Source: Chryseobacterium geocarposphaerae (lineage in GTDB: Bacteria > Bacteroidota > Bacteroidia > Flavobacteriales > Weeksellaceae). Taken from it: 64,000 nucleotides of DNA. Location of the stretch: NCBI RefSeq assembly GCF_002797535.1, contig NZ_PGFD01000001.1:558001-622000 (forward strand), written 5' to 3'. The notes below the pieces were generated by a model. The model saw only the letters and a list, made by a program, of their open reading frames with translations, had not been told where the DNA came from and searched no databases. Below, one piece after another: positions 1 through 64,000 of this stretch (within the stretch, counting starts at the first letter, position 1; each line of letters starts with the position of its first letter). The position numbers and the translations under genes are program-made.

Positions 1-2
1 AC

Positions 3-230
3 CAGGCTCCGGCTTTGGGTGCCGCTATTTATGCGGCTGTTGCGGCTGGAATTTACCCGACTGTTCAGGAAGCCAGCCAGAAAATGGGCTCCGATTTCGA
101 AGCAGAATATTTCCCACAAGCTGAAAAGGTAGAAAAATATGCAGAATTTATGAAACAGTATCAGATTCTCGCAGATTTCACAGAAAACAATATCAAATCA
201 AAGAAAAAGTTGACAGCTGACAGTCTATAG
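3..230 (+). CDS. araB: L-ribulokinase, C-terminal fragment
   Basis: Only the last 75 or so codons are present; the gene begins before the window. The reading frame is open from base 3. It carries a glycine/alanine-rich stretch (LGAAIYAAVAAG) followed by an EASQKM segment, which resembles the ATP-binding C-terminal lobe of FGGY-family ribulokinases. Ribulokinase phosphorylates L-ribulose to L-ribulose-5-phosphate. The next two genes, araD and araA, carry out the following and preceding steps, so a B-D-A order fits well. The call rests on a short fragment plus context; another FGGY pentulose kinase cannot be fully excluded. Confidence 0.8.
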   Translation, partial: QAPALGAAIYAAVAAGIYPTVQEASQKMGSDFEAEYFPQAEKVEKYAEFMKQYQILADFTENNIKSKKKLTADSL

Positions 231-250
231 TTGATAGAAGTTAAAGCAGA

Positions 251-335
251 AAAGCTCCGTAGGAGCGCTCTGTTAATAGCAAATATGTAAATATTATCAT
301 CACAAAGAGAGCCTCGTAGAGGTGACCTGTTAAAT
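251..335. repeat. Two copies of a small GTA-loop hairpin repeat
   Basis: Two units about 57 bp apart each form a short stem around a GTA loop (GCTCC-GTA-GGAGC at 254-266 and CCTC-GTA-GAGG at 312-322). Both are followed by a near-identical CTGTTAA tail. They fill the space behind ribulokinase. They may act as RNA hairpins or simply be dispersed intergenic repeats. No coding potential is seen. Confidence 0.6.
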
Positions 336-395
336 AATTACAATCATTTAAAAACCATCAACCAACAACTATCAACCAATAACTAAAATTATTAT

Positions 396-503
396 GGCAG
401 CTTTATCCGTCTTCCGCTCCCAATCTTTTTTTGCCAGGGCTTTTCCCAACGCAAAAAAGGATTTCCGCTCAAGCCGGGCTGCGTGCAATTCGACGTTCAA
501 AAC
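396..503. repeat. ~107-bp dispersed repeat, copy 1
   Basis: This stretch is repeated with only scattered differences at 15717-15823. An internal inverted repeat pairs AATCTTTTTTTGC with GCAAAAAAGGATT, so the RNA would form a long hairpin, followed by a conserved CCGCTCAAGCCGGGCTGCG block. Small ORFs read through it are not conserved as genes. No transposase is nearby. Confidence 0.75.
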
Positions 504-527
504 TTGAATAAGATTATTCAATAGAGG

Positions 528-638
528 CGGGCTTTAGCCCGTCTACAAAAGAATGAAAACAAATTCGGCTTTAGCCGAAACGTAAATTTTGGCTAAAGCC
601 AAATGAAATCAAAAATATGACATCGGGCTAAAGCCCGA
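528..638. repeat. REPIN-like cluster of four GGCTTTAGCC palindromes
   Basis: Four palindromes lie in 110 bp: CGGGCT-TT-AGCCCG (528-541), TTCGGCT-TT-AGCCGAA (564-579), TTTGGCT-AA-AGCCAAA (588-603) and TCGGGCT-AA-AGCCCGA (623-638). The loops read TT, TT, AA, AA, so the first two units are mirror images of the last two, the layout of paired REP elements. The cluster ends about 65 bp before araD. Related units occur at 18178-18229. Confidence 0.75.
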
Positions 639-703
639 CGCAATTGAAAAATAAATATTTGATTCTTAAATCAATTAATATTTCAATCATTAATAAAATA
701 AAA

Positions 704-1402
704 ATGAGCATCTATAAAGAATTAAAACGAGAATGTTACGAAGCCAATATGCAGCTCGATGCATTGAAACTGGTCGTTTACACATTCGGAAATGTAAGCG
801 CCGTCGACCGTGACAAAGGAATATTTGCCATCAAGCCGAGCGGTGTTCCTTACGAATTACTGAAACCTGAAGACATCGTGATTTTAGATTACGATGCCAA
901 TGTAGTTGAAGGAAATTTAAGACCATCTTCCGATACCAAAACCCACGCTTATCTTTATAAAAACTGGGAAAACATCGGCGGAATTTCTCATACACACGCC
1001 ATCTATTCCGTAGCTTGGGCACAGGCACAGCTGGATATTCCGATTTTCGGAACGACCCACGCAGACCATCTGACAACAGATATTCCTTGCGCACCACCGA
1101 TGCGAGACGATTTAATCGAAGGAAACTACGAATACAATACCGGAATCCAAATTCTGGATTGTTTCAAAGAAAAGAACTTGTCTTACGAAGAAGTGGAAAT
1201 GGTACTCATCGGAAATCACGGACCGTTCACTTGGGGAAAAAATGCTGAAAAAGCCGTTTACAATAGCAAAGTTCTAGAAACTATCGCTGAGATGGCTTAT
1301 CTCACAAGACAAATTAATCCGAACGCGCCCCGTTTGAAAGATTCATTAATCAAAAAACATTACGAACGGAAACACGGCAAAAATGCCTATTACGGACAAT
1401 AA
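704..1402 (+). CDS. araD: L-ribulose-5-phosphate 4-epimerase
   Basis: This 232-aa class II aldolase-like enzyme interconverts L-ribulose-5-phosphate and D-xylulose-5-phosphate, the step that feeds arabinose into the pentose phosphate pathway. The substrate loops KPSG (residues 44-47) and RPSSDT (73-78), the metal-binding His96-Thr-His98 pair and His172 in NHGPF all lie where the family has them, and the length matches the 231-aa E. coli enzyme. The start chosen is the ATG at 704; the frame extends upstream to 644, but those residues have no family counterpart and border the repeat cluster. It lies between ribulokinase and araA. Confidence 0.95.
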   Translation: MSIYKELKRECYEANMQLDALKLVVYTFGNVSAVDRDKGIFAIKPSGVPYELLKPEDIVILDYDANVVEGNLRPSSDTKTHAYLYKNWENIGGISHTHAIYSVAWAQAQLDIPIFGTTHADHLTTDIPCAPPMRDDLIEGNYEYNTGIQILDCFKEKNLSYEEVEMVLIGNHGPFTWGKNAEKAVYNSKVLETIAEMAYLTRQINPNAPRLKDSLIKKHYERKHGKNAYYGQ

Positions 1403-1418
1403 TAGAATTAAATAAAGC

Positions 1419-1495
1419 CTGTCATTCTGAACGAAACGTAGTGTAGTGAATAATCTTTATTATCAACAGAGATTCCTCGTTCCTCGGAATGACAA
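1419..1495. repeat. Dispersed inverted repeat with GTCATTC ends
   Basis: The ends pair with each other: GTCATTCTGAACGAA at the left and TTCCTCGGAATGAC at the right. The element fills the araD-araA gap and would form a long hairpin in a shared transcript. It supplies a spurious upstream ATG at 1489 in the araA frame. Confidence 0.65.
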
Positions 1496-1502
1496 ACACA
1501 AT

Positions 1503-1545
1503 ATTAAACTATCAACTATCAACCAACAACAATCAACTAAAAAAT
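1503..1545 (+). repeat. CAACTATCAACCAACAA-type low-complexity repeat
   Basis: A low-complexity AACTATCAACCAACAAC stretch ends just before the araA start codon. Similar tracts precede the repeat at 346-390 and fill the gap between the two transketolase genes (21905-22009). The position directly before start codons suggests these tracts form the untranslated leader. Confidence 0.5.
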
Positions 1546-3042
1546 ATGTTAACACCTCTCAATACGAAAGAAATCTGGTTCATCACCGGAAGCCAGCATT
1601 TATACGGCCCTGAAACATTAGCGCAGGTTGCGGAACATTCAGCAAAAATAGTGGAAGCATTCAATGCTTCATCACAGATTTCTGTAAAAGTGGTTTTAAA
1701 GCCAACCGTAAAAACAACAGAAGAAATTTTTGAAACACTTACAGCTGCCAACTTTGCAAAAGATTGTATCGGAATCGTAACCTGGATGCACACTTTTTCA
1801 CCCGCAAAAATGTGGATTCGTGGACTGACCGCTTTACAAAAGCCAATGTTGCATTTGCATACACAGTTCAATCAGGATATTCCGTGGGCGACGATGGATA
1901 TGGACTTTATGAACCTGAATCAGGCTGCGCACGGTGACCGTGAATTCGGATTTATGGTGAGCCGTCTGCGCAAAAACAGAAAAGTGGTCGTAGGACATTG
2001 GGCGGAAGAAAGAGTTCAGAAACAAATTGGAGAATGGAGTAGAGTTGCGGCTGGTTGGGATGATTGGCAAGGTGCGAAGTTCGCCCGTTTTGGTGATAAT
2101 ATGAGATTTGTAGCCGTTACCGACGGAGATAAAGTAGAAGCGGAAACCAAATTTGGATTTTCGGTAAACACTTGGGGAATCGGGGATTTGGTAAGCATTG
2201 TCAACTCGATTGGCGATGGCGAAATCAAAACCTTAATTGAAGAATATGAAGCTTCATACAAAATGGCAGAATCCCTTCTTTCCGGAGGTTCAAACAGGAA
2301 ATCTCTGGAAGTTGCCGCAAGAATTGAATTAGGTTTGGAAAAATTCCTGAAAGACGGAAATTTCAAAGGTTTTTCCGATACTTTTGAAGACCTTCACGGT
2401 TTAGAACAATTGCCTGGAATTGCCGTTCAAAGATTGATGGAAAAAGGGTATGGATTTGCCGGAGAAGGCGATTGGAAAACGGCTGCCTTAGTTCGCGCAA
2501 TGAAGACGATGGGACAAGGTCTGGAAGGTGGAAATGCCTTTATGGAAGACTATACTTATCATTTAAATCCTTCAAATCCTTCAATTTTAGGTTCACATAT
2601 GTTGGAAGTTGACCCTGTTTTAGCGATTGAGAAACCATCTTGTGAAATTCATCCATTAGGAATTGGCGGAAAAGCTGATCCGGTTCGTCTGGTGTTTAAT
2701 TCGAGAGGAAATATCGATTCTTTAAATGCAGCCTTAATGGATTTCGGAAATCATTTCAGACTTTTAATCAACAAAACAAGAGCATTGGAAATCACCGAAG
2801 AATTGCCAAAACTTCCTGTTGCGAGAGTTCTTTGGAAACCGCTCCCTGACCTGTACACGGCGGCTGAAGCCTGGATTTTGGCAGGTGGTGCGCATCACAC
2901 GTGTTATAGTGAGAACATCAGCGTAGAACAATTGGAAGATTTTGCAGAAATTGCAGGCATCGAATCGCTTGTTATTGATGAAGATACAAAAATCCGTGAT
3001 TTTAAGAACACGCTTCGCTGGAATGAAATATATTATCGTTAA
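1546..3042 (+). CDS. araA: L-arabinose isomerase
   Basis: The 498-aa product converts L-arabinose to L-ribulose in the cytoplasm. It aligns end to end with the roughly 500-aa E. coli enzyme. The expected manganese ligands are visible as Glu307 (GEGDW), Glu334 (FMEDYTYH), Glu-proximal His351 (GSHMLEV) and His451 (GGAHHT). The N-terminal [16 protein letters not shown] signature confirms the ATG at 1546 as the start; the frame's earlier ATG at 1489 lies inside an intergenic repeat. It is followed after 20 bp by the mutarotase gene, and probably forms one transcription unit with araB, araD, the mutarotase and the symporter. Confidence 0.97.
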
Positions 3043-3062
3043 ACTTGCAAAACTTCTAAAAA

Positions 3063-4223
3063 ATGAGAAAAACAAGTATCAACCTGATAATTCTTTTTGC
3101 CGTTTTATGTATTTTCGGGTGCAATAAAAAAGAAAATCAATCAAAAACTCAACCGGAAACAATGGAAAACATACAGGTTTCAGATTACGGAGTCACGTCA
3201 AAAGGCGATTCCATCAAAAAATATATTTTGACCAACAAAAACGGGATGAAGCTGGAAGTCATTAACTTCGGTGGAATTATCACTTCACTCACAGCTCCCG
3301 ATAAAAACGGGAAATATGCAGATGTCGTTTTAGGATTTACCAAACCTGAAGATTATTTCAACGGAAATCCTTACTATTTCGGAGCATTGATTGGCCGTTA
3401 CGGAAACAGAATTGCCAATGCCAAATTCACTTTAGAAGGTAAAACCTATGACATCGATAAAAATGACGGTCCAAACAGTCTTCACGGCGGAAAAGAAGGA
3501 TTCCACACCAAATTCTGGGATATCGAACCGGTGAAAGATGCCAAATTCCCGACTTTGAAACTGACTTACACCAGCGCTGACGGTGAAGAAGGCTATCCGG
3601 GAAAATTAACGACAACTGTTCTGTATACTTTGACAGATGATAATGCTTTGGAAATTTCTTACGAAGCGGAAACCGATAAACCGACTGTGGTGAATTTGAC
3701 TCAGCATTCGTATTTCAATCTTTCAGGGAATTTTTCAAAAACAATTCTTGACCACGAATTGCAGATTAATGCGGATAAATTTACACCAGTTAATGAAACT
3801 TTGATTCCTACGGGTGAGCAAAAAGCGGTGAAAGGAAGCGTATTCGATTTCACAGCTTCAAAAGCAATTGGAAAAGATATCAATGCAGATGACGACCAGC
3901 TGAAAAAAGGAAAAGGCTACGACCACAACTGGATTCTGAATGGAAGCGGATTGAGAAGCATTGCCAAAGTTTACCACCCGGAATCAGGGAGAGTAATGGA
4001 AGTTTTGACCGATGAACCGGGCGTTCAGTTCTATTCCGGAAACTTTTTGGATGGAAAATTCGATACCAAAACCGGCGGGAAAAATGAATTCAGAACAGGC
4101 TTTTGTTTAGAAACACAACATTTTCCGGATTCTCCAAACCAGGCTTCTTTCCCTTCTACAGAGTTAAAGCCGGGACAGAAGTATCATTCAAAAACAATTT
4201 ACAAATTCTCAGTTAAACAATAA
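3063..4223 (+). CDS. galM: Aldose 1-epimerase (mutarotase), lipoprotein
   Basis: The 386-aa protein interconverts alpha and beta anomers of aldoses. A short N-terminal hydrophobic stretch ends in a lipobox (FGC, Cys20), so it is probably anchored to a membrane facing the periplasm, not free in the cytoplasm. Family signatures include GRYGNRIANAKF (111-122), NSLHGG with His141, the catalytic base in TQHSYFNLSG (His215) and the catalytic acid in CLETQHFPDSPN (Glu350). Placed between araA and a sugar symporter, it likely supplies the anomer of arabinose (or xylose/galactose) preferred by the transporter. Exact sugar preference cannot be read from sequence. Confidence 0.9.
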   Translation: MRKTSINLIILFAVLCIFGCNKKENQSKTQPETMENIQVSDYGVTSKGDSIKKYILTNKNGMKLEVINFGGIITSLTAPDKNGKYADVVLGFTKPEDYFNGNPYYFGALIGRYGNRIANAKFTLEGKTYDIDKNDGPNSLHGGKEGFHTKFWDIEPVKDAKFPTLKLTYTSADGEEGYPGKLTTTVLYTLTDDNALEISYEAETDKPTVVNLTQHSYFNLSGNFSKTILDHELQINADKFTPVNETLIPTGEQKAVKGSVFDFTASKAIGKDINADDDQLKKGKGYDHNWILNGSGLRSIAKVYHPESGRVMEVLTDEPGVQFYSGNFLDGKFDTKTGGKNEFRTGFCLETQHFPDSPNQASFPSTELKPGQKYHSKTIYKFSVKQ

Positions 4224-4226
4224 AGT

Positions 4227-5954
4227 ATGGGAAATTTAGCAACTATTGATATCATCATATTTCTGATTTATTTTGTGGTGGTAGCCGGTTACGGAATCTG
4301 GATTTATAACAAAAAAAAATCTGCAGCAACAGGCAGTAAAGATTATTTCCTGGCGGAAGGCTCACTCACTTGGTGGGCGATTGGAGCAAGTTTAATTGCA
4401 TCCAACATCTCAGCGGAACAGTTCATCGGGATGTCCGGCGAAGGGTTTTTCGTGGGTGTTGCAGTGGCAGCTTATGAATGGATTGCAGCATTGGCACTCA
4501 TCATTATTGCCATTTGGTTCATTCCGATTTATCTTAAAAACAAAATCTATACAATGCCACAATTTTTGGAAACCCGTTACAACAAGTCGGTTTCCCTGAT
4601 TATGGCGGTGTTCTGGCTGTTTTTATATGTGATTGTCAACCTGACTTCCATTCTTTATTTAGGAGCTTTAGCAATTGATACGTTGTTGGGCGGCGGTCAT
4701 CTTCATATCATTATGATTGGATTGCTTCTAATGGCATTATTAATCGGTCTTGGCGGTATGAAAGTAATCGGTTACACCGACGTAATTCAGGTGGCGGTTT
4801 TGATTATCGGAGGCTTTGCAACAGTTTATATGGCGCTTCAGATTGTCGACCAGAGAATCAACGGAGCGGCTGTAGGAAATGCTTTCGCAGGTTTTCAGAC
4901 CTTGATGAACGAAGCTCCGCAACATTTCAAACTGATGCTTGAAAAACCGGTTAAGACAACAACGACTTTAGCAATGCCTGAAAATCTGGATGTTCAGAAA
5001 TATGTGGTTTTACCGGGATTGGCAATGTATTTTGCAGGACAATGGATTGTTAATTTAAATTATTGGGGTTGTAACCAATACATCACGCAAAGAGCTTTAG
5101 GTGCTGATTTAAAGACAGCAAGAACGGGGATTTTATTCGCAGGATTCCTTAAATTATTTATGCCGATTATCGTTATGCTTCCGGGAATTGCAGCTTACGT
5201 TTTGTATACCAAAGGTCACTTACCTGGCTTTAACGGAGTGAAAGACGGAGCATATTCTGCAATATTAGGATTTTTGCCGGTTGGTCTGAAAGGTCTTGCA
5301 GTAGCGGCTTTGACGGCGGCAATTGTTGCTTCTTTGGCAGGGAAAGTAAACAGTATCTCAACGATTTTTACATTAGACATTTATAAAAAATATTTAAAGT
5401 CTGATGCAACGGAAATCCAAATGGTAAGAACCGGAAGATGGGCAATTATTATAGCAATGTTTGTCGCTTTGGCATTTACTTGGACAGATGCTTTGGGAAT
5501 CGGCGGTGAAGGTGGATTTACATTTATTCAGAAATATACAGGATTTATCAGTCCGGGTGTTTTTGCGATGTTCCTTTTAGGAATGTTCTGGAAAAGAACA
5601 ACCGGAACTGCAGCTTTGGTCGGCGTAATTTTAGGATTCGTTCTGGCAATTTTCTTCAACAGTTTTGCTGTGGAAATTTTCGGAAAAGAAACCTGGTTAT
5701 ACACAGCTTTCACTTATGAAAAACTGGAAAATGGCGTAGTTCATACGATTACCGAAATTCCGTTTTTGATTAATATGGGTTGGTCATTCTTTTTCACGAT
5801 TGTTGTGATGATTCTTATCAGTCTTGCAGGACCGAAAGTGAACCCGAAAGCATTTGCAATCGATGCATCAATGTTCAAAGTGGACAACAGAACATTGGTT
5901 TTAATTGTTGTAACATTACTTTTATTAACTGCACTTTACGTGAGATTTTGGTAA
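4227..5954 (+). CDS. Sodium/sugar symporter (SSS family)
   Basis: A 575-aa inner-membrane protein of the sodium:solute symporter family, with about 14 hydrophobic segments. The conserved SNISAEQFIGMSGEGF and TMPQFLETRYN stretches are typical of the SGLT-like sugar branch. It starts 3 bp after the mutarotase stop, so the two are almost certainly co-translated, and a strong terminator follows. The context makes L-arabinose the most likely substrate, with other pentoses or galactose possible. Confidence 0.9.
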   Translation: MGNLATIDIIIFLIYFVVVAGYGIWIYNKKKSAATGSKDYFLAEGSLTWWAIGASLIASNISAEQFIGMSGEGFFVGVAVAAYEWIAALALIIIAIWFIPIYLKNKIYTMPQFLETRYNKSVSLIMAVFWLFLYVIVNLTSILYLGALAIDTLLGGGHLHIIMIGLLLMALLIGLGGMKVIGYTDVIQVAVLIIGGFATVYMALQIVDQRINGAAVGNAFAGFQTLMNEAPQHFKLMLEKPVKTTTTLAMPENLDVQKYVVLPGLAMYFAGQWIVNLNYWGCNQYITQRALGADLKTARTGILFAGFLKLFMPIIVMLPGIAAYVLYTKGHLPGFNGVKDGAYSAILGFLPVGLKGLAVAALTAAIVASLAGKVNSISTIFTLDIYKKYLKSDATEIQMVRTGRWAIIIAMFVALAFTWTDALGIGGEGGFTFIQKYTGFISPGVFAMFLLGMFWKRTTGTAALVGVILGFVLAIFFNSFAVEIFGKETWLYTAFTYEKLENGVVHTITEIPFLINMGWSFFFTIVVMILISLAGPKVNPKAFAIDASMFKVDNRTLVLIVVTLLLLTALYVRFW

Positions 5955-5971
5955 ATTTTAAAGTATTATAG

Positions 5972-6008
5972 AAAGGATGTCCCTTGAGGCATCCTTTTTT
6001 ATTTTTTT
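5972..6008 (+). terminator. Rho-independent terminator of the ara operon
   Basis: An AAAGGATG / CATCCTTT stem is followed by a long T-rich run. It begins 17 bp after the symporter stop. The upstream TTG at about 5985 in the next frame lies in its loop and is therefore unlikely to be a start. Confidence 0.8.
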
Positions 6009-6025
6009 ATAATTTTGATTGTATT

Positions 6026-6670
6026 TTGAAAACCTATTTTCTTTTCATCGATACCGAAACTACAGGAATCCCGAAACGATGGAGTCTGCCTTATTCTGAG
6101 AAAGATAATTGGCCTTCCGCAGTTCAGGTGGCCTGGGTTATTTATGACGAAAATGCTCAGGAAGTTAAACGTGAAAATTTTTATATTTTTAATGAGGATT
6201 TGAAAATCAGTTCGAAGTCATTGAAAATTCACGGTATTACCAAAGAATTTCTAAGTAAAAACGGACAGGAAAGAACATTGGTTTTAGAAAAGCTTTCAAG
6301 GGATATAAAAGAATTTCAACCCTTGATTACGGGACATTTTACAGAGTTTGATATTCACACATTAAGCGCTGATTTTTACAGGGCAAACCTGGAAAATCCT
6401 TTTTTGCAGAGTCATTTCTACTGCACAATGCTTAAAAGTAAAGAGTATGTGGTTAATCCGGAAGCTGACTATTTTAAACTGCCTCAGCTTTACGAGTTTC
6501 TTTTTAATGAAAAAATGGAACATCTCCACAATGCGATGATCGATGCAGAAATAACTGCAAAATGTTTTTTTGAGATCCGGAAACGTGGAGAGATTTCAGA
6601 AGCTGACTTTCAGAATATTCATCAGAAAATCGAATCCGGTTTAAAGTTTTTAACCCATAAAATGAAATAA
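6026..6670 (+). CDS. DEDDh-type 3'-5' exonuclease
   Basis: This 214-aa protein resembles the exonuclease domain of DNA polymerase III epsilon. ExoI motif DTETTG gives Asp9 and Glu11, and the C-terminal HNAMIDAEITA motif gives His168 and Asp173. The start is probably the TTG at 6026, which gives an N-terminus a few residues before the first motif; an upstream in-frame TTG falls in the terminator loop. It is 2 bp from the next gene, which carries cNMP, CBS and nucleotidyltransferase domains. Such exonuclease/DUF294 pairs recur in bacteria, but their joint role is not established. It may act on DNA or RNA. Confidence 0.8.
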   Translation: MKTYFLFIDTETTGIPKRWSLPYSEKDNWPSAVQVAWVIYDENAQEVKRENFYIFNEDLKISSKSLKIHGITKEFLSKNGQERTLVLEKLSRDIKEFQPLITGHFTEFDIHTLSADFYRANLENPFLQSHFYCTMLKSKEYVVNPEADYFKLPQLYEFLFNEKMEHLHNAMIDAEITAKCFFEIRKRGEISEADFQNIHQKIESGLKFLTHKMK

Positions 6671-6672
6671 CT

Positions 6673-8583
6673 ATGATGCAGGAAAAAATTATTTCACTTT
6701 TAAAAATAACAGAACCTTTTCATCTTTTACCCCAAACCGTTCTTGCAGAAATCTCGGAAACATTCACAAGAACCGAGTTTTCCAAAGATACCTTGGTCTA
6801 TCGCCAGGAAGTGACGGAAATGAGAGGAGTAGACATTATTGAATCCGGAGAATACGAAACATTTTTTTTCGATGCAGCGGAAAATAAGAGATGTATTTCG
6901 ATACACCATTCGCCTTATTGTTTTGGGGGAATATCTGTGGTTCTGAACAGAGTACGTGCATTGAAATCGGCGATTGCCAAAAAAGGAACTGTTGTTTATA
7001 CATTACCGAAAAAGGAATTCTACGAGTTGTGTAACGCCTACGAAGACTTTTTCCACTATTTTACATCAGATTTCGGCAAAAAAATGCTGGATGAGGAATT
7101 TTCTCATTTTGTGAAAACGCCTGCAACGTTTGAAGAAAGTTATTTTGCGGCTGACCAGCTTTACTCAAGAAAAATAAAAGGAATTACTTATAAAAGTATC
7201 GTTTCCTGCGAAGAAAATACACCTGTTTTTGAGGCGGCTCAAATGATGGCCACTCATAAAGTAAGCTGCATCTTTGTGAAAAAATCAGCAAGTGACGAAA
7301 TTATCGGCTATGCGACAGATATTACCTTGCGAGATAATGTTATCGCCCGCTGCCTGGATTCCAGAATTGCAATTTCTGAGGTGATGGATAATCCCATCGT
7401 AAGTATTTCCAGCGACGCTTATCTTTATGAAGCGGTTCTGATGATGTTTAAAACCAAATCAAGATATCTTCTCGTAACAGATAATGGCGAATATGTAGGT
7501 TTTCTGAGTAGAAATCGCTTGTTGAGTGAGCAGGGACAGAGCCCGCTTGTTTTTATTCAATCGGTAAAACAGGCTGAAAGTGTAGAAGAACTTAAGAAAA
7601 AATGGAAACAGGTTCCGGATATTATTACTCAATTGTTGGGAAGGGGAGTGCACGGGGAAATTGCCAGTCAGGTCATTACAACAATTGCTGATACAATAAC
7701 AGGAAAAGTAATAGAAAAAGTTATCAGGCAGATAGGAAAACCTCCTGCAAAATTTGCGTTTATCGTGACCGGGAGCGAAGGCCGGAAAGAACAGACTCTA
7801 AGCACAGACCAGGACAACGGAATTATCTATGAAGATAAAGCCAATGAACACCGCGAAATGGTAAGGGAATATTTTCTGGATTTTGCCAAAAAAGTTTCGG
7901 ATGATCTCAATACGATTGGCTTTGAATACTGCAAAGGAAATTTTATGGCAAGCAATCCCAAATGGACCCATTCTCTTTCTCACTGGAAAAGAAATTACAA
8001 CCAATGGATCGAAGAATCGGTGCCGGAAACCGCAATGAAGCTTTCCACTTTTTTCGATTTCCGTTTTATTTATGGTGAAGAAAGTATTGTGAAAGACCTG
8101 AAAAACTATATCAAGGAAAAATTAGCTTCACCCAATCAGCTTTTTTTTGCTCATATTGCCAAAAATGCTCTACAGTACGAACCGCCTTTGACTTTTCTGA
8201 AAAGAATTAAAACCCAAACCATCGGGAAATCAGAGGTTTTTGATATCAAAACTGCGATGTCGCCAATTGTAGATTTGCTTCGTGTGTATGCGTTGAAAAA
8301 CCAGTTGGAAATAGAGAATACCGGCGAACGAATGAAAAAACTGACGGAAATAGGAGTTTTCACGCAACAGCAATACAACGAAATGCATCAGTCTTACTAT
8401 TATCTGATGGCACTTCGGCTAAAAAATCAGGCGAACCAGATTAATATTGATAAAAAGCACCCTGATAATTATATTGAAATCAGTAAACTAACCAAAATAG
8501 AGCGTGTCACTTTAATCGAAATCTTTAAAACCATTGCTAATTTCCAGCTGGGAATCAAAGTGAAATTTACAGGAAGTTTTTAG
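6673..8583 (+). CDS. cNMP-binding / CBS / DUF294 nucleotidyltransferase protein
   Basis: The 636-aa protein has a cyclic-nucleotide-binding-like domain (about 1-140), a CBS pair (about 165-290), a GlnD-like nucleotidyltransferase domain with GSEGRKEQ (367-374) and DQD (379-381), and a DUF294 C-terminal substrate-binding region. The architecture is that of a putative signal-controlled nucleotidyltransferase; the substrate is not known for this family. No transmembrane segments are seen. Two ATGs are in tandem at 6673 and 6676. It is translationally linked to the exonuclease upstream. It converges with the NUDIX regulator, with only 2 bp between the two stop codons. Confidence 0.85.
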   Translation: MMQEKIISLLKITEPFHLLPQTVLAEISETFTRTEFSKDTLVYRQEVTEMRGVDIIESGEYETFFFDAAENKRCISIHHSPYCFGGISVVLNRVRALKSAIAKKGTVVYTLPKKEFYELCNAYEDFFHYFTSDFGKKMLDEEFSHFVKTPATFEESYFAADQLYSRKIKGITYKSIVSCEENTPVFEAAQMMATHKVSCIFVKKSASDEIIGYATDITLRDNVIARCLDSRIAISEVMDNPIVSISSDAYLYEAVLMMFKTKSRYLLVTDNGEYVGFLSRNRLLSEQGQSPLVFIQSVKQAESVEELKKKWKQVPDIITQLLGRGVHGEIASQVITTIADTITGKVIEKVIRQIGKPPAKFAFIVTGSEGRKEQTLSTDQDNGIIYEDKANEHREMVREYFLDFAKKVSDDLNTIGFEYCKGNFMASNPKWTHSLSHWKRNYNQWIEESVPETAMKLSTFFDFRFIYGEESIVKDLKNYIKEKLASPNQLFFAHIAKNALQYEPPLTFLKRIKTQTIGKSEVFDIKTAMSPIVDLLRVYALKNQLEIENTGERMKKLTEIGVFTQQQYNEMHQSYYYLMALRLKNQANQINIDKKHPDNYIEISKLTKIERVTLIEIFKTIANFQLGIKVKFTGSF

Positions 8584-8585
8584 GT

Positions 8586-9272
8586 TTAAATCTTAAACAT
8601 AAAGCCTTCCGCAATTTTCTTATTGTATTTTTCTTCATCGAAAGTGTAAAGAAAAGATCCTTTTTTAGACGAACTCATATCTTTTCCTTCCGTTTTTACA
8701 AGAATATCCAGCGCATTGATTTTGCTGATGAAATTCCGCTTGTCATACTGTTCGTTGAAGATGGCTTCGTATAAAGTCTGCAAATCCTTCATCGTGAATT
8801 TTTCCGGCAGAAGCTCAAAACCGATAGGTCGTGTGGAAGCCCTTCTTCTAAGTCTCAGAACTGCATCTTTCACCATTTCATTATGGTCAAAAATCAGGCT
8901 CGGAAAATCCTGTAGGTCAAACCATTTTGCGCTATATTTTTCATTGATCTGAATATTTTTTTCAATATTGATCAGTGCATAATACGAAATCGACATAATT
9001 CTCGCCGTCGGTTCGCGGTCGATTTGAGTATAGGAATTGAGCTGTTCAAGATAAATATTTTCCAGTCCGGTAAGTGTGTTCAGGACACGCTGTGCCGCTT
9101 CATCAGAGGTTTCTTCATCCCCGATAAAACCACCCATTAATGACCATTCTCCCATTTTCGGTTCAAAATTCCTTTGTACCAGAAGGATCTTGAGATTTTC
9201 GCCATCGAACCCGAAAATAATGCAGTCAACAGCTACCAAATGTCGTGGAAAATGAGAATAGTCTTGTGTCAT
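8586..9272 (-). CDS. araR: NUDIX-type arabinose regulator (NrtR/AraR family)
   Basis: A 228-aa protein with an N-terminal NUDIX fold (about 8-140) and a C-terminal winged helix (about 150-225). The NUDIX box reads GGFIGDEETSDEAAQRVLNTLTG: the catalytic REUxEE core is lost, as is typical of regulators that use the fold only to bind ligand. Bacteroidota control L-arabinose genes with a NUDIX-family AraR, and this gene sits inside an arabinose/arabinoxylan locus, so it is probably the local repressor or activator responding to arabinose. XylR-like or other sugar specificity remains possible. It is transcribed away from the GH127 gene across a 0.5-kb gap. Confidence 0.7.
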   Translation of the reverse strand: MTQDYSHFPRHLVAVDCIIFGFDGENLKILLVQRNFEPKMGEWSLMGGFIGDEETSDEAAQRVLNTLTGLENIYLEQLNSYTQIDREPTARIMSISYYALINIEKNIQINEKYSAKWFDLQDFPSLIFDHNEMVKDAVLRLRRRASTRPIGFELLPEKFTMKDLQTLYEAIFNEQYDKRNFISKINALDILVKTEGKDMSSSKKGSFLYTFDEEKYNKKIAEGFMFKI

Positions 9273-9289
9273 CGATTATAATTTTTATG

Positions 9290-9297
9290 CAAAGTTA
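9290..9297 (-). promoter_or_regulatory. Candidate -7 box of araR
   Basis: On the minus strand this reads TAACTTTG, an exact match to the Bacteroidota TAnnTTTG -7 element. It lies 18-25 bp before the araR start. No good TTG -33 partner is visible at the usual distance. Confidence 0.4.
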
Positions 9298-9331
9298 ATG
9301 CTTTTAGGCTTTGATTTTACAGTTGAAACCA

Positions 9332-9348
9332 TATAAATGTATTTTATA
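9332..9348. promoter_or_regulatory. Candidate operator palindrome upstream of araR
   Basis: Perfect 6-bp arms TATAAA and TTTATA are separated by TGTAT. It lies about 40 bp behind the candidate -7 box of the regulator. It could be an autoregulatory site, but AT-rich palindromes also arise by chance. Confidence 0.25.
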
Positions 9349-9814
9349 CACTTTATTTTACTTTTTATTTTTAAAAAATCCAGATTTCATCATTTACCTT
9401 AATATTTTGGGAGCAATTAATAGCTCTGAAGCTTATATTTTATTCATTAAAAACATTAAAAACAGATGAACTCAACGTTAAAAATATGTTAAAATTAAGT
9501 TTCCTTTCATTTTAAATTTACCCGAAAACTATAGTCAAGGCTTAGTCTTAAAAATACGATAAGTTATTTATATAAATTACTGACGCCTTCACTTGGTATT
9601 CCGTATTCATTTTTATACAAGCGATTTAGCCGTATGGTTCTGATTATCGCGATTTTTAATAATCTTAATTTTTATGATAAGTCCTTGCTGTTTTCAGCTT
9701 TTTTTTAAGACTTTAAAATATACTTTTTTTTGATTCCATCGGCTTATTCTGCAAAATTCTTTGTCATATTGATTCTTTCTTTTATTTTTAGAAATGTTGA
9801 ATAGACATTTATTA

Positions 9815-12184
9815 ATGAATAAAAAATTGCTGATAGTATTTTTAGGTTTGGGCATGCTTGCTTTTGGGCAGGTGAGCAAAACAATCAGTTATTTTCCGCT
9901 GAATAAAGTAGCTTTGTCGGAAAGTGTTTTCAGCAGGGCGATGCAGACGGATAAGAACTACATTATGTCGATGGATGCAGACCGTTTGTTGGCGCCATAT
10001 CTGAAAGAAGCAGGACTCAACCCTAAAAAAGAAAATTATCCAAACTGGGAAAATACAGGATTGGATGGTCACATTGGCGGCCATTATATTTCAGCTTTGG
10101 CTCTGATGTACGCTTCAACAGGCGATGCAAAAGTTAAACAACGCCTCGATTATATGATCGATGAGCTGGAGCGTTGCCAGAATCTTTCAGGAAACGGCTA
10201 TATTTCCGGCATTCCGAACGGAAAAAAAATCTGGAAAGAAATTTCGGATGGCAATATTCGCGCATCAGCTTTCGGGCTGAATGAGCGTTGGGTTCCATTA
10301 TATAATATTCACAAAATTTATTCAGGTTTGCGTGATGCCTATTGGTATGCAGACAGTGAAAAGGCAAAAAAAATGCTTATCAAACTTACTGATTGGATGG
10401 CAGATGAAGTTTCCGGACTTTCCGATGAGCAGATTCAGGAAATGTTGAGAAGTGAACACGGCGGACTGAACGAGGTTTTTGCCGATGTGTATGATATTAC
10501 AAAAAATGAAAAATATTTAAAGCTTGCGCATCGTTTTTCACACCTTGCCATTTTAAATCCTTTGCTGATTCACGAAGATAAACTGACAGGAATTCACGCC
10601 AATACACAGATTCCAAAAGTGATTGGTTTTAAAAGAATTGCTGATTTAGAACATAACAAAGAGTGGAGCAGTGCTGCAGATTTTTTCTGGACAAATGTTA
10701 CCCAAAAACGTTCAGCAATTATTGGAGGAAACAGTGTGAGTGAGCATTTCAACCCAACAACTGATTTCAGCGGAATGATTAAAAGCATTGAAGGCCCCGA
10801 AACCTGCAATACTTACAATATGCTGAAACTGACCAAAGAACTTTTCGCTACAAACCCGAAATCTTCTTATCTCGATTATTATGAAAGAGCTTTGTATAAT
10901 CATATTCTTTCGACGCAAAACCCTGAAAAAGGTGGTTTTGTGTATTTCACGCCTATGCGTCCCGGTCATTACAGGGTGTATTCGCAGCCGGAAACCAGTT
11001 TCTGGTGCTGCGTCGGTTCGGGAATGGAAAACCACGCGAAGTATGGCGAAATGATTTATGCACATTCTGATAACGATTTGTATGTCAATCTTTTTATTCC
11101 GTCTGTTTTAAAATGGTCTGAGAAGAAGTTGATTCTGAGACAGGAAAATAATTTTCCACAAACACCTTCAACAAAATTAATTTTTGACCTTGCTCCAAAA
11201 TCGGAAATCAATTTAAAATTAAGAGCTCCGGAATGGACGAATGCTTCACAGATAAGTGTTTTCATTAATTCAAAAAATATCAATATTCCTGTCGATTCCG
11301 AAGGTTATATTAATATCAACAGAAAATGGAAAAAAGGCGATGTCATCGAGATGAAAATGCCGATGCATCTTTCTGCGGAACAGCTTCCGGATAATTCCGA
11401 TTATTATGCGTTCAGATACGGACCCATCGTTTTGGCAGCAAAATATGGCAAAGAAAATCAACAGGGATTATTTGCCGATGACAGCCGCGGCGGACATATT
11501 GCGCACGGGCCACAGATTCCTTTGAATGAGATTCCCACAATTTTAGGAGCTTCGACAACTGTTTTGGATCATCTAAAGCCTGTTAATCAAAAAGATTTGA
11601 CATTTAAAATTAGCGGTCTTTATCCTCAGAATAAATTTAGCAACGGGTTGGAACTTGTTCCGTTTTATCAGGTTCAGGAAGAGCGTTACATCATCTATTT
11701 TCCTCAGGCAACTCAGGATAAAATCGAAGTCATTCAGCAGAAGAAAGCCCAGGAAGAAGAAGCTGTCCGAAAATTGGATAATATCACAACAGACAAAATT
11801 CAGTTAGGCGAGCAACAGCCGGAGTCCGACCACTTTTTTGACAGCAAAGATGCTTACGATGGCTATATGGAAGACCGTCATTTCCGCGAGGCTAAAGGCT
11901 GGTTCAGCTATCAGATGAGAAATAAGGCTAAAAATGCAAAATATCTTTACCTATTGTATTTCGATGCCAATAACAATCGTACTTTGAATGCCGAAATTAA
12001 TGGAATCAAAGCATTTTCAAAAGATTTTGAAGGGAAAATGGGAAATTCCCCACAAACATTATTAATCCCAATTCCGGATTCAGAAAAGAATAAAGAAACA
12101 CTTACCATAAAATTTATTTCAGGCGAAAAATCTCTGACTCCAAAAATTATTGAAGTGAGATTACTGAACGAATTACCAAAATAA
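9815..12184 (+). CDS. GH127 beta-L-arabinofuranosidase, secreted
   Basis: The 789-aa product has an N-terminal signal peptide (MNKKLLIVFLGLGMLAFGQ) and then a DUF1680/GH127 catalytic region. The zinc/thiol site of this family is present as Glu329 and Cys331 in GPETCNTYNM and Cys398-Cys399 in FWCCVGSG; Glu310 is the likely acid/base. In known members the second of such cysteines pairs acts as nucleophile. A C-terminal DUF4986-like beta domain follows. The ATG at 9815 is preferred over 9794 because it directly begins the signal peptide. It removes arabinofuranose side groups and is followed 7 bp later by an acetylesterase. Confidence 0.85.
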   Translation: MNKKLLIVFLGLGMLAFGQVSKTISYFPLNKVALSESVFSRAMQTDKNYIMSMDADRLLAPYLKEAGLNPKKENYPNWENTGLDGHIGGHYISALALMYASTGDAKVKQRLDYMIDELERCQNLSGNGYISGIPNGKKIWKEISDGNIRASAFGLNERWVPLYNIHKIYSGLRDAYWYADSEKAKKMLIKLTDWMADEVSGLSDEQIQEMLRSEHGGLNEVFADVYDITKNEKYLKLAHRFSHLAILNPLLIHEDKLTGIHANTQIPKVIGFKRIADLEHNKEWSSAADFFWTNVTQKRSAIIGGNSVSEHFNPTTDFSGMIKSIEGPETCNTYNMLKLTKELFATNPKSSYLDYYERALYNHILSTQNPEKGGFVYFTPMRPGHYRVYSQPETSFWCCVGSGMENHAKYGEMIYAHSDNDLYVNLFIPSVLKWSEKKLILRQENNFPQTPSTKLIFDLAPKSEINLKLRAPEWTNASQISVFINSKNINIPVDSEGYININRKWKKGDVIEMKMPMHLSAEQLPDNSDYYAFRYGPIVLAAKYGKENQQGLFADDSRGGHIAHGPQIPLNEIPTILGASTTVLDHLKPVNQKDLTFKISGLYPQNKFSNGLELVPFYQVQEERYIIYFPQATQDKIEVIQQKKAQEEEAVRKLDNITTDKIQLGEQQPESDHFFDSKDAYDGYMEDRHFREAKGWFSYQMRNKAKNAKYLYLLYFDANNNRTLNAEINGIKAFSKDFEGKMGNSPQTLLIPIPDSEKNKETLTIKFISGEKSLTPKIIEVRLLNELPK

Positions 12185-12191
12185 AACTAAT

Positions 12192-14102
12192 ATGTCAAAT
12201 AATATTTTCACTAAAACTCTGGGCTTATTCCTCTTGATTTGCAGTCTTTGTGTTGAAGCTAAAATCAAGCTTCCCGCATTGGTTTCAGACGGAATGGTGT
12301 TACAGCGCAACCAGAAATTAAATATTTGGGGAAAAGCTGATGCCAATGAAAAAGTAGAAGTTAAATTCCTCAATAAAAGCTACAAAACCACTGCAGACCA
12401 AAACGGTAACTGGAAAATCGTGCTTCCGGAGCAGAAAGCAGGCGGTCCGTACACAATGACCGTCAACGAAATAACCTTGAAAGATATTTTGATTGGCGAC
12501 GTTTGGCTGGCTTCAGGACAATCGAATATGGAATTGCCGATGCGCAGATTGACGCCATTGTATGCTAATGAAATCAAAAACGCAAATAATCAGAATATCA
12601 GGTTTTTCACGGTTCCTCAGAAATATAATTTCAAATCGCCTCAAACCGAATTAGACGGTGGGAAATGGGAAGCGACAAATCCTCAAACCATTCTGAATTT
12701 CTCTGGTGTTGCTTATTTTTTTGCTAAAGATTTAAGTGAAAAAAATAAAGTTCCTGTAGGAATCATTCACTCCAGTTTAGGAGGTTCTCCAATTCAGGCT
12801 TGGATGGATGAAAATTCGCTGAAAAAATATCCGGAATATTTAGACGAAGCCAAAAAATGGCAGAACGATGATTTGATAAAATCTACAGAATCTTCTGAAC
12901 AGGCGCTTAGCAAGGCTTGGTATGCGGAATTAGACCAAAGCGATATTGGACTAAACCAGCATTGGGAAAAATTTGATTTAAATGATTCTGATTGGAAAAC
13001 GATGCAGATTCCCGGTTCTTGGGAAGATAAAGAAGGTTCTTTCGATGGTTCCGTTTGGTTCAGAAAAGAAATTACTTTAACGAAAAATCAGGCAGGAAAA
13101 GCAGCATTTTTAAATCTTGGAAGAATCAAAGATGCGGATGTAACGTACATCAACGGAACAAAAGTCGGAAATGTGACTTATGAATATCCTCCGCGTTGGT
13201 ACGACGTTCCGGCCGGAATTTTGAAAGAAGGTAAAAACATAATTGCCGTAAGAGTTTCAAACGGAAGCGGAAAAGGACAATTCATCGCCGACAAACCGTA
13301 CTACCTTGAAATCAACGAACAAAAAATAGATTTAAAATCCGAATGGAAATATAAAATCGGGGCAAAAGTCGACAGAATGGCTCCCGGACAAACCTTTATA
13401 CGTTGGAAACCGACTGGTTTGTACAATGCGATGATTAATCCTTTAATTAATTATAACATCAAAGGTGCACTTTGGTATCAGGGCGAAAGCAACACCGGAA
13501 AACCTAAAGAATACGGCAATTTATTAACCACGATGATTACAGATTGGAGAAAAAAATTCAATAACAAGGAAATGCCGTTTATCACCGTTCAGTTAGCCAA
13601 TTTTATGGAGTCAAAACCACAGCCGATAGAAAGCAACTGGGCAGAACTCAGAGACCAGCAGCGTAAAGTGTCATTACAAGTTCCGAATGCCGGACTTGCC
13701 GTAATCATCGATGTCGGAGAATGGAATGACATTCATCCGCTCGATAAAAAAACAGTAGGAGACAGGCTGGCTTTACAGGCGATGAAATTGGCTTATGGAA
13801 AAAACATCGTTGCAGACGGACCTGTTTATCAGTCAATGAAAGTTGACGGAAATAAAATCGTTCTTACTTTCAAACCCGGAACGGATGATTTCGCTCCCGT
13901 TGCCGAACTGAAAGGTTTCGCTATCAAAAATTCAGAAGGAAAATGGGCTTGGGCAAAAGCAAAAATCGAAGGTAAAACAATTGTGGTTTGGAATGATTCG
14001 GTAACAAATCCTGTTGCAGTCCGTTACGACTGGGCAGACAATCCCGATGGAGACCTGAAAAATAAAACCGGACTTCCCGCATCGCCTTTTACAACGGAGT
14101 AA
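12192..14102 (+). CDS. Sialate-O-acetylesterase-like SGNH acetylesterase
   Basis: A 636-aa secreted protein with an N-terminal signal peptide. The SGNH-type blocks are GQSNMEL with nucleophile Ser111, HSSLGGSPIQAW, WYQGESNT and DIHP with Asp513 and His515. A jelly-roll sugar-binding insert (about 270-370) separates the first and later blocks, as in the SASA (sialate O-acetylesterase) family. In this setting the substrate is more likely acetylated xylan or arabinoxylan than sialic acid. It is probably in one transcript with GH127. Confidence 0.82.
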   Translation: MSNNIFTKTLGLFLLICSLCVEAKIKLPALVSDGMVLQRNQKLNIWGKADANEKVEVKFLNKSYKTTADQNGNWKIVLPEQKAGGPYTMTVNEITLKDILIGDVWLASGQSNMELPMRRLTPLYANEIKNANNQNIRFFTVPQKYNFKSPQTELDGGKWEATNPQTILNFSGVAYFFAKDLSEKNKVPVGIIHSSLGGSPIQAWMDENSLKKYPEYLDEAKKWQNDDLIKSTESSEQALSKAWYAELDQSDIGLNQHWEKFDLNDSDWKTMQIPGSWEDKEGSFDGSVWFRKEITLTKNQAGKAAFLNLGRIKDADVTYINGTKVGNVTYEYPPRWYDVPAGILKEGKNIIAVRVSNGSGKGQFIADKPYYLEINEQKIDLKSEWKYKIGAKVDRMAPGQTFIRWKPTGLYNAMINPLINYNIKGALWYQGESNTGKPKEYGNLLTTMITDWRKKFNNKEMPFITVQLANFMESKPQPIESNWAELRDQQRKVSLQVPNAGLAVIIDVGEWNDIHPLDKKTVGDRLALQAMKLAYGKNIVADGPVYQSMKVDGNKIVLTFKPGTDDFAPVAELKGFAIKNSEGKWAWAKAKIEGKTIVVWNDSVTNPVAVRYDWADNPDGDLKNKTGLPASPFTTE

Positions 14103-14104
14103 TC

Positions 14105-14187
14105 TTTAAGCCTTTGCTGAGTTTACGCCTTTGCGAATCTTAAAAACGATTAGTAGTCAAAAAATCTTAGCGGACTTTGCGTTTAGA
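14105..14187 (+). repeat. TTTGCG-rich dispersed repeat, copy 1
   Basis: A stretch rich in TTTGCG words ends in ACTTTGCGTTTA about 30 bp before the GPH symporter start. A related copy precedes the GH10 gene (15858-15948) and a diverged one precedes galK (about 22990-23090). No hairpin or gene is evident. Confidence 0.55.
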
Positions 14188-14215
14188 AATTAATTATAAA
14201 AATATCAACAATCAT

Positions 14216-15670
14216 ATGAATAACTCATCTCAGAAAATATCTGTCGTTGAAAAAATCGGCTACAGTTTGGGAGATTTAGCGGCCAATCTGGTGTTCCAGA
14301 CTTTGGTAACTTATTTAGCTTATTTTTACACCGATATCTACGGATTAAAGCCGGAAGACGCTTCCATCATTACTTTGATTGTCGGGCTCATTGCCGGTTT
14401 TGGGTTCAATCCGCTGGTCGGCGCTTTGGCAGACAGAACACGAACCAAATGGGGGAAATTCCGTCCGTGGATTTTATTTTCTGCCGTTCCGTTGGGTGCA
14501 GCAGCACTTTTTGCATTCAGCACACCCAATTTTTCGTATCAGGGGAAAATGATTTACGCAGCAGCAACTTACACAATTTTATTACTCTTGTACGCAGCTA
14601 ATAATTTACCTTACGCAGCACTGAGCGGCGTAATCACAGGTGATATGGGCGAACGAAATAGTATTTCATCTTACCGTTTTGTGGCGGTGATGTTTGCACA
14701 GTTTTTCGTTCAGGTATTTATGTTGCCAATAATTTTATCGGCAGGGAAAGGAGACAAAGCTGCCGGAATCGAAATTGTGATGACCTGGTTAGCAATTATC
14801 GGAACGATTATGTTGCTCATCACATTTTTTACCACAAAAGAAAGGGTCATTCCAAAACCGGAGCAGGAGTCCTCTTTGGGAGCCGATTTAAAAGATTTAA
14901 AGAAAAACAAACCTTGGATAATAATGTTGGTAGTTACAGCCTTGATTTTCATTACTTTGGCAATGAAAGGTGGTTCGTACGTTTATTATTTCAACAATTA
15001 TGTCGATGAAACTTCTTTGAAAAATTTCATTTCGCCGATTACAGCTTTTTTCAGTTCCATCGGAATGAATTTCTTCGGTAAGGACCCTCGTTCAGCTGGT
15101 TTCGGACTCTTTAATGCCGGCGGAATCATTATGATGATTATCGGGATTACCTTCTCAAAAAGATTTGCCGATAAATACGGGAAAAGAGATGCATTCATCG
15201 CTTCCTTATTCATTTCAACTTTATTTATTGTCGCATTCATCTTTTATCCGCCGAAATCGGTGGGATTAATGTTCCTTTCCCAGATTCTGCACGGGTTTTT
15301 CTACGGAATCAGCACACCGTTGCTTTGGGCAATGATTGCCGATGTCGCCGACTATTCCGAGTGGAAAAACAACAGACGCGCCACAGCAATTATTTTTTCC
15401 GCAATGATGGTAGGATTAAAGGTAGGTTTAAGTATCGGAAGTTCATTGGTTTCTTCCATTATCGGGCATTACGGCTACATTTCATCTGAAGGAACCGAAA
15501 ATGTTATCCAGCCGGAATCCGTTGCAAACGGCGCTCAGATGCTGGTCAGTATTTTTCCGGCTATTCCGTTCTTTGCGGCGTGTGGATTATTAATGTTCTA
15601 CGAAATCAACAAAAAAATGGAAACCCAAATCGAACAGGAGCTTAAAAAAAGAAGGAAAAAAGAAGATTAA
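14216..15670 (+). CDS. GPH-family glycoside/pentoside:cation symporter
   Basis: The 484-aa protein has about 12 membrane segments and the loop motif DRTRTKWGKFRPW, diagnostic for glycoside-pentoside-hexuronide symporters (XynB/YicJ/MelB branch). It lies between extracellular esterase/arabinofuranosidase genes and xylanase plus cytoplasmic GH43 genes. This points to uptake of xylo- or arabinoxylo-oligosaccharides, or of methylglucuronate-free xylobiose. The ATG at 14216 is chosen; the frame extends upstream only through the repeat and without a good start codon. Confidence 0.88.
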   Translation: MNNSSQKISVVEKIGYSLGDLAANLVFQTLVTYLAYFYTDIYGLKPEDASIITLIVGLIAGFGFNPLVGALADRTRTKWGKFRPWILFSAVPLGAAALFAFSTPNFSYQGKMIYAAATYTILLLLYAANNLPYAALSGVITGDMGERNSISSYRFVAVMFAQFFVQVFMLPIILSAGKGDKAAGIEIVMTWLAIIGTIMLLITFFTTKERVIPKPEQESSLGADLKDLKKNKPWIIMLVVTALIFITLAMKGGSYVYYFNNYVDETSLKNFISPITAFFSSIGMNFFGKDPRSAGFGLFNAGGIIMMIIGITFSKRFADKYGKRDAFIASLFISTLFIVAFIFYPPKSVGLMFLSQILHGFFYGISTPLLWAMIADVADYSEWKNNRRATAIIFSAMMVGLKVGLSIGSSLVSSIIGHYGYISSEGTENVIQPESVANGAQMLVSIFPAIPFFAACGLLMFYEINKKMETQIEQELKKRRKKED

Positions 15671-15716
15671 TATTTGTTTAATTATTTGACTTCGTCGAAC
15701 CACTTTGTTAGGTTTG

Positions 15717-15823
15717 GGCAGCTTAATCCGTATTCCACTCCCAATCTTTTTTGCCGAGGCTTTTTCCAATGCAAAAAAGGATTTCCGCTCAAGCCGGGCT
15801 GCGAGAGATTCGCTGTTAAAAAC
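15717..15823. repeat. ~107-bp dispersed repeat, copy 2
   Basis: Near-identical to 396-503, from the GGCAGCTT start to the AAAAC end, with one length change in the T run and scattered substitutions. The hairpin arms and the CCGCTCAAGCCGGGCTGCG block are unchanged. A 60-codon ORF crossing it is a by-product. Confidence 0.75.
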
Positions 15824-15857
15824 ATTGTCAAGGTTAGAAAAACAATGTTTATCTGAA

Positions 15858-15948
15858 CTTTTTGTATTCCTTAGCTGAGTGTAACGCATTTGCGAACCTT
15901 AAAAAAGTATAGTAGTCAAAAAAATCTTTGCGCTCTTTGCGTTTAAAA
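15858..15948 (+). repeat. TTTGCG-rich dispersed repeat, copy 2
   Basis: It shares the order of words with the copy at 14105-14187: TTAGCTGAG, ACGC, TTTGCGAA, AGTAGTCAAAAAA and CTTTGCGTTTA. It ends 15 bp before the GH10 start. Confidence 0.55.
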
Positions 15949-15963
15949 TTTAAAAAATTAACA

Positions 15964-17079
15964 ATGAAAAAAATAGCCGCATTATTAGGAATTTTAGCCT
16001 TGACCGTTTCCTGCAAAACAGCAAGTTCGGCATCCTCAAAAGATTCCCTGAAAGATGCCTACAAAAATAAATTCTACATCGGAACCGCAATGAGCCTTCC
16101 GCAAATTGACGGAACTGATGTAAAATCGGATGAGATTATCAAAAAACAATTCAGTTCCATTGTTGCGGAAAACTGTATGAAATCAATGTTTATCCAACCT
16201 CAGGAAGGAAAATTTTTCTTTGGCGATGCAGACAAATTTGTAGAATTCGGAGAAAAGAATAAAATGTTCATCATTGGTCACACGTTGATTTGGCATTCTC
16301 AATTACCAAGATGGTTTTTCGTAGACAAAGATGGAAAAGATGTTTCGCCTGAAGTTCTGAAACAGAGAATGAAAAGCCATATTTCAACGTTGGTCGGCAG
16401 ATACAAAGGTCGTGTAAAAGGTTGGGATGTAGTAAACGAAGCCATTATGGAAGACGGAACGTACCGCAAAAGCAAATTTTACGAAATTCTGGGCGAAGAA
16501 TTTATTCCGCTCGCTTTCCAATATGCGCAGGAAGCTGACCCGAATGCCGAACTTTATTACAACGATTATAACGAATGGTTTCCGGAAAAAGTAAAAACCG
16601 TTACCAAAATTGTTAAAAATCTAAAATCCAGAGGAATCAGAATCGATGGAGTCGGAATGCAGACCCACGTTGGATTGGACAATCCAAAACTTGAAGAATA
16701 CGAAAAAGCAATCACCGATTACGCAGCGGCAGGAGTAAAAATCAACGTTACCGAAATGGAAATCAGCGCACTGCCTTCACCGTGGGGAACTTCAGCCAAC
16801 GTTTCCGACAAAGTAGAGTATGAGGCGAAAATGAATCCTTACACCAAAGGATTACCTGAAAATGTGACAAAAGAATGGGAAAACCGTTATCTGGATTTCT
16901 TCAGACTGTTCCTGAAACATCAGGATAAAATCAGACGAGTGACTTTGTGGGGCGTAACCGACAACCAGTCCTGGAAAAACGATTTCCCTGTAAAAGGCAG
17001 AACCGATTATCCATTGCCATTCAACAGAAATTACCAGGCAAAACCTGTCGTTGAGAAAATCATTGAATTAACTAAATAA
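15964..17079 (+). CDS. GH10 endo-1,4-beta-xylanase, lipoprotein
   Basis: A 371-aa single-domain xylanase that cuts the xylan backbone. The N-terminus is a lipoprotein signal with lipobox TVSC (Cys16), so the enzyme is probably cell-anchored. GH10 landmarks are [12 protein letters not shown], the acid/base Glu159 in WDVVNEA, and the nucleophile Glu264 in VTEMEIS. No carbohydrate-binding module is present. The start is the ATG at 15964, which opens the signal peptide directly. It is followed by GH43 and GH67 genes, making a compact glucuronoxylan set. Confidence 0.93.
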
Positions 17080-17090
17080 AAATAAATATT

Positions 17091-17162
17091 TTTCTCGCAT
17101 ATTTAGCTAATTAAGCAGATTTATTTAAATAATCTGCGAAATCTGAAAAATCTGCGAGAAAA
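17091..17162. repeat. Inverted repeat with TTTCTCGCA ends
   Basis: Outer arms TTTCTCGCA and TGCGAGAAA and inner arms CAGATT and AATCTG would fold into one hairpin between the GH10 and GH43 genes. It belongs to a family of CTGCGA-containing intergenic elements. It could modulate read-through. Confidence 0.6.
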
Positions 17163-17201
17163 TTAACTAAAAAGTTATTATTTAAAAATCTAAACTATAA
17201 A

Positions 17202-18176
17202 ATGAACAAAGCAAAATACCTTTTCCCAAGCGATTATATGGCAGATCCTTCCGTACACGTTTTTGAAGGAAAACTTTACATTTATCCATCCCACGACCGT
17301 GAAAGCGGCATCGAAGAAAATGACAACGGCGACCATTTCGATATGAATGATTATCACGTTTTCTCCCTTGATGATGTGGAAAATGGCGAAGTGACGGACC
17401 ACGGTGTTGTTCTTTCGGTGAAGGATATTCCTTGGTCGGGAAGACAGCTGTGGGATTGCGATGTAGCCTTCAAAAATGGCAAATATTATATGTATTTCCC
17501 TTTGAAAGATAAGAACGATATTTTCAGAATCGGCGTTGCGGTGAGCGATAAACCTTACGGACCTTTCATTCCGGAAAAACATCCGATGATGGGAAGTTAC
17601 AGCATCGATCCTTGTCTTTTTGAGGATAACGGAAAGCACTATATGTATTTTGGAGGAATCTGGGGCGGACAATTGCAACGTTACAGAAATAACAAAGCAT
17701 TGGAATCTGCCATTCTTCCTGCCGATAATGAGCCTGCCATTTCATCAAAAGTAGTAGTGTTAAGCGATGATATGCTGGAATTTGGAGAAGAGCCGAAAGA
17801 TGTTGTGATTTTGGACGAAAACGGAAATCCTCTACTTCACGGCGATAAGCATCGTTTTTTTGAAGCATCCTGGATGCATAAATACAACGGTAAATATTAC
17901 TTTTCATATTCCACAGGAGACACCCATTTGATTTGTTACGCAACAGGTGATAATCCTTACGGTCCGTTCACTTTTCAGGGGGAAATTTTGACGCCTGTTG
18001 TGGGTTGGACCACACATCACAGCATTGTGGAATTTAAAGGGAAATGGTATCTGTTTTTCCACGATTCTGTTCCAAGCGGCGGAAGAACGTGGCTAAGAAG
18101 TATGAAGGTTATTGAAATTGAATACGATAACGACGGTAAAATTAAAACGATTGAAGGACTGGAAGACAATCAATAG
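17202..18176 (+). CDS. GH43 beta-xylosidase / alpha-L-arabinofuranosidase, cytoplasmic
   Basis: The 324-aa five-bladed propeller enzyme has no signal peptide, so it acts inside the cell on imported oligosaccharides. The catalytic triad is visible: base Asp15 (MADPSV), pKa modulator Asp136 (SIDPCLF) and acid Glu221 (FFEASWM). Single-domain GH43 proteins of this size include beta-xylosidases and arabinofuranosidases; the sequence alone does not separate them. Placement after the GPH symporter and xylanase genes supports trimming of xylo-oligosaccharides. Confidence 0.88.
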   Translation: MNKAKYLFPSDYMADPSVHVFEGKLYIYPSHDRESGIEENDNGDHFDMNDYHVFSLDDVENGEVTDHGVVLSVKDIPWSGRQLWDCDVAFKNGKYYMYFPLKDKNDIFRIGVAVSDKPYGPFIPEKHPMMGSYSIDPCLFEDNGKHYMYFGGIWGGQLQRYRNNKALESAILPADNEPAISSKVVVLSDDMLEFGEEPKDVVILDENGNPLLHGDKHRFFEASWMHKYNGKYYFSYSTGDTHLICYATGDNPYGPFTFQGEILTPVVGWTTHHSIVEFKGKWYLFFHDSVPSGGRTWLRSMKVIEIEYDNDGKIKTIEGLEDNQ

Positions 18177-18177
18177 G

Positions 18178-18229
18178 AACGGGCTTTAGCCCGTTTAAAA
18201 AAAGTGATAACCATTTGGCTTTAGCCAAA
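18178..18229. repeat. Pair of GGCTTTAGCC palindromes
   Basis: AACGGGCT-TT-AGCCCGTT (18178-18195) and TTTGGCT-TT-AGCCAAA (18214-18229) follow the GH43 stop directly. Both have the TT loop, so they are direct rather than inverted copies, unlike the set before araD. Confidence 0.7.
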
Positions 18230-18255
18230 ACTTAAATAATTTTAAAAATTTAAGA

Positions 18256-20286
18256 ATGCAACATTTCCGACATTACATATTACTGTTTCTAATCCTTCCG
18301 TTAATAGCTTTTGCTGAAGACGGAAGTCAGTTATGGCTGAGATATCCGGTCAATCCAAAGCCAAGAAATATTGTGAATTCAAACAGTAAAAGTCCGACTA
18401 TTGAAATTGCCAAAAAAGAACTGAACCAACATTGGGCAGGACAAGCTATTGATTTAAAGATTGACAGATTTCCGGAAAATTTTAAAGACGGATACAAAAT
18501 CGTTTCTACTCCGAAAAAAATCAGCGTTTTAGCAAAAACAGACTTAGGATTACTGTACGGAAGCTATCATTTGTTGAATTTACAACAGCAGAAAACCAAT
18601 TTTTCTAATCTAAAACTTGAAGAAAAACCTTCCTACGATGTACGCATTCTCAACCATTGGGACAATCTCGACGGAACCATTGAACGTGGTTATGCCGGTC
18701 ATTCGCTTTGGAAGTGGGAAGACTTGCCTAATAAACTTTCGCCGAGATACGAAGAATATGCAAGAGCCAACGCATCCATAGGAATCAATGCGGCGGTTTT
18801 TAATAATGTGAATGCTTCACCGAATATGCTTCGTGAAGATTATCTTAAAAAAGTTAAAGCTTTAGCCGATATTTTCAGGCCTTACGGTATCAAAGTTTAT
18901 CTTTCCGTTAATTTTTCTTCACCAAAAGTTTTAGGCGGATTGGAAAATTCAGATCCATTGAATAAAGATGTTCAGAAATGGTGGAAAGATAAGGCTGCAG
19001 AAATTTATAAATTAATTCCTGATTTTGGAGGATTTCTGGTGAAAGCCAATTCTGAAGGGCAGCCCGGGCCGCAGGATTACGGAAGAACCCATGCAGACGG
19101 AGCGAATATGATGGCCGATGTCCTGAAACCTTATGGCGGAATTGTGATGTGGAGGGCATTTGTGTACAGTCCGAGTAAAGATGACAGGGCAAAACAGGCT
19201 TATTTGGAGTTTGTTCCCTTAGACGGACAATTCAGGGATAATGTGATTATTCAGATTAAAAACGGACCGGTTGATTTCCAGCCGAGAGAAGCTTTCAACC
19301 CGCTTTTCGGAGCATTGAGGAAGACTTCGGAAATGGCCGAATTTCAGATTACTCAGGAATATTTAGGACAGGCCAATCATCTGGTTTATCTTGCGCCGTT
19401 ATTCAAAGAAACGTTGGACAGTGATACTTTTTCGGACGGAAAAGGTTCTACGATTGCTAAAATCACGGACGGAACATTGAGATCTGCAAAACTGACGGCT
19501 ATTTCCGCCGTTGCCAATATCGGAGAAGATACAAACTGGACGGGACATCACTTTGCACAGGCCAATTGGTACGCTTTCGGACGCTTGGCCTGGAATCACG
19601 ATTTAACCTCAGAACAGATTGCAGATGAATGGATTAAAATGACTTTTACGGATAATAAAAACTTCGTAAATCCGGTCAAAGAAATAATGCTTACTTCACG
19701 CGAAACTTCCATAGATTATATGATGCCGCTTGGTCTTCATCACATTTTTGCTGGCGGTCACCATTACGGTCCGGAACCGTGGGGTGATTACAAAGGCGGA
19801 AGACCCGACTGGTCGCCGGTGTATTATCATCAGGCGAACGCAGAAGGAATCGGATTCGATAGAACAAAAACGGGAAGCAATGCCGTTTCGCAGTATTTTC
19901 CGCCGCTTAACGAAATCTATAATAACATTAAAACGACCCCTGAAAACCTGATTCTATGGTTCCATCACGTTCCTTGGGATTACAAGATGAAAGACGGAAA
20001 AACGCTTTGGGAGGAGTTGTGTTACAAATATGATTTGGGTGTTCACGAAGTGAGAGATTATCAGAAAGTCTGGGACAAAATGCAACCTTATACTGATCAG
20101 CAAAGATTCTCTGAGGTTCAGGATAAACTGAAAATTCAGGCAAAGGATGCCGTTTGGTGGAAAGATGCGTGTTTACTCTATTTTCAGACATTTTCCAAAA
20201 GACCAATTCCGTCTGATATTGAAAAACCTGTTCACCAGCTTGAAGATCTAAAGAAAATCAAGCTCAATATGGGACATCACAATTAA
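18256..20286 (+). CDS. GH67 alpha-glucuronidase, secreted
   Basis: A 676-aa enzyme that removes (4-O-methyl)glucuronic acid from the end of xylo-oligosaccharides. The first 20 residues form a signal peptide ending in AFA. It spans the full family length: N-terminal domain, central TIM barrel and C-terminal helical domain. Conserved carboxylates appear in KANSEGQPGP (Glu267), VPLDGQF (Asp323) and FQPREAF (Glu345), which hold the GH67 catalytic groups. It completes the glucuronoxylan set with GH10 and GH43. Confidence 0.93.
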   Translation: MQHFRHYILLFLILPLIAFAEDGSQLWLRYPVNPKPRNIVNSNSKSPTIEIAKKELNQHWAGQAIDLKIDRFPENFKDGYKIVSTPKKISVLAKTDLGLLYGSYHLLNLQQQKTNFSNLKLEEKPSYDVRILNHWDNLDGTIERGYAGHSLWKWEDLPNKLSPRYEEYARANASIGINAAVFNNVNASPNMLREDYLKKVKALADIFRPYGIKVYLSVNFSSPKVLGGLENSDPLNKDVQKWWKDKAAEIYKLIPDFGGFLVKANSEGQPGPQDYGRTHADGANMMADVLKPYGGIVMWRAFVYSPSKDDRAKQAYLEFVPLDGQFRDNVIIQIKNGPVDFQPREAFNPLFGALRKTSEMAEFQITQEYLGQANHLVYLAPLFKETLDSDTFSDGKGSTIAKITDGTLRSAKLTAISAVANIGEDTNWTGHHFAQANWYAFGRLAWNHDLTSEQIADEWIKMTFTDNKNFVNPVKEIMLTSRETSIDYMMPLGLHHIFAGGHHYGPEPWGDYKGGRPDWSPVYYHQANAEGIGFDRTKTGSNAVSQYFPPLNEIYNNIKTTPENLILWFHHVPWDYKMKDGKTLWEELCYKYDLGVHEVRDYQKVWDKMQPYTDQQRFSEVQDKLKIQAKDAVWWKDACLLYFQTFSKRPIPSDIEKPVHQLEDLKKIKLNMGHHN

Positions 20287-20303
20287 TCAACCTAATTAAA
20301 TTT

Positions 20304-20353
20304 AAACAAATAACTTTCTAAATCTTTTTGATACAGGAAGTTGTTTGTTTTGT
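20304..20353 (+). terminator. Likely terminator after the GH67 gene
   Basis: The arms AAACAAATAACTTTC and GGAAGTTGTTTGTTT pair over about 15 bp with two G-U or mismatched positions, followed by a T-rich run. It separates the xylan hydrolase operon from transaldolase. Confidence 0.6.
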
Positions 20354-20383
20354 TATTTAAGTGTAAATTTAACACTTAAATAA
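20353..20383. promoter_or_regulatory. Strong palindromic operator candidate upstream of transaldolase
   Basis: Perfect 12-bp arms TTATTTAAGTGT and ACACTTAAATAA flank a 7-bp spacer AAATTTA, which is itself symmetric except at its centre. It ends 17 bp before the transaldolase start. Its length and perfection make a transcription-factor site likely; the local NUDIX regulator is the obvious candidate. Confidence 0.55.
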
Positions 20384-20400
20384 AATTAACAATATAATCT

Positions 20401-21054
20401 ATGAAATTTTTTATTGACACTGCCAATCTTGATCAGATAAGAGAAGCTCAGGATCTGGGAATTCTTGATGGCGTTACCACCAATCCGTCCCTGATGGCAA
20501 AAGAAGGAATCAGCGGAAAAGAAGCTATTTTGCAGCATTACAAAGACATTTGTGAAATTGTAGACGGGGATATTTCGGCAGAAGTTCTCTCCACGACTTA
20601 TGAAGAAATGATCAAAGAAGGCGAGGAATTGGCAGCCATCCATCCGAATATCGTGGTAAAAGTTCCCATCATCAAAGACGGAATCAAGGCAATCAAATAT
20701 TTTTCCCAAAAAGGGATCCGTACCAATTGTACATTAATTTTCTCCGCAGGACAGGCACTTTTAGCGGCAAAAGCAGGAGCAACTTATGTTTCTCCATTTT
20801 TAGGAAGATTAGATGATGTTTCCACAGATGGTCTTCATTTAATCCAGGAAATCAGGACCATTTTCGATAATTATGGATATGAAACTGAGATTTTGGCAGC
20901 ATCTGTTCGTCACTCGATGCACATCATCAACTGCGCAAAAGTTGGTGCCGATGTCGTAACTTGTCCTTTGCCTCCGATTTTGTCACTGCTGAAGCATCCT
21001 TTAACGGATTCTGGCTTGGAGCAGTTCATCAAAGATTCACAAAAAATGCAATAA
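20401..21054 (+). CDS. tal: Transaldolase (short TalC/MipB type)
   Basis: The 217-aa TIM-barrel enzyme moves a three-carbon ketol unit between sugar phosphates in the non-oxidative pentose phosphate pathway. The N-terminal [14 protein letters not shown] and DGVTTNPSL signatures and the Schiff-base lysine Lys87 in VVKVP identify it. It belongs to the compact 210-220-aa class that also includes fructose-6-phosphate aldolases, but the pairing with transketolase favours transaldolase. It lies 4 bp before the transketolase N-terminal gene. Confidence 0.9.
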
Positions 21055-21058
21055 AATT

Positions 21059-21904
21059 ATGCACGATATTCAAAAATTAAAAAATATTGCTTCGCAGGTG
21101 CGCAGAGATATTGTAAGAATGGTTCACGCCTGCCAGTCGGGCCATCCGGGCGGTTCATTAGGATGTACAGATTTTCTCGTAGCTCTTTATTTTGATGCGA
21201 TGAAGAGAAAAGAGGGATTTGATATGACAGGAAAAGGTGAAGATGTCTTTTATCTTTCCAACGGCCATATTTCTCCTGTCTTTTACAGTGTTTTGGCGCA
21301 CGCAGGCTATTTCGACAAATCTGAGCTGGCAACTTTCAGAAAACTGAATTCCAGATTGCAGGGACATCCGACAACGCACGAGCATCTTCCCGGAGTTCGT
21401 ATTGCTTCCGGTTCGCTTGGACAGGGATTGTCTGTGGCAGTCGGTCACGCAGTTGGAAAGAAATTAGATAAAGACCCGAATCTTGTTTTCAGTCTTCACG
21501 GTGATGGTGAATTGCAGGAAGGCCAAAACTGGGAAGCGATTATGTATGCCTCTCACAACAGAGTTGACAATCTCATCGCCACCGTAGATTATAACGGACA
21601 GCAAATTGACGGTCCAACTTCCAAAGTTCTTTCTCTCGGAAATCTTAAAACTAAGTTTGAAGCCTTTGACTGGAAAGTTCTTGAGGTAGAAAACGGAAAT
21701 GATATGGAAGAAATTCTGAAAGTTCTGGACGAAGCCAAATCTTTGACCGGGAAAGGTCAGCCGATTTGTATTCTTCTGAAAACAGAAATGGGTTGCGGTG
21801 TCGATTATATGATGGGAACTCACGCGTGGCACGGAAAAGCACCGAATGACGAACAATTACAAAAAGCTTTAGATCAACTCGAAGAAACTTTAGGCGATTA
21901 TTAA
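21059..21904 (+). CDS. Transketolase, N-terminal (TPP-binding) subunit
   Basis: A 281-aa protein matching the N-terminal half of transketolase. It contains the HGDGELQEGQNWE thiamine-diphosphate/metal motif, the CQSGHPGGSLG start and the NGQQIDG loop. The two-gene form is common in Bacteroidota, Firmicutes and archaea, where the subunits form a heterotetramer. Its partner lies 105 bp downstream. Confidence 0.92.
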   Translation: MHDIQKLKNIASQVRRDIVRMVHACQSGHPGGSLGCTDFLVALYFDAMKRKEGFDMTGKGEDVFYLSNGHISPVFYSVLAHAGYFDKSELATFRKLNSRLQGHPTTHEHLPGVRIASGSLGQGLSVAVGHAVGKKLDKDPNLVFSLHGDGELQEGQNWEAIMYASHNRVDNLIATVDYNGQQIDGPTSKVLSLGNLKTKFEAFDWKVLEVENGNDMEEILKVLDEAKSLTGKGQPICILLKTEMGCGVDYMMGTHAWHGKAPNDEQLQKALDQLEETLGDY

Positions 21905-22009
21905 TTCGTTGTTGGTTGATTGTTTTTAGTTGATAGAAAACAAATTAATGTCTACAATCTACTTCAACTTCTGACAACCATCAACTGACAACCATCAACA
22001 GATAAAACA
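21905..22009 (+). repeat. CAACCATCAACTGACAA-type repeat between transketolase genes
   Basis: The gap between the two transketolase halves contains GTTGGTTGATTG at the left and several ACAACCATCAAC words at the right, which can pair with each other into a hairpin. It belongs to the same low-complexity family as the tract before araA. Confidence 0.5.
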
Positions 22010-22975
22010 ATGAAAAAATATACCTACACAGAAAAAAAAGACACCCGAAGCGGTTTTGGAGCAGGAATGGCAGAATTGGCCGATAAAAATCCCAACGTTG
22101 TCGGACTTTGTGCGGATCTTATCGGTTCCTTAAAATTTGAAAAATTCATCGAAAAAGCACCGGAAAGATTTTTCCAAATCGGAATTGCAGAAGCCAATAT
22201 GATTGGAATGGCAGCAGGTCTGGCAACGGAAGACAAAATTCCGTTTACCGGAACTTTCGCTAACTTTTCTACTGGAAGAGTGTACGATCAGATTCGTCAG
22301 TCGGTGGCTTACTCAGGGAAGAATGTGAAAATTTGTGCTTCTCACGCGGGTTTAACTTTAGGTGAAGATGGTGCAACACATCAAATTCTTGAAGATATTG
22401 GATTGATGAAAATGCTTCCCGGAATGACTGTCATCAACACCTGTGATTACAACCAGACGAAAGCGGCAACCATTGCCATTGCAGATTACGAAGGTCCGGT
22501 TTATCTACGTTTTGGACGTCCCGTGATTCCTGTTTTTACTGATGAAAATCAAACATTCGAAATCGGAAAAGCGTGGATGGTAAATGAAGGAAAAGATGTT
22601 ACGATCGTTGCAACAGGGCATTTGGTTTGGGAAGCCATTAAAGCCGGAGAAATTCTGGAAGAACAGGGCATCGATGCGGAAATTATTAATATTCATACCA
22701 TTAAACCTTTAGATGCTGAAGCAATTCTTAATTCCGTTAAAAAGACGGGCTGTGTAGTAACTGCGGAAGAACACAATAGACTAGGCGGATTGGGCGACAG
22801 CGTTGCACAGCTTCTGATTACAGAATATCTTGCACCTCAGGAATATGTTGCCGTAAACGACAGTTTCGGGGAAAGCGGAACTCCTGATCAACTGATGGAA
22901 AAATACGGATTAACTGCGAATGATATCGTGGCAGCGGTGAAAAAAGTGATGAGCAGAAAATCAGAAAACCTGTAA
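22010..22975 (+). CDS. Transketolase, C-terminal subunit
   Basis: The 321-aa protein holds the pyrimidine-binding domain (with GIAEANMIGMAAGLA near residues 62-76) and the C-terminal domain of transketolase. With the preceding gene it gives a complete enzyme that moves two-carbon units between pentose and triose/hexose phosphates. The expected glutamate that activates the thiamine ring is in GIAEANM. Confidence 0.92.
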   Translation: MKKYTYTEKKDTRSGFGAGMAELADKNPNVVGLCADLIGSLKFEKFIEKAPERFFQIGIAEANMIGMAAGLATEDKIPFTGTFANFSTGRVYDQIRQSVAYSGKNVKICASHAGLTLGEDGATHQILEDIGLMKMLPGMTVINTCDYNQTKAATIAIADYEGPVYLRFGRPVIPVFTDENQTFEIGKAWMVNEGKDVTIVATGHLVWEAIKAGEILEEQGIDAEIINIHTIKPLDAEAILNSVKKTGCVVTAEEHNRLGGLGDSVAQLLITEYLAPQEYVAVNDSFGESGTPDQLMEKYGLTANDIVAAVKKVMSRKSENL

Positions 22976-23238
22976 TATTGCATTGTTAGAAAATGCGTGT
23001 ATTACCACAAGGAACACAAAGTTTGCATAAAGGTCACAAGTTTTATGCTCCTTGTGAATCTCTTTGTGCTCTTAGTGGTTAAAAAGAAAGTAATCGGCAC
23101 AGAAAAAGAGGAAGGGCTATCAGTATGAAGCCCGTCACTTCTCCGATTGAGCAGGACAGTCACCTGAACAGAAAACCGTAACTTTAATCAAAATTTTAAA
23201 ATTTAAACTTTCCCATCAAAATATAATTTGCAGATTTT
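22976..23238. other. Intergenic region between transketolase and galK
   Basis: About 260 bp without a gene. It contains a diverged member of the TTTGCG/CTTTGTG repeat family (about 22990-23090), a CACAAG-rich stretch with its own inverted CTTTGTG copies. No strong promoter match was found before galK. Confidence 0.4.
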
Positions 23239-24423
23239 ATGCAGGAGAAATTAATCAATTATACCAAAGAGGCTTTTCAAACAGCTTTTAGCTCAGACGC
23301 GGAACGGATTTTCCTCGCTCCGGGAAGAATCAATATCATCGGAGAACACGTCGATTACAGCGATGGTTTTGTGCTTCCGGCTGCCATTGATAAGCACATT
23401 TGCTTTGCCGTAAAAAAAACGGATGATTCTACAATTTCTTTTTTTGCCAAAGATTTCAATGATTCTTTCAGTTTTGATGTTAATGAAAAACAGTTTCCGG
23501 TCTCGCAGACGTGGGTCAATTATTTGTTGGGCGTTTTTAATGTCATTCAGGAATCGGGAAAAGAAGTCGGAGGTTTGCAGATTGCTTTCAGTAGTACGAT
23601 TCCGATGGGTTCAGGTCTGTCATCATCGGCAGCTTTGGAATGTGGTTTTGCTTATATTCTCAACGAAATTTTCGATTTACATTTAAACAAAAAAGAAATA
23701 GCAGTCATTGGTCAGAAATCCGAACATACTTTTGTAGGCGTAAAATGCGGAATTATGGACCAATTTTCGTCAGTCTTCGGAAAAGAGCATAAAGTGATTA
23801 TGCTCGATTGCAACTCTTTGGAACATCAGTATTTTGAAGCCAATATTGATGGTTACAGTTTGGTTCTTTTTGACAGTTGCGTTAAACATACCCATCTTAC
23901 TTCCGGTTACAACGATCGAAGGAGAGATGTTGACAACGGTAAAAAAATATTATCGGAAAAGTTTCCCGAAGTACAGAAATTCAGGGATTTCAGTTTTGAA
24001 ATGCTGGATGAAGTAAGAGGAGAAATGGGCGAGACGTCATACAAAAGATGTTTTTACCTTTTGAAAGAAATAAAAAGGGTAGAGCGGGCCGCAAAAGCTT
24101 TATCAGGAGGTGATGTAGAATATCTTGGTCAACTTTTGAACGAAACCCATTCCGGACTTTCGACAGAATTTGAAGTAAGCTGTGATGAGCTCGACTTTAT
24201 GGTTGAGGAAACTTTAAAGGAGGAAGGCGTTTTAGGAGCAAGAATTATGGGTGGCGGTTTTGGCGGCTGCAGTATTAACCTTATTAAAGATGAAAATGTT
24301 GATGAAGTTATTGACCATATCAGTGCTCAATATAAACAGGCTTACAACATCGAAATGAAAGTCTACAGAGTAAAAATATCGGACGGAATTAATGAATACC
24401 TTAGAAATGAAATCGTCATTTAA
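23239..24423 (+). CDS. galK: Galactokinase
   Basis: A 394-aa GHMP-family kinase that makes galactose-1-phosphate from galactose and ATP. The signature APGRINIIGEHVDYSDG (about 28-44), the ATP loop PMGSGLSSSAALE and the third motif GARIMGGGFGG are all intact. It overlaps galT, so the two are translated together. It is not linked to an epimerase in this window; the upstream mutarotase would serve the same pathway. Confidence 0.96.
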   Translation: MQEKLINYTKEAFQTAFSSDAERIFLAPGRINIIGEHVDYSDGFVLPAAIDKHICFAVKKTDDSTISFFAKDFNDSFSFDVNEKQFPVSQTWVNYLLGVFNVIQESGKEVGGLQIAFSSTIPMGSGLSSSAALECGFAYILNEIFDLHLNKKEIAVIGQKSEHTFVGVKCGIMDQFSSVFGKEHKVIMLDCNSLEHQYFEANIDGYSLVLFDSCVKHTHLTSGYNDRRRDVDNGKKILSEKFPEVQKFRDFSFEMLDEVRGEMGETSYKRCFYLLKEIKRVERAAKALSGGDVEYLGQLLNETHSGLSTEFEVSCDELDFMVEETLKEEGVLGARIMGGGFGGCSINLIKDENVDEVIDHISAQYKQAYNIEMKVYRVKISDGINEYLRNEIVI

Positions 24424-25456
24424 TCAAAAAAATCATCCTCACAGAAGATATAATCCGCTTTTGGATGAGTGGATTCTGGTTTCTCCGCAACGGGCGAATC
24501 GACCTTGGCAGGGACAGACCGAAAAAACTTTACAGGAACAGCTTCCAGCTCACGACCCGAATTGTTATTTGTGTTCAGGAAATGTTCGTGTTAATGGCGA
24601 AAGAAATCCAGATTACAAAGGTGTCTATGTTTTTGATAATGATTTCGGTTCTCTGATGAAAGATGATGTTGAATTTTCTGAGGAGACTTCAGATTTCTTT
24701 TTATTAAAGCCTGAACGAGGGATCAACCGTGTTATTTGCTTTTCAGAAAATCACAGTCTTACGTTGCCTGAAATGGAAGTTGGTGACATTAAAAAAGTTG
24801 TTGATGTATGGCAGAAACAATATGAAGAGTTAGGAAATCTGGATTATATCAATCACGTTCAGATTTTTGAGAATAAAGGTCAGGTGATGGGATGCAGTAA
24901 TCCGCATCCGCACGGTCAGATCTGGGCGCAATCTTCAATTCCATCTATTGTGTCGAAAGCACAGGAAAATCTTAAAAAATATTTTGACAAAAACGGAACT
25001 TCACTCTTGGAAGATTACGTAAAAAAAGAGTTGGAAATTAATGAAAGAATTATTCTTGAAAATGAGGATTTTGTTGCATTAGTTCCTTTCTGGGCAGTCT
25101 GGCCTTACGAAACGATGGTCGTGAGCAAAAGAAAGATTGAAAATCTGATTGAGTTTTCTGAAGAAGAAAAGCATTCTTTGGCATCAATAATAAAAGATGT
25201 AACCACGAAATACGACAATCTTTTTGAAATTTCATTTCCGTATTCAGCCGGAATTCATCAGTCGCCAACCGATGGAAAACCTTATCCGGAGTGGCATTTT
25301 CATATGCATTTTTATCCGCCATTGCTGAGAAGTGCGGAAGTGAAAAAGTTTATGGTTGGCTATGAAATGCTTGCTGAAGCTCAACGTGATATTACGCCGG
25401 AGCAAAGTGCAGAGATTTTGAAACGTCTTCCTATAATTCATTATAAAAACAGATAA
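24392..25456 (+). CDS. galT: Galactose-1-phosphate uridylyltransferase
   Basis: The 354-aa protein exchanges UMP between UDP-glucose and galactose-1-phosphate. Zinc-binding CYLCSGN, the active-site NPHPHGQIW with the nucleophilic histidine, and the PEWHFHMHFYPP C-terminal motif are present. The ATG at 24392 overlaps galK by 32 bp; a second ATG at 24407 is equally plausible and leaves 17 bp overlap. Confidence 0.96.
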   Translation: MNTLEMKSSFNQKNHPHRRYNPLLDEWILVSPQRANRPWQGQTEKTLQEQLPAHDPNCYLCSGNVRVNGERNPDYKGVYVFDNDFGSLMKDDVEFSEETSDFFLLKPERGINRVICFSENHSLTLPEMEVGDIKKVVDVWQKQYEELGNLDYINHVQIFENKGQVMGCSNPHPHGQIWAQSSIPSIVSKAQENLKKYFDKNGTSLLEDYVKKELEINERIILENEDFVALVPFWAVWPYETMVVSKRKIENLIEFSEEEKHSLASIIKDVTTKYDNLFEISFPYSAGIHQSPTDGKPYPEWHFHMHFYPPLLRSAEVKKFMVGYEMLAEAQRDITPEQSAEILKRLPIIHYKNR

Positions 25457-25648
25457 TTCTTATCATTTATATTATTATATTAGATCGTTATACTTGATGG
25501 TCACTTTGACACAAAACTGAAATTTTGACAGTATGTATGAAAAAAAATCATGTTTTTTGAATTGGTATTTTTTTTGAATCTGATTTTTCAAACAGCTGGC
25601 CAGCTGAGATTTAAGTAATAAATTGTTTAACTTTAAAAAAGCATTATT

Positions 25649-26098
25649 ATGAATCTTATTAAGAAAAATTGGAGCAACATGCCAGGAGTTCCAAATCTTT
25701 TTGATGATTTTTTTAATCGTGAACTTTTTAATTGGGGGAACAATAATTATTCATCTACAAGCACTACTGTTCCTTCAGTCAATATTGTAGAAAATGCCGA
25801 TACTTACCAGGTACAGGTAGCGGCTCCGGGTATGGAGAAGAATGATTTTGAAATTAAACTTGATGGACAGCTTCTGACTATTTCTTCCTCTAAACAAGAT
25901 AGTAACGAAAGCCAGGATGGAAATTATACCCGACGGGAATTCAGTTATCAGTCATTTCAGAGAAGTTTTGAATTGCCAAAAGATGTTGTCGATCAGGAAA
26001 ATATTCAAGCCAAATATGAAAATGGTTTATTGATGTTGACCATTCCTAAAAAGGAAGAGGCCAAACAAAAACCTCCAAGGTTAATTGAAATAAATTAA
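25649..26098 (+). CDS. Small heat-shock protein (Hsp20/alpha-crystallin)
   Basis: The 149-aa protein has a short N-terminal arm, an alpha-crystallin domain (about 45-135) including the VAAPGMEKNDFEIKL and YENGLLMLTIPKKE signatures, and a C-terminal IEI (IxI) motif used for oligomer assembly. It acts as an ATP-independent holdase in the cytoplasm. It stands alone, with a strong terminator behind it. No heat-shock operator was recognised upstream. Confidence 0.93.
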   Translation: MNLIKKNWSNMPGVPNLFDDFFNRELFNWGNNNYSSTSTTVPSVNIVENADTYQVQVAAPGMEKNDFEIKLDGQLLTISSSKQDSNESQDGNYTRREFSYQSFQRSFELPKDVVDQENIQAKYENGLLMLTIPKKEEAKQKPPRLIEIN

Positions 26099-26117
26099 TT
26101 GTCTTAGATCCTATCGA

Positions 26118-26146
26118 AAAACAAGCCTCAATGCGGGGCTTGTTTT
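26118..26146 (+). terminator. Terminator of the Hsp20 gene
   Basis: A perfect 10-bp stem AAAACAAGCC / GGCTTGTTTT with a 9-nt loop, starting 19 bp after the stop and ending in Ts. Confidence 0.85.
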
Positions 26147-26289
26147 CATAAAATCATAGAGTATATATTTATTATACTTTTCATTCTGTATGATTTTGCT
26201 AACTGATATAGCCTCATTAAAGTAGCAATTTGCTGCTTACCTAGTAAGACTGAATAAATATTAAATACTAACGCTATAATACTGAAAAT

Positions 26290-27471
26290 ATGCTTTGGAC
26301 AGTATGTGTTTTATGTATGACAACGTTGGGATTGATGTTTTTGCTGAAAAAGCTGAATCAGCCCTACCTTATTGCCTATATTATTGCGGGGATATTACTT
26401 GGTCCTCATGTATTGAAGCTTTTTACCCAGCCTGAAGAAATAGAAGTGGTTGGAGAAATAGGCATATTGCTGCTTATGTTCTTTATAGGGATGGAAATCA
26501 ATATTCCTAATAAGAAAAGCTTAATTATTAAACCATTACTAGCACAAAGTATAAAAATAGTTTTAAGCTTACTTTTTGCCTATTTTATTGGAAAATTTCT
26601 TAGTCTTGATGATAAAAGTATTGTGCTCATTGCCATGCTTTTTACATTTAATAGTACTGCCGTTGTCGTTGAATTTTTAAAGAAGCACGGTACAATACAT
26701 ACGGCATTCGGAATTGTTATTTTGAATATTTTGCTGTTGCAGGATCTCCTTTTGGCGCCGGCTTTGACAGTTCTGAAATTTTGGAGTGGTGAAAAATATA
26801 ATTTTTTTAGCTTTATATTACCCTTGGCTGTATGCTTAGCTATTTTCTTTATTTTCAGAAAGATCAGACATATCAGGGAAATTAATTTTTCATATTCTTT
26901 TTTAGAGAATGATCATGATTTACAGGTTTTTTCAGGGCTTTTTATTTGTCTCGGATTCGGGGTTTTAGCGGAAGCTATCGGTATGAGTGCCGCATTGGGA
27001 AGCTTTATTGCCGGTGTTTTGGTGGGAAAGATGAAAGCTTTTCACTGGCTTGAGCATTCTTTACTGCCTTTTAAGGTTTTCTTTGTTTCATTATTCTTTG
27101 TATCCATTGGTCTTCGTATGGATATTCCTTATCTTATATCCAATTATAAACTTATTGTTTTAGGTACGATAGTGGTACTGATCAGTAACAGTATTATGTC
27201 TGCTGTTTTTTTCAGGTTTTTAAACTTTAAATGGAAGGATAGTCTTTACGGGGGTGCATTACTTTCGCAAACGGGAGAGTTTGGGATTCTTGCCTTATCT
27301 ATTGCTTATAAAACAAATATTGTTGAATACGAGCTTTATAAAGCCGGACTGGGAATTACCTGTTTATCTCTGCTTTTTTCCACTATATGGATCAGTATCG
27401 GAACAATTTTTAAAGGGCATAAGAACATTATTAATAAAGATAATGTTGGCGCACATTTTAAGCATTATTAG
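26290..27471 (+). CDS. CPA2 cation/proton antiporter (KefB-like, no RCK domain)
   Basis: A 393-aa membrane protein with about 12 segments of the sodium/proton exchanger fold. Conserved parts include LIAYIIAGILLGPHVL, the GIEMNIP-like first half and the GMSAALGSFIAGVLVG stretch. It ends directly after the membrane domain, lacking the cytoplasmic TrkA-N domain of true KefB, so it likely exchanges Na+ or K+ for protons without NAD/glutathione gating. The start ATG at 26290 opens straight into a membrane segment. Confidence 0.85.
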   Translation: MLWTVCVLCMTTLGLMFLLKKLNQPYLIAYIIAGILLGPHVLKLFTQPEEIEVVGEIGILLLMFFIGMEINIPNKKSLIIKPLLAQSIKIVLSLLFAYFIGKFLSLDDKSIVLIAMLFTFNSTAVVVEFLKKHGTIHTAFGIVILNILLLQDLLLAPALTVLKFWSGEKYNFFSFILPLAVCLAIFFIFRKIRHIREINFSYSFLENDHDLQVFSGLFICLGFGVLAEAIGMSAALGSFIAGVLVGKMKAFHWLEHSLLPFKVFFVSLFFVSIGLRMDIPYLISNYKLIVLGTIVVLISNSIMSAVFFRFLNFKWKDSLYGGALLSQTGEFGILALSIAYKTNIVEYELYKAGLGITCLSLLFSTIWISIGTIFKGHKNIINKDNVGAHFKHY

Positions 27472-27520
27472 CTTACTTGTAAAAACTGTTCCTGTCATAA
27501 ATACTGATCGTGTAAAAGTT

Positions 27521-28924
27521 TTAAATATTTACCGAAGGTTCACCTGAAGCAATTGTATAGGCCTCTTTTAGTACTTCCGAATAAGTAGGATGGGCATAGC
27601 AGATTGAGGCCATATCTTTTGCCGTAATTTCAAATTCCAAACCGGTAACTGCTTGGGCTATTAAATCGGCAGCTCTTGCACCTATTATATGCACTCCTAA
27701 AAGTTCTCCATATTTAGGATCAGAAAGTACTTTTACAAAACCATCCGTTTCCATTCCTGCTCTGGCTCTGGCATTCACTGCGAACGGAAATTTACCGACA
27801 TTATATTCTAATCCACGCTTTTTTAATGCTTCTTCTGTCGCTCCTATTGAAGCGACTTCTGGCCAGGTGTAAACTACTGACGGAATACGGTCATAGTCAA
27901 TATGTGATTTTTGTCCATGAATTCTTTCGACAACAAATACAGCTTCTTCTTCTGCTTTGTGGGCAAGCATAGCTCCGCCAATAACATCACCAATTGCAAA
28001 AATATTTGAGGCTGTTGTCTGGAGCAGGTCGTCCACCTTGATCGTACCATTAGCATTTAATTCTACATTGGTGTTTTCTAAGCCCAGACCGATCACATAC
28101 GGCTTTCTGCCGACAGCAACTAAAATATAATCGGCGGTAAGCTCCTGTTCGAGGCCTTGTTTATTTTTAAAATAGACTTTAGCTTTGTCACCATAGTTCT
28201 CTGCTTTGTAAACGGCTTCCTGAAGTTTTATTTCAACACCTTCTTTAGTTAAAATTTTAGCCAGAGTACTCCCTAATTCCTGATCCATATTGGCAATCAG
28301 ATTATCGGCATATTCCAAAATAGTTACCTTGGTACCGATCCTGTTGAAAATTGAAGCCATTTCTACACCTATTACACCTCCGCCAATGATTACAATACTC
28401 TCAGGTTTTTTGTTCATAGCCAGCGCTTCTGTAGAAGTAATGATTCTTTTTTTATCGATGGTAACTCCCGGAATGGTTGCTGGTTTTGATCCTGTAGCAA
28501 TAATAAACTTCTTTGATTTTATAACGGTTTCTGTTTGATCAGCATGTGAGATTTTTAAAGATTCATTGTTAAGAAAGGAACCGGAGCCTTGTAAAACTTT
28601 AATCTTATTCTTTCTCATCAAAAAATCCAGGCCTTGTGTATTTTTAGTTACCACTTCAGATTTGCGCTTGAAGACCTGTTCAAAATTGAGCCGGATATCT
28701 GAAAATTCTATACCATGATTTTGAAAAGTTTTTACAGCATCTGCATAATGATGAGTACTGTCCAATAGTGCTTTGGTAGGGATACATCCTACGTTGGTAC
28801 AGGTGCCGCCCAAGGTACTGTATTTTTCGACTATAGCCGTTTTATATCCCAGTTGAGCACTTTTTATTGCTGCCACGTATCCTCCCGGACCTGATCCGAT
28901 AATGGTAATATCAAATTCTTCCAT
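27521..28924 (-). CDS. lpdA: Dihydrolipoamide dehydrogenase
   Basis: The 467-aa FAD enzyme has the GSGPGGYVAAI nucleotide motif (10-20), the redox disulfide Cys42/Cys47 in GGTCTNVGCIPTKAL, a central NAD domain (GGGVIGVEMAS) and the C-terminal HPTYSE proton-relay motif. The usual partners (2-oxo acid dehydrogenase E1/E2 or glycine cleavage genes) are absent here, so it is an extra, stand-alone copy or serves another disulfide or detoxification role. Two TetR-type palindromes bracket its likely promoter. Confidence 0.92.
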   Translation of the reverse strand: MEEFDITIIGSGPGGYVAAIKSAQLGYKTAIVEKYSTLGGTCTNVGCIPTKALLDSTHHYADAVKTFQNHGIEFSDIRLNFEQVFKRKSEVVTKNTQGLDFLMRKNKIKVLQGSGSFLNNESLKISHADQTETVIKSKKFIIATGSKPATIPGVTIDKKRIITSTEALAMNKKPESIVIIGGGVIGVEMASIFNRIGTKVTILEYADNLIANMDQELGSTLAKILTKEGVEIKLQEAVYKAENYGDKAKVYFKNKQGLEQELTADYILVAVGRKPYVIGLGLENTNVELNANGTIKVDDLLQTTASNIFAIGDVIGGAMLAHKAEEEAVFVVERIHGQKSHIDYDRIPSVVYTWPEVASIGATEEALKKRGLEYNVGKFPFAVNARARAGMETDGFVKVLSDPKYGELLGVHIIGARAADLIAQAVTGLEFEITAKDMASICYAHPTYSEVLKEAYTIASGEPSVNI

Positions 28925-28962
28925 TTTTTATTCTTTTCTTTTTAATATTATTAATAAAATAA

Positions 28963-29015
28963 ACCGATCGGTCTAATCTATAGCAAAATTAAATAAAAAA
29001 ATAAAACGATCGGTC
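28963..29015 (-). promoter_or_regulatory. lpdA promoter with two TetR-type palindromes
   Basis: Minus-strand TAATTTTG (28984-28991) matches the TAnnTTTG -7 box. It lies between a perfect ACCGATCGGT palindrome (28963-28972) and a near copy AACGATCGGT (29005-29014). The two centres are 42 bp apart, four helical turns, so two dimers would sit on one face of the DNA. The sequence type is that used by TetR-family repressors. No tetR gene is in the window. Confidence 0.6.
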
Positions 29016-29178
29016 TTTTTTTTAATTAGATTTTATTTGAATTATAAATAGAAGAGAATATCCAATAATATTGAACTGGTATGTCGTAAAATGTTATAAA
29101 GTGTATCAGGCAATCTCTCCTAAAGACAAAGTTATGTCTTGCAAAGAAGAGAAAGCTAGCGTTATAGTATCAGTAGTA

Positions 29179-29655
29179 TTAATTTTCATTCAGGTTCCGG
29201 ATCTGTTTATTGGAGAATTCAATAGCAGCTTTTAAGTATTTCTCTACCGTTGCAAGTTCCGTTTCAGTAAAGTCATTATACAGCTGTTTAAGATCCTCCT
29301 GCATCGTCATAAAAGCTGGTCCGATACGTTTGAATGCTTCTTCTTGGTCCAGGACTACTAAAACTTTTCTTCTGTCATCAGTTTGACGCTCACGTTTCAC
29401 CAATTTGCTTTTTTCAAGTCTGTCAATCATTGCGGTTACCGCTCCCGTAGTAATGCCACTTAATTCAGCAAGCTGTCCGGCAGTCATAGAACCGTGTTGA
29501 AGAAGTAAGTCTATATATTTATGATCTGTACCGACAAGGCCGGCCTTTTGTGCAATTGCCTGATGCATGAGTACTGTAACCGTAGAGAATTCTCTGGTCA
29601 GGTTGTTAATAGTTGTCAGATGCTCAATTTGTTCTGTTTTTTTTTTGCTGTTCAT
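29179..29655 (-). CDS. MarR-family transcriptional regulator
   Basis: A 158-aa winged-helix protein. The recognition helix region MTAGQLAELSGITTGAVTAMIDRLEKSKLVKRERQTDDRR includes the wing arginine typical of MarR proteins. It is divergent from the membrane protein/monooxygenase pair, with a small palindrome in the shared 105-bp gap, so it probably controls those genes and itself. Confidence 0.88.
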   Translation of the reverse strand: MNSKKKTEQIEHLTTINNLTREFSTVTVLMHQAIAQKAGLVGTDHKYIDLLLQHGSMTAGQLAELSGITTGAVTAMIDRLEKSKLVKRERQTDDRRKVLVVLDQEEAFKRIGPAFMTMQEDLKQLYNDFTETELATVEKYLKAAIEFSNKQIRNLNEN

Positions 29656-29673
29656 AAAAATAATTTATCTTTG
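29645..29673 (+). promoter_or_regulatory. Candidate promoter of the membrane protein/monooxygenase operon
   Basis: TTG (29645-29647), an 18-bp spacer and TATCTTTG (29666-29673), an exact TAnnTTTG. It overlaps the marR start codon on the other strand. The leader to the ATG at 29761 would be about 80 nt. Confidence 0.4.
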
Positions 29674-29705
29674 TCATTAAGATATTTAATGATGTTAATA
29701 ATTTG

Positions 29706-29718
29706 CTTTACGGTAAAG
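29706..29718. promoter_or_regulatory. Candidate MarR operator
   Basis: A perfect 13-bp palindrome CTTTAC-G-GTAAAG lies in the marR/monooxygenase gap. It overlaps a minus-strand TATCTTTA that could be the marR -7 box, so binding would block marR and the plus-strand transcript. Confidence 0.45.
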
Positions 29719-29760
29719 ATACTTAAATACTCTATTATATAAAACCAAAAATATTAATAA

Positions 29761-30276
29761 ATGGAAATGACCAATACAACTTCACGAGCAGATAATTGGC
29801 TATATATCGCTACTGCACTTTATTTTGTAATGAACGGAGCGCAATTGTGGGAAACTGCAATTATGGTTCCTGCATGGACGGCGGGACCACCTGCATCCTT
29901 ATTTTTCTTTAAGACCGCTTATGGCTTAGATTTCAAGCTTTTTTGGATAATAGTTCATTCTATTCATGAGATCTTTCTGCTATTAGCTCTTTTTTTTAAT
30001 TGGCGTTTCAAACAGAGACGAAACGCTATGTTATTTTTATTGCTTATCCATATAGGTTTAAGAGTCTGGACTTTACAGTATTTCGCACCTACTTTGATGT
30101 CATTTATGGCCATGAAAGTCAGACCGGTTGTAGATCCCGGCTTATTGAAAGAAGCAATAGCTTGGAAAAACTTTAATTATGTACGTGTTGGGTTATATAT
30201 ATTGGTAAATATAGGTTATGTATATATTTCAAAACTTAAAACGGATGATGGATCTAAAAAAATGTATCATGAATAA
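29761..30276 (+). CDS. Uncharacterised four-helix membrane protein
   Basis: A 171-aa hydrophobic protein with about four predicted membrane segments (roughly 14-33, 60-80, 93-112, 145-165). I recognise no named family. It overlaps the monooxygenase gene by 8 nt and faces a MarR regulator, so a role linked to the oxidised small molecule (for example efflux or membrane docking) is possible but not shown by sequence. Confidence 0.7.
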   Translation: MEMTNTTSRADNWLYIATALYFVMNGAQLWETAIMVPAWTAGPPASLFFFKTAYGLDFKLFWIIVHSIHEIFLLLALFFNWRFKQRRNAMLFLLLIHIGLRVWTLQYFAPTLMSFMAMKVRPVVDPGLLKEAIAWKNFNYVRVGLYILVNIGYVYISKLKTDDGSKKMYHE

Positions 30277-31456
30277 TAAGAAAGTAATGATTGTTGGAGC
30301 CGGAATTGCCGGTCCGGCATTAGCAATTGAACTGCTTAAAAAAGGAGCTTGGGTAACAATTATTGAAGCCCGTTCCAGGGAAGAAATGACAGAGGGGCTG
30401 TTCTTAGGAATATCACCAAATGGATTGAATGTCCTTGCTAATCTTATTGATATTTCCAGGATCTATGATGAATATGTTCCCGGAACACTTCGTTTTTACA
30501 ATTCGAAAGCAAAACAGATTGCCGAATTGGATGCTTCCTATCAAAACGATGCTTATGGAATAGCCAGTATCCAGGTGAAGAGATCGGCAATAAGTAATTT
30601 ATTACATGAAATGCTAATTGAATTAGGATGTTTTGTAGAATATGAGTGTAAATTAGAGTCTATTGAGTATTTTGGAGAAAAGATAAATATAAAAACCAGT
30701 AAAGAAAACTATCAGGGTTATGATTATCTGATAGGTGCAGATGGTATTCATTCAAAATGCAGAAAACTGCTCTTTCCGGATTCACCGCAACCCAACTACA
30801 CAAAAATGCTATCTACAGGAGCAGTTGTAAAAATTCCCAATCAGGCAACACCTTCAGAAGCTATAAAAATGATGTTTGGCAAACAGGCGTTTTTCGGGTT
30901 TTCAACGACCAATACGGGAGAAACATGGTGGTTTAACAATTATGATGCTGAACAGGAGCCACATCGCCCGGTTTCGGATGACGAGTCTCAACAACTCAAA
31001 ATAAAAAAAGATCTTTTGGAGCTGCATGCTCAAGATCACAGAAAAATCAGTGAGATTATTACGGCAAGTAATGATTTATTTGCTTATCCTATCTTTGATA
31101 TGCCTGTGCTGGAAAGATGGTACGCCGGAAGAGTTTGCTTAATAGGGGATGCTGCCCATGCTATTTCACCACATACCGGACAGGGAGCTTCATTGGCTCT
31201 GGAAGATGGTGCGGTGTTGGCAAAGTGCTTAATCAAATATGATGATCCTGAACTTGCTTTTTCCCGATTTCAGCAATTAAGATCCGGCAGAGTAGCAAAA
31301 ATTATTGCGCAGGCAAGAAAAATCGGTAAGGCAAAATCAAAGCCTAATTGGGTAATCAATTTATTCAGAGACAGTATGTTAAAATATTTTATTAATATGG
31401 AAAAGAAGAAGATGCACTGGGTATACGGTTATGATGTAAACAAATTGGATATATAA
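30269..31456 (+). CDS. FAD-dependent monooxygenase (PHBH fold)
   Basis: The 395-aa protein has the GAGIAG dinucleotide motif (10-15) after a short strand and the second FAD motif GDAAHAISPHTGQGASLALEDG, so it belongs to the aromatic hydroxylase superfamily that includes Tet(X) and zeaxanthin epoxidase-like enzymes. The substrate is unknown. The ATG at 30269 is chosen because it directly precedes the Rossmann strand and overlaps the previous stop by 8 nt; the frame extends upstream to 30218. Control by the adjacent MarR suggests a phenolic or drug-like inducer. Confidence 0.82.
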   Translation: MNNKKVMIVGAGIAGPALAIELLKKGAWVTIIEARSREEMTEGLFLGISPNGLNVLANLIDISRIYDEYVPGTLRFYNSKAKQIAELDASYQNDAYGIASIQVKRSAISNLLHEMLIELGCFVEYECKLESIEYFGEKINIKTSKENYQGYDYLIGADGIHSKCRKLLFPDSPQPNYTKMLSTGAVVKIPNQATPSEAIKMMFGKQAFFGFSTTNTGETWWFNNYDAEQEPHRPVSDDESQQLKIKKDLLELHAQDHRKISEIITASNDLFAYPIFDMPVLERWYAGRVCLIGDAAHAISPHTGQGASLALEDGAVLAKCLIKYDDPELAFSRFQQLRSGRVAKIIAQARKIGKAKSKPNWVINLFRDSMLKYFINMEKKKMHWVYGYDVNKLDI

Positions 31457-31698
31457 TATTTGTTTTGTAGAAATAGAATAGAAGGATTTCATCTATTTAA
31501 ATCAAATTTCTTAGCCGTTAAAAGATTGTGAATGTTTGAAAATATAAGAATGTATGAAAAACTTTATCATCTCATAAATCTGTGTAATTTTATGAAAAAA
31601 TTTCATTACATCTGAAATTTCTATATTATGAAAAATCAGGATTTTAAATTGCATAATGAAAAATAGCATCCATTTACTTGACGAATATATAGTAATTC

Positions 31699-32823
31699 AT
31701 GAAAAAGGAAAATAAACTGAAAGAACTTGCACGTATTTTCCTAAAGTTAGGGATTACGGCTTTTGGAGGACCTGCTGCTCATATTGCCATGATGAGGCAG
31801 GAAGTCGTAATAAAGCGTCAATGGATGACCGAGGAACATTTTCTGGATATGATAGGAGCAACCAATTTAATACCCGGACCTAACAGTACAGAGATGGCAA
31901 TCCATATCGGGCAAGACAGAGCTGGCTGGAAAGGACTTATTGTAGCGGGATTATGCTTTATAGGTCCCGCAGTTCTCATTACTTTATTTTTTGCATGGCT
32001 GTATAAAGAATATGGACAGCTTCCGGAAGTTCAGCCTTTTATTTATGGGATAAAACCTGCGATTATATCGGTTATTTTAGCAGCCATTTATCCTTTGGGC
32101 AAGAAATCACTGAAAACATTACGGCTCTGGTTTGTTGGTATAAGTGTGCTGATTTTATCTTTATTGGGGATCAATGAAATTTTTCTCTTATTTGGAGCAG
32201 GTCTGTTAGCTGTATTATTGTATCTTATCAATAAGCGGAGTGAAGTTCATTCCTTTATTCCGGCGGTATTATTACAAATTCCGGATTCCGGTTTTCTATC
32301 ATCTAAAAATTTTCATCTTTTTCTGGTTTTCCTTAAAATTGGTGCTATTCTGTACGGAAGCGGCTACGTTTTGTTTGCTTTTTTAGATGCTGAATTGGTA
32401 TCAACAGGTTTGCTAACACGCCAACAACTGATAGATGCTATTGCAGTAGGACAATTTACACCAGGTCCGGTCTTTTCTTCAGTTACTTTTATAGGCTTTC
32501 AAATTAACGGTTTTTCAGGCGCTGTATTTTCCACCATTGCTATTTTCCTGCCTTCATTTGTATTCGTGGCAATACTTCATCCGTTGATGAAACGAGTCCG
32601 CAATTCAAAAATTTTATCCACATTTTTAGATGCAGTAAATGTTGCTTCAGTAGCTATTATTGTAGCTGTGTGCTATGAAATGGCAAAAGACAGCGTTGCG
32701 GATTGGCGTACTATAGCCATTGCAGTTATCAGTCTGATTTTTGTCTTCAGGTTTACCAAAGTTAACAGTGCTTTTGTGGTGTTAGGAGGAGCTTTATTAG
32801 GTTTTCTGCTATTCAGAATTTGA
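31699..32823 (+). CDS. chrA: Chromate transporter, two-domain type
   Basis: The 374-aa membrane protein contains two homologous CHR domains. The first has TAFGGPAAHIAMM and NLIPGPNSTEMA, the second YGSGYVLFAF and GQFTPGPVFSS, matching the long bidomain ChrA form. It is predicted to export chromate; natural roles in sulfate-like anion movement are also possible. It stands alone after a 242-bp gap. Confidence 0.88.
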   Translation: MKKENKLKELARIFLKLGITAFGGPAAHIAMMRQEVVIKRQWMTEEHFLDMIGATNLIPGPNSTEMAIHIGQDRAGWKGLIVAGLCFIGPAVLITLFFAWLYKEYGQLPEVQPFIYGIKPAIISVILAAIYPLGKKSLKTLRLWFVGISVLILSLLGINEIFLLFGAGLLAVLLYLINKRSEVHSFIPAVLLQIPDSGFLSSKNFHLFLVFLKIGAILYGSGYVLFAFLDAELVSTGLLTRQQLIDAIAVGQFTPGPVFSSVTFIGFQINGFSGAVFSTIAIFLPSFVFVAILHPLMKRVRNSKILSTFLDAVNVASVAIIVAVCYEMAKDSVADWRTIAIAVISLIFVFRFTKVNSAFVVLGGALLGFLLFRI

Positions 32824-33379
32824 AACCTGAAAGAATCTAAAAATTTTCTTACAGCTGTCTTTTTTATCAAAATAAGACTAGGTTAAAATATGGACCTAAC
32901 AAATCATAAAATTCATTAAAATATCATAGAGAGTAATTTTTTGAAATTTTAGTGAAACTGAAATATATTAATATTTTTTAAAACTTGCTATGGTGAACTA
33001 ATTAAAATAATTTGTATTTTTATAAGACCAACCAAATATTAATAAGCATTTATATGAAAATTTACTTTGTTTTAAATCCCGTTTTTCATTCTCATACTGG
33101 CTAAGAACAGTATATAAACAATCAACAGCAATTGGAAGATTCTGCCAGAGAAAAGTTAGCTCAAATTTGAACATAGAATACTAGTACTGGGATTATCCCT
33201 CTGTAGAGTGTTATGCAATTAAGAGTTTCAGATTAAAATTCTTTCGTTCAATTTTCAGAGTATAGCAAACATTATTTTAATGCTATAAATAGTGGTATAG
33301 GGAAAATGGTAATGTAGTGTATTTCTTCGTCCTTGTTGATGTTATAATTTATTTCTGGATTAAATTTGGATAAGATGTT
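32824..33379. other. Intergenic region with a decayed reading frame
   Basis: About 556 bp without an intact gene. From the ATG at 33054 one frame gives MKIYFVLNPVFHSHTG, a stop, then more protein-like stretches (for example NNQQQLEDSAREKLAQI) broken by further stops up to about 33315. This looks like a heavily decayed gene, but the family is not recognisable. A candidate promoter for the export operon sits at the right end. Confidence 0.35.
33336..33368 (+). promoter_or_regulatory. Candidate promoter of the TolC/HlyD/permease operon
   Basis: TTG (33336-33338), a 22-bp spacer and TAAATTTG (33361-33368), an exact TAnnTTTG. The start codon lies only 11 bp further on, so the leader would be very short. 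Confidence 0.35.
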
Positions 33380-34825
33380 ATGTACATACAAATTATACGA
33401 TTTAAAAAAATAATACCGATATGTTTTGTGCTGTTTTCTGCAAATATCTTTTGCCAGAGTGTTAGTCTTCAGCAATGTATCAATAATGCAATAAAAAATA
33501 ATTCTGCAATAAAGCTGGCAGAGCAATCTTTGGAAACCCGGGAAAAGCTTGTACAGTCCAATAAAAATAATAATTTACCGAAGGTAGATTTACTTGGAGG
33601 TTATAACTATATCGGAGAACCTATTAAAATTAATCTTCAGCAGGTAAAAGGCGGAATCGTAGAGGGATCGGCACAACAGAGCGTATCTTCTGCCAATTCC
33701 GTTTATCAGGAGATTACGGGAAACGCTCTTCCCCAAAGTGTTCAGGATGTTATTTACCAGACTTCCAAAGATATTATTAATGCGGTATATCCCAATTACA
33801 ACCCAGCGATTGCAAAACAAAGCTATTTTTTAGCCGGTGTTTTCGTAAGGCAGCCTATTTATCTTGGTGGTAAGCTGAATGCTTCACAAAAACTTTCGGA
33901 ACAGCAGGTGGAAAGTGGAAAAGCCAATCTGAAATCTTCAAAAGATCTTATAACTTATAATATAACATTACAATATATTCAGATCATGTATCTCAATTCA
34001 ATGATTGAGAAACAGCAGAAAAGTGTGGCATCTCTTCATCAGAACGAAAAATATGCTGAAAATCTTTTGAAATCAGAAATTATCCCGCCTTATCAGAAAA
34101 ATTGGGCAGATATTGCTAAAAAACAAGGAGAAACCAATCTTAAAAACCTGAATCTTGAAAAAGAAAATGCGTTGCTTGCCCTTAAAGATTTAATGGGAGT
34201 TTCACTAGACGAACCCTTGGAAATTACTGAGAAGCTAACCGAAAACACGGAACTTCCGACATTTTCCAATTCAGAAAATAATGCAGATATCAAGCTCCTT
34301 CAAAGCAAAAAAACAGAAGCAGAAACAGGTCTTATGATTACCAAATCTCTTTCGAAGCCGAATATTTTTGCCATTGGGAACTATCAGTTTTTCAGAAAGG
34401 ACCTTCCTTTGATTACACCTCCCTGGCTGGTCGGGATAGAAATGCAATGGACACTCTTTGATCCCGAAAGGAGATCCAGAAATCAGGCGTCGGAATCTGT
34501 TATAAAAGAAGCTGATATATTAATAGATCAGAAACAGAAAGCTGTAAATCTTGCGACCAGAATAACACAAAATAAGCTTATCAGTCTGAAAGAACAGAGT
34601 GAGACTTTTGATGAATCAAGGAAACAGTCTTATATAACTACTGAAATGGTAAGAAAACGATTGGAAAACAGTCTTGCTTCTGTGAAGGATGTTAATGATG
34701 TACTTCAATTGCATTATGAAACCGAAAAGCTGTATTACACTTCGCTAGTTGCTTATCAGACGGCATTAGCAACCTATTTTTTTATTAACGGAACCCCTGA
34801 AAACATGATCAATTATATTCCATAA
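33380..34825 (+). CDS. TolC-family outer membrane efflux protein
   Basis: The 481-aa protein has a signal peptide (cleavage near CQS, about residues 24-26) and two outer-membrane-efflux repeats with long amphipathic helices, such as SLQQCINNAIKNNSAIKLAEQSL near the start. It would form the outer-membrane channel of a tripartite exporter. It is the first gene of a four-gene operon. Confidence 0.9.
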   Translation: MYIQIIRFKKIIPICFVLFSANIFCQSVSLQQCINNAIKNNSAIKLAEQSLETREKLVQSNKNNNLPKVDLLGGYNYIGEPIKINLQQVKGGIVEGSAQQSVSSANSVYQEITGNALPQSVQDVIYQTSKDIINAVYPNYNPAIAKQSYFLAGVFVRQPIYLGGKLNASQKLSEQQVESGKANLKSSKDLITYNITLQYIQIMYLNSMIEKQQKSVASLHQNEKYAENLLKSEIIPPYQKNWADIAKKQGETNLKNLNLEKENALLALKDLMGVSLDEPLEITEKLTENTELPTFSNSENNADIKLLQSKKTEAETGLMITKSLSKPNIFAIGNYQFFRKDLPLITPPWLVGIEMQWTLFDPERRSRNQASESVIKEADILIDQKQKAVNLATRITQNKLISLKEQSETFDESRKQSYITTEMVRKRLENSLASVKDVNDVLQLHYETEKLYYTSLVAYQTALATYFFINGTPENMINYIP

Positions 34826-34837
34826 AATCAGAACAAG

Positions 34838-35833
34838 ATGAAGAACTTTATAAAAAATTACTGGGCGGTTTTTATTCCTTTGATTGTTTTGGCTGTTGCG
34901 GTTATATACCTTCTTAGAAATACATCTTCACAGGTCGATAAGGATGCCGTTATAGGGATGGTTGATGCGGAATTTGTGGATGTATCTGCATCTTTACCCG
35001 GAAGAGTGGTCGATTTGTTGGTAAAACAGGATGATGAGGTAAAAGAAGGACAGATTGTTGCCCAAATGAAAACTTCAGAGATAGAAACCATTCAGTCGCA
35101 GGTTTCCGAAGCAGTAACTATTGCCCAAAATCAGCTGAATAAAGTTGATCGAGGTGTGGAGCCTGAGGTTTTGGCTTCGGCAAAGAATCTTCAACAGATT
35201 GCACAGCAGCAAATGGATTTAATGAATAAAACCTATTCGCGTTTCCAGAATCTTTATTCTGAGGGCGTGGTTTCGGGACAGGAAAGAGATATTGTTTATT
35301 TTAAATTTAAAGCGGCCCAAAAAGAGCTTGAAACGGCAAAACTGAATGTACAATTGCTTGAACGCGGAAGTAATGATGAGCTTAAAAATTCTGCAAAATC
35401 AATTCTGAATCAGGCAAAAGATGCGGAGAAACTTACCGAACAGATTAAAGATAATGCTTCTATAAAAGCTCCTGCTTCAGGAAAGATTTCCACCGTTATT
35501 TCGAATAAAGGCGAAATGGTAAATGCTGGATATCCTATGATGACCATTCAGAAGGATAATTCCTATTTTGTAAAATTCAATCTCCGCCAAAGTCAGATGA
35601 ATAAAATAGATAAAGGAACATCTGTCACAATGAAAATTCCTGGATGTACGCCGGAAGAAGTGAAGGGTGTCGTATCGGAACTGGCTCCTGCATTAGGATA
35701 TGCAGATTGGGTGCCCGAAAAACAGAACGGAGAATTTGAACTGAGAACTTTCCAGATAAAAGTAAAACCTGAAAATCTGAGTTCAATTAAAGGACTTCGT
35801 CCCGGTATGACTGCACAACTGATTTTACCATAA
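34838..35833 (+). CDS. HlyD-family membrane fusion protein
   Basis: A 331-aa periplasmic adaptor. It has one N-terminal anchor helix (about 8-27), a lipoyl-like half motif VDVSASLPGRVVDLLVKQDDEVKEGQ, a coiled coil (about 75-200), and the second half-motif IKAPASGKISTVISNKGEMV. It bridges the inner-membrane permeases and the TolC protein. It starts 12 bp behind the TolC gene. Confidence 0.9.
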   Translation: MKNFIKNYWAVFIPLIVLAVAVIYLLRNTSSQVDKDAVIGMVDAEFVDVSASLPGRVVDLLVKQDDEVKEGQIVAQMKTSEIETIQSQVSEAVTIAQNQLNKVDRGVEPEVLASAKNLQQIAQQQMDLMNKTYSRFQNLYSEGVVSGQERDIVYFKFKAAQKELETAKLNVQLLERGSNDELKNSAKSILNQAKDAEKLTEQIKDNASIKAPASGKISTVISNKGEMVNAGYPMMTIQKDNSYFVKFNLRQSQMNKIDKGTSVTMKIPGCTPEEVKGVVSELAPALGYADWVPEKQNGEFELRTFQIKVKPENLSSIKGLRPGMTAQLILP

Positions 35834-35850
35834 TATTATTTTAATTCAAT

Positions 35851-37017
35851 TTGAAAACCATTAGCCAAATCATGCTGCGAGAATGGAAACGAATTTTTTC
35901 GATTCCTAACTTTTATGTGGTTTTACTGGTGATTCCGCCAATTATTTTTCTTTTTTACGGTTTTATTTATCAGAAGCAGTTTGCTAAGGAACTTCCAATG
36001 GCAGTTTGGGATGAAGATCGCTCTTCAGTTTCCAGAATGCTTACAGATATGATGGAGCAGAATGAGTATATACATTTTACCCATACAGCTTTCAGTAATG
36101 CAGAAATCGAAAGTCTGATGAAAAAAGGTGAAATTTTTGGGGCGGTCCATTTCCCGAAAAATATGGAAGCGGATGTAAAGAAAGATCATCAATCCAATAT
36201 TACGCTGTATACGAATGGAGCCTATCTTGTCCCTGCGAAGATGATCTATAAAGGAGCTGCGGAAGTCATCATCAAAGGAGGACTTGCTGTAGTTCTTCAA
36301 AAAGCGGAAAAGCAGGGAATGCCTGCTGAAACAGCGAATACTTTGGTTCAGCCCATTAAGTTAAATACAACAACTTTATATAATCCTGATTTTAACTATC
36401 AAATGTATCTTACACCGGGTCTGATAACCGTAGGTTTGCAAATGGCATTGATCGTGGCGTCTGTTCTCATCCTGAATTTGGAGTTTAAAAGAAGTACCAT
36501 TGATGAACTCTTGAAGATTTCAACCTCTTCTTCACAGATCTTTATAGGAAAAATGTTTGCACATCTTTGCATTGCATGGATTCTTTTTTTACTGGTTGCT
36601 TTTTTGGTGTTTCCTGTTTATCATTTAGGAAAACCCGGGACCTATTTTAATTTCTTCATCATGTATACTTTGATGTCTCTTGCATGCATCGGTATAGGGA
36701 TGATGGTTTCTGCAATTTCAAACAATCTGCTTTTGGTAACGGATATTGCACTGTTTTTTACTTCCCCGGCTTTTGTATTCAGTGGGTTTACATTTCCAAG
36801 AACGGCAATGCCATGGTATGATCAGTTTTATGCAGAAATAATGCCTTACACACACTTTCTGGATGGATTTATTAAGATTTATTTTATGAAACTTCCGATA
36901 TCGTATGCAATGCCGGAAATTTATAAGCTTTTGCTGTTTATTGGAGTTACTTTTTCAATTGCGATCCTTTTTTTCCAAAATAAAGTGGATACTTATCTTA
37001 AAAATCAAAAGGTGTGA
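35851..37017 (+). CDS. ABC-2 type permease (YhhJ-like), first copy
   Basis: A 388-aa inner-membrane protein with one N-terminal helix, a periplasmic region of about 150 residues and five C-terminal helices, the ABC-2 layout. The TTG at 35851 gives an N-terminus (KTISQIMLREWKRIF) that resembles homologues; an ATG at 35872 is the alternative. It is joined to the second permease by a 4-nt overlap. Confidence 0.85.
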   Translation: MKTISQIMLREWKRIFSIPNFYVVLLVIPPIIFLFYGFIYQKQFAKELPMAVWDEDRSSVSRMLTDMMEQNEYIHFTHTAFSNAEIESLMKKGEIFGAVHFPKNMEADVKKDHQSNITLYTNGAYLVPAKMIYKGAAEVIIKGGLAVVLQKAEKQGMPAETANTLVQPIKLNTTTLYNPDFNYQMYLTPGLITVGLQMALIVASVLILNLEFKRSTIDELLKISTSSSQIFIGKMFAHLCIAWILFLLVAFLVFPVYHLGKPGTYFNFFIMYTLMSLACIGIGMMVSAISNNLLLVTDIALFFTSPAFVFSGFTFPRTAMPWYDQFYAEIMPYTHFLDGFIKIYFMKLPISYAMPEIYKLLLFIGVTFSIAILFFQNKVDTYLKNQKV

Positions 37018-38171
37018 AAGAAATATTCCAAATCATAAAACGAGAAGCTCAAAGCGTTTCAAAAGATTCAAGTCTGTTTATGATTTTACTTTTGGCGCCT
37101 ATTGTTTATGCCTTTATGTATGGAAGCATTTATCTGAACAAAGGAGAGGAGAAAGTGAAGTTAGCCTTGATTGATGCAGATGGAACGGCAATATCAAGAT
37201 TGTTGACAGATCAACTCAATTCTACTCCGATGATTGATATAACTCCTGTTTCCGATATTTCTGAGGCTAACGAAAAACTATATAATGGAGAGGTTGAAGG
37301 ATATTTTTATATTCAGAAGGATATGGAAAAGTATATTCTTTCCCAAAAGCAGGTCAATGTAAATCTTGTTTTGAATGCTTCGCGATTTTTGCCTTCCAGC
37401 GATTTATTAAGCGCAGTTACCAAAGTTTGTCTTACGGTTGGAGCAGGTGTAAGAAAAACTTATTTCAACAAGCAAGGGATGAATGATGATCAGTCGATGA
37501 AAATGACCAATCCAATTAATATGGATTACCGTCCGTTGTACAATTCAGGGATGACGTATGGGGCTTTTTTATTACCTGGATTACTGGCCATAATTTTACA
37601 ACAGACTTTGCTGATAGGTGTTGCAGCTAGTTTTGCCTCTGAAAGAGAAGATAAAAAGCTTAGTAATCTTTATCAACTTTCAGGACGCAATATTTCTAAA
37701 TTACTTATTGGAAAGAGTAGTTTATATTTCATTGTTTTTATGATTTTCGGTTTGTTTTTTGCGACCATAAATTTTTCGGTCTTCGGAGTGAAAATAAGAG
37801 GGAATTATTTGGATTTGTCTTTATTAATGGCTCTTTTTATAGCTACAATACTGGTTTTTGGGATGTTAATCGGGAGTTTTTTAAAATCTAAGCTTTTCAC
37901 ATTTCAGGTTATGGTTTTTTCGTCTTATCCGATATTTTTGATAACGGGATATTCTATGCCATATCAGGCTTTACCTAAATTAGTACAATTTTTTTCAGAT
38001 ATGCTTCCAACAACACCTTTCCTAAAAGCGTATCTTTCAATAGTTCAGGCAGGAGGTAGTCTGGCAGACAATTTACCGTCAATACTTCACCTGACAGTTT
38101 TATTATTAATTTTTATGGTTTTATGTATGCTTAGATTTAAATTTATTATCAATTATAAATCAGGTAACTAA
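37014..38171 (+). CDS. ABC-2 type permease (YhhJ-like), second copy
   Basis: The 385-aa protein has the same layout as the first permease and is likely its dimer partner. It starts with GTG at 37014 inside the previous stop (GTGA overlap), so translation is coupled. No ATP-binding subunit lies in the operon or elsewhere in the window. It converges with the truncated SDR gene, overlapping its end by 4 nt. Confidence 0.85.
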   Translation: MKEIFQIIKREAQSVSKDSSLFMILLLAPIVYAFMYGSIYLNKGEEKVKLALIDADGTAISRLLTDQLNSTPMIDITPVSDISEANEKLYNGEVEGYFYIQKDMEKYILSQKQVNVNLVLNASRFLPSSDLLSAVTKVCLTVGAGVRKTYFNKQGMNDDQSMKMTNPINMDYRPLYNSGMTYGAFLLPGLLAIILQQTLLIGVAASFASEREDKKLSNLYQLSGRNISKLLIGKSSLYFIVFMIFGLFFATINFSVFGVKIRGNYLDLSLLMALFIATILVFGMLIGSFLKSKLFTFQVMVFSSYPIFLITGYSMPYQALPKLVQFFSDMLPTTPFLKAYLSIVQAGGSLADNLPSILHLTVLLLIFMVLCMLRFKFIINYKSGN

Positions 38172-38551
38172 TGTAGCGAGTGAGAGCTGTTTCTCCTGTG
38201 ATATGCGGCTATAAACCTGTTCCACTTGCCGAGTGCTTCATAGCCACTTAAATGAACAATTCTCTTCACCTTAGTCTCAAGAATAACTCTTTTGTAACTT
38301 TCTCCAATGATCTTATAATACTTGATCTGATCCTGCTGTTCATAATTAGGAAGAATCATACAATATACAGCATCTGCTTCCGAAAAGGATACTGCTAAAA
38401 ATCCAATAGCAGCAGTTGCTTTTAGACGTTCAATCTCCATCTTTCTTTCGGGATTGCTGCTGATTAATGTTACCGTATGTCCTTGTTTGATTAATTCTTG
38501 GCCTAATGGCTGCCCGATGTTCCCTAAAGAACCTGTAATTACTATTTTCAT
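38168..38551 (-). pseudogene. Truncated NmrA-like SDR remnant
   Basis: The 127-aa frame starts normally with VITGSLGNIGQPLGQELIKQGH, an NAD(P)-binding Rossmann motif, but usual members have about 280 residues. Conserved segments are shortened in the middle and the frame ends after FIAAYH with an unrelated tail. The end overlaps the neighbouring permease gene by 4 nt. It is best read as a broken copy rather than a functional reductase. Confidence 0.6.
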
Positions 38552-38826
38552 TCTTTTTATTTTTTATAGTTACAAAGTTCTTAAGGATCGAAGCGGCAAT
38601 TGTATCCAGATCTGTTTTTGTTGTATCCAAAGCGGATATATAAAGTTTTCAAGGGGAGGGAATATTCATTGCTTTTTAATTAACCAATTCCCTTAAATTA
38701 TAATAGTAGTAAATGAATAATAGATGAAAAAATATTTTTAAATTGTTTTCAAAAATAGATAATCATTAAAAGTAAAAATAGCTAACTTGAGTCTAAATAG
38801 ATTTTATAGTTTAAATAAGAAGATAA

Positions 38827-39093
38827 ATGATTGATGAAAATATTTTAGGAATTGCTGCCGGAACTTTAACTTCCGTTTCAATGCTACCTCAACTTATAAA
38901 GGTAATAAGAGAAAAAAATGTTGATGATTTGTCGTGGGTGATGATTCTGGTGCTTATCTTAGGACTCTCATTATGGGTGTGGTACGGGTTTCGGAAAGAT
39001 GAATTACCCATAATTTTATCAAATGCCTTTGCTATATTGGTAAATGGAACTCTCTTCATCTGTTACTTACTATATAAAAATAATGCTGATTGA
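38827..39093 (+). CDS. SemiSWEET sugar transporter (PQ-loop)
   Basis: An 88-aa protein with three membrane helices and the PQ-loop motif (MLPQLIKVIREKNVDDLSW) in the first one. This is the bacterial SemiSWEET size; such proteins form dimers that move small sugars down their gradient. The trailing NGTLF stretch is typical. No partner gene is evident. Confidence 0.85.
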   Translation: MIDENILGIAAGTLTSVSMLPQLIKVIREKNVDDLSWVMILVLILGLSLWVWYGFRKDELPIILSNAFAILVNGTLFICYLLYKNNAD

Positions 39094-39111
39094 ACGCTAT
39101 TTTTATTTTTA

Positions 39112-39127
39112 TACTTTGTTCAAAGTA
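39112..39127. promoter_or_regulatory. Palindrome before the Crp/Fnr gene
   Basis: TACTTTG-TT-CAAAGTA is a perfect 16-bp inverted repeat ending 16 bp before the start codon. It could be an autoregulatory site of the Crp/Fnr protein, and it overlaps a TTTG promoter-like word. Confidence 0.35.
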
Positions 39128-39143
39128 ATTTCTAAACAATATT

Positions 39144-39719
39144 ATGCATAATCAACTCATCCAACTTATTTCAGAACGTGCACAACTTTCAGATATTGAA
39201 AGAGAATTATACATTCAGTATTTTGAACCCGTCCTGTATCCCAAAAACAGAGTGATTGAAGAAGAAGGAAAAGTTCCTCAATATTTATATTTTGTGGTTT
39301 CAGGTTTTGTACGGCTGTTTCATTACAATGATAAAGGCGATGAGGTAACTACGCACATCAATTGTCCTCCGGGTTTTATTACTTCTTATTCCAACTTTAC
39401 AAATCAGACCCGATCAGATGAAAATCTGGAATGTATTACGGAATGCGAACTTTTACGTATTACAAAGACAGATCTTGATCTGCTTACTCAAAAAAGCCCT
39501 GCATTTAAAGATTTCAGTTTTTTAGTTTTTCAGAAATCGTTATCCTACAATGAGAAACGTGCGAAAGAACTGGCAACACTTACTGCAGAAAAGCGCTATT
39601 TAAAATTAATGACAGAACATCCTGAGTTGTTACACAATGTTCCTATGCAGTATATTGCTTCTTTTCTGGGCATGAATCCCAAAAGTTTGAGCCGTATCCG
39701 CAAACAGATTTTTAAGTAA
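39144..39719 (+). CDS. Crp/Fnr-family transcriptional regulator
   Basis: The 191-aa protein has a cyclic-nucleotide-binding-like beta barrel (about 25-120) and a C-terminal helix-turn-helix (MQYIASFLGMNPKSLSRIRKQIF). It is a typical Bacteroidota one-component regulator; the ligand is unknown. The reductase gene 63 bp downstream has the same direction and may be its target. Confidence 0.85.
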   Translation: MHNQLIQLISERAQLSDIERELYIQYFEPVLYPKNRVIEEEGKVPQYLYFVVSGFVRLFHYNDKGDEVTTHINCPPGFITSYSNFTNQTRSDENLECITECELLRITKTDLDLLTQKSPAFKDFSFLVFQKSLSYNEKRAKELATLTAEKRYLKLMTEHPELLHNVPMQYIASFLGMNPKSLSRIRKQIFK

Positions 39720-39782
39720 CATTTGTGAAGTGATTTTGAATAAGCAAGGATGAACTTTGCAGTAGTATTTAAAATCAATAAA

Positions 39783-40793
39783 ATGACAAGTAAGAATTTA
39801 GTATTAGTGTCCGGAGCAAATGGGCATTTAGGCAACAATCTGGTAAGGTTACTCATTAAAAAAGGATTTCAGGTTCGCGCATCCGTTCGTAATATCAAAA
39901 ATAAAGACTGTTTTAAAGATTTGGACTGTGAAGTGGTGCAGGCAGATATCACCGACAAAGCTTCATTTGTAAAAGCTCTCCAGGGAGTTCATACATTTTA
40001 TGCTGTAGGTGCTTCATTTAAATTGTGGGCCAAAGATCCTAAAAAAGAAATCTACGATGTCAATATGGAAGGAACCCGTAATACGATCGAAGCCGCTGCT
40101 GAAGCGGGGGTAAAAAGAATTGTGTATGTGAGTTCCATCGCAGCTTTAGATTATACCAATCTCCCTACTAAAGAGAGTAATGGATACAACCCGGACAGAA
40201 GAGATATGTATTATAATTCTAAGAATGATGGCGAAAAGCTGGCTTTTCAGCTCGCTAAAGAATTAGGAATTGAATTGGTGTCCGTAATGCCCGGAGCAAT
40301 GATTGGTAGTGAAGCATTTCTCCCGTTGAATATCTCTTATGGCGTACTGGGATTAATTTTAAACAAGCAAATACCGATGGATACCAAAATAACGCTGAAT
40401 TGGGTAGATGTAAAAGATGTTGCGGAAGGTTGCTATCTTGCCGCAGAAAAAGGGCGATCCGGAGAGCGTTATATTTTAGCCAACGAAAAATGTATGACCA
40501 TTACCGATACTACCAAACTGGCTCAAAAGCTTTATCCGGAACTGAAAATCAAAGTGCCTGGTTCTGTTCCTAAATTTGTCCTGTATGTAATTGCAGGTGT
40601 AATGGAACTTTCAGCTAAAATCAGTGGAAAACCTCCGGTACTAAGCGTTAAAGATATTGCAATGTTTTCAGGATTACAGCAGAACTTCGATATTTCAAAA
40701 TCAAGAAACGAATTGGGTTTTAATCCTAAGAGTCCGGAACAAACGGTAAAAGAAGCTTTAGCCTATCTCATGGAACATAAAAATTTGCTATAA
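39783..40793 (+). CDS. NAD(P)-dependent epimerase/reductase (dihydroflavonol reductase-like SDR)
   Basis: A 336-aa extended short-chain dehydrogenase. It has the SGANGHLGNNLV nucleotide motif (about 8-19), the serine of YVSSIAAL and the YYNSK catalytic tyrosine/lysine. The substrate is unknown; the closest known roles are dihydroflavonol-4-reductase-like or 3-beta-hydroxysteroid-like reduction. The ATG at 39783 is used; the upstream ATG at 39750 overlaps a GAACTTTG promoter-like word. Confidence 0.82.
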   Translation: MTSKNLVLVSGANGHLGNNLVRLLIKKGFQVRASVRNIKNKDCFKDLDCEVVQADITDKASFVKALQGVHTFYAVGASFKLWAKDPKKEIYDVNMEGTRNTIEAAAEAGVKRIVYVSSIAALDYTNLPTKESNGYNPDRRDMYYNSKNDGEKLAFQLAKELGIELVSVMPGAMIGSEAFLPLNISYGVLGLILNKQIPMDTKITLNWVDVKDVAEGCYLAAEKGRSGERYILANEKCMTITDTTKLAQKLYPELKIKVPGSVPKFVLYVIAGVMELSAKISGKPPVLSVKDIAMFSGLQQNFDISKSRNELGFNPKSPEQTVKEALAYLMEHKNLL

Positions 40794-40836
40794 ATATATA
40801 ATTTGTAACATTTTTGAACATAAATTGATTAATTAT

Positions 40837-40865
40837 AAAATGGCTATCAACAGATAGTCATTTTT
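40837..40865 (+). terminator. Terminator after the SDR gene
   Basis: AAAATGGCTATC and GATAGTCATTTT form an 11-of-12-bp stem with a 4-nt loop followed by a T run. It separates the reductase from the HdeD gene. The rest of the 332-bp gap (40794-41125) shows nothing else recognisable. Confidence 0.75.
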
Positions 40866-41125
40866 GTTTCATAAATAGATATCAAGCATTGGGCAAATTT
40901 TTTCTTTTTTGAATAAATATCATAAGGTTAAATGTCTTGTATTCAGATATTTTACGTAAATTAGAACAGCTGAAGAAAATTTTTTATGAAGTAGTGAAGA
41001 CTTTGCCGTCAACATAAATCATTTACATTTCTTTTACGCAGAATTTCCCGAAGCTACTGATAAAAATATAAACACGGACCCGCCGAACACCGTATTGCAA
41101 AGTAGGCACTAAAAATTTATTCATT

Positions 41126-41758
41126 ATGCCCAATCTGTTAAAATCATTCAGAAACTCTGTGAAGCATTGGTATGTTCCTCTGATTTTGGGAATTATTTTT
41201 ATCGTTTGTGGACTTTATGTATTCTCTTCACCTCTTGGAACTTATGTGGCCCTATCACTATTATTTAGTGTATCTTTTATCGTTTCAGGAATATTCGATA
41301 TCTTTTTTTCCATTGAGAATCGAAAGTCGATGAACGGGTGGGGATGGTATTTGGTGAGTGGACTTTTATCCTTAATTATGGGTGTTTACTTAGTGAGTTA
41401 CCCTAAAATATCAATGGCAATACTTCCCTTCATTGTAGGGCTTACAGTTATGTTCCGCTCTTTCCAGTTATTGGGGATTTCTTTCGATTTAAAAGATGCT
41501 CATGTTCTTCGTTGGGGTAATCTTGCTATTTTCAGTATTCTCGGGATTATTCTTTCTTTCCTCCTTTTGGCTAATCCTATATTTTCAGGAATGTCGCTGG
41601 TGGTGGTTACCGGATTATCCTTTGTTTTTGTTGGAGTAGCTTCTGTTATTCTAGCTTTTGATCTTAAAAAACTTAAAAATTTCCCTAATAAATTAAGTGA
41701 CGAGATAAAGCAGAAAATAGAAAATCTTCAGGAAGAAATTAATGAAAGAATGAAATAA
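41126..41758 (+). CDS. HdeD-family (DUF308) membrane protein
   Basis: The 210-aa protein has about six membrane helices in three HdeD/DUF308 hairpins and a charged C-terminal tail (about 190-210). The family is linked to acid resistance in E. coli, but the molecular role is unclear. It converges with the end of the polyketide operon, with 49 bp between the stops and no obvious terminator. Confidence 0.75.
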   Translation: MPNLLKSFRNSVKHWYVPLILGIIFIVCGLYVFSSPLGTYVALSLLFSVSFIVSGIFDIFFSIENRKSMNGWGWYLVSGLLSLIMGVYLVSYPKISMAILPFIVGLTVMFRSFQLLGISFDLKDAHVLRWGNLAIFSILGIILSFLLLANPIFSGMSLVVVTGLSFVFVGVASVILAFDLKKLKNFPNKLSDEIKQKIENLQEEINERMK

Positions 41759-41807
41759 AAGTTTTTATATAGATAAACAAAGATAAACTGCATTCGGTCA
41801 CATTATA

Positions 41808-42362
41808 TTAACCATTATTCACTTCAACTGAATCTAATATGACACGTTTATTTAAGTAATTTTTCAGCGTTCTAATGGGAAGATAAGTAAACAATACCGA
41901 AAGTATTCCGGCTAAACTTCCGACCAAAATAGCCATTGCTGTCGGGTTTAGTTTATAATATTTTGATAAAATAAACTGGGCAAACAGCAAGCTGGATAAA
42001 ACCAATACACCTGTAACCAGTCCGTTTAAAATACTCAGTTTAGTCAGTAATTTTTTTAAATTAAGCTGATCATCGACTTCAAACTCAATTGCTTTTTGAT
42101 GTGCTGCATCGGTCACTCTTTTGATAATATCAATCGTAAGAACAACCGGTAAAAAAATAGCCATAGGTAAGGTAAGGCGAGCTAAACTCTGTGTACAGGC
42201 AAAAAAATGAGTATAGCCTAATTCATTAAAACTGGCATAAGCAATGATAAAATTAAAAAATACGTTCGGAATCAAATAGATAAGCATCCGCTTTTTCAGA
42301 AAGCGGTTGAGTGTTGTTTTTTTGAGTGGTTTTGGTTGAGCTTTTTTTATTTTAAATTTCAT
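41808..42362 (-). CDS. Four-helix membrane protein, end of the polyketide operon
   Basis: A 184-aa protein with a basic N-terminus (rich in Lys) and four hydrophobic segments (about 30-47, 63-85, 112-133, 140-163). No family is recognised. It overlaps the second acyltransferase gene by 4 nt (ATGA), so it is translated with the biosynthetic operon. A role in transport or in holding late-stage enzymes at the membrane is a guess from position. Confidence 0.7.
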   Translation of the reverse strand: MKFKIKKAQPKPLKKTTLNRFLKKRMLIYLIPNVFFNFIIAYASFNELGYTHFFACTQSLARLTLPMAIFLPVVLTIDIIKRVTDAAHQKAIEFEVDDQLNLKKLLTKLSILNGLVTGVLVLSSLLFAQFILSKYYKLNPTAMAILVGSLAGILSVLFTYLPIRTLKNYLNKRVILDSVEVNNG

Positions 42363-43603
42363 GACGTCAGGAGCTCAATAGCTTTATCTTTTATTTTTTT
42401 TGCATCTTCTTTCGGAAGAAAATCTTCATTAGACATAAAGGTGAAATCCATTTGCTGATTATAAGTCGTTACTACTAAAGTATTGGAATTCAGCCACGGA
42501 AATGCAACTGTCGGGCTGTAAATGGTTTCCAGCTTAAAATTTTTATACTCATTCGGAATATCTATTTTACCCATATTCGACAACGTAATATCATGTCCGC
42601 CTTTGCCGGATTTTAATAATGAAATCATACGATCAACAACCGGATGCATATTTTCACCCATCCACAGCAATTCCCTTGCTTCCGTCTTTCCTATTTTTTC
42701 AACTAAATCTTTCTTGATCTGTTGCGCATTTTCAAGTAAATTCTGCCCTTTTTTCAAAGACAATTCAACTGTCGGCGCAAATGCAAAGATATGATCTTGC
42801 TTGATTTCCGGAATAAAATTTCGAACATCTACCGGGCTTATCACTTTTCCTTTTGCCTTTTTACCCTGAAATTCTTTGAACGCTTCCATAAAGGCCGCAC
42901 ACAACAAAGAATGAACGGAAATCCCGTTGACTTTACATTTATCAACTATTTTTTTGGAAATAACAGTGTCAAGTTTTCTGTGAAGAGCGTAGTTTTTTCC
43001 GGAATTTCTTTTTTTACTTTTAGACTGAATGAAAAAGAATAATTTGGCCATAATTAAATATAATCTAGCTTTTCGCTGGTTTTTTTTCAGATTGAAATCA
43101 GCAGGCAGAAAATCATCAACGGAGCTGAATGTCTGATAAGAGCCCAATTCTGCAGAAGGATCATCCAGTAAAGAACAAAGTTCTCGTAGTAAGTTGATAC
43201 CGGTTGTTCCATCGCAGATAGAATGGGGCATTACCCAAAGAATTTCAGAAACAGCTGATCCTTTTACCCAAACAATCTGGACCAGTGGTTTTTTCGGATC
43301 TTCAAAAATTCTGTACCATTCATTTTCAGATTCGGACAGCCAGTCCTGATCTGTTTTTCGTTCAACAATACGGAGCGGAATTGGTAAAATATCATTTTCT
43401 TCAACAAAGAAGGGATATTTTGCGTTTTTATGATCAATATAGGCTCTTAGTAATGGATGTTTCCGCTGGATTTTATCTAAAGCAATTTTAAAATGATCTT
43501 CAGAAATTACCCCATTAATTTTAACTGTAAATACACAATTTACAGGAGTTTTAGAATCAACGTACATGATTCTTTCTACCATCATTAGTTTTCGTTTAAT
43601 CAT
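42359..43603 (-). CDS. Condensation/PapA-like acyltransferase 2
   Basis: The 414-aa protein has the condensation-domain acyltransferase fold of PapA/alcohol acyltransferase-type enzymes. The core motif reads PHSICDG (126-132): the catalytic second histidine (127), Asp131 and Gly132 remain, but the first His of HHxxxDG is proline. It is a diverged paralogue of the next gene upstream (shared WLxESxxEWYxxF, SPVDVRxFxxxIKxDHIFAF, LSNxGxIxIxxEYKxFxLExIxSPxV patterns). It likely moves an acyl group from a carrier to a hydroxyl or amine of the product. Confidence 0.75.
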   Translation of the reverse strand: MIKRKLMMVERIMYVDSKTPVNCVFTVKINGVISEDHFKIALDKIQRKHPLLRAYIDHKNAKYPFFVEENDILPIPLRIVERKTDQDWLSESENEWYRIFEDPKKPLVQIVWVKGSAVSEILWVMPHSICDGTTGINLLRELCSLLDDPSAELGSYQTFSSVDDFLPADFNLKKNQRKARLYLIMAKLFFFIQSKSKKRNSGKNYALHRKLDTVISKKIVDKCKVNGISVHSLLCAAFMEAFKEFQGKKAKGKVISPVDVRNFIPEIKQDHIFAFAPTVELSLKKGQNLLENAQQIKKDLVEKIGKTEARELLWMGENMHPVVDRMISLLKSGKGGHDITLSNMGKIDIPNEYKNFKLETIYSPTVAFPWLNSNTLVVTTYNQQMDFTFMSNEDFLPKEDAKKIKDKAIELLTS

Positions 43604-44867
43604 AGGCCGCTACAGATTCCAGTTTTTGTTTTATGATGGTAATGACTTCGTCACGAATTGCCAAAGCTTCAGTTTGAGGTAAATACCCTTCGCTTCCCAT
43701 GAAAGCAAAATCCATTTCTCCACGGAATGTGGAGGTTACCATTGTTGTTGTATTTCCCAAAGGTCCGATGACGGACGGACTGAATATGTTTTCCAGTGTA
43801 AATTCCTTGTATTCATGAGCAATTGGAATGCGACCCAAATTAGAAAACATACAATCATTGGTAGATTTTCCGTTTTTCAATAATTTAGTAAAATTCGTCA
43901 ATGCATCATGAGCAGATTCCATGACCATCATCGTGATGTAGGGATTTAATTTTGATGTTTTTTTCTCAACAGCTTCCTGCATCAGTTTTAAGTTTTCTTC
44001 AAAACCTAATTTTTTGTTTAAAGAGACCACAATCATCAATCCAAAAGCGAAAATGTGATCGGCTTTGATCTGATCAGCAAAACGTCTGATATCAACAGGG
44101 CATGAAACCTTATTAAAAGCCTTCTCTTTTCTGGTTTTTTGAAATGCTTTTAAGATTGTTGCACAGAGAAAAGTATTGACAGTCACTTTTTGAAATTTGC
44201 AATAATCAATCAGTTCTTTACTTGTCTCTTTATCAAACTTCCAGTTGATCAAATAATCGCTTTGTCGGTCAGTCGTTTTTTTATTAACAGGGATATATTT
44301 GATAGCCGTTGCAGCCAATCGCCCAATCATTTTTGCTTTAAATTGTTGCTTACGGTTGTTCAAAATTTCGTTGGGAACTACGTCATGAATTCCCAAAATC
44401 GGATCTTCAACGCCAATGTCGTAATTCGGATCGTCCAGTACTTTTAAAAATTCATCCAGAACAGCCATGGCAGAACCTCCATCACATAAGCAATGATGGA
44501 ACACAAACATCATATCTGAAATTTCTTCACCTTTGATCCAGACAAATCGCATGAGTGGCTGTTCTTTGTAATTAAACATTTTATACCACTCTTTTTTCGA
44601 TTCTTCCAGCCAGTCATTTTCATCTTTTCGGGCTAAAATCCGGATGGAAATTTTTACTTTTTCTGAAACCTCAAACCACGGAACATTCTTTTCATCATGT
44701 TGAATAACAGCCTTTAACCAAGGATGTTTATTCTGAATCTTTTCTAAGGCATACTGAATATCTTTCAAGACAAATGCTCCTCTTAACCTGAAAGGGATCA
44801 CCGTGTTGAAGGGCTCAGTACCGTCGCCAAGCAACATTCTTTCACCAAATAACAATCTTCTTTTCAT
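43596..44867 (-). CDS. Condensation/PapA-like acyltransferase 1
   Basis: A 423-aa enzyme of the condensation-domain superfamily with an intact HHCLCDG motif (His124, His125, Asp129, Gly130). There is no adenylation or thiolation domain, so it is not part of an NRPS; stand-alone enzymes of this kind (such as PapA5) esterify polyketides or transfer acyl groups from ACP or CoA. It overlaps the second copy by 8 nt. The two would be well suited to adding acyl chains to a glycosylated or hydroxylated lipid. Confidence 0.78.
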   Translation of the reverse strand: MKRRLLFGERMLLGDGTEPFNTVIPFRLRGAFVLKDIQYALEKIQNKHPWLKAVIQHDEKNVPWFEVSEKVKISIRILARKDENDWLEESKKEWYKMFNYKEQPLMRFVWIKGEEISDMMFVFHHCLCDGGSAMAVLDEFLKVLDDPNYDIGVEDPILGIHDVVPNEILNNRKQQFKAKMIGRLAATAIKYIPVNKKTTDRQSDYLINWKFDKETSKELIDYCKFQKVTVNTFLCATILKAFQKTRKEKAFNKVSCPVDIRRFADQIKADHIFAFGLMIVVSLNKKLGFEENLKLMQEAVEKKTSKLNPYITMMVMESAHDALTNFTKLLKNGKSTNDCMFSNLGRIPIAHEYKEFTLENIFSPSVIGPLGNTTTMVTSTFRGEMDFAFMGSEGYLPQTEALAIRDEVITIIKQKLESVAAYD

Positions 44868-44959
44868 ATGTAATTGTTTATTGTTTTTTAATGGCCATAT
44901 GGAATCGCTTATCTTTGTTATTCATTGTATCTAAATTGGTTAAGGGCGATTTCATAGGC

Positions 44960-47356
44960 TTACACAGGAACTAAAGTGGATTGTTTTACAAAATTTTCCA
45001 GCAATTCTACTGCGCGATCGTTTCCGCCGGCGTCAATTAAGCTTGATTGAACTTCTTTTGCAGCATTTCTGTATGCTGGATTTTCCAATAATTCAAAAAC
45101 AGTCTGTCGAAGTACATCTACACGCAATCTTTTATATCTTATGCTGATTCCGCAACCTGCTTTTTCAATCAGTTTTGCAATGTGAAAATGATCGTAAGCA
45201 ATAGGGGTAATCAACATGGGTAATCCGTTGGTGAAAGTATCATTTACGGTATTAAAACCACCATGACAAATCACGGCATCCATGTGAGGCATCAAAGCCG
45301 ATTGGGGCACGAAACTACTTACAATAAAGTTGGAAGGCCATTCTTCAAAAATTTCCGGTGGAGTAGCGGCAATGATGGTTACGGGTTGATCCGCAAACGC
45401 CGCAATCACTTTTTCGAAAAATGCTTTTCTGATATCCACCAATAATGTTCCCAATGAAACGAATATTTTAGGTGTTGTCGATGCATTCAGTTTATCCCAG
45501 TCAAAAGGTGCCGGATTTGGACGCCCTTTTACAGGCCCTACAAATTTCATGTGAGAAGGAACCTCATCAAAATCAGCAAATTTTTGGGAGGTAAAGATCA
45601 GATTCAAATGATGAGAATGAATGAAAATTCCCTCATCTTCAATTCCGACTTCTTTTTGAAGCTGCTTAATCAAATTCTGCTGCCATTCGAAAATTTTCGG
45701 GGCACTATTTTCTGTATCGCCCATTACGTCTGGGGGAACCGGTGTTGTCGTTACACACGGAATACTATTTTTGTGGGCAAATAAGGCTCCTCCGAAAGTG
45801 ATACAATCGTTCACGATAACATCGGGTTGCCATGCTTGGGTCAAAGTTTCCAAGCCGGGCATCATTATTTTGGCAAAAGGAGCGTAGGTTTCTTCCAAAG
45901 CCAGTTTCATGACTTCAGGACCTGAACAGGCAGGACCATCATCCTGTCTTTTTAAAATTCTGGCAATTTCATCCTGATAAGGAACTAAATCTTGTTCCGG
46001 ATAAAAGTAACTTCCGCCTTCCGGAATATGTTTATTGTCTAATGGTGTAATTCCAAACCATTTTACTTCGTGACCACGGGCAATTAAACTTGCTCCAACA
46101 CTCAAAGTAGGACTAATGTGTCCGAAAAACGGAGGAACAACAAATAAAAATTTAGACTTTGGTCTTTCCATTGTAGAATTGGAAATGGTATTTTCCAATA
46201 AATTGGCTGCTGTTGCGCTTCCTCCGGCTTCAATGAAAGATTGGCGGACCATTTCCGCAGCTTTTTTATATTCAGGATTGGTTAAAATATTTTGTACGGC
46301 TTCTTTTAAATGATGCGCTTTAAATCTGTTGAAATTCAGACGTTCTCCCGCTCCGGTACGTACAACACGTCCCGCAACATGCGATTGATCATACGCAATC
46401 GGAATCACCACCAATGGCAAACCGTTTGACAGCGTTTCGGAAACCGTATTGTGACCACCGTGAGAAACAACGCCGTCTAAATGAGGTAACAGATCTAATT
46501 GAGGAACCTGCTGATAAACCATAAAATTTTCCGGCCGTTCCTCAAAAAGCAGAGGGTCTGAAACCACAACAACCGTTAAGTTTTCATCTTTAAAAGCATC
46601 AATAACCTTTTGGAAAAATGCTCTTTTATGTTCGTGGTCGAAAGTTGTTCCGATGCTGACTAAAATTTTTTTTCTTTGGTTGCTGTTGAATTTTTCCCAG
46701 TCAAATTCCGAAGAAACGCGACGCTCGGTAAGAACCGGACCTGTAAATTTGAAATTAGATTTCAACTCCATTTCACCAAAGAAATATTGGGAGGTTAAAA
46801 CCAGTGTCAGTAAATCCGAACAATCCAATGCACGGTTTTCTTCAACACCTAATTCCTGTTGCAAAGCGATGATTTGTTTTTCCTCCCACTCATGAACTTT
46901 TGGAAGCTCATTCATGATTTTAATCGCAGCCGGAGCGGTTACCGTTGTAGCATAAGGCAAACCTAATTTTCTAGCCGCAATAGAAGCCGCAAACAACTGA
47001 TGATCGCCAATAACCAAATCAGGTTGATAGTTTTTTAATAAAGGAATAATTCCGTTATAGCAATGCCTGTTCAAAGGAATCAGCACATCTTCGTAAAGAA
47101 ATTTGATGCTGTCGATTCCATAGACTACTTTTTTAGAAATAATATCGAGATAATTTTCACTTTCTCTTTTTTCTTCGTCCGTCTGGTCGTACTGAATCAA
47201 TAATAATTCACCGCCTTCCGGAAGTTTATTTTTTAAATTCTGGTCGAGACTTATCCAGGCAACCTGGTGACCTCTTTCCAGAAGAGTAGCACCAATGCTT
47301 AATGTGGGATTGACATGACCAGTTAAAGGGGGAACTATAAATACAAATTTAGCCAT
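44960..47356 (-). CDS. Tandem-fused GT1 (MGT-type) glycosyltransferase
   Basis: One 798-aa frame contains two complete GT-B glycosyltransferases: residues 1-395 and 396-798. Each starts with a hydrophobic FxFVVPPxxGHxxPT segment and carries the donor-sugar motif HGGxNTVxxTxxNGLP (about 299-314 and about 700-715) and an IAYD pair. The second half begins at Met396 (46171) and could be an internal start, but no stop separates the halves. They match macrolide/zeaxanthin glycosyltransferases (MGT). It would attach one or two sugars to the polyketide or lipid acceptor. It overlaps the hydrolase gene by 8 nt. Single-domain proteins are usual; the fusion is rare. Confidence 0.85.
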   Translation of the reverse strand: MAKFVFIVPPLTGHVNPTLSIGATLLERGHQVAWISLDQNLKNKLPEGGELLLIQYDQTDEEKRESENYLDIISKKVVYGIDSIKFLYEDVLIPLNRHCYNGIIPLLKNYQPDLVIGDHQLFAASIAARKLGLPYATTVTAPAAIKIMNELPKVHEWEEKQIIALQQELGVEENRALDCSDLLTLVLTSQYFFGEMELKSNFKFTGPVLTERRVSSEFDWEKFNSNQRKKILVSIGTTFDHEHKRAFFQKVIDAFKDENLTVVVVSDPLLFEERPENFMVYQQVPQLDLLPHLDGVVSHGGHNTVSETLSNGLPLVVIPIAYDQSHVAGRVVRTGAGERLNFNRFKAHHLKEAVQNILTNPEYKKAAEMVRQSFIEAGGSATAANLLENTISNSTMERPKSKFLFVVPPFFGHISPTLSVGASLIARGHEVKWFGITPLDNKHIPEGGSYFYPEQDLVPYQDEIARILKRQDDGPACSGPEVMKLALEETYAPFAKIMMPGLETLTQAWQPDVIVNDCITFGGALFAHKNSIPCVTTTPVPPDVMGDTENSAPKIFEWQQNLIKQLQKEVGIEDEGIFIHSHHLNLIFTSQKFADFDEVPSHMKFVGPVKGRPNPAPFDWDKLNASTTPKIFVSLGTLLVDIRKAFFEKVIAAFADQPVTIIAATPPEIFEEWPSNFIVSSFVPQSALMPHMDAVICHGGFNTVNDTFTNGLPMLITPIAYDHFHIAKLIEKAGCGISIRYKRLRVDVLRQTVFELLENPAYRNAAKEVQSSLIDAGGNDRAVELLENFVKQSTLVPV

Positions 47357-48140
47357 GATTTTGTGATAAGGTTTTTAATGATTTTGATAAAAAGCGGGTG
47401 ATGGTTTCAGCAATTAAAACAGGTTCTTGAATCGGGATGTTGTGGTCTCCGGGAATTAATTTTAATTCAGATTGATTGATTTGAGTATTCAGCCATTCAC
47501 CTGTCGGCCTGCAGTTGGAATCTTCACCGTACATCAGCATTGTTGAAGGTTTTAATTCCGAAAAATCAACTTCGCTCAGGAAATGCTTTTCTTTAATCAT
47601 ATCTGCCTTTATGCTGGTTTGATTAAACAAAAACTCATACATTCTGTGGTTTTTTTCCATCTGTCTTTTGCCCATCTGTACTTTTGTGGTGTCGGTAAAA
47701 TTGGCTACATAATGCTCCAGAAACTCTTTGCTGTATTCATCAATAATATTTCTGGCTTTTTCATCCTGCGGGTCGGGTGCTTCGATGACAACCAGCTGCT
47801 CGATGCGGTTAGGTGCCTTTAAAGCTGTTTTTAAAGAAATTAATCCTCCAAAACTATAGCCGACAAGATGTGCTTTTTCGATTTTCAAAACATCCATCAG
47901 CACCAGAACATCAGAAGACATATTTTCCAGATCGTAGCCGTCGAGAAAACGTTCGCTCATGCCGTGACTTTTTAAATCAAACATCACCACATGGAAGTGT
48001 TTGGACAGAATCGGAGCAATATTAAAATAATAAATAGAAAGGTTGCTGAACATCCCGTGAATCAGCAACACAGTTTGTTCAGCCCCTTTGTTGAGTTCCT
48101 GAATATGAACCTTTTTATCGTTAACAGAGATTATTGGCAT
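47349..48140 (-). CDS. Alpha/beta hydrolase (possible thioesterase)
   Basis: The 263-aa protein has the oxyanion motif IHGMFSN, the nucleophile elbow GYSFGG (Ser96), an acidic residue in YGEDSNC and a C-terminal histidine in GDHNIP. The position between an ACP and the glycosyltransferase, with overlaps of 10 and 8 nt, suggests release or editing of the acyl chain. A simple esterase function is also possible. Confidence 0.78.
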   Translation of the reverse strand: MPIISVNDKKVHIQELNKGAEQTVLLIHGMFSNLSIYYFNIAPILSKHFHVVMFDLKSHGMSERFLDGYDLENMSSDVLVLMDVLKIEKAHLVGYSFGGLISLKTALKAPNRIEQLVVIEAPDPQDEKARNIIDEYSKEFLEHYVANFTDTTKVQMGKRQMEKNHRMYEFLFNQTSIKADMIKEKHFLSEVDFSELKPSTMLMYGEDSNCRPTGEWLNTQINQSELKLIPGDHNIPIQEPVLIAETITRFLSKSLKTLSQNHG

Positions 48141-48430
48141 TCGTAGATATAGTTGATAATCATACTTAAATCTAGGTTAATCAGCTCATCCAGATCCATT
48201 GAAGACAGCCATCCTGTAAAATCGATCTGCTCACCAAAATGTGCTTTGATTTTTTCCGAAAAAGAAACGATTTCGATACTGTCCATTTCCAGATCTTTCG
48301 TGAACGAACTTTCCGGCGTAATGTCCATTTCTTCAACAAATTCTTCACCGATAACTTCTGTGATGAAACCTTTTAAAAGATCAAATAATTCTTCGTGATT
48401 TAATTTTGCTGTAGTGTTTATAGTGTCCAT
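48131..48430 (-). CDS. Stand-alone acyl carrier protein
   Basis: A 99-aa acidic four-helix carrier with the phosphopantetheine site Ser51 in LEMDSIEIV. It is long for an ACP because of a 15-residue N-terminal extension. It overlaps the megasynthase gene by 13 nt and the hydrolase gene by 10 nt. Possible roles are carrying the starter chain, handing the product to the acyltransferases, or serving ketosynthase III. Confidence 0.9.
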   Translation of the reverse strand: MDTINTTAKLNHEELFDLLKGFITEVIGEEFVEEMDITPESSFTKDLEMDSIEIVSFSEKIKAHFGEQIDFTGWLSSMDLDELINLDLSMIINYIYECQ

Positions 48431-51400
48431 CCTATGATATAATTTTTATGTTTAATAGTTTTGATTTCTGTTTGGTTGATCCATAAAGAATCTTCTGTAA
48501 TTTTTTCGACTTCGAACCGTTTCGGGTTTCCTTTTAATCCTGTTCCGACGAATTTCCCGTAGGCTTCTTTAGCTACCCAGAATTTGGTCGTCCATTCTGC
48601 CTGATCTTTTCCTTTTAATAAGGCTAATTCGTTATTGGTAAAGACCAAATCGTAGAATCCTGAGCTTCGTTCTTCAATAATTTCCATATCGATTCCGACA
48701 GATTTTCCGCTTTTTGCAATTCCGACCGCATCTTTTCCTTTATGTGCCAAAGAAATGTGTATATCTTTCGTAGCATCTCCGATTAAGAACGGTTTTCCGA
48801 CCTCATCTTTTCCAACTTCAAAAGTGATCGGGAAGCAAGGGTGATTTTTTTCTTTTTTAAGAAGATTTCTCACGGCATCTTTCACCGCAACTCGGCTTAC
48901 CATATAGCTTTTTCTCTTGTTGGGAAGCAAGGTTTGGTGATATCTTTTTTCGGTTTGATTGAAATATCTTTTCAGAATAAAATCCCAAGAAGCAACCCTT
49001 GAATACGCCTGATGGAAGAAAAATACTTCGGGAGCAATTTCTTCGGAAAGACGGTTATGTAAAGGCGACATCGATACATTCCATAAAGCTGAATCGATTT
49101 CCAGGCGGCGGTTTTGCCATCCTGAAATTTTGCACCATACTTTTCCGTTTCTGGTTAAAAGAATATCACCGATGGCAAATTCATCATTCATTTCAGTAAG
49201 GCTGCACGTACATTCGAAAATCCCGTCCTGATCCTGTAAATCTCCGAAAAATTCAATGTCTTTTATTTTTACAGGGAACGCGATTCTGTCTTTTGTTAAG
49301 GTTAACTGCAACCAAAGTCCGAATAATTGTCCTGCGTTATCCAATAACGAGCCTTTTCCGCCATTTCCTTTGATCTTTCCGATAATTCCTTTCGTTCCGA
49401 CCTTTGAAACTTCCGTAATTCCCTGATATTTTTCACCGTGAAACATATGCATCTCGTAGATTTCTTCGGGAGTTCTTTCGATGGGTAATATTTCTCCGAT
49501 GTAAAGATTGAAGGTAGGATTCGGTCTTGCTGTTGAGGTTAATAAAACTTCAGCATTGGCAAAATTTTCAATATCTAAATAAGCATGGTTTTCCGATTTC
49601 CATTCACCTTTGACGGTTTTTTCGAAAGGTTTTGCCACATTCATCCATTGAAAAACACTTATGTTCATGATTTTATGAACCTGAGTTCCTTCAATTTCTG
49701 CTTGAGCAATTTCTGCCAACTGTTCGAAAATCATAGTCATTGGAATCACGGGTTCCATATCGGCAACTTCTGTCCAGCCTTTTGGCTGTCTTAGTAAGCT
49801 GTGGTCGATAAGGTAGGGATGAGTTTCCAACGTTACATACAATGTTTTCTCAAAGTTCTTGCTTATCTGAGCCTGAACTTTTGGTAATACAATATTCGGA
49901 ATTGAAACTTTCGGACGATTCTGGAATAAAGTTAAAACTTCTTCCTGCATACGGATCATATCTGAAATATTATCCTGAAATGCCTGAACCAGTGGATGCC
50001 CTGATTTTGCAACCGTTGCGGTAATCTTTTGATTCGGTGTATCAATTGATTTTGCTAATTGTTGAATCTCCTTAAAATCACGGATAATTGGTGAACCTAA
50101 TTCAAGTTTTATTCCTTTTCCAGATGATTTTTTGAATTGAGTCTGAATGTCTAAAAAGTCAAGGGCAACCGTTTTTCCTTCCACGAATAACGCTGCAACT
50201 ACTCGTTGAAATTGAGCCAATGCAGAACGCGTCGCAACGCTTGAAGCAATCGTGCTGAATGCTTTTCCTTTCAATGTATCATCAATAAACCCAATCAAAC
50301 CACCGGTTCCAACTTGAATGAAAAATCTTGCGCCTTCTTCGTATAATTTGTCCGTCAGTTCACGGAAACGAACGGGTTCAACAAGATGTTCCGCGCTCAG
50401 TTTTCGGATAGATTCCTGATCAGCCGGATAAGGTTCCAAAGTCGTTGCGGACCATAATGGAATTTTCGTCTGCTGAAACTGTGCTTTTTCCATTCCTGCC
50501 AAAATCACATCTAATTTATCAGCGATAAAAGGCGAGTGAAAACCTGACTGGAACGGCAATATCTGATGAAAAATCTGTTTTGATTTTAATATAGGAACCA
50601 ATTCATCCAAAGCTGAATTACTTCCGCAAAGAATCACCTGATTCGGGCAATTGTCATTAGAAATATAAATGTTAGGAATTTCTTCAATAATAGGTTTAAT
50701 GGTTTCAATTCCTGCTCCGATGGCGATGAATTTAGAATCTTTTAATTCAAAAGTTTCAGGGTTTAAAACATCAATTAAGGCCTTTACGGAATTTACTTCC
50801 GCCAATTCAGAAGAATAACCTGCAAGCCATTCTCCCAAACTGTGACCCGCATTCATATCAGGAATAATTCCCAATTTTTTTAATGAATTATCGAGAATAC
50901 TGCAGTTGTTGAAGATATTTAAAGCATCATTTAACAAACCTTCACCTTCTGTTTCAATCGGTGCGTTGATGTTGAAATAACGGCTTACACTTTCTACTTC
51001 ACCTTTTGCTAATCCGTCTAATCCTGGAAAAACAAAAGCCACTTTTTCGCCGTTTTGTAATAGAGGAGTGTTGGTGTACCAAATATCCTGCTTATTACGC
51101 CACGGATTGTTTTTAGCAACAATTTTAGTTGCTTTTTCAATTCTCGCAGGAGTCGGTTCGAATATCGCTATACGGAAATTTCCTTCTCCTACTGTTGTCT
51201 CGTTATTTTGTAAAGCGGTTAATAATTCTTCATGTGTTGGTCTTGCTAAGATTAAAACCTTATCTTTTTTAGGCATATCATACCCTTCCAATACCACGTG
51301 TGCATTGATTCCTCCAAATCCGAAAGCATTGACTGCAGCAACCTTTGGCAACCCTGTTTTCGACCAGCTTTTCGCTTCCTGAACAGGCTCGAATCTTGTA

Positions 51401-52653
51401 TTTTGCATATCCGGAGTAGGATTTTCGCAATACAATGTTGGGGGTAATGTATCATGATGTAAAGCCAGACAAGTTTTAATTAAACCTGCAATTCCCGCAG
51501 CGGGCATGGCGTGACCAATATTTGATTTTACAGAACCGATACCTGCAATTTTAGCCGATTCTTCTTTTCCAAAAAATTGGGCCAAAGTCTGCAATTCTGT
51601 CTTGTCACCAAGCGGAGTTCCTGTTCCGTGAGCTTCCAAATAACCGATTTTATTTTCATTTAAACCTGCATTTTCCCAAGCTTGTTGTAATGCCCTTAGC
51701 TGGCCTTTTACTGAGGGGCTCATCACGCTGGTTCCGTTACCATCACTGCTGATTCCAACCCCTTTGATAACTGCATAAATTTTATCCTGATCACGAATGG
51801 CATCTTCCAGTCTTTTTAAAACGACGAATCCGCAGCCTTCGCCAATCAATAAACCATCGGCATCGCTGCTGAAAGGCTTGATCTGCTGTTGACGGGACAA
51901 TGCTCCTAACTGAGCAAAAATACTCCAGAAAGCGGCGTTTTGTCCGGTGTGAACACCACCAGCAATCATAATGTCAGAACGACCTCTTTGTAGCTCCTGA
52001 ACGGCGTGATCTACGGCTAGTAAAGCACTTGCACAAGCTGCATCAACAGTAAAAGCAGCGCCTCCAAGATTAAAACGATTCGCTACTAATGAAGCAACCA
52101 GATTGGGAATTAATCCCATCGCGGTATCGGCTGCAAAACGTCCTTTTCTTTCCTGAAAAGCATGTTTTACTTTTTCAATATCGACAGAGGATACTTCCGG
52201 TAACAATTCTTTTAATAAAGAAGAAATTTGCTCTCCTGTTCTTACAATTTCGATGGCACGAGTTGCACCGGGTCCTGTGTAATTTCCTTTCCCGATGATG
52301 ATTCCTGTTTTTTCCAGTGAAATATTTTTCTGAAAAATACCGGCATCGTCTAAGGCTTTTTGAACCAAATCAAGCGTTAATAAGTGGTCGGGTTCAGTTC
52401 CTTCAACCGCCAATGGTAAAATTCCGAAAGCAGTTGGATCGAATTCATAATCAGGGATAAATCCACCGCGTTGGCAATAAAAACGGTCAACTGGATTTGT
52501 ACTGTCACTGAAATGAACAGGATCGATTCGGTCAGCCGGAGCTAATTGGGTAGAATCTACTTTATTGACAATATTCTGCCAAAAAGTTTGGGCGTCTTGT
52601 GCCCCCGGAAAGACACAAGACAAACCAATTACTGCAACATCTGTTTTTTTCAT
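48418..52653 (-). CDS. Type I polyketide/PUFA-like synthase: KS-AT-DH-PPTase
   Basis: A 1,411-aa multidomain enzyme. KS (about 4-455) is complete: Cys207 in DAACAS, His342 in EAHGTGT, His381 in NIGHAMPAAG. The AT (about 535-850) keeps Ser605 (GHSLGE) and His706 but has FPGLDG instead of FPGQG and lacks the arginine that binds malonate, as in PfaB-type acyltransferases. A double-hotdog DH (about 935-1190) has His951 and a DNAGQ motif (Asp1105, Gln1109), with an insertion between His951 and the usual proline. The C-terminus (about 1250-1411) is an Sfp-type phosphopantetheinyl transferase (Asp1322, Glu1324, KEAYGK). It lies 21 bp behind the larger synthase. It has no carrier domain of its own. 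Confidence 0.9.
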   Translation of the reverse strand: MKKTDVAVIGLSCVFPGAQDAQTFWQNIVNKVDSTQLAPADRIDPVHFSDSTNPVDRFYCQRGGFIPDYEFDPTAFGILPLAVEGTEPDHLLTLDLVQKALDDAGIFQKNISLEKTGIIIGKGNYTGPGATRAIEIVRTGEQISSLLKELLPEVSSVDIEKVKHAFQERKGRFAADTAMGLIPNLVASLVANRFNLGGAAFTVDAACASALLAVDHAVQELQRGRSDIMIAGGVHTGQNAAFWSIFAQLGALSRQQQIKPFSSDADGLLIGEGCGFVVLKRLEDAIRDQDKIYAVIKGVGISSDGNGTSVMSPSVKGQLRALQQAWENAGLNENKIGYLEAHGTGTPLGDKTELQTLAQFFGKEESAKIAGIGSVKSNIGHAMPAAGIAGLIKTCLALHHDTLPPTLYCENPTPDMQNTRFEPVQEAKSWSKTGLPKVAAVNAFGFGGINAHVVLEGYDMPKKDKVLILARPTHEELLTALQNNETTVGEGNFRIAIFEPTPARIEKATKIVAKNNPWRNKQDIWYTNTPLLQNGEKVAFVFPGLDGLAKGEVESVSRYFNINAPIETEGEGLLNDALNIFNNCSILDNSLKKLGIIPDMNAGHSLGEWLAGYSSELAEVNSVKALIDVLNPETFELKDSKFIAIGAGIETIKPIIEEIPNIYISNDNCPNQVILCGSNSALDELVPILKSKQIFHQILPFQSGFHSPFIADKLDVILAGMEKAQFQQTKIPLWSATTLEPYPADQESIRKLSAEHLVEPVRFRELTDKLYEEGARFFIQVGTGGLIGFIDDTLKGKAFSTIASSVATRSALAQFQRVVAALFVEGKTVALDFLDIQTQFKKSSGKGIKLELGSPIIRDFKEIQQLAKSIDTPNQKITATVAKSGHPLVQAFQDNISDMIRMQEEVLTLFQNRPKVSIPNIVLPKVQAQISKNFEKTLYVTLETHPYLIDHSLLRQPKGWTEVADMEPVIPMTMIFEQLAEIAQAEIEGTQVHKIMNISVFQWMNVAKPFEKTVKGEWKSENHAYLDIENFANAEVLLTSTARPNPTFNLYIGEILPIERTPEEIYEMHMFHGEKYQGITEVSKVGTKGIIGKIKGNGGKGSLLDNAGQLFGLWLQLTLTKDRIAFPVKIKDIEFFGDLQDQDGIFECTCSLTEMNDEFAIGDILLTRNGKVWCKISGWQNRRLEIDSALWNVSMSPLHNRLSEEIAPEVFFFHQAYSRVASWDFILKRYFNQTEKRYHQTLLPNKRKSYMVSRVAVKDAVRNLLKKEKNHPCFPITFEVGKDEVGKPFLIGDATKDIHISLAHKGKDAVGIAKSGKSVGIDMEIIEERSSGFYDLVFTNNELALLKGKDQAEWTTKFWVAKEAYGKFVGTGLKGNPKRFEVEKITEDSLWINQTEIKTIKHKNYIIGWTL

Positions 52654-52674
52654 AAATTAAATTTAAAACAGAGA

Positions 52675-55600
52675 TTACCAGTTACTTCCAGACATGATTA
52701 ATACCTGACTTTCAGTTCCATATTTTATTTCATTCAGGAAAATTTCCTTCCCTTGATCCAATGGGATTAGAGATATACCTCTTCTTTCGTATTCTGTTTC
52801 AAGGGTTGGAGAAACCATTCCAGCTCCTTTCCAAGGTCCCCAATTGATGGAGATTACTTTTCCTTTTAATTTTTTATTTAAAGCATTCGCATAATCATCC
52901 AAAACGGAGTTTGCAGCTGCGTAGTCGGTTTGACCTTTATTCCCGTACACGGAAGCGATGCTTGAAAACAACACTACAAACTGACAATCCGTGCGAAGTT
53001 GTTCTGCCAATACACGAAGCGGTTTCACTTTAGTATCGAAAACACGTCCGAAAGAGCTTGTTGTTTTTTGCTTGAATAATTTATCTTCCAGCAATCCTGC
53101 ACCGTGAATAACTCCATCTAAACGGTTATATTTTTCGTAAATAGAATTAATTAATTCAGACAAACCATTTTCATCACAAAGGTCTAATGATTGGTAAACA
53201 ATCGTATTTCCCAATTGTTCCATATCGCGGATTGTACGTAGAATCTGATTGTTTTTATAAACTTTTATCGTTTCTTTTTCAATCTCAGAAGGTGAAGTGA
53301 ATGTTCCTGATTTGATAAGATAGGCTCTTATTTCTTCCTTGGTTTTAAATGCTTCCAGTTCGCTGTTTGTCGCCTGATTTCTCGGATCTGCAGATCTTCC
53401 GACCAAAACATACGTACAAGGATAAGCCTGTGACATGTGTTTTACCAATTCTGAAGTAATTCCCTGAGCGCCTCCAAGAACCAATACAACGGAATTTGTA
53501 TCCAATTGAATTTGAGCTTCGCTTAAACCTGTCGATAAAGGCGACGGAATGATATCTACTTTGTGTCTTTTGTCGTTTTTATAAATAACTTCGGCAGGTT
53601 TATCTTTCGTTAAAATTTCCTTTAACGTAATTTCAGCGATATTCTCAATTTGTTGAGGAGAAGTAAGGCTGATTAATCTGCAATTCGTCTGTTCAAACTC
53701 ACGGGCCAGGCTTTTGAAAAGCCCCGGATGTCCTTTGTAATGACGCAAAAGAGTAGTATCTGTCAATTCCTGAACATGAGCCGGAATATCGGAAATCAGA
53801 TAAATCCATTTTGCTTTATCAAGATCCATTTTTTTGATTAAATCAACATGGTCGATGATGTTGTGATTGGCGGAAGATGAGAATAAATCAAGAATAATTA
53901 ACCCGTCAAAATCGGTTAAATCTTTATCAGAATCAATTAATTCCGCAATGGCACCATGTTTTTCAAGCTCATTTTTAATCGCTAATGTCTGATTGCTGTC
54001 ATTTTGAGTGATGGCAAAACGTTTTCCGTGAAGAATTTCTGTGTTTTCCGTTAAGGAAATATCAGTCGGAGTCAAATCAAAACGAAGACGGGATAATGCA
54101 CTTTGTTCCGGTTCAGAAGGCGCATTTCCGCTCATTTCATGAATCCAAGAAGCTAATCCGTTCAATGTTTTAATCGCAGCTAATTTTTCCATTAAATCAT
54201 CCGCTTGTTCCATATCTCCACCGAAGCCGATTTTAGTTTTCAAATCGCCGATAATTTCCATACGTTTGATAGAATCGATGCTTAAATCTGCCTCTAAATC
54301 AAGGTCTAAACCTAACATTTCTTTAGGATAACCCGTTTTATCGCTTACAATATTTAAAATCGTCGTCTGAAGTTCTTCAAGAGAAAATCCAGCTTGAGCT
54401 TGAGAAGTTGAAGCCTGAGTTTCTGTAACTCCAACTTTTTCTGTTGTATTTGATGCTAATGAATGTTCTGTTAACCAGGAAACTAACCCGTTTAATGTTT
54501 TAATTCCGGCTAATTGTTCCATAATTGTATCTTCATTCGCTGTGTTTGAAGAGAAAGAGCCTAATTCAGCTTTCAGGGTACCAATAATTTCAACTCTTTT
54601 AATGGAATCAATACTTAAATCTGCTTCCAAATCCATTTCCATACCCAGCATTTCGTGAGGATAACCTGTTTTATCACTTACGACTTGTAGCAATAATGTT
54701 TTAATATCTTTTGTCGGAGCCTGTTTTGCAGAAACAGTAATGGTTGCTTGACTAACGTTGTTTGTTGATGGAAAAACCTCTTGAGTGGGAATATGCTGAG
54801 TTGGAATATTTTGAATCGGAGCTTGATAAACAGGAGTCTGATGAACCTGCAGATTCTGTCCCAGGAATGAAAGCATCACATCACGTTGCGCCTGAATCAT
54901 CATTTTCATGCTGTTTAAATATTCCTGCAACATACGTTCTGCATTCGTCTGATTTTCAGCGACAGGTGTTTGGGTATTTTGAGTGAAATTGTTCATTTGA
55001 AGTGGATTTATGATGGGTAATGCACCATTAACAGGGAGTGAACCTGTCGTTGGATGAGCTGCCTGTCCGTTCACGCGCCAGATGGCAGGACTTTTCTTGT
55101 ACAGTTCTGGCTGATCGATTTGAATGGATTTTGCATTTCGGCCATCAAAAAGTTTAGCAATGTTAAAACTTCGACCTGTCCCCAAATATTGGGCAAGTGT
55201 TGAAAGAAAATGTGTTAATTTATTCGTGTTATTATCTTCAACAAACAACGTCAACTGGTCTTTTTCCAAGCAAGATTTTGTTAATCCTGTCAATACTTTT
55301 CCGGGACCAACTTCGATAAAAATTCTTGCACCGTCATTGTACATCGCCTGAAGTTCTTCCACGAATCTTACGGGCTGTACCAAATGATCTGTTAATCTTT
55401 CTTTGATTTCGGAAGTGTTTGTCGGATAGATTTCTGCTGTCGTATTTGACCAAACCGGAATCTGCATTTCTTTGAAAGGAACGTTTTCTAAAACAGTTTG
55501 ATATAAACCTTTAGATTTCACCAGTAAAGGACTGTGGAACGCACAGGCAACTTCCAGTTTTTTTGCTGAAATTCTTTCCTGTTTCAAAACTTCCATTAAT

Positions 55601-58600
55601 TTGTTGATGGCTTCCGTAGTTCCTGCCACCACGCATTGAGTCGGAGCGTTGTAATTTACAGGATAACAACCTTCAACCTGTGCTAAAATCGGCTGCAAGT
55701 TTTCTTTCGTTGCGCTTACTGCAATCATAGAACCCGGATCGCCGCCTTCAACAGAGTTTAAGATCGATTTTGCTCTTTGAATACTTAAGTCAACCAATTT
55801 TTCTTCCTCAAAAACGCCTGCGAAACATAATGCCGGTAATTCTCCGTAGCTGTGTCCCGCTAACATATCGGGAACAATTCCGATGGATTGTAAGAATTTA
55901 GCCAAAGCCAAATCAACAATTCCTAAAAGCGGTTGCGCTAAACGCGTATCTTTTATGGTTTCTTTTTGTTGTTTTAAGGTGGCATCATCGAATGTTTTTG
56001 AAGGGAAAATTACTTTTTCTAATTCTGGATAAGAATCGATTAATTTTCGCATTTCAGGGAAGGCAACGAATAAATCGCGTGCCATATTGATACGCTGACT
56101 GCCTTGTCCAGGGAATAGGAAAGCTACTTTACCTTCTTTTTTATTAACGGTAAATGTGTCTTTGCTTTCAATTCCGGATAAAGCCAGTTCAATGTTCATC
56201 ATCAAATGTTCTGTTGTATCGGCAACGATGCTCAACTGAATCTGTTTTTCTGAACTTGTCGCCAAGCTGTAAGCAATATCTTTTAAGGCAATACTGTCAT
56301 TAACTTCAAGTAAAGATTTAATTTGATTTAATTGAATTTTAGCCTCATCATACGTATTTCCACGGAATACAAATAATTCCGAAGGCCAGGATTGTAATAC
56401 CGCAGAATCATCTTCTTTAGGATGATTGGCGATTACTGTATGGAAATTTGTTCCGCCAAAACCGAAGGCGCTGATTCCCGCATAACGGTTTTTGTCAGAC
56501 CAAATTCCGGTTTCTGCATTGAAAGCAAAAGGACTTGTTGTTGCATTGTAGTAGGCATTCGGCTGCTGAAGGTGAATGGTCGGAGGTTTTACACCGTGAT
56601 AAACTGCCAGTGAAGCTTTAATTAAGCCTGCCAAACCAGCTGCACATTTTGTATGTCCGATTTGAGTTTTTACCGAACCTAAATGCGTCTGTCCCGGCAA
56701 AGCTCCTGAACGGCTGAATAAGTTGGTCAATGCACTCAATTCGGTTTTATCACCGACCACAGTTCCTGTTCCGTGAGCTTCAACCAAGCCAACCGATGAA
56801 GGACTGATTCCGGCTTGTGTGTAAGCTCTTTCCAGCGCACGAACCTGTCCGATTTTTCTCGGAGCAGTCAATCCAAGTGCTTTTCCGTCACTCGAACCAC
56901 CGACACCTTTGATCACAGAATAAATTCTGTCGCCGTCTTTTACGGCGTCTTCATATCTTTTTAACACTAAGATTGCAACGCCTTCTCCCAAAGCGATTCC
57001 GTCTGCTTCACTATCGAAAGTAGCACATCTTCCTTTTCTGGAAAGCGCGTGTGTACTGGAAAACATCAGGTAATCATTGATTCCGTTGTGTAAATCTGCG
57101 CCGCCGGCCAACACCATATCTGATTTACCTAAGACCAATTCCTGACAAGCCAGATCAATCGCTGCCAAAGAAGAAGCACAGGCTGCATCTACGGTATAAT
57201 TTCTTCCGCCTAAATCTAAACGGTTGGTAATTCTTCCCGCGATAACATTCGCTAAAATTCCCGGGAAAGAATCTTCTGTGGTATGTGGAAAAGCTTCCTT
57301 AACTTCTTCATGAAGCTCACCGAAAACCTGCTTGTAGTATCCTCTAAAACTATAGCTGTTGGCTAAATCATTTCCGCCTTCCGCACCGATAATTACGGAA
57401 ATATTTTCTTTGTTAATATGTTTTTCGCCATACCCCGCATCGTCCATCGCACGTTTTGCTACCAATAAAGTTAACAGTTGTGTTGGCTCGATCGCAGCAA
57501 GAGATTGTGGTGGAATACCAAATGCTAACGGATCAAAATCGATTTTGGGAATAAATCCGCCCCATTTTGAATGGGAAACATCGGCTTCGTTAGAATCGGG
57601 ATGATAGTATAATTCTTTATTCCATCTTTCGTCCGGAACTTCAGTCACGCTGTCTTTTCCAAGAACGATATTTTTCCAGTATTCCTCTAAATTTTTGGCA
57701 TTAGGGAAAATACATTCCATTCCGATAATGGCAATATCTAAAGGTTTTTCTACCGAAACAGGAGCTTCCGAAAGCCCGGCTTCCTGAATGTATTTTTGAT
57801 TTTGAATGCTTACATTTTCGTGTAGTTCATCCAGAGAAATTACTTTATCATGCATTGTCGCTACCTGACCGATCATATACATTCCCAAATCCAGTTGATC
57901 TTCTTTAGGAATATTGACCAATTGATCACCTTGACGTTCAACACCCTTTGCTGCAATTCTTAAACGGCCGACATTTAATTTTTCAAGCTGTTCCCAAACT
58001 TCTTTTTTATCGGTTCCGGCTGCGATTAATTTAGATTTTTCCTCATTAAAATATTTAGCAAAATTCGTGTCTAAGCAACGTGTTTCATGTCCTGGAGCAG
58101 TTTCCAGTAAAACGGTTTCTTTCGCCTGCATCGCCTGCAACTGGAATTCTTCCTGAATCGCGCCATATTCTACGGCTTCTTTCGTGTACAAATAGGCAGT
58201 TCCCATTAAAACTCCGATTTTTACACCTCTTGCAGCTAACGGAGCTGCCATAATGGAAACAAACGCAGTCGAAAAATCATTATGAATTCCGCCTGCAAAA
58301 AATATGCTGATGTTTTCAGGATGATCTTCTTTTAAGATTCTTTCAATCTGTTTTTCCCAAAGAACGATGCTTGAAAGCGGACCAACATGACCGCCACATT
58401 CACGACCTTCGAAAATGAAATTCGTAGCGCCTTCTTTAAGGAAAATATCCAAAAGGGTGGGAGAGGGAACGTGTAAAAATGTTTTAATTCCTGCTTTTTC
58501 GAACACTTTAGCTTGGGCGGGCCTTCCTCCTGCGATCAAAACGACAGATGGTTTTGCTTCTAAAATATAAGAAGTTTGCTCATCTCTCAGTTCTTGTGGT

Positions 58601-59673
58601 GCAAATCCTAAAATTCCGACACCCCAGGTTTTTTCTCCGGCTAAATTTTTAGTATCAAATACCAAAGATTTTGCGGCATTACCTTTTAATAAAGATAGAG
58701 CAACAAATGGTAAAGCTCCTGATTCGGCAACTGCATTGGCGAATGCAGGGACATCACTCACACGGGTCATCGGACCTTGTGCGATGGGATATTTTAAGTT
58801 GAGATCTTTTGCTAAAATATTTTCCTGATTGATAATCTGAAGTGATTTTGCCTGTTTCAGATGACCATACATGGCTTCTTTATATGCAAAAACTAATCTT
58901 TTCAGATTTTTAAAATCTTCATACAGATCGATTGCTAAAGAAATATCCTGTCCCATAGGAATATAGCTCTTATTTATATCAAGATCTTTGAAATATTCTG
59001 TAAGTTCTTCGGATGTAATATTTTCCGGTAATACAGGGGAATTTGGTCTTATCAAGACGCGGTGACTGGCTATAATTTTTGTTTCCGTACCGTTTAGTTT
59101 TGAACACAGGTCTTTGATTTCCATAGGAACAGAAGTTTCCGGAAATAAGGCAAGCTGGCTATCCAGAACTATACCGGCGGCTCCAAGAGATTTTGCAGCA
59201 GCAGCTGCGTGAAGCCCGATTCCGCCCTGCACCCAGACAGGAATGGATTTTATTTCTCTAATCACGCGCTGGAAAAGTACAAACGTCGATTCGTATCCTA
59301 TCAATCCGCCTGCTTCGTTACCTTTGATGATGATACCTTTTGCTCCTAATTCCTCAGCTTTTTTTGCATCCTCTAAACTGCTCACCTGATAGAGGATTGG
59401 CAGATTCCATAAAGGATTTGCGGGAATTTGGATAGGCTGAATCACAAACTGTACCTTTTCCGAAATGTTGAGGGATGTTAGGTTTTCATTTGAAATATGA
59501 ATACCATAATATGGTATATTGTTTTTATCAAGTAGATCAAGTGATTCCTGAGAAATCACCAACTCATGTCCTAAGCTTAAGACAGGGAACGCATCTGCTT
59601 CATAGAGTTTAATAATAAGATTAACATCCGGTTTTTCAAAAGGAGTTAATCCAATAATGGTTAAGTTTTTCAT
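52675..59673 (-). CDS. Type I polyketide/PUFA-like synthase: NMO-NMO-KS-AT-ACP-ACP-KR
   Basis: A 2,332-aa megasynthase. The N-terminal 620 residues contain two TIM-barrel nitronate-monooxygenase/PfaD-like domains (about 1-270 and 290-560; the second has GRECGGHVGP), which in PUFA synthases act as trans enoyl reductases. The KS (about 640-1070; Cys832 in DAACASS, plus HGTGT and GHTKCAAG) and AT (about 1160-1480; GQG, GHSYGE with Ser1275, QRA arginine) are intact. Two carrier domains carry Ser1690 and Ser1801 in DSIKRxEI, the PUFA-type signature. A ketoreductase (about 1900-2332) has Tyr2251 in TDYAAAN. The start is the Met at 59673, which directly precedes a beta strand; the frame runs 17 codons further. 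It begins the biosynthetic operon. Confidence 0.92.
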   Translation of the reverse strand: MKNLTIIGLTPFEKPDVNLIIKLYEADAFPVLSLGHELVISQESLDLLDKNNIPYYGIHISNENLTSLNISEKVQFVIQPIQIPANPLWNLPILYQVSSLEDAKKAEELGAKGIIIKGNEAGGLIGYESTFVLFQRVIREIKSIPVWVQGGIGLHAAAAAKSLGAAGIVLDSQLALFPETSVPMEIKDLCSKLNGTETKIIASHRVLIRPNSPVLPENITSEELTEYFKDLDINKSYIPMGQDISLAIDLYEDFKNLKRLVFAYKEAMYGHLKQAKSLQIINQENILAKDLNLKYPIAQGPMTRVSDVPAFANAVAESGALPFVALSLLKGNAAKSLVFDTKNLAGEKTWGVGILGFAPQELRDEQTSYILEAKPSVVLIAGGRPAQAKVFEKAGIKTFLHVPSPTLLDIFLKEGATNFIFEGRECGGHVGPLSSIVLWEKQIERILKEDHPENISIFFAGGIHNDFSTAFVSIMAAPLAARGVKIGVLMGTAYLYTKEAVEYGAIQEEFQLQAMQAKETVLLETAPGHETRCLDTNFAKYFNEEKSKLIAAGTDKKEVWEQLEKLNVGRLRIAAKGVERQGDQLVNIPKEDQLDLGMYMIGQVATMHDKVISLDELHENVSIQNQKYIQEAGLSEAPVSVEKPLDIAIIGMECIFPNAKNLEEYWKNIVLGKDSVTEVPDERWNKELYYHPDSNEADVSHSKWGGFIPKIDFDPLAFGIPPQSLAAIEPTQLLTLLVAKRAMDDAGYGEKHINKENISVIIGAEGGNDLANSYSFRGYYKQVFGELHEEVKEAFPHTTEDSFPGILANVIAGRITNRLDLGGRNYTVDAACASSLAAIDLACQELVLGKSDMVLAGGADLHNGINDYLMFSSTHALSRKGRCATFDSEADGIALGEGVAILVLKRYEDAVKDGDRIYSVIKGVGGSSDGKALGLTAPRKIGQVRALERAYTQAGISPSSVGLVEAHGTGTVVGDKTELSALTNLFSRSGALPGQTHLGSVKTQIGHTKCAAGLAGLIKASLAVYHGVKPPTIHLQQPNAYYNATTSPFAFNAETGIWSDKNRYAGISAFGFGGTNFHTVIANHPKEDDSAVLQSWPSELFVFRGNTYDEAKIQLNQIKSLLEVNDSIALKDIAYSLATSSEKQIQLSIVADTTEHLMMNIELALSGIESKDTFTVNKKEGKVAFLFPGQGSQRINMARDLFVAFPEMRKLIDSYPELEKVIFPSKTFDDATLKQQKETIKDTRLAQPLLGIVDLALAKFLQSIGIVPDMLAGHSYGELPALCFAGVFEEEKLVDLSIQRAKSILNSVEGGDPGSMIAVSATKENLQPILAQVEGCYPVNYNAPTQCVVAGTTEAINKLMEVLKQERISAKKLEVACAFHSPLLVKSKGLYQTVLENVPFKEMQIPVWSNTTAEIYPTNTSEIKERLTDHLVQPVRFVEELQAMYNDGARIFIEVGPGKVLTGLTKSCLEKDQLTLFVEDNNTNKLTHFLSTLAQYLGTGRSFNIAKLFDGRNAKSIQIDQPELYKKSPAIWRVNGQAAHPTTGSLPVNGALPIINPLQMNNFTQNTQTPVAENQTNAERMLQEYLNSMKMMIQAQRDVMLSFLGQNLQVHQTPVYQAPIQNIPTQHIPTQEVFPSTNNVSQATITVSAKQAPTKDIKTLLLQVVSDKTGYPHEMLGMEMDLEADLSIDSIKRVEIIGTLKAELGSFSSNTANEDTIMEQLAGIKTLNGLVSWLTEHSLASNTTEKVGVTETQASTSQAQAGFSLEELQTTILNIVSDKTGYPKEMLGLDLDLEADLSIDSIKRMEIIGDLKTKIGFGGDMEQADDLMEKLAAIKTLNGLASWIHEMSGNAPSEPEQSALSRLRFDLTPTDISLTENTEILHGKRFAITQNDSNQTLAIKNELEKHGAIAELIDSDKDLTDFDGLIILDLFSSSANHNIIDHVDLIKKMDLDKAKWIYLISDIPAHVQELTDTTLLRHYKGHPGLFKSLAREFEQTNCRLISLTSPQQIENIAEITLKEILTKDKPAEVIYKNDKRHKVDIIPSPLSTGLSEAQIQLDTNSVVLVLGGAQGITSELVKHMSQAYPCTYVLVGRSADPRNQATNSELEAFKTKEEIRAYLIKSGTFTSPSEIEKETIKVYKNNQILRTIRDMEQLGNTIVYQSLDLCDENGLSELINSIYEKYNRLDGVIHGAGLLEDKLFKQKTTSSFGRVFDTKVKPLRVLAEQLRTDCQFVVLFSSIASVYGNKGQTDYAAANSVLDDYANALNKKLKGKVISINWGPWKGAGMVSPTLETEYERRGISLIPLDQGKEIFLNEIKYGTESQVLIMSGSNW

Positions 59674-60690
59674 TGTGTTGTTGGTATTGAAATGATGGAA
59701 GGGGGATTTCACAATAAACATCAAAACTTACCTATGGATAAATTGATAGTTTATTATGAAAGCATAAAAATAGTTAATTTTTATTATATTTTCAATAATA
59801 AACAATATTTAATAATAATTTTTTAACATTAATGAAATATGACATTTAAATATCTGATAATAAATTGTTTGTATTTATTTGTTCCTTTTTATTTATATAT
59901 ATATTTATTATACATAGAAATTTAATTTCTGATATAATTGCTTTTGTATGTCTTTAATTAGCGTCTTTATTAAAATTAAATCCTTTTTTTTCATTAAACA
60001 GTGATTAAAAGTAGCTGAGATGGAAGAATTTATTTCTGATATATTTATAATAATAAAGGTTATTTAATAATAATTTATTAACACAAGAATAACTATCTAT
60101 ATACTGAATGTGTATAGTTTATAGTCGATTGTCAGAATTAAGAATGTCGTTTAGTAGGTATGGTAAACAAATATATAAATAAAATAAAAATATTTCAATG
60201 TTTTGAGAGTTGTTTTTAATTTTAAAATATATGATACGTAAGCTTCATAAAGATTTTAATAGTTTTTTTACATCTATCAGATGTAATTTTTAGCTTTTTA
60301 GGGCTTTATTTTGATAGAGATTTATCAATTTTTTAAGCTTCTGTTTCATTTGACTATGAAAAATCATCTTCATAAAAGATCTCTTCATTCAATTACATTG
60401 TTCCATTGAAAGAGGTAAAACCAATGTATTGAATCGTGCAGTAAGGTATTATAAATTCGCTGCTAAAATCAATAGAAAAACAATACTAAACCAATAAAAT
60501 AATCTACTTCTTTACATTATGTATCTCATTGAGGCATCAAGCGTAAAAAAGTATTAATAATTCTATAATAAATAGAAAAAAAGGGTTTGTTACTGATATA
60601 TTGCAAATCAAATTTTGAAAATAAATTTCATGTAGGGACATGACAAGGCAGCTAACCTTAACTGAAATAAAATTTTAGATTTAACGGATT
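59674..60690. promoter_or_regulatory. 1-kb AT-rich control region of the polyketide operon
   Basis: No gene is seen. The stretch is very AT-rich. It contains a 23-bp direct repeat (TATTTAATAATAATTT at 59806 and 60061, 22 of 23 bases equal, ending TTAACA) and a second repeated word TTTCTGATATA (about 59926 and 60033). A minus-strand TAAGTTTTG near 59722-59730, close to TAnnTTTG, would start the transcript about 40 bp before the synthase. The size suggests regulator binding or nucleoid-protein silencing. Confidence 0.45.
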
Positions 60691-61749
60691 CTAAAATTGA
60701 TAAACAAAAGCATTAATATTCATTCCTGCACCTACAGAAGCAAATAAAACTACATTTCCTTTTTCTAATTGATGTTCTTTCAATTCTCCCTTTAAGATCA
60801 TGGCGAGTAGAGAAGGAATGGTTGCCACACTGCTATTTCCTAATTTATCAATTACCATCGGCATTATATTCGGTGGCAGTGGTGTATTGTACAGTTGATA
60901 AAATCTTTCTACGATCGCTTCATCCATTTTTTCATTGGCCTGATGAATAATGATTTTATCTAAATCATGAATTGAAAATCCACTTTTATCCAGGCATTGT
61001 TTCATTGCTTCCGGAACATTGGTAAGAGCAAATTCATAGATCTTTCTGCCATCCATTTTGATGTATTTTACATCCGGACAGTTTTCATTATTATATGATT
61101 TTCCAAAGTATAAATAATCTTTTTCTTTATAGGTAAAAGAAGCAGACAAATGAGATTGAATTCCGGATCCGTCTTCAACGGATTCTAAAACAACGGCACC
61201 TGCACCATCTGCATAGATCATGCTGTCTCTGTCGTGAATATCAGAAACTCTGGAAAGTGTTTCGGCTCCAATAACCAGACATCTTTTTGCTATTCCGGAT
61301 TTGATAAAAGCATTGGCCTGAATTACCGCTTCAATCCATCCCGGACAACCGAATAATACATCATAAGCAACACAAAAATTGTTTTTGATTTGTAAGGAAT
61401 GCTTCACTCTTGAAGCCAGGCTGGGAACCATATCTGACTGAATTGTACCAAACTTTACATCTCCAAAATTATGGGCAAAAATGATATAGTCTAAGGTTTC
61501 AGGATCTATACCTGCATTTTCGATAGCCTGTTGAGCGGCAATGAGACCCAAATCCGAAGTCACTTCATTGCTGTGAGCATAGCGTCTTTCTACAATACCT
61601 GTTATTTTTTGTAATTTTCTGGTGATAGAAGCGTTATCTTCTTTTAAAGCATCTCCTTGCTCATTTAGGAAAATATGTTTGTCGAAAAATAAATTGGTAA
61701 TGGTTTCTGAAGGGATGTAATTACCTACGCCGATGATTTTGCTTGTCAT
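60691..61749 (-). CDS. Beta-ketoacyl-ACP synthase III (FabH-like)
   Basis: The 352-aa condensing enzyme has the catalytic triad Cys135 (FGCPGWIEA), His269 (IIHQANEK) and Asn305 (LGNSSVAT). The residues around the cysteine differ from housekeeping FabH, and the N-terminal 50 residues have an extended segment, so it is probably a specialised starter-loading or chain-forming enzyme. It is transcribed towards the synthase operon but separated by 1 kb. The type is also found in flexirubin/dialkylresorcinol clusters, but the partner genes of those are missing here. Confidence 0.88.
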   Translation of the reverse strand: MTSKIIGVGNYIPSETITNLFFDKHIFLNEQGDALKEDNASITRKLQKITGIVERRYAHSNEVTSDLGLIAAQQAIENAGIDPETLDYIIFAHNFGDVKFGTIQSDMVPSLASRVKHSLQIKNNFCVAYDVLFGCPGWIEAVIQANAFIKSGIAKRCLVIGAETLSRVSDIHDRDSMIYADGAGAVVLESVEDGSGIQSHLSASFTYKEKDYLYFGKSYNNENCPDVKYIKMDGRKIYEFALTNVPEAMKQCLDKSGFSIHDLDKIIIHQANEKMDEAIVERFYQLYNTPLPPNIMPMVIDKLGNSSVATIPSLLAMILKGELKEHQLEKGNVVLFASVGAGMNINAFVYQF

Positions 61750-61805
61750 TAAATGTAAACTTTAACTTTTCGTCTTTTAATAGGGTGGTTAAGCGAATAA
61801 TTAAG

Positions 61806-61813
61806 TAAAGATA
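61806..61813 (-). promoter_or_regulatory. Candidate -7 box of the ketosynthase III gene
   Basis: Minus-strand TATCTTTA, one base off TAnnTTTG, lies about 60 bp before the start codon. No clear TTG partner is visible. The remaining 61750-62055 gap holds the phytase terminator and otherwise nothing recognisable. Confidence 0.3.
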
Positions 61814-61982
61814 CGAATTAAAATAGGTGTATTGTATTTTTAACTAAAAATTAAATAAAATTAATAGAGTTTTGCATAATATTATTATTTTTAATAAATG
61901 GTTTTTAACAGAATTTTATTTTTATTGAAATTTTTAAAATTTAAAGATGATTGTTGTTGACTTTTTAATAGAGAATATAATG

Positions 61983-62023
61983 GATAAAAAATAAAACCAC
62001 TGCAATTAACTTAATTACAGTGG
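61983..62023 (-). terminator. Terminator of the phytase transcript
   Basis: Read on the minus strand, CCACTGTAATTAA and TTAATTGCAGTGG form a 12-of-13-bp stem with a 1-nt gap, followed by TTTTATTTTTT. It begins about 33 bp after the phytase stop. Confidence 0.75.
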
Positions 62024-62055
62024 CTTCGTTGAATATAGTAAGTGAAATTATTTCT

Positions 62056-63084
62056 TTATTGTTTCATATTGGCTTTTATTCTTTCTTCCAACATTCTCCA
62101 GTCATAAATATGAAAGACTTTGCCGTTACTCATGGCTACAAAAATTCCTTTCGGGAATTTTGGGCCCAGATTTACATTTGTGACTTCTGAACCATCACTT
62201 TCCTTTGTAGATACCGGAATTTCGGCAATTCTTCCTTTCTCAGGATTTTCTCTTAAATAAACATTAAAAGTATCTTTCTGCTGGTTTGATACTAAAATAT
62301 AGCCTGTTGTTGAAGAGGTAGGATATATTGAAATTCCCTCGACATCTGATTTGAAATCTCCTTTTCCGAAAACGGCAAGTTCTTCATTCCCTTTTGCCGG
62401 ATCGGCATAATATTGATGAACACCAAACATTTCATCAGAATAATAAATATATCCTGCCTCATCATCAACAGCAATACTTTCGATTTCTTTTAAACCACTG
62501 TATTTGCCGAATTTTCTAACCACTTCTCCCGTGATTCCTCCATCTTTTTCAACTAATTTATACTGCCACAGATAACCATCTTTAGGCCCTGATTTTCTTC
62601 CGACTACTGCAAAGATTTCTCCGGTTTGAGGATTTTTGTACATGGAGATTCCCATTGGTCCACGTTCGGTTTCACCGTCAAATACTGAGATTTCTCCAAT
62701 TTCTTTTAAATCGGGAAGCATATATAATTTTACCTTATTGGTTTCTCTTTCGGTGGTGGCTGCAAGATCAATCTTCTTTCCGTTCAGATCAAATCCGTAT
62801 TCAATGTCAACATTATTAGGGCGTTTTAATCCTAAAATTTTATGAACAATTTTTCCATTCAGATCGAAAACATACAATCCGCCATTCGTATCCTTATCTG
62901 TTCCGATAATTAAGCTTTTTGAGGCATCCTGAGGATTGATCCAGATGGCAGGATCATCTGTATCGTACATTACGGTTTCGGTAACAATAGAAGGCTTCAG
63001 TTTTTTTCCTAATGAGCCCTGTCCTGCACAACTTAGTATAAAAGGCAGAATGGATAAGGCGATGATATAATTTACTTTTTTCAT
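62056..63084 (-). CDS. Beta-propeller phytase, lipoprotein
   Basis: A 342-aa six-bladed propeller phytase that removes phosphate from inositol hexakisphosphate using calcium. The N-terminal signal ends in a lipobox (ILSC, Cys19), so it is attached to a membrane, probably at the cell surface. DDPAIW (about 43-48), NNVDIEYGF (about 90-98) and the DVEGISIYP motif hold expected calcium/phosphate ligands. It follows the TonB receptor gene with a 42-bp gap, the usual Bacteroidota pair. Confidence 0.88.
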   Translation of the reverse strand: MKKVNYIIALSILPFILSCAGQGSLGKKLKPSIVTETVMYDTDDPAIWINPQDASKSLIIGTDKDTNGGLYVFDLNGKIVHKILGLKRPNNVDIEYGFDLNGKKIDLAATTERETNKVKLYMLPDLKEIGEISVFDGETERGPMGISMYKNPQTGEIFAVVGRKSGPKDGYLWQYKLVEKDGGITGEVVRKFGKYSGLKEIESIAVDDEAGYIYYSDEMFGVHQYYADPAKGNEELAVFGKGDFKSDVEGISIYPTSSTTGYILVSNQQKDTFNVYLRENPEKGRIAEIPVSTKESDGSEVTNVNLGPKFPKGIFVAMSNGKVFHIYDWRMLEERIKANMKQ

Positions 63085-63126
63085 TTAAATGCTCTAACTG
63101 TAAAAAACGTATCGTTGTAAAGATGA

Positions 63127-64000
63127 TTAAAAATCGAATTTCACTCCGACATTAAATTTAGGTCTGTAATATTCAACCTGTGCAGTTCTGTCCTGAATTC
63201 CCTGATAATATCTCAAAGGCTGGTTGGTTAAATTATTCGCTTCAGCAAAAACTCTCAGCTGGCTTGTAATTTTATAGGAAGCATTTGCATCCAGAAAGAA
63301 CTGTTTGTCATAATAACGGTCTTCAAAAGAATTTCCACCCAATTCATCAATATAATGAGATGCGTAGTTCATAGAAATTCTTGCTGAAAAACGCTTGTTT
63401 TCCCAGGAAAGCGATCCGTTGAACATATGTGGGGCTGTTCCCGGAAGTCCTACATCTGTTCTTTCCAAACCGTCTTCATTGGTGATTCCTTTTGCTTTGG
63501 AATGGGTGTAAGTATAATTTACATATACTCCCAAACCTTTCCAAAATGCACCCGGAATGAAATCAAGCTGTCTTTGCAAAGCAACTTCAAAGCCATAAAG
63601 ATCAACATTGTTACCATTTCTCTGCTGCGTAAAGAGCCAGTTGTTTTCTCCTGCAGGAATAGGGTTGGTTTGCCCTGCAAAATCATTAGCAAAATCTGTT
63701 GCGGAATAATTCTTCCTTGAATAGGTGTAAATGAAATCTTTTAAATTCTTATAAAATACACCTCCCGAAAGAATACCTACTGATTTGAAATGTTTTTCAG
63801 CCATGAAATCAAAATTATAAGCATAGGTTGCTTTCAGATTCGGATTTCCTGCAGAAATGGTTTCATCTCCTGAAATGACATTAAGATAGGGAACCAGTGC
63901 ATAATAATTTGGACGGGCCAAAGCTGTGGTGAAGGCTGCACGAAGCACTAAGTTCTGAGCCGGAACGTATTTAAATGATACATTCGGAAGAACATTGGTG
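63127..64000 (-). CDS. TonB-dependent receptor, C-terminal part
   Basis: The window holds the last 290 or so codons; the N-terminus lies beyond base 64000 on the right. The sequence is a beta-barrel with alternating aromatic residues and a C-terminal aromatic end (VKFDF). Stretches such as RAAFTTALARPNYYALVPY, GNPNLKATYAYNFDFMAEKHF and the final NNLTNQPLRYYQG segment are typical of TonB-dependent receptors. It likely imports inositol phosphates or other products, in support of the phytase gene downstream. Confidence 0.88.
   Translation of the reverse strand, partial: TNVLPNVSFKYVPAQNLVLRAAFTTALARPNYYALVPYLNVISGDETISAGNPNLKATYAYNFDFMAEKHFKSVGILSGGVFYKNLKDFIYTYSRKNYSATDFANDFAGQTNPIPAGENNWLFTQQRNGNNVDLYGFEVALQRQLDFIPGAFWKGLGVYVNYTYTHSKAKGITNEDGLERTDVGLPGTAPHMFNGSLSWENKRFSARISMNYASHYIDELGGNSFEDRYYDKQFFLDANASYKITSQLRVFAEANNLTNQPLRYYQGIQDRTAQVEYYRPKFNVGVKFDF

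Follow-up and report, generated by a model that had tools for sequence, protein, structure and literature searches.

Synthases of the pfa-like kind are known both with and without products. Shulse & Allen (2011) described Type N, a pfa-like secondary lipid synthase of Chryseobacterium gleum and Chitinophaga pinensis, for which the literature has offered no product since that year (PMC3098273); the same probably holds for Type M, for which the accessible text of that account lists Renibacterium, whereas Psychroflexus, of Type D, represents the Bacteroidota that make polyunsaturated fatty acids (PUFAs). PUFA synthases carry 4–6 tandem ACPs, according to the available portions of two accounts (PMC3098273, PMC13291983). 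Fused pfaDA and pfaBC–PPTase genes occur in PKS–NRPS hybrids of Flavobacteriales and in Renibacterium, as set out in the accessible part of a later report (JACS Au 2026, PMC13291983). In the heterocyst glycolipid (hgl) island, an iterative pfa-like synthase and the glycosyltransferase HglT lead to a long-chain glycolipid, in the available text on that system (PMC11804610). Here we analyse a stretch of 64,000 nucleotides from Chryseobacterium geocarposphaerae (the window), in which a pfa-like synthase is encoded together with glycosyltransferase and acyltransferase genes. We propose, with a probability of roughly 0.6, that the product of this operon is an acylated diglycoside whose lipid part is a long polyketide or fatty-acyl chain.

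An eight-gene operon with a pfa-like synthase

Eight closely packed genes, identified from the list of open reading frames and from domain searches, lie on the minus strand from 59673 to 41808 (Table 1), and consecutive genes are separated by 21, −13, −10, −8, 92, −8 and −4 bases. The initial annotation had named activities for these eight reading frames and read them as a pfa-like iterative synthase accompanied by enzymes that attach sugars and form esters; domains and motifs bear out both statements. Motifs are intact in the two ATs and three ACPs, in the KR, in each half of the glycosyltransferase, and in the hydrolase and the two PapA-like proteins. A search of the window at Rfam gathering thresholds returned zero matches, and promoter and terminator scans of 41500–61000 gave counts close to shuffled means (61 versus 55.2 and 16 versus 15.7, respectively).

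Table 1. Genes and domains of the operon and the neighbouring KAS III gene, in window coordinates.
Feature	Coordinates	Strand	Description
pksA	52675..59673	-	2332 aa; ER-KS-AT-ACP-ACP-KR iterative megasynthase; PfaD+PfaA-like
ER region of PksA	57787..59673	-	NMO/FabK-type barrel, about residues 285-572
KS domain of PksA	56401..57741	-	C-H-H present
AT domain of PksA	55270..56130	-	GHSYGE
ACP1 of PksA	54469..54696 (approximate bounds)	-	DLSIDSIKR
ACP2 of PksA	54136..54363 (approximate bounds)	-	DLSIDSIKR
KR domain of PksA	52828..53490	-	
pksB	48418..52653	-	1411 aa; KS-AT-DH-PPTase; PfaB/C/E-like fusion
KS domain of PksB	51283..52644	-	C-H-H present
AT core of PksB	50308..50886	-	GHSLGE
DH of PksB	49084..49866	-	divergent, predicted PKS-type double-hotdog dehydratase
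PPTase domain of PksB (ACPS)	48457..48702	-	phosphopantetheinyl transferase
Free ACP gene	48131..48430	-	99 aa
Alpha/beta-hydrolase gene	47349..48140	-	263 aa
Fused double GT1 gene	44960..47356	-	NCBIfam MGT 379.8 versus cut-off 260
papA	43596..44867	-	condensation/PapA-like acyltransferase; HHCLCDG
papB	42359..43603	-	condensation/PapA-like acyltransferase; HSICDG; also above PF07247 (alcohol acetyltransferase) cut-off
Membrane protein gene	41808..42362	-	184 aa; four long predicted helices
KAS III (FabH-like) gene	60691..61749	-	outside conserved unit

The start of pksA is more likely the ATG at 59673 than the TTG at 59724 chosen by the reading-frame tool, because the shorter protein aligns from residue 1 in all ten relatives and 6 of the 38 full-length matches to the longer one contain a stop codon. 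PksA passes the NCBIfam model of PfaA, TIGR02813 (1065.2 bits; cut-off, 1010.1). Its ER exceeds the Pfam NMO cut-off and matches FabK structures, but scores 139.2 against the FabK model TIGR03151 (cut-off, 453.1), and no PfaD model is present among the 25 of 87 families listed; a partial second barrel-like stretch (about residues 90–190) precedes the NMO/FabK-type barrel. PksA has two tandem ACP motifs. PksB has a single KS, with C-H-H kept and no KS–CLF pair, and in several relatives this KS has lost C-H-H or is missing altogether.

The two DH/isomerase domains of PfaC are FabA-like (PF07977). Unlike these tandem domains, the DH of PksB is modelled as one PKS-type double hotdog (mean pLDDT of the predicted fold, 92.9), and the 50 listed PDB matches all come from PKSs, as dehydratases or as fragments; this difference makes an EPA- or DHA-type product unlikely. 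A Pfam search found no FabA-like domain in the operon proteins, and the two matches in the genome are located elsewhere. The locus had initially been regarded as PfaABCD activities in a different gene split; that description falls short, given the PKS-type DH, the absence of a FabA-like domain and of KS–CLF, and two ACPs rather than 4–6. A canonical PUFA synthase is ruled out by DH type, absent CLF and ACP number. Enediyne PKSs are single polypeptides of the order KS-AT-ACP-KR-DH-PPT; this type is ruled out here by architecture, the synthase being divided between two polypeptides and also containing an ER and an additional KS-AT.

The ‘tandem glycosyltransferases’ of the initial annotation are indeed two GT1 units, although encoded by one fused reading frame rather than by separate genes; the halves are 38% identical. 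They match macrolide-type GT1s, and the donor motif ends in YDQ in the N half and YDH in the C half. PapA carries the HHxxxDG catalytic motif; in PapB, its second His and its Asp are conserved. Scores for the PapA_C domain (26.2 bits for PapB and 19.8 for PapA, versus 30) and for the NCBIfam PapA5 model (36.1 and 33, versus 396) are below the cut-offs. The 184-aa membrane protein has no Pfam family above cut-off, and its predicted fold has a mean pLDDT of 75.

The KAS III gene, which had been counted with the cluster as a ninth gene, lies around 1 kb upstream of pksA beyond an A+T-rich gap and drops out of the unit. All 18 genomes searched have an orthologue of it, including 7 that lack the operon (best matches in the 17 other genomes, 62–98%); it adjoins the operon only in the window genome, and is absent from the approximately 3.5 kb upstream of pksA in nine relatives (the contig of a tenth, G354, ends there). 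As a general gene that is not beside the operon in these nine relatives, it is ruled out as the starter enzyme. A TolC–HlyD–ABC2 set at 33.4–38.2 kb was rejected as a dedicated exporter, its HlyD gene being found in 4 genomes out of 14, of which 4 two lack the operon.

Conservation and the glycosyltransferase on the KS tree

The same eight-gene order occurs in all nine Chryseobacterium genomes examined, each with a full-length pksA, and in G354, from another family of the order, which argues that the cluster did not arise by chance. No DNA match to the left flank of the window was found in the 2–3 kb beyond the last gene in ten genomes; because gene order is kept while flanks differ, the eight genes hold together independently of their neighbours.

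A wider scan, which is not a census, kept the best 80 of 435 confirmed stretches, ranked by likeness to an Apibacter protein, and 75 loci from these were analysed. Within this set of best-kept loci, ER and DH–PPT are both present in 58 of 75. Of these 58 loci, 49 have 3 kb or more of downstream sequence, in which an ACP follows in 32 cases, a hydrolase in 37 and a GT1 in 26, but PapA-like matches in only 2, from which acylation appears to be lineage-specific. GT1 was called by tblastn (E ≤ 1e-4) to three query glycosyltransferases within 6.5 kb downstream, and divergent glycosyltransferases count as absent. One locus with 3.4 kb downstream (L165) is GT1-less in the 49-locus count and set aside in the tree tally below, whereas two with less than 3 kb and a GT1 (L129 and L140) are in that tally and outside the 26 of 49.

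The order pksA–pksB–ACP–hydrolase–GT1 recurs in Apibacter, Dysgonomonas, Mucilaginibacter, Aquimarina, Kribbella and an annotated Streptomyces plasmid. GT1 occupies this position in Bacteroidota, in Actinomycetota and in a Dehalococcoidia (Chloroflexota) MAG, as a single gene, a pair, a fusion or a set of seven; the Bacillota members scored are without it. The Apibacter and Dysgonomonas loci include a membrane protein of about 525 aa, and PapA-type genes are found in Chryseobacterium, Flavobacterium, Mucilaginibacter and a Chitinophagales MAG. Exporter genes follow in the two GT1-less loci with next genes identified: MacB/FtsX twice, HlyD, TolC and MatE in Tannerellaceae (L124), and ABC/MacB in Listeria (L138). 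In plant GT1s, a donor motif ending in DH rather than DQ corresponds to galactose rather than glucose. Apart from the window, 12 loci with PapA-type genes were examined, and in 11 of them the second donor motif ends in DH (one motif was read in L161); by analogy, the second sugar of the acylated branch could be galactose rather than glucose.

A KS tree had been suggested in the initial annotation; ours covers the relatives and a few plasmid references. It is a quick tree of 84 rows with few named references and SH-aLRT support only. Six of 90 KS rows were left out: the G-handle rows L104 and L106, together with L132, L142, L143 and L147, loci in which the only KS stretch of at least 380 residues is pksB-type. 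The KS of the window falls in a clade of 57 of the 84 rows (SH-aLRT 99), separate from the Persicobacter reference, which we take to come from a PUFA producer. GT1 is present in 35 of 50 scorable clade rows and absent from 15, the remaining 7 of 57 having too little downstream sequence; 6 of the 35 carry the same eight-gene operon. Outside the clade, no GT1 was found in 21 scan loci (7.5–24.9 kb long) and 4 plasmid references. On the tree, GT1 requires 5 changes, compared with a minimum of 17 and a mean of 25.4 in 200 shuffles (which ignore relatedness). Whether L144 is represented by its neighbouring or its ER-adjacent KS, the clade (57 rows, 99), the 5 changes and the shuffles are the same.

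Judged from these sequences, a downstream GT1 appears to mark the KS clade of the fused pfaDA/pfaBC–PPTase synthase. Neither this mark nor the dead or missing partner KS in relatives was found in the literature searched. We suggest, tentatively and at somewhat less than even odds, that the clade is in origin an old glycolipid system of synthase, free ACP, hydrolase and GT1, in which the head group varies by lineage.

Proposed product and alternatives

In the proposed route to an acylated diglycoside, PksA and PksB would together form a single iterative type I synthase, with ACPs armed by the PPTase of PksB. The KS and AT of PksA would extend the chain with malonyl units, and how far each cycle is reduced would be determined by the KR, by PksB's PKS-type DH and by the PfaD/FabK-type ER in PksA. 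Since a FabA-like isomerase is absent, the chain would not have the all-cis pattern of EPA or DHA but stretches that are saturated, trans-unsaturated or hydroxylated; a polyene is possible. The chain would be handed to the free ACP, and its release or transfer may be aided by the alpha/beta-hydrolase, as a putative thioesterase or acyl-transfer enzyme. The first GT1 half would glycosylate the chain at a hydroxyl or carboxyl group, and the second half would add another sugar. Mycobacterial Pap acyltransferases act on PKS-derived lipids and esterify sugar hydroxyls with acyl chains, and PapA and PapB would do likewise. The small membrane protein may help membrane insertion or transport. Export is presumed; no dedicated exporter is linked to the operon in the window. 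Also weighing against this route are the 15 clade rows that lack GT1, the rarity of PapA-like matches in the scan, the PapA_C and PapA5 scores below cut-off and the resemblance of the glycosyltransferases to macrolide-type GT1s.

A glycosylated polyene, pigment or antibiotic, made with most enoyl reductions omitted and secreted as a small molecule, would fit the PKS-type DH, the macrolide-family GT1s (MGT model above its cut-off) and the exporters that follow two GT1-less relatives. We nevertheless consider a product of this kind unlikely and favour a lipid of the membrane or surface, because the NMO/FabK-type ER and PksA as a whole exceed the Pfam and PfaA cut-offs, respectively, and two PapA-like acyltransferases suggest ester-linked acyl chains. 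There is a small chance that the double glycosyltransferase protects the producer instead of decorating the product: it resembles macrolide-inactivating and self-immunity models, albeit below their cut-offs (183 and 142.1, respectively, versus 700 bits). However, GT1 recurs at the same place across Bacteroidota, Actinomycetota and the Dehalococcoidia MAG, and the PapA-like enzymes that come directly after it need an acceptor.

It is highly improbable that the operon encodes a true PUFA synthase, supplying EPA-, DHA- or ARA-like chains to phospholipids with the downstream genes incidental. The TIGR02813 score and the existence of PUFA-making Bacteroidota would agree with this, but the operon lacks a FabA-like domain and KS–CLF and has two ACPs, its KS stands apart from the Persicobacter reference, and the downstream genes stay with the synthase in ten of ten genomes. 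The least probable alternative, to which we give hardly any weight, is that the operon is decayed or silent in Chryseobacterium. Its spread is patchy: among 69 congeneric relatives, 38 have a full-length pksA match, while the match is split in two in one further genome and broken into pieces in another; yet the motifs are present, and all 38 matches are open frames of at least 2339 aa with 81–95% identity.

Comparison with described systems

No product of the cluster, and no description of its glycosyltransferase or PapA genes, was found among the literature matches listed, from a search with subscription papers mostly outside its reach; in that literature the initial view that there is no known product stands. 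The core itself is of a published kind, and antiSMASH has flagged a region in C. herbae. That region (2.2; 495,527–554,653), without a known match in the accessible record, agrees by coordinates with the same operon, the pksA of genome G062 lying at 515,482–522,525.

With PfaABCD(E) the operon shares KS-AT-ACPs-KR, a PPTase and a TIGR02813 score above cut-off, and its ER is a candidate PfaD-type one; but its genes are fused differently and joined by sugar and ester genes, a FabA-like DH/isomerase and KS–CLF are absent, and there are two ACPs. PapA and PapB share with mycobacterial Pap acyltransferases the HxxxDG motif, the condensation superfamily and an adjoining PKS; they belong to a different phylum and score below PapA-specific cut-offs. 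The hgl island of cyanobacteria also joins a synthase to a glycosyltransferase, which is a functional analogy only; the gene set is another, and the available text mentions no PapA-like genes (PMC11804610). The synthase split is the same as in the Flavobacteriales and Renibacterium systems, which, in the accessible part of the report, lie near NRPS/PKS lines, whereas GT1s and PapA-like genes accompany the synthase here (PMC13291983).

With Type N the operon shares a Chryseobacterium host, a pfa-like core and the absence of a published product; the main text on Type N does not contain the word ‘glycosyltransferase’, and the account, as far as accessible, names no GT1, PapA-like or membrane genes, all of which are present here (PMC3098273). 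As genus and kind of core agree, the operon core is probably of Type N. The link between KS clade and GT1 then yields a direct, testable prediction, that synthases of Type N, and probably Type M, make glycosides, and indicates where to look: among sugar-bearing lipids, which in Chryseobacterium would also be acylated. Type N and its relatives would form a natural series that joins a common synthase core to varying head-group genes.

Gene content and limits of the operon

The eight genes lie in a 4.11-Mb Chryseobacterium genome and follow one another at distances of 21, −13, −10, −8, 92, −8 and −4 bases. PksA, with the domain order ER-KS-AT-ACP-ACP-KR, scores 1065.2 bits, above the 1010.1-bit cut-off of the NCBIfam PfaA model; PksB reads KS-AT-DH-PPTase. 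Both KSs retain C-H-H, and the two ATs, three ACPs, KR, two GT halves, hydrolase and two PapA-like proteins also keep their motifs, confirming at the level of domains and motifs the initial annotation of an eight-gene operon with two megasynthases, an ACP, a hydrolase, tandem GTs (one fused gene), two PapA-like proteins and a membrane protein. The ATG at 59673 is the likelier start of pksA, rather than that of a longer version, because in all 10 of the 10 relatives the alignment of the shorter protein begins at its first residue.

Coordinates of the operon, its upstream region and features of related loci
Feature	Sequence	Coordinates	Strand
Operon (pksA, pksB, acp, hydrolase, double GT, papA, papB, 184-aa membrane protein)	window	59673 to 41808	minus
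Stretch upstream of pksA	window	59674–60690	
KAS III (FabH-like)	window	60691–61749	minus
~525-aa membrane protein	locus L104	15219–16784	
Seven GT1-like genes in a row	locus L136	from 15397	

The same annotation had counted the KAS III gene as a ninth member, which does not hold. No copy was detected within roughly 3.5 kb upstream of pksA in nine Chryseobacterium relatives; the gene adjoins the operon in none of 10 other carriers and lies around 31 kb from it in the closest relative (G055). Its best matches (62–98%) occur in all 17 other genomes searched, 7 of which are without the operon. The eight-gene order is kept in 9 of 9 Chryseobacterium genomes and in G354, from another family of the order; in these same 10 genomes, the left flank of the window has no match in the 2–3 kb fetched past the last operon gene, so the operon sits at differing places. 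G354 shares 75% identity in pksA and 80% in pksB with the window, values that would be compatible with transfer of the operon between families. In the operon of relative G008 (L049, L050), pksB is 95% identical to that of the window, pksA 86% and papA/papB 71–72%, a pattern that looks like recombination within the operon.

The 1 kb upstream of pksA is A+T-rich (21.9% G+C), and about 560–620 of its bases align at 77–80% DNA identity with G055 and G028, the closest two relatives; it is possibly a long leader or regulatory region. An open reading frame of around 50 codons, the start of which nearly repeats the N terminus of pksA, lies about 230–240 bases upstream of pksA in the three Chryseobacterium relatives, of nine, that were read by eye (G020, L059; G010, L055; G002, L062) and is absent from the window. 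It may be a leader peptide or a duplication remnant.

A search of 116 relatives and the own genome for pksA found full-length matches in 38 of 69 same-genus relatives, plus one copy split in two and one in pieces (in a genome that is 75% complete), and none in 47 genomes from other families of the order. Counts for pksB, own genome included, were 36 of 197 family genomes (E ≤ 1e-120; 7 are from one other genus, Apibacter), 28 of 395 order genomes (E ≤ 1e-100) and 4 of 395 phylum genomes (E ≤ 1e-120). A protein search added Sphingobacterium, Mucilaginibacter, Pedobacter and Flavobacterium.

A wider cassette and its glycosyltransferases

Scanning named genomes with patterns from six Apibacter-group pksB sequences gave 435 confirmed stretches, the best 80 of which were kept as 75 loci, none from Chryseobacterium. 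Within this set (best 80 of 435), 58 of the 75 loci encode both ER and DH-PPT, and 49 of the 58 have 3 kb or more of sequence downstream of pksB. Downstream in these 49 are an ACP (32), a hydrolase (37), GT1 (26), a PapA-like protein (2; Mucilaginibacter L122 and Chitinophagales L161), a small membrane protein (3; L122 and two Aquimarina) and an Apibacter-type membrane protein of around 525 amino acids (7). Elsewhere in the 49, GT1 hits occur only in L136 (a Bacteroidales MAG), which has its own array after the same synthase, ACP and hydrolase. The ~525-aa protein, with equivalents in Apibacter, Dysgonomonas and a Prevotella MAG, replaces the PapA and small membrane genes; no Pfam family exceeded its cut-off. 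Several carriers among L115–L189 (Apibacter, Dysgonomonas, Azobacteroides and Symbiothrix) are presumably gut symbionts of bees and termites.

The following genes were identified in two GT1-free loci: MacB/FtsX twice, HlyD, TolC and MatE in Tannerellaceae L124, and an ABC/MacB protein in Listeria L138. In L138 (Listeria cornellensis) the pksA and pksB frames of the related synthase are broken into several open reading frames; splitting is less extensive in the L. grandensis copy (L145). A Streptomyces plasmid is annotated, in order, with a PKS, a KS protein, an ACP, an alpha/beta-hydrolase, a glycosyltransferase and a methyltransferase.

On a KS tree of 84 rows (quick IQ-TREE; SH-aLRT support only), the KS of the window belongs to a 57-row clade (support 99) that spans Bacteroidota, Bacillota, Actinomycetota and one Chloroflexota and excludes the Persicobacter, Rhodococcus, Beijerinckia, Methylosinus, cyanobacterial and planctomycete rows. 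GT1 is present in 35 clade rows (6 of them carriers of the same eight-gene operon), absent from 15 and not scorable in 7; the actinobacterial subclade has it in 12 of 15. Outside the clade, no GT1 hit came from the 21 scan loci or the 4 plasmid reference loci. GT1 requires 5 changes on the tree; across 200 label shuffles the lowest number was 17 and the mean 25.4. The shuffles, which ignore relatedness, indicate that GT1 tracks the KS tree but do not imply that it is necessary.

Condensing and tailoring domains

The C-H-H residues of the PksB KS are intact in the window. All three are lost in A. muscae; A. mensalis and one Apibacter MAG have Cys to Glu and the first His to Asn, L117 (Flavobacteriaceae MAG) the first His to Asn, L129 (Chitinophagales MAG) Cys to Phe and G568 Cys to Thr. 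The KS is missing from A. adventoris, Actinokineospora xionganensis, a Renibacterium MAG and Haloechinothrix alba, as the PksB match there starts only at query residue 447–449. This decay and absence suggest that the PksA KS is likely to be the main condensing enzyme, and we infer that the PksB KS is a partner drifting toward a role like that of a chain-length factor.

The PksB DH has a weak Pfam PS-DH match just under the cut-off (22.8 versus 23.7 bits), and sequence comparison with solved structures gave nothing credible. Its structural model (45 sequences; mean pLDDT 92.9, pTM 0.89) matched PKS dehydratases or PKS fragments in all 50 PDB matches listed (query TM-scores 0.55–0.65), and model residues H22 and D176 (PksB H951 and D1105) are invariant across the 45 sequences. 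The operon has no FabA-like domain, so cis polyenes of the EPA/DHA kind are not expected.

The halves of the double GT are 38% identical to each other and are separate genes in Apibacter, Dysgonomonas and Mucilaginibacter. The residue at the end of the donor motif, Q or H, sets glucose or galactose in plant GT1s. In the window, nine Chryseobacterium, G354 and Mucilaginibacter, the N-half motif closes with DQ and the C-half motif with DH; in the four Apibacter-group loci with both motifs read, each closes with DQ. The pattern read only one motif in L161, L108, L119 and L120 and none in 7 further loci. PapA and PapB are 35% identical, both keep HxxxDG, and papB exceeds the alcohol acetyltransferase cut-off (28.7 versus 22 bits). 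We favour an acylated glycoside of a long-chain lipid as the product, with a probability of roughly 0.6.

Relation to published clusters

Our literature search found no paper on the accessory genes or product of the operon. A core of this kind has been described: Shulse & Allen (PMC3098273) place a pfa-like cluster of Chitinophaga pinensis and Chryseobacterium gleum in Type N and give no product for it. The C. herbae genome paper lists an antiSMASH region (‘hglE-KS, T1PKS, terpene’; 495,527–554,653) with no similar known cluster; C. herbae pksA lies at 515,482, so by coordinates this region is probably the operon. CLF or KS domains are also missing in other pfa-like clades, according to a JACS Au study (PMC13291983), so loss of the PksB KS is not unique. 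We conclude that the operon is a genuine, conserved, lipid-type biosynthetic unit built on a core of a published kind, set apart by its unusual mix of parts and its clade-wide GT1 link.
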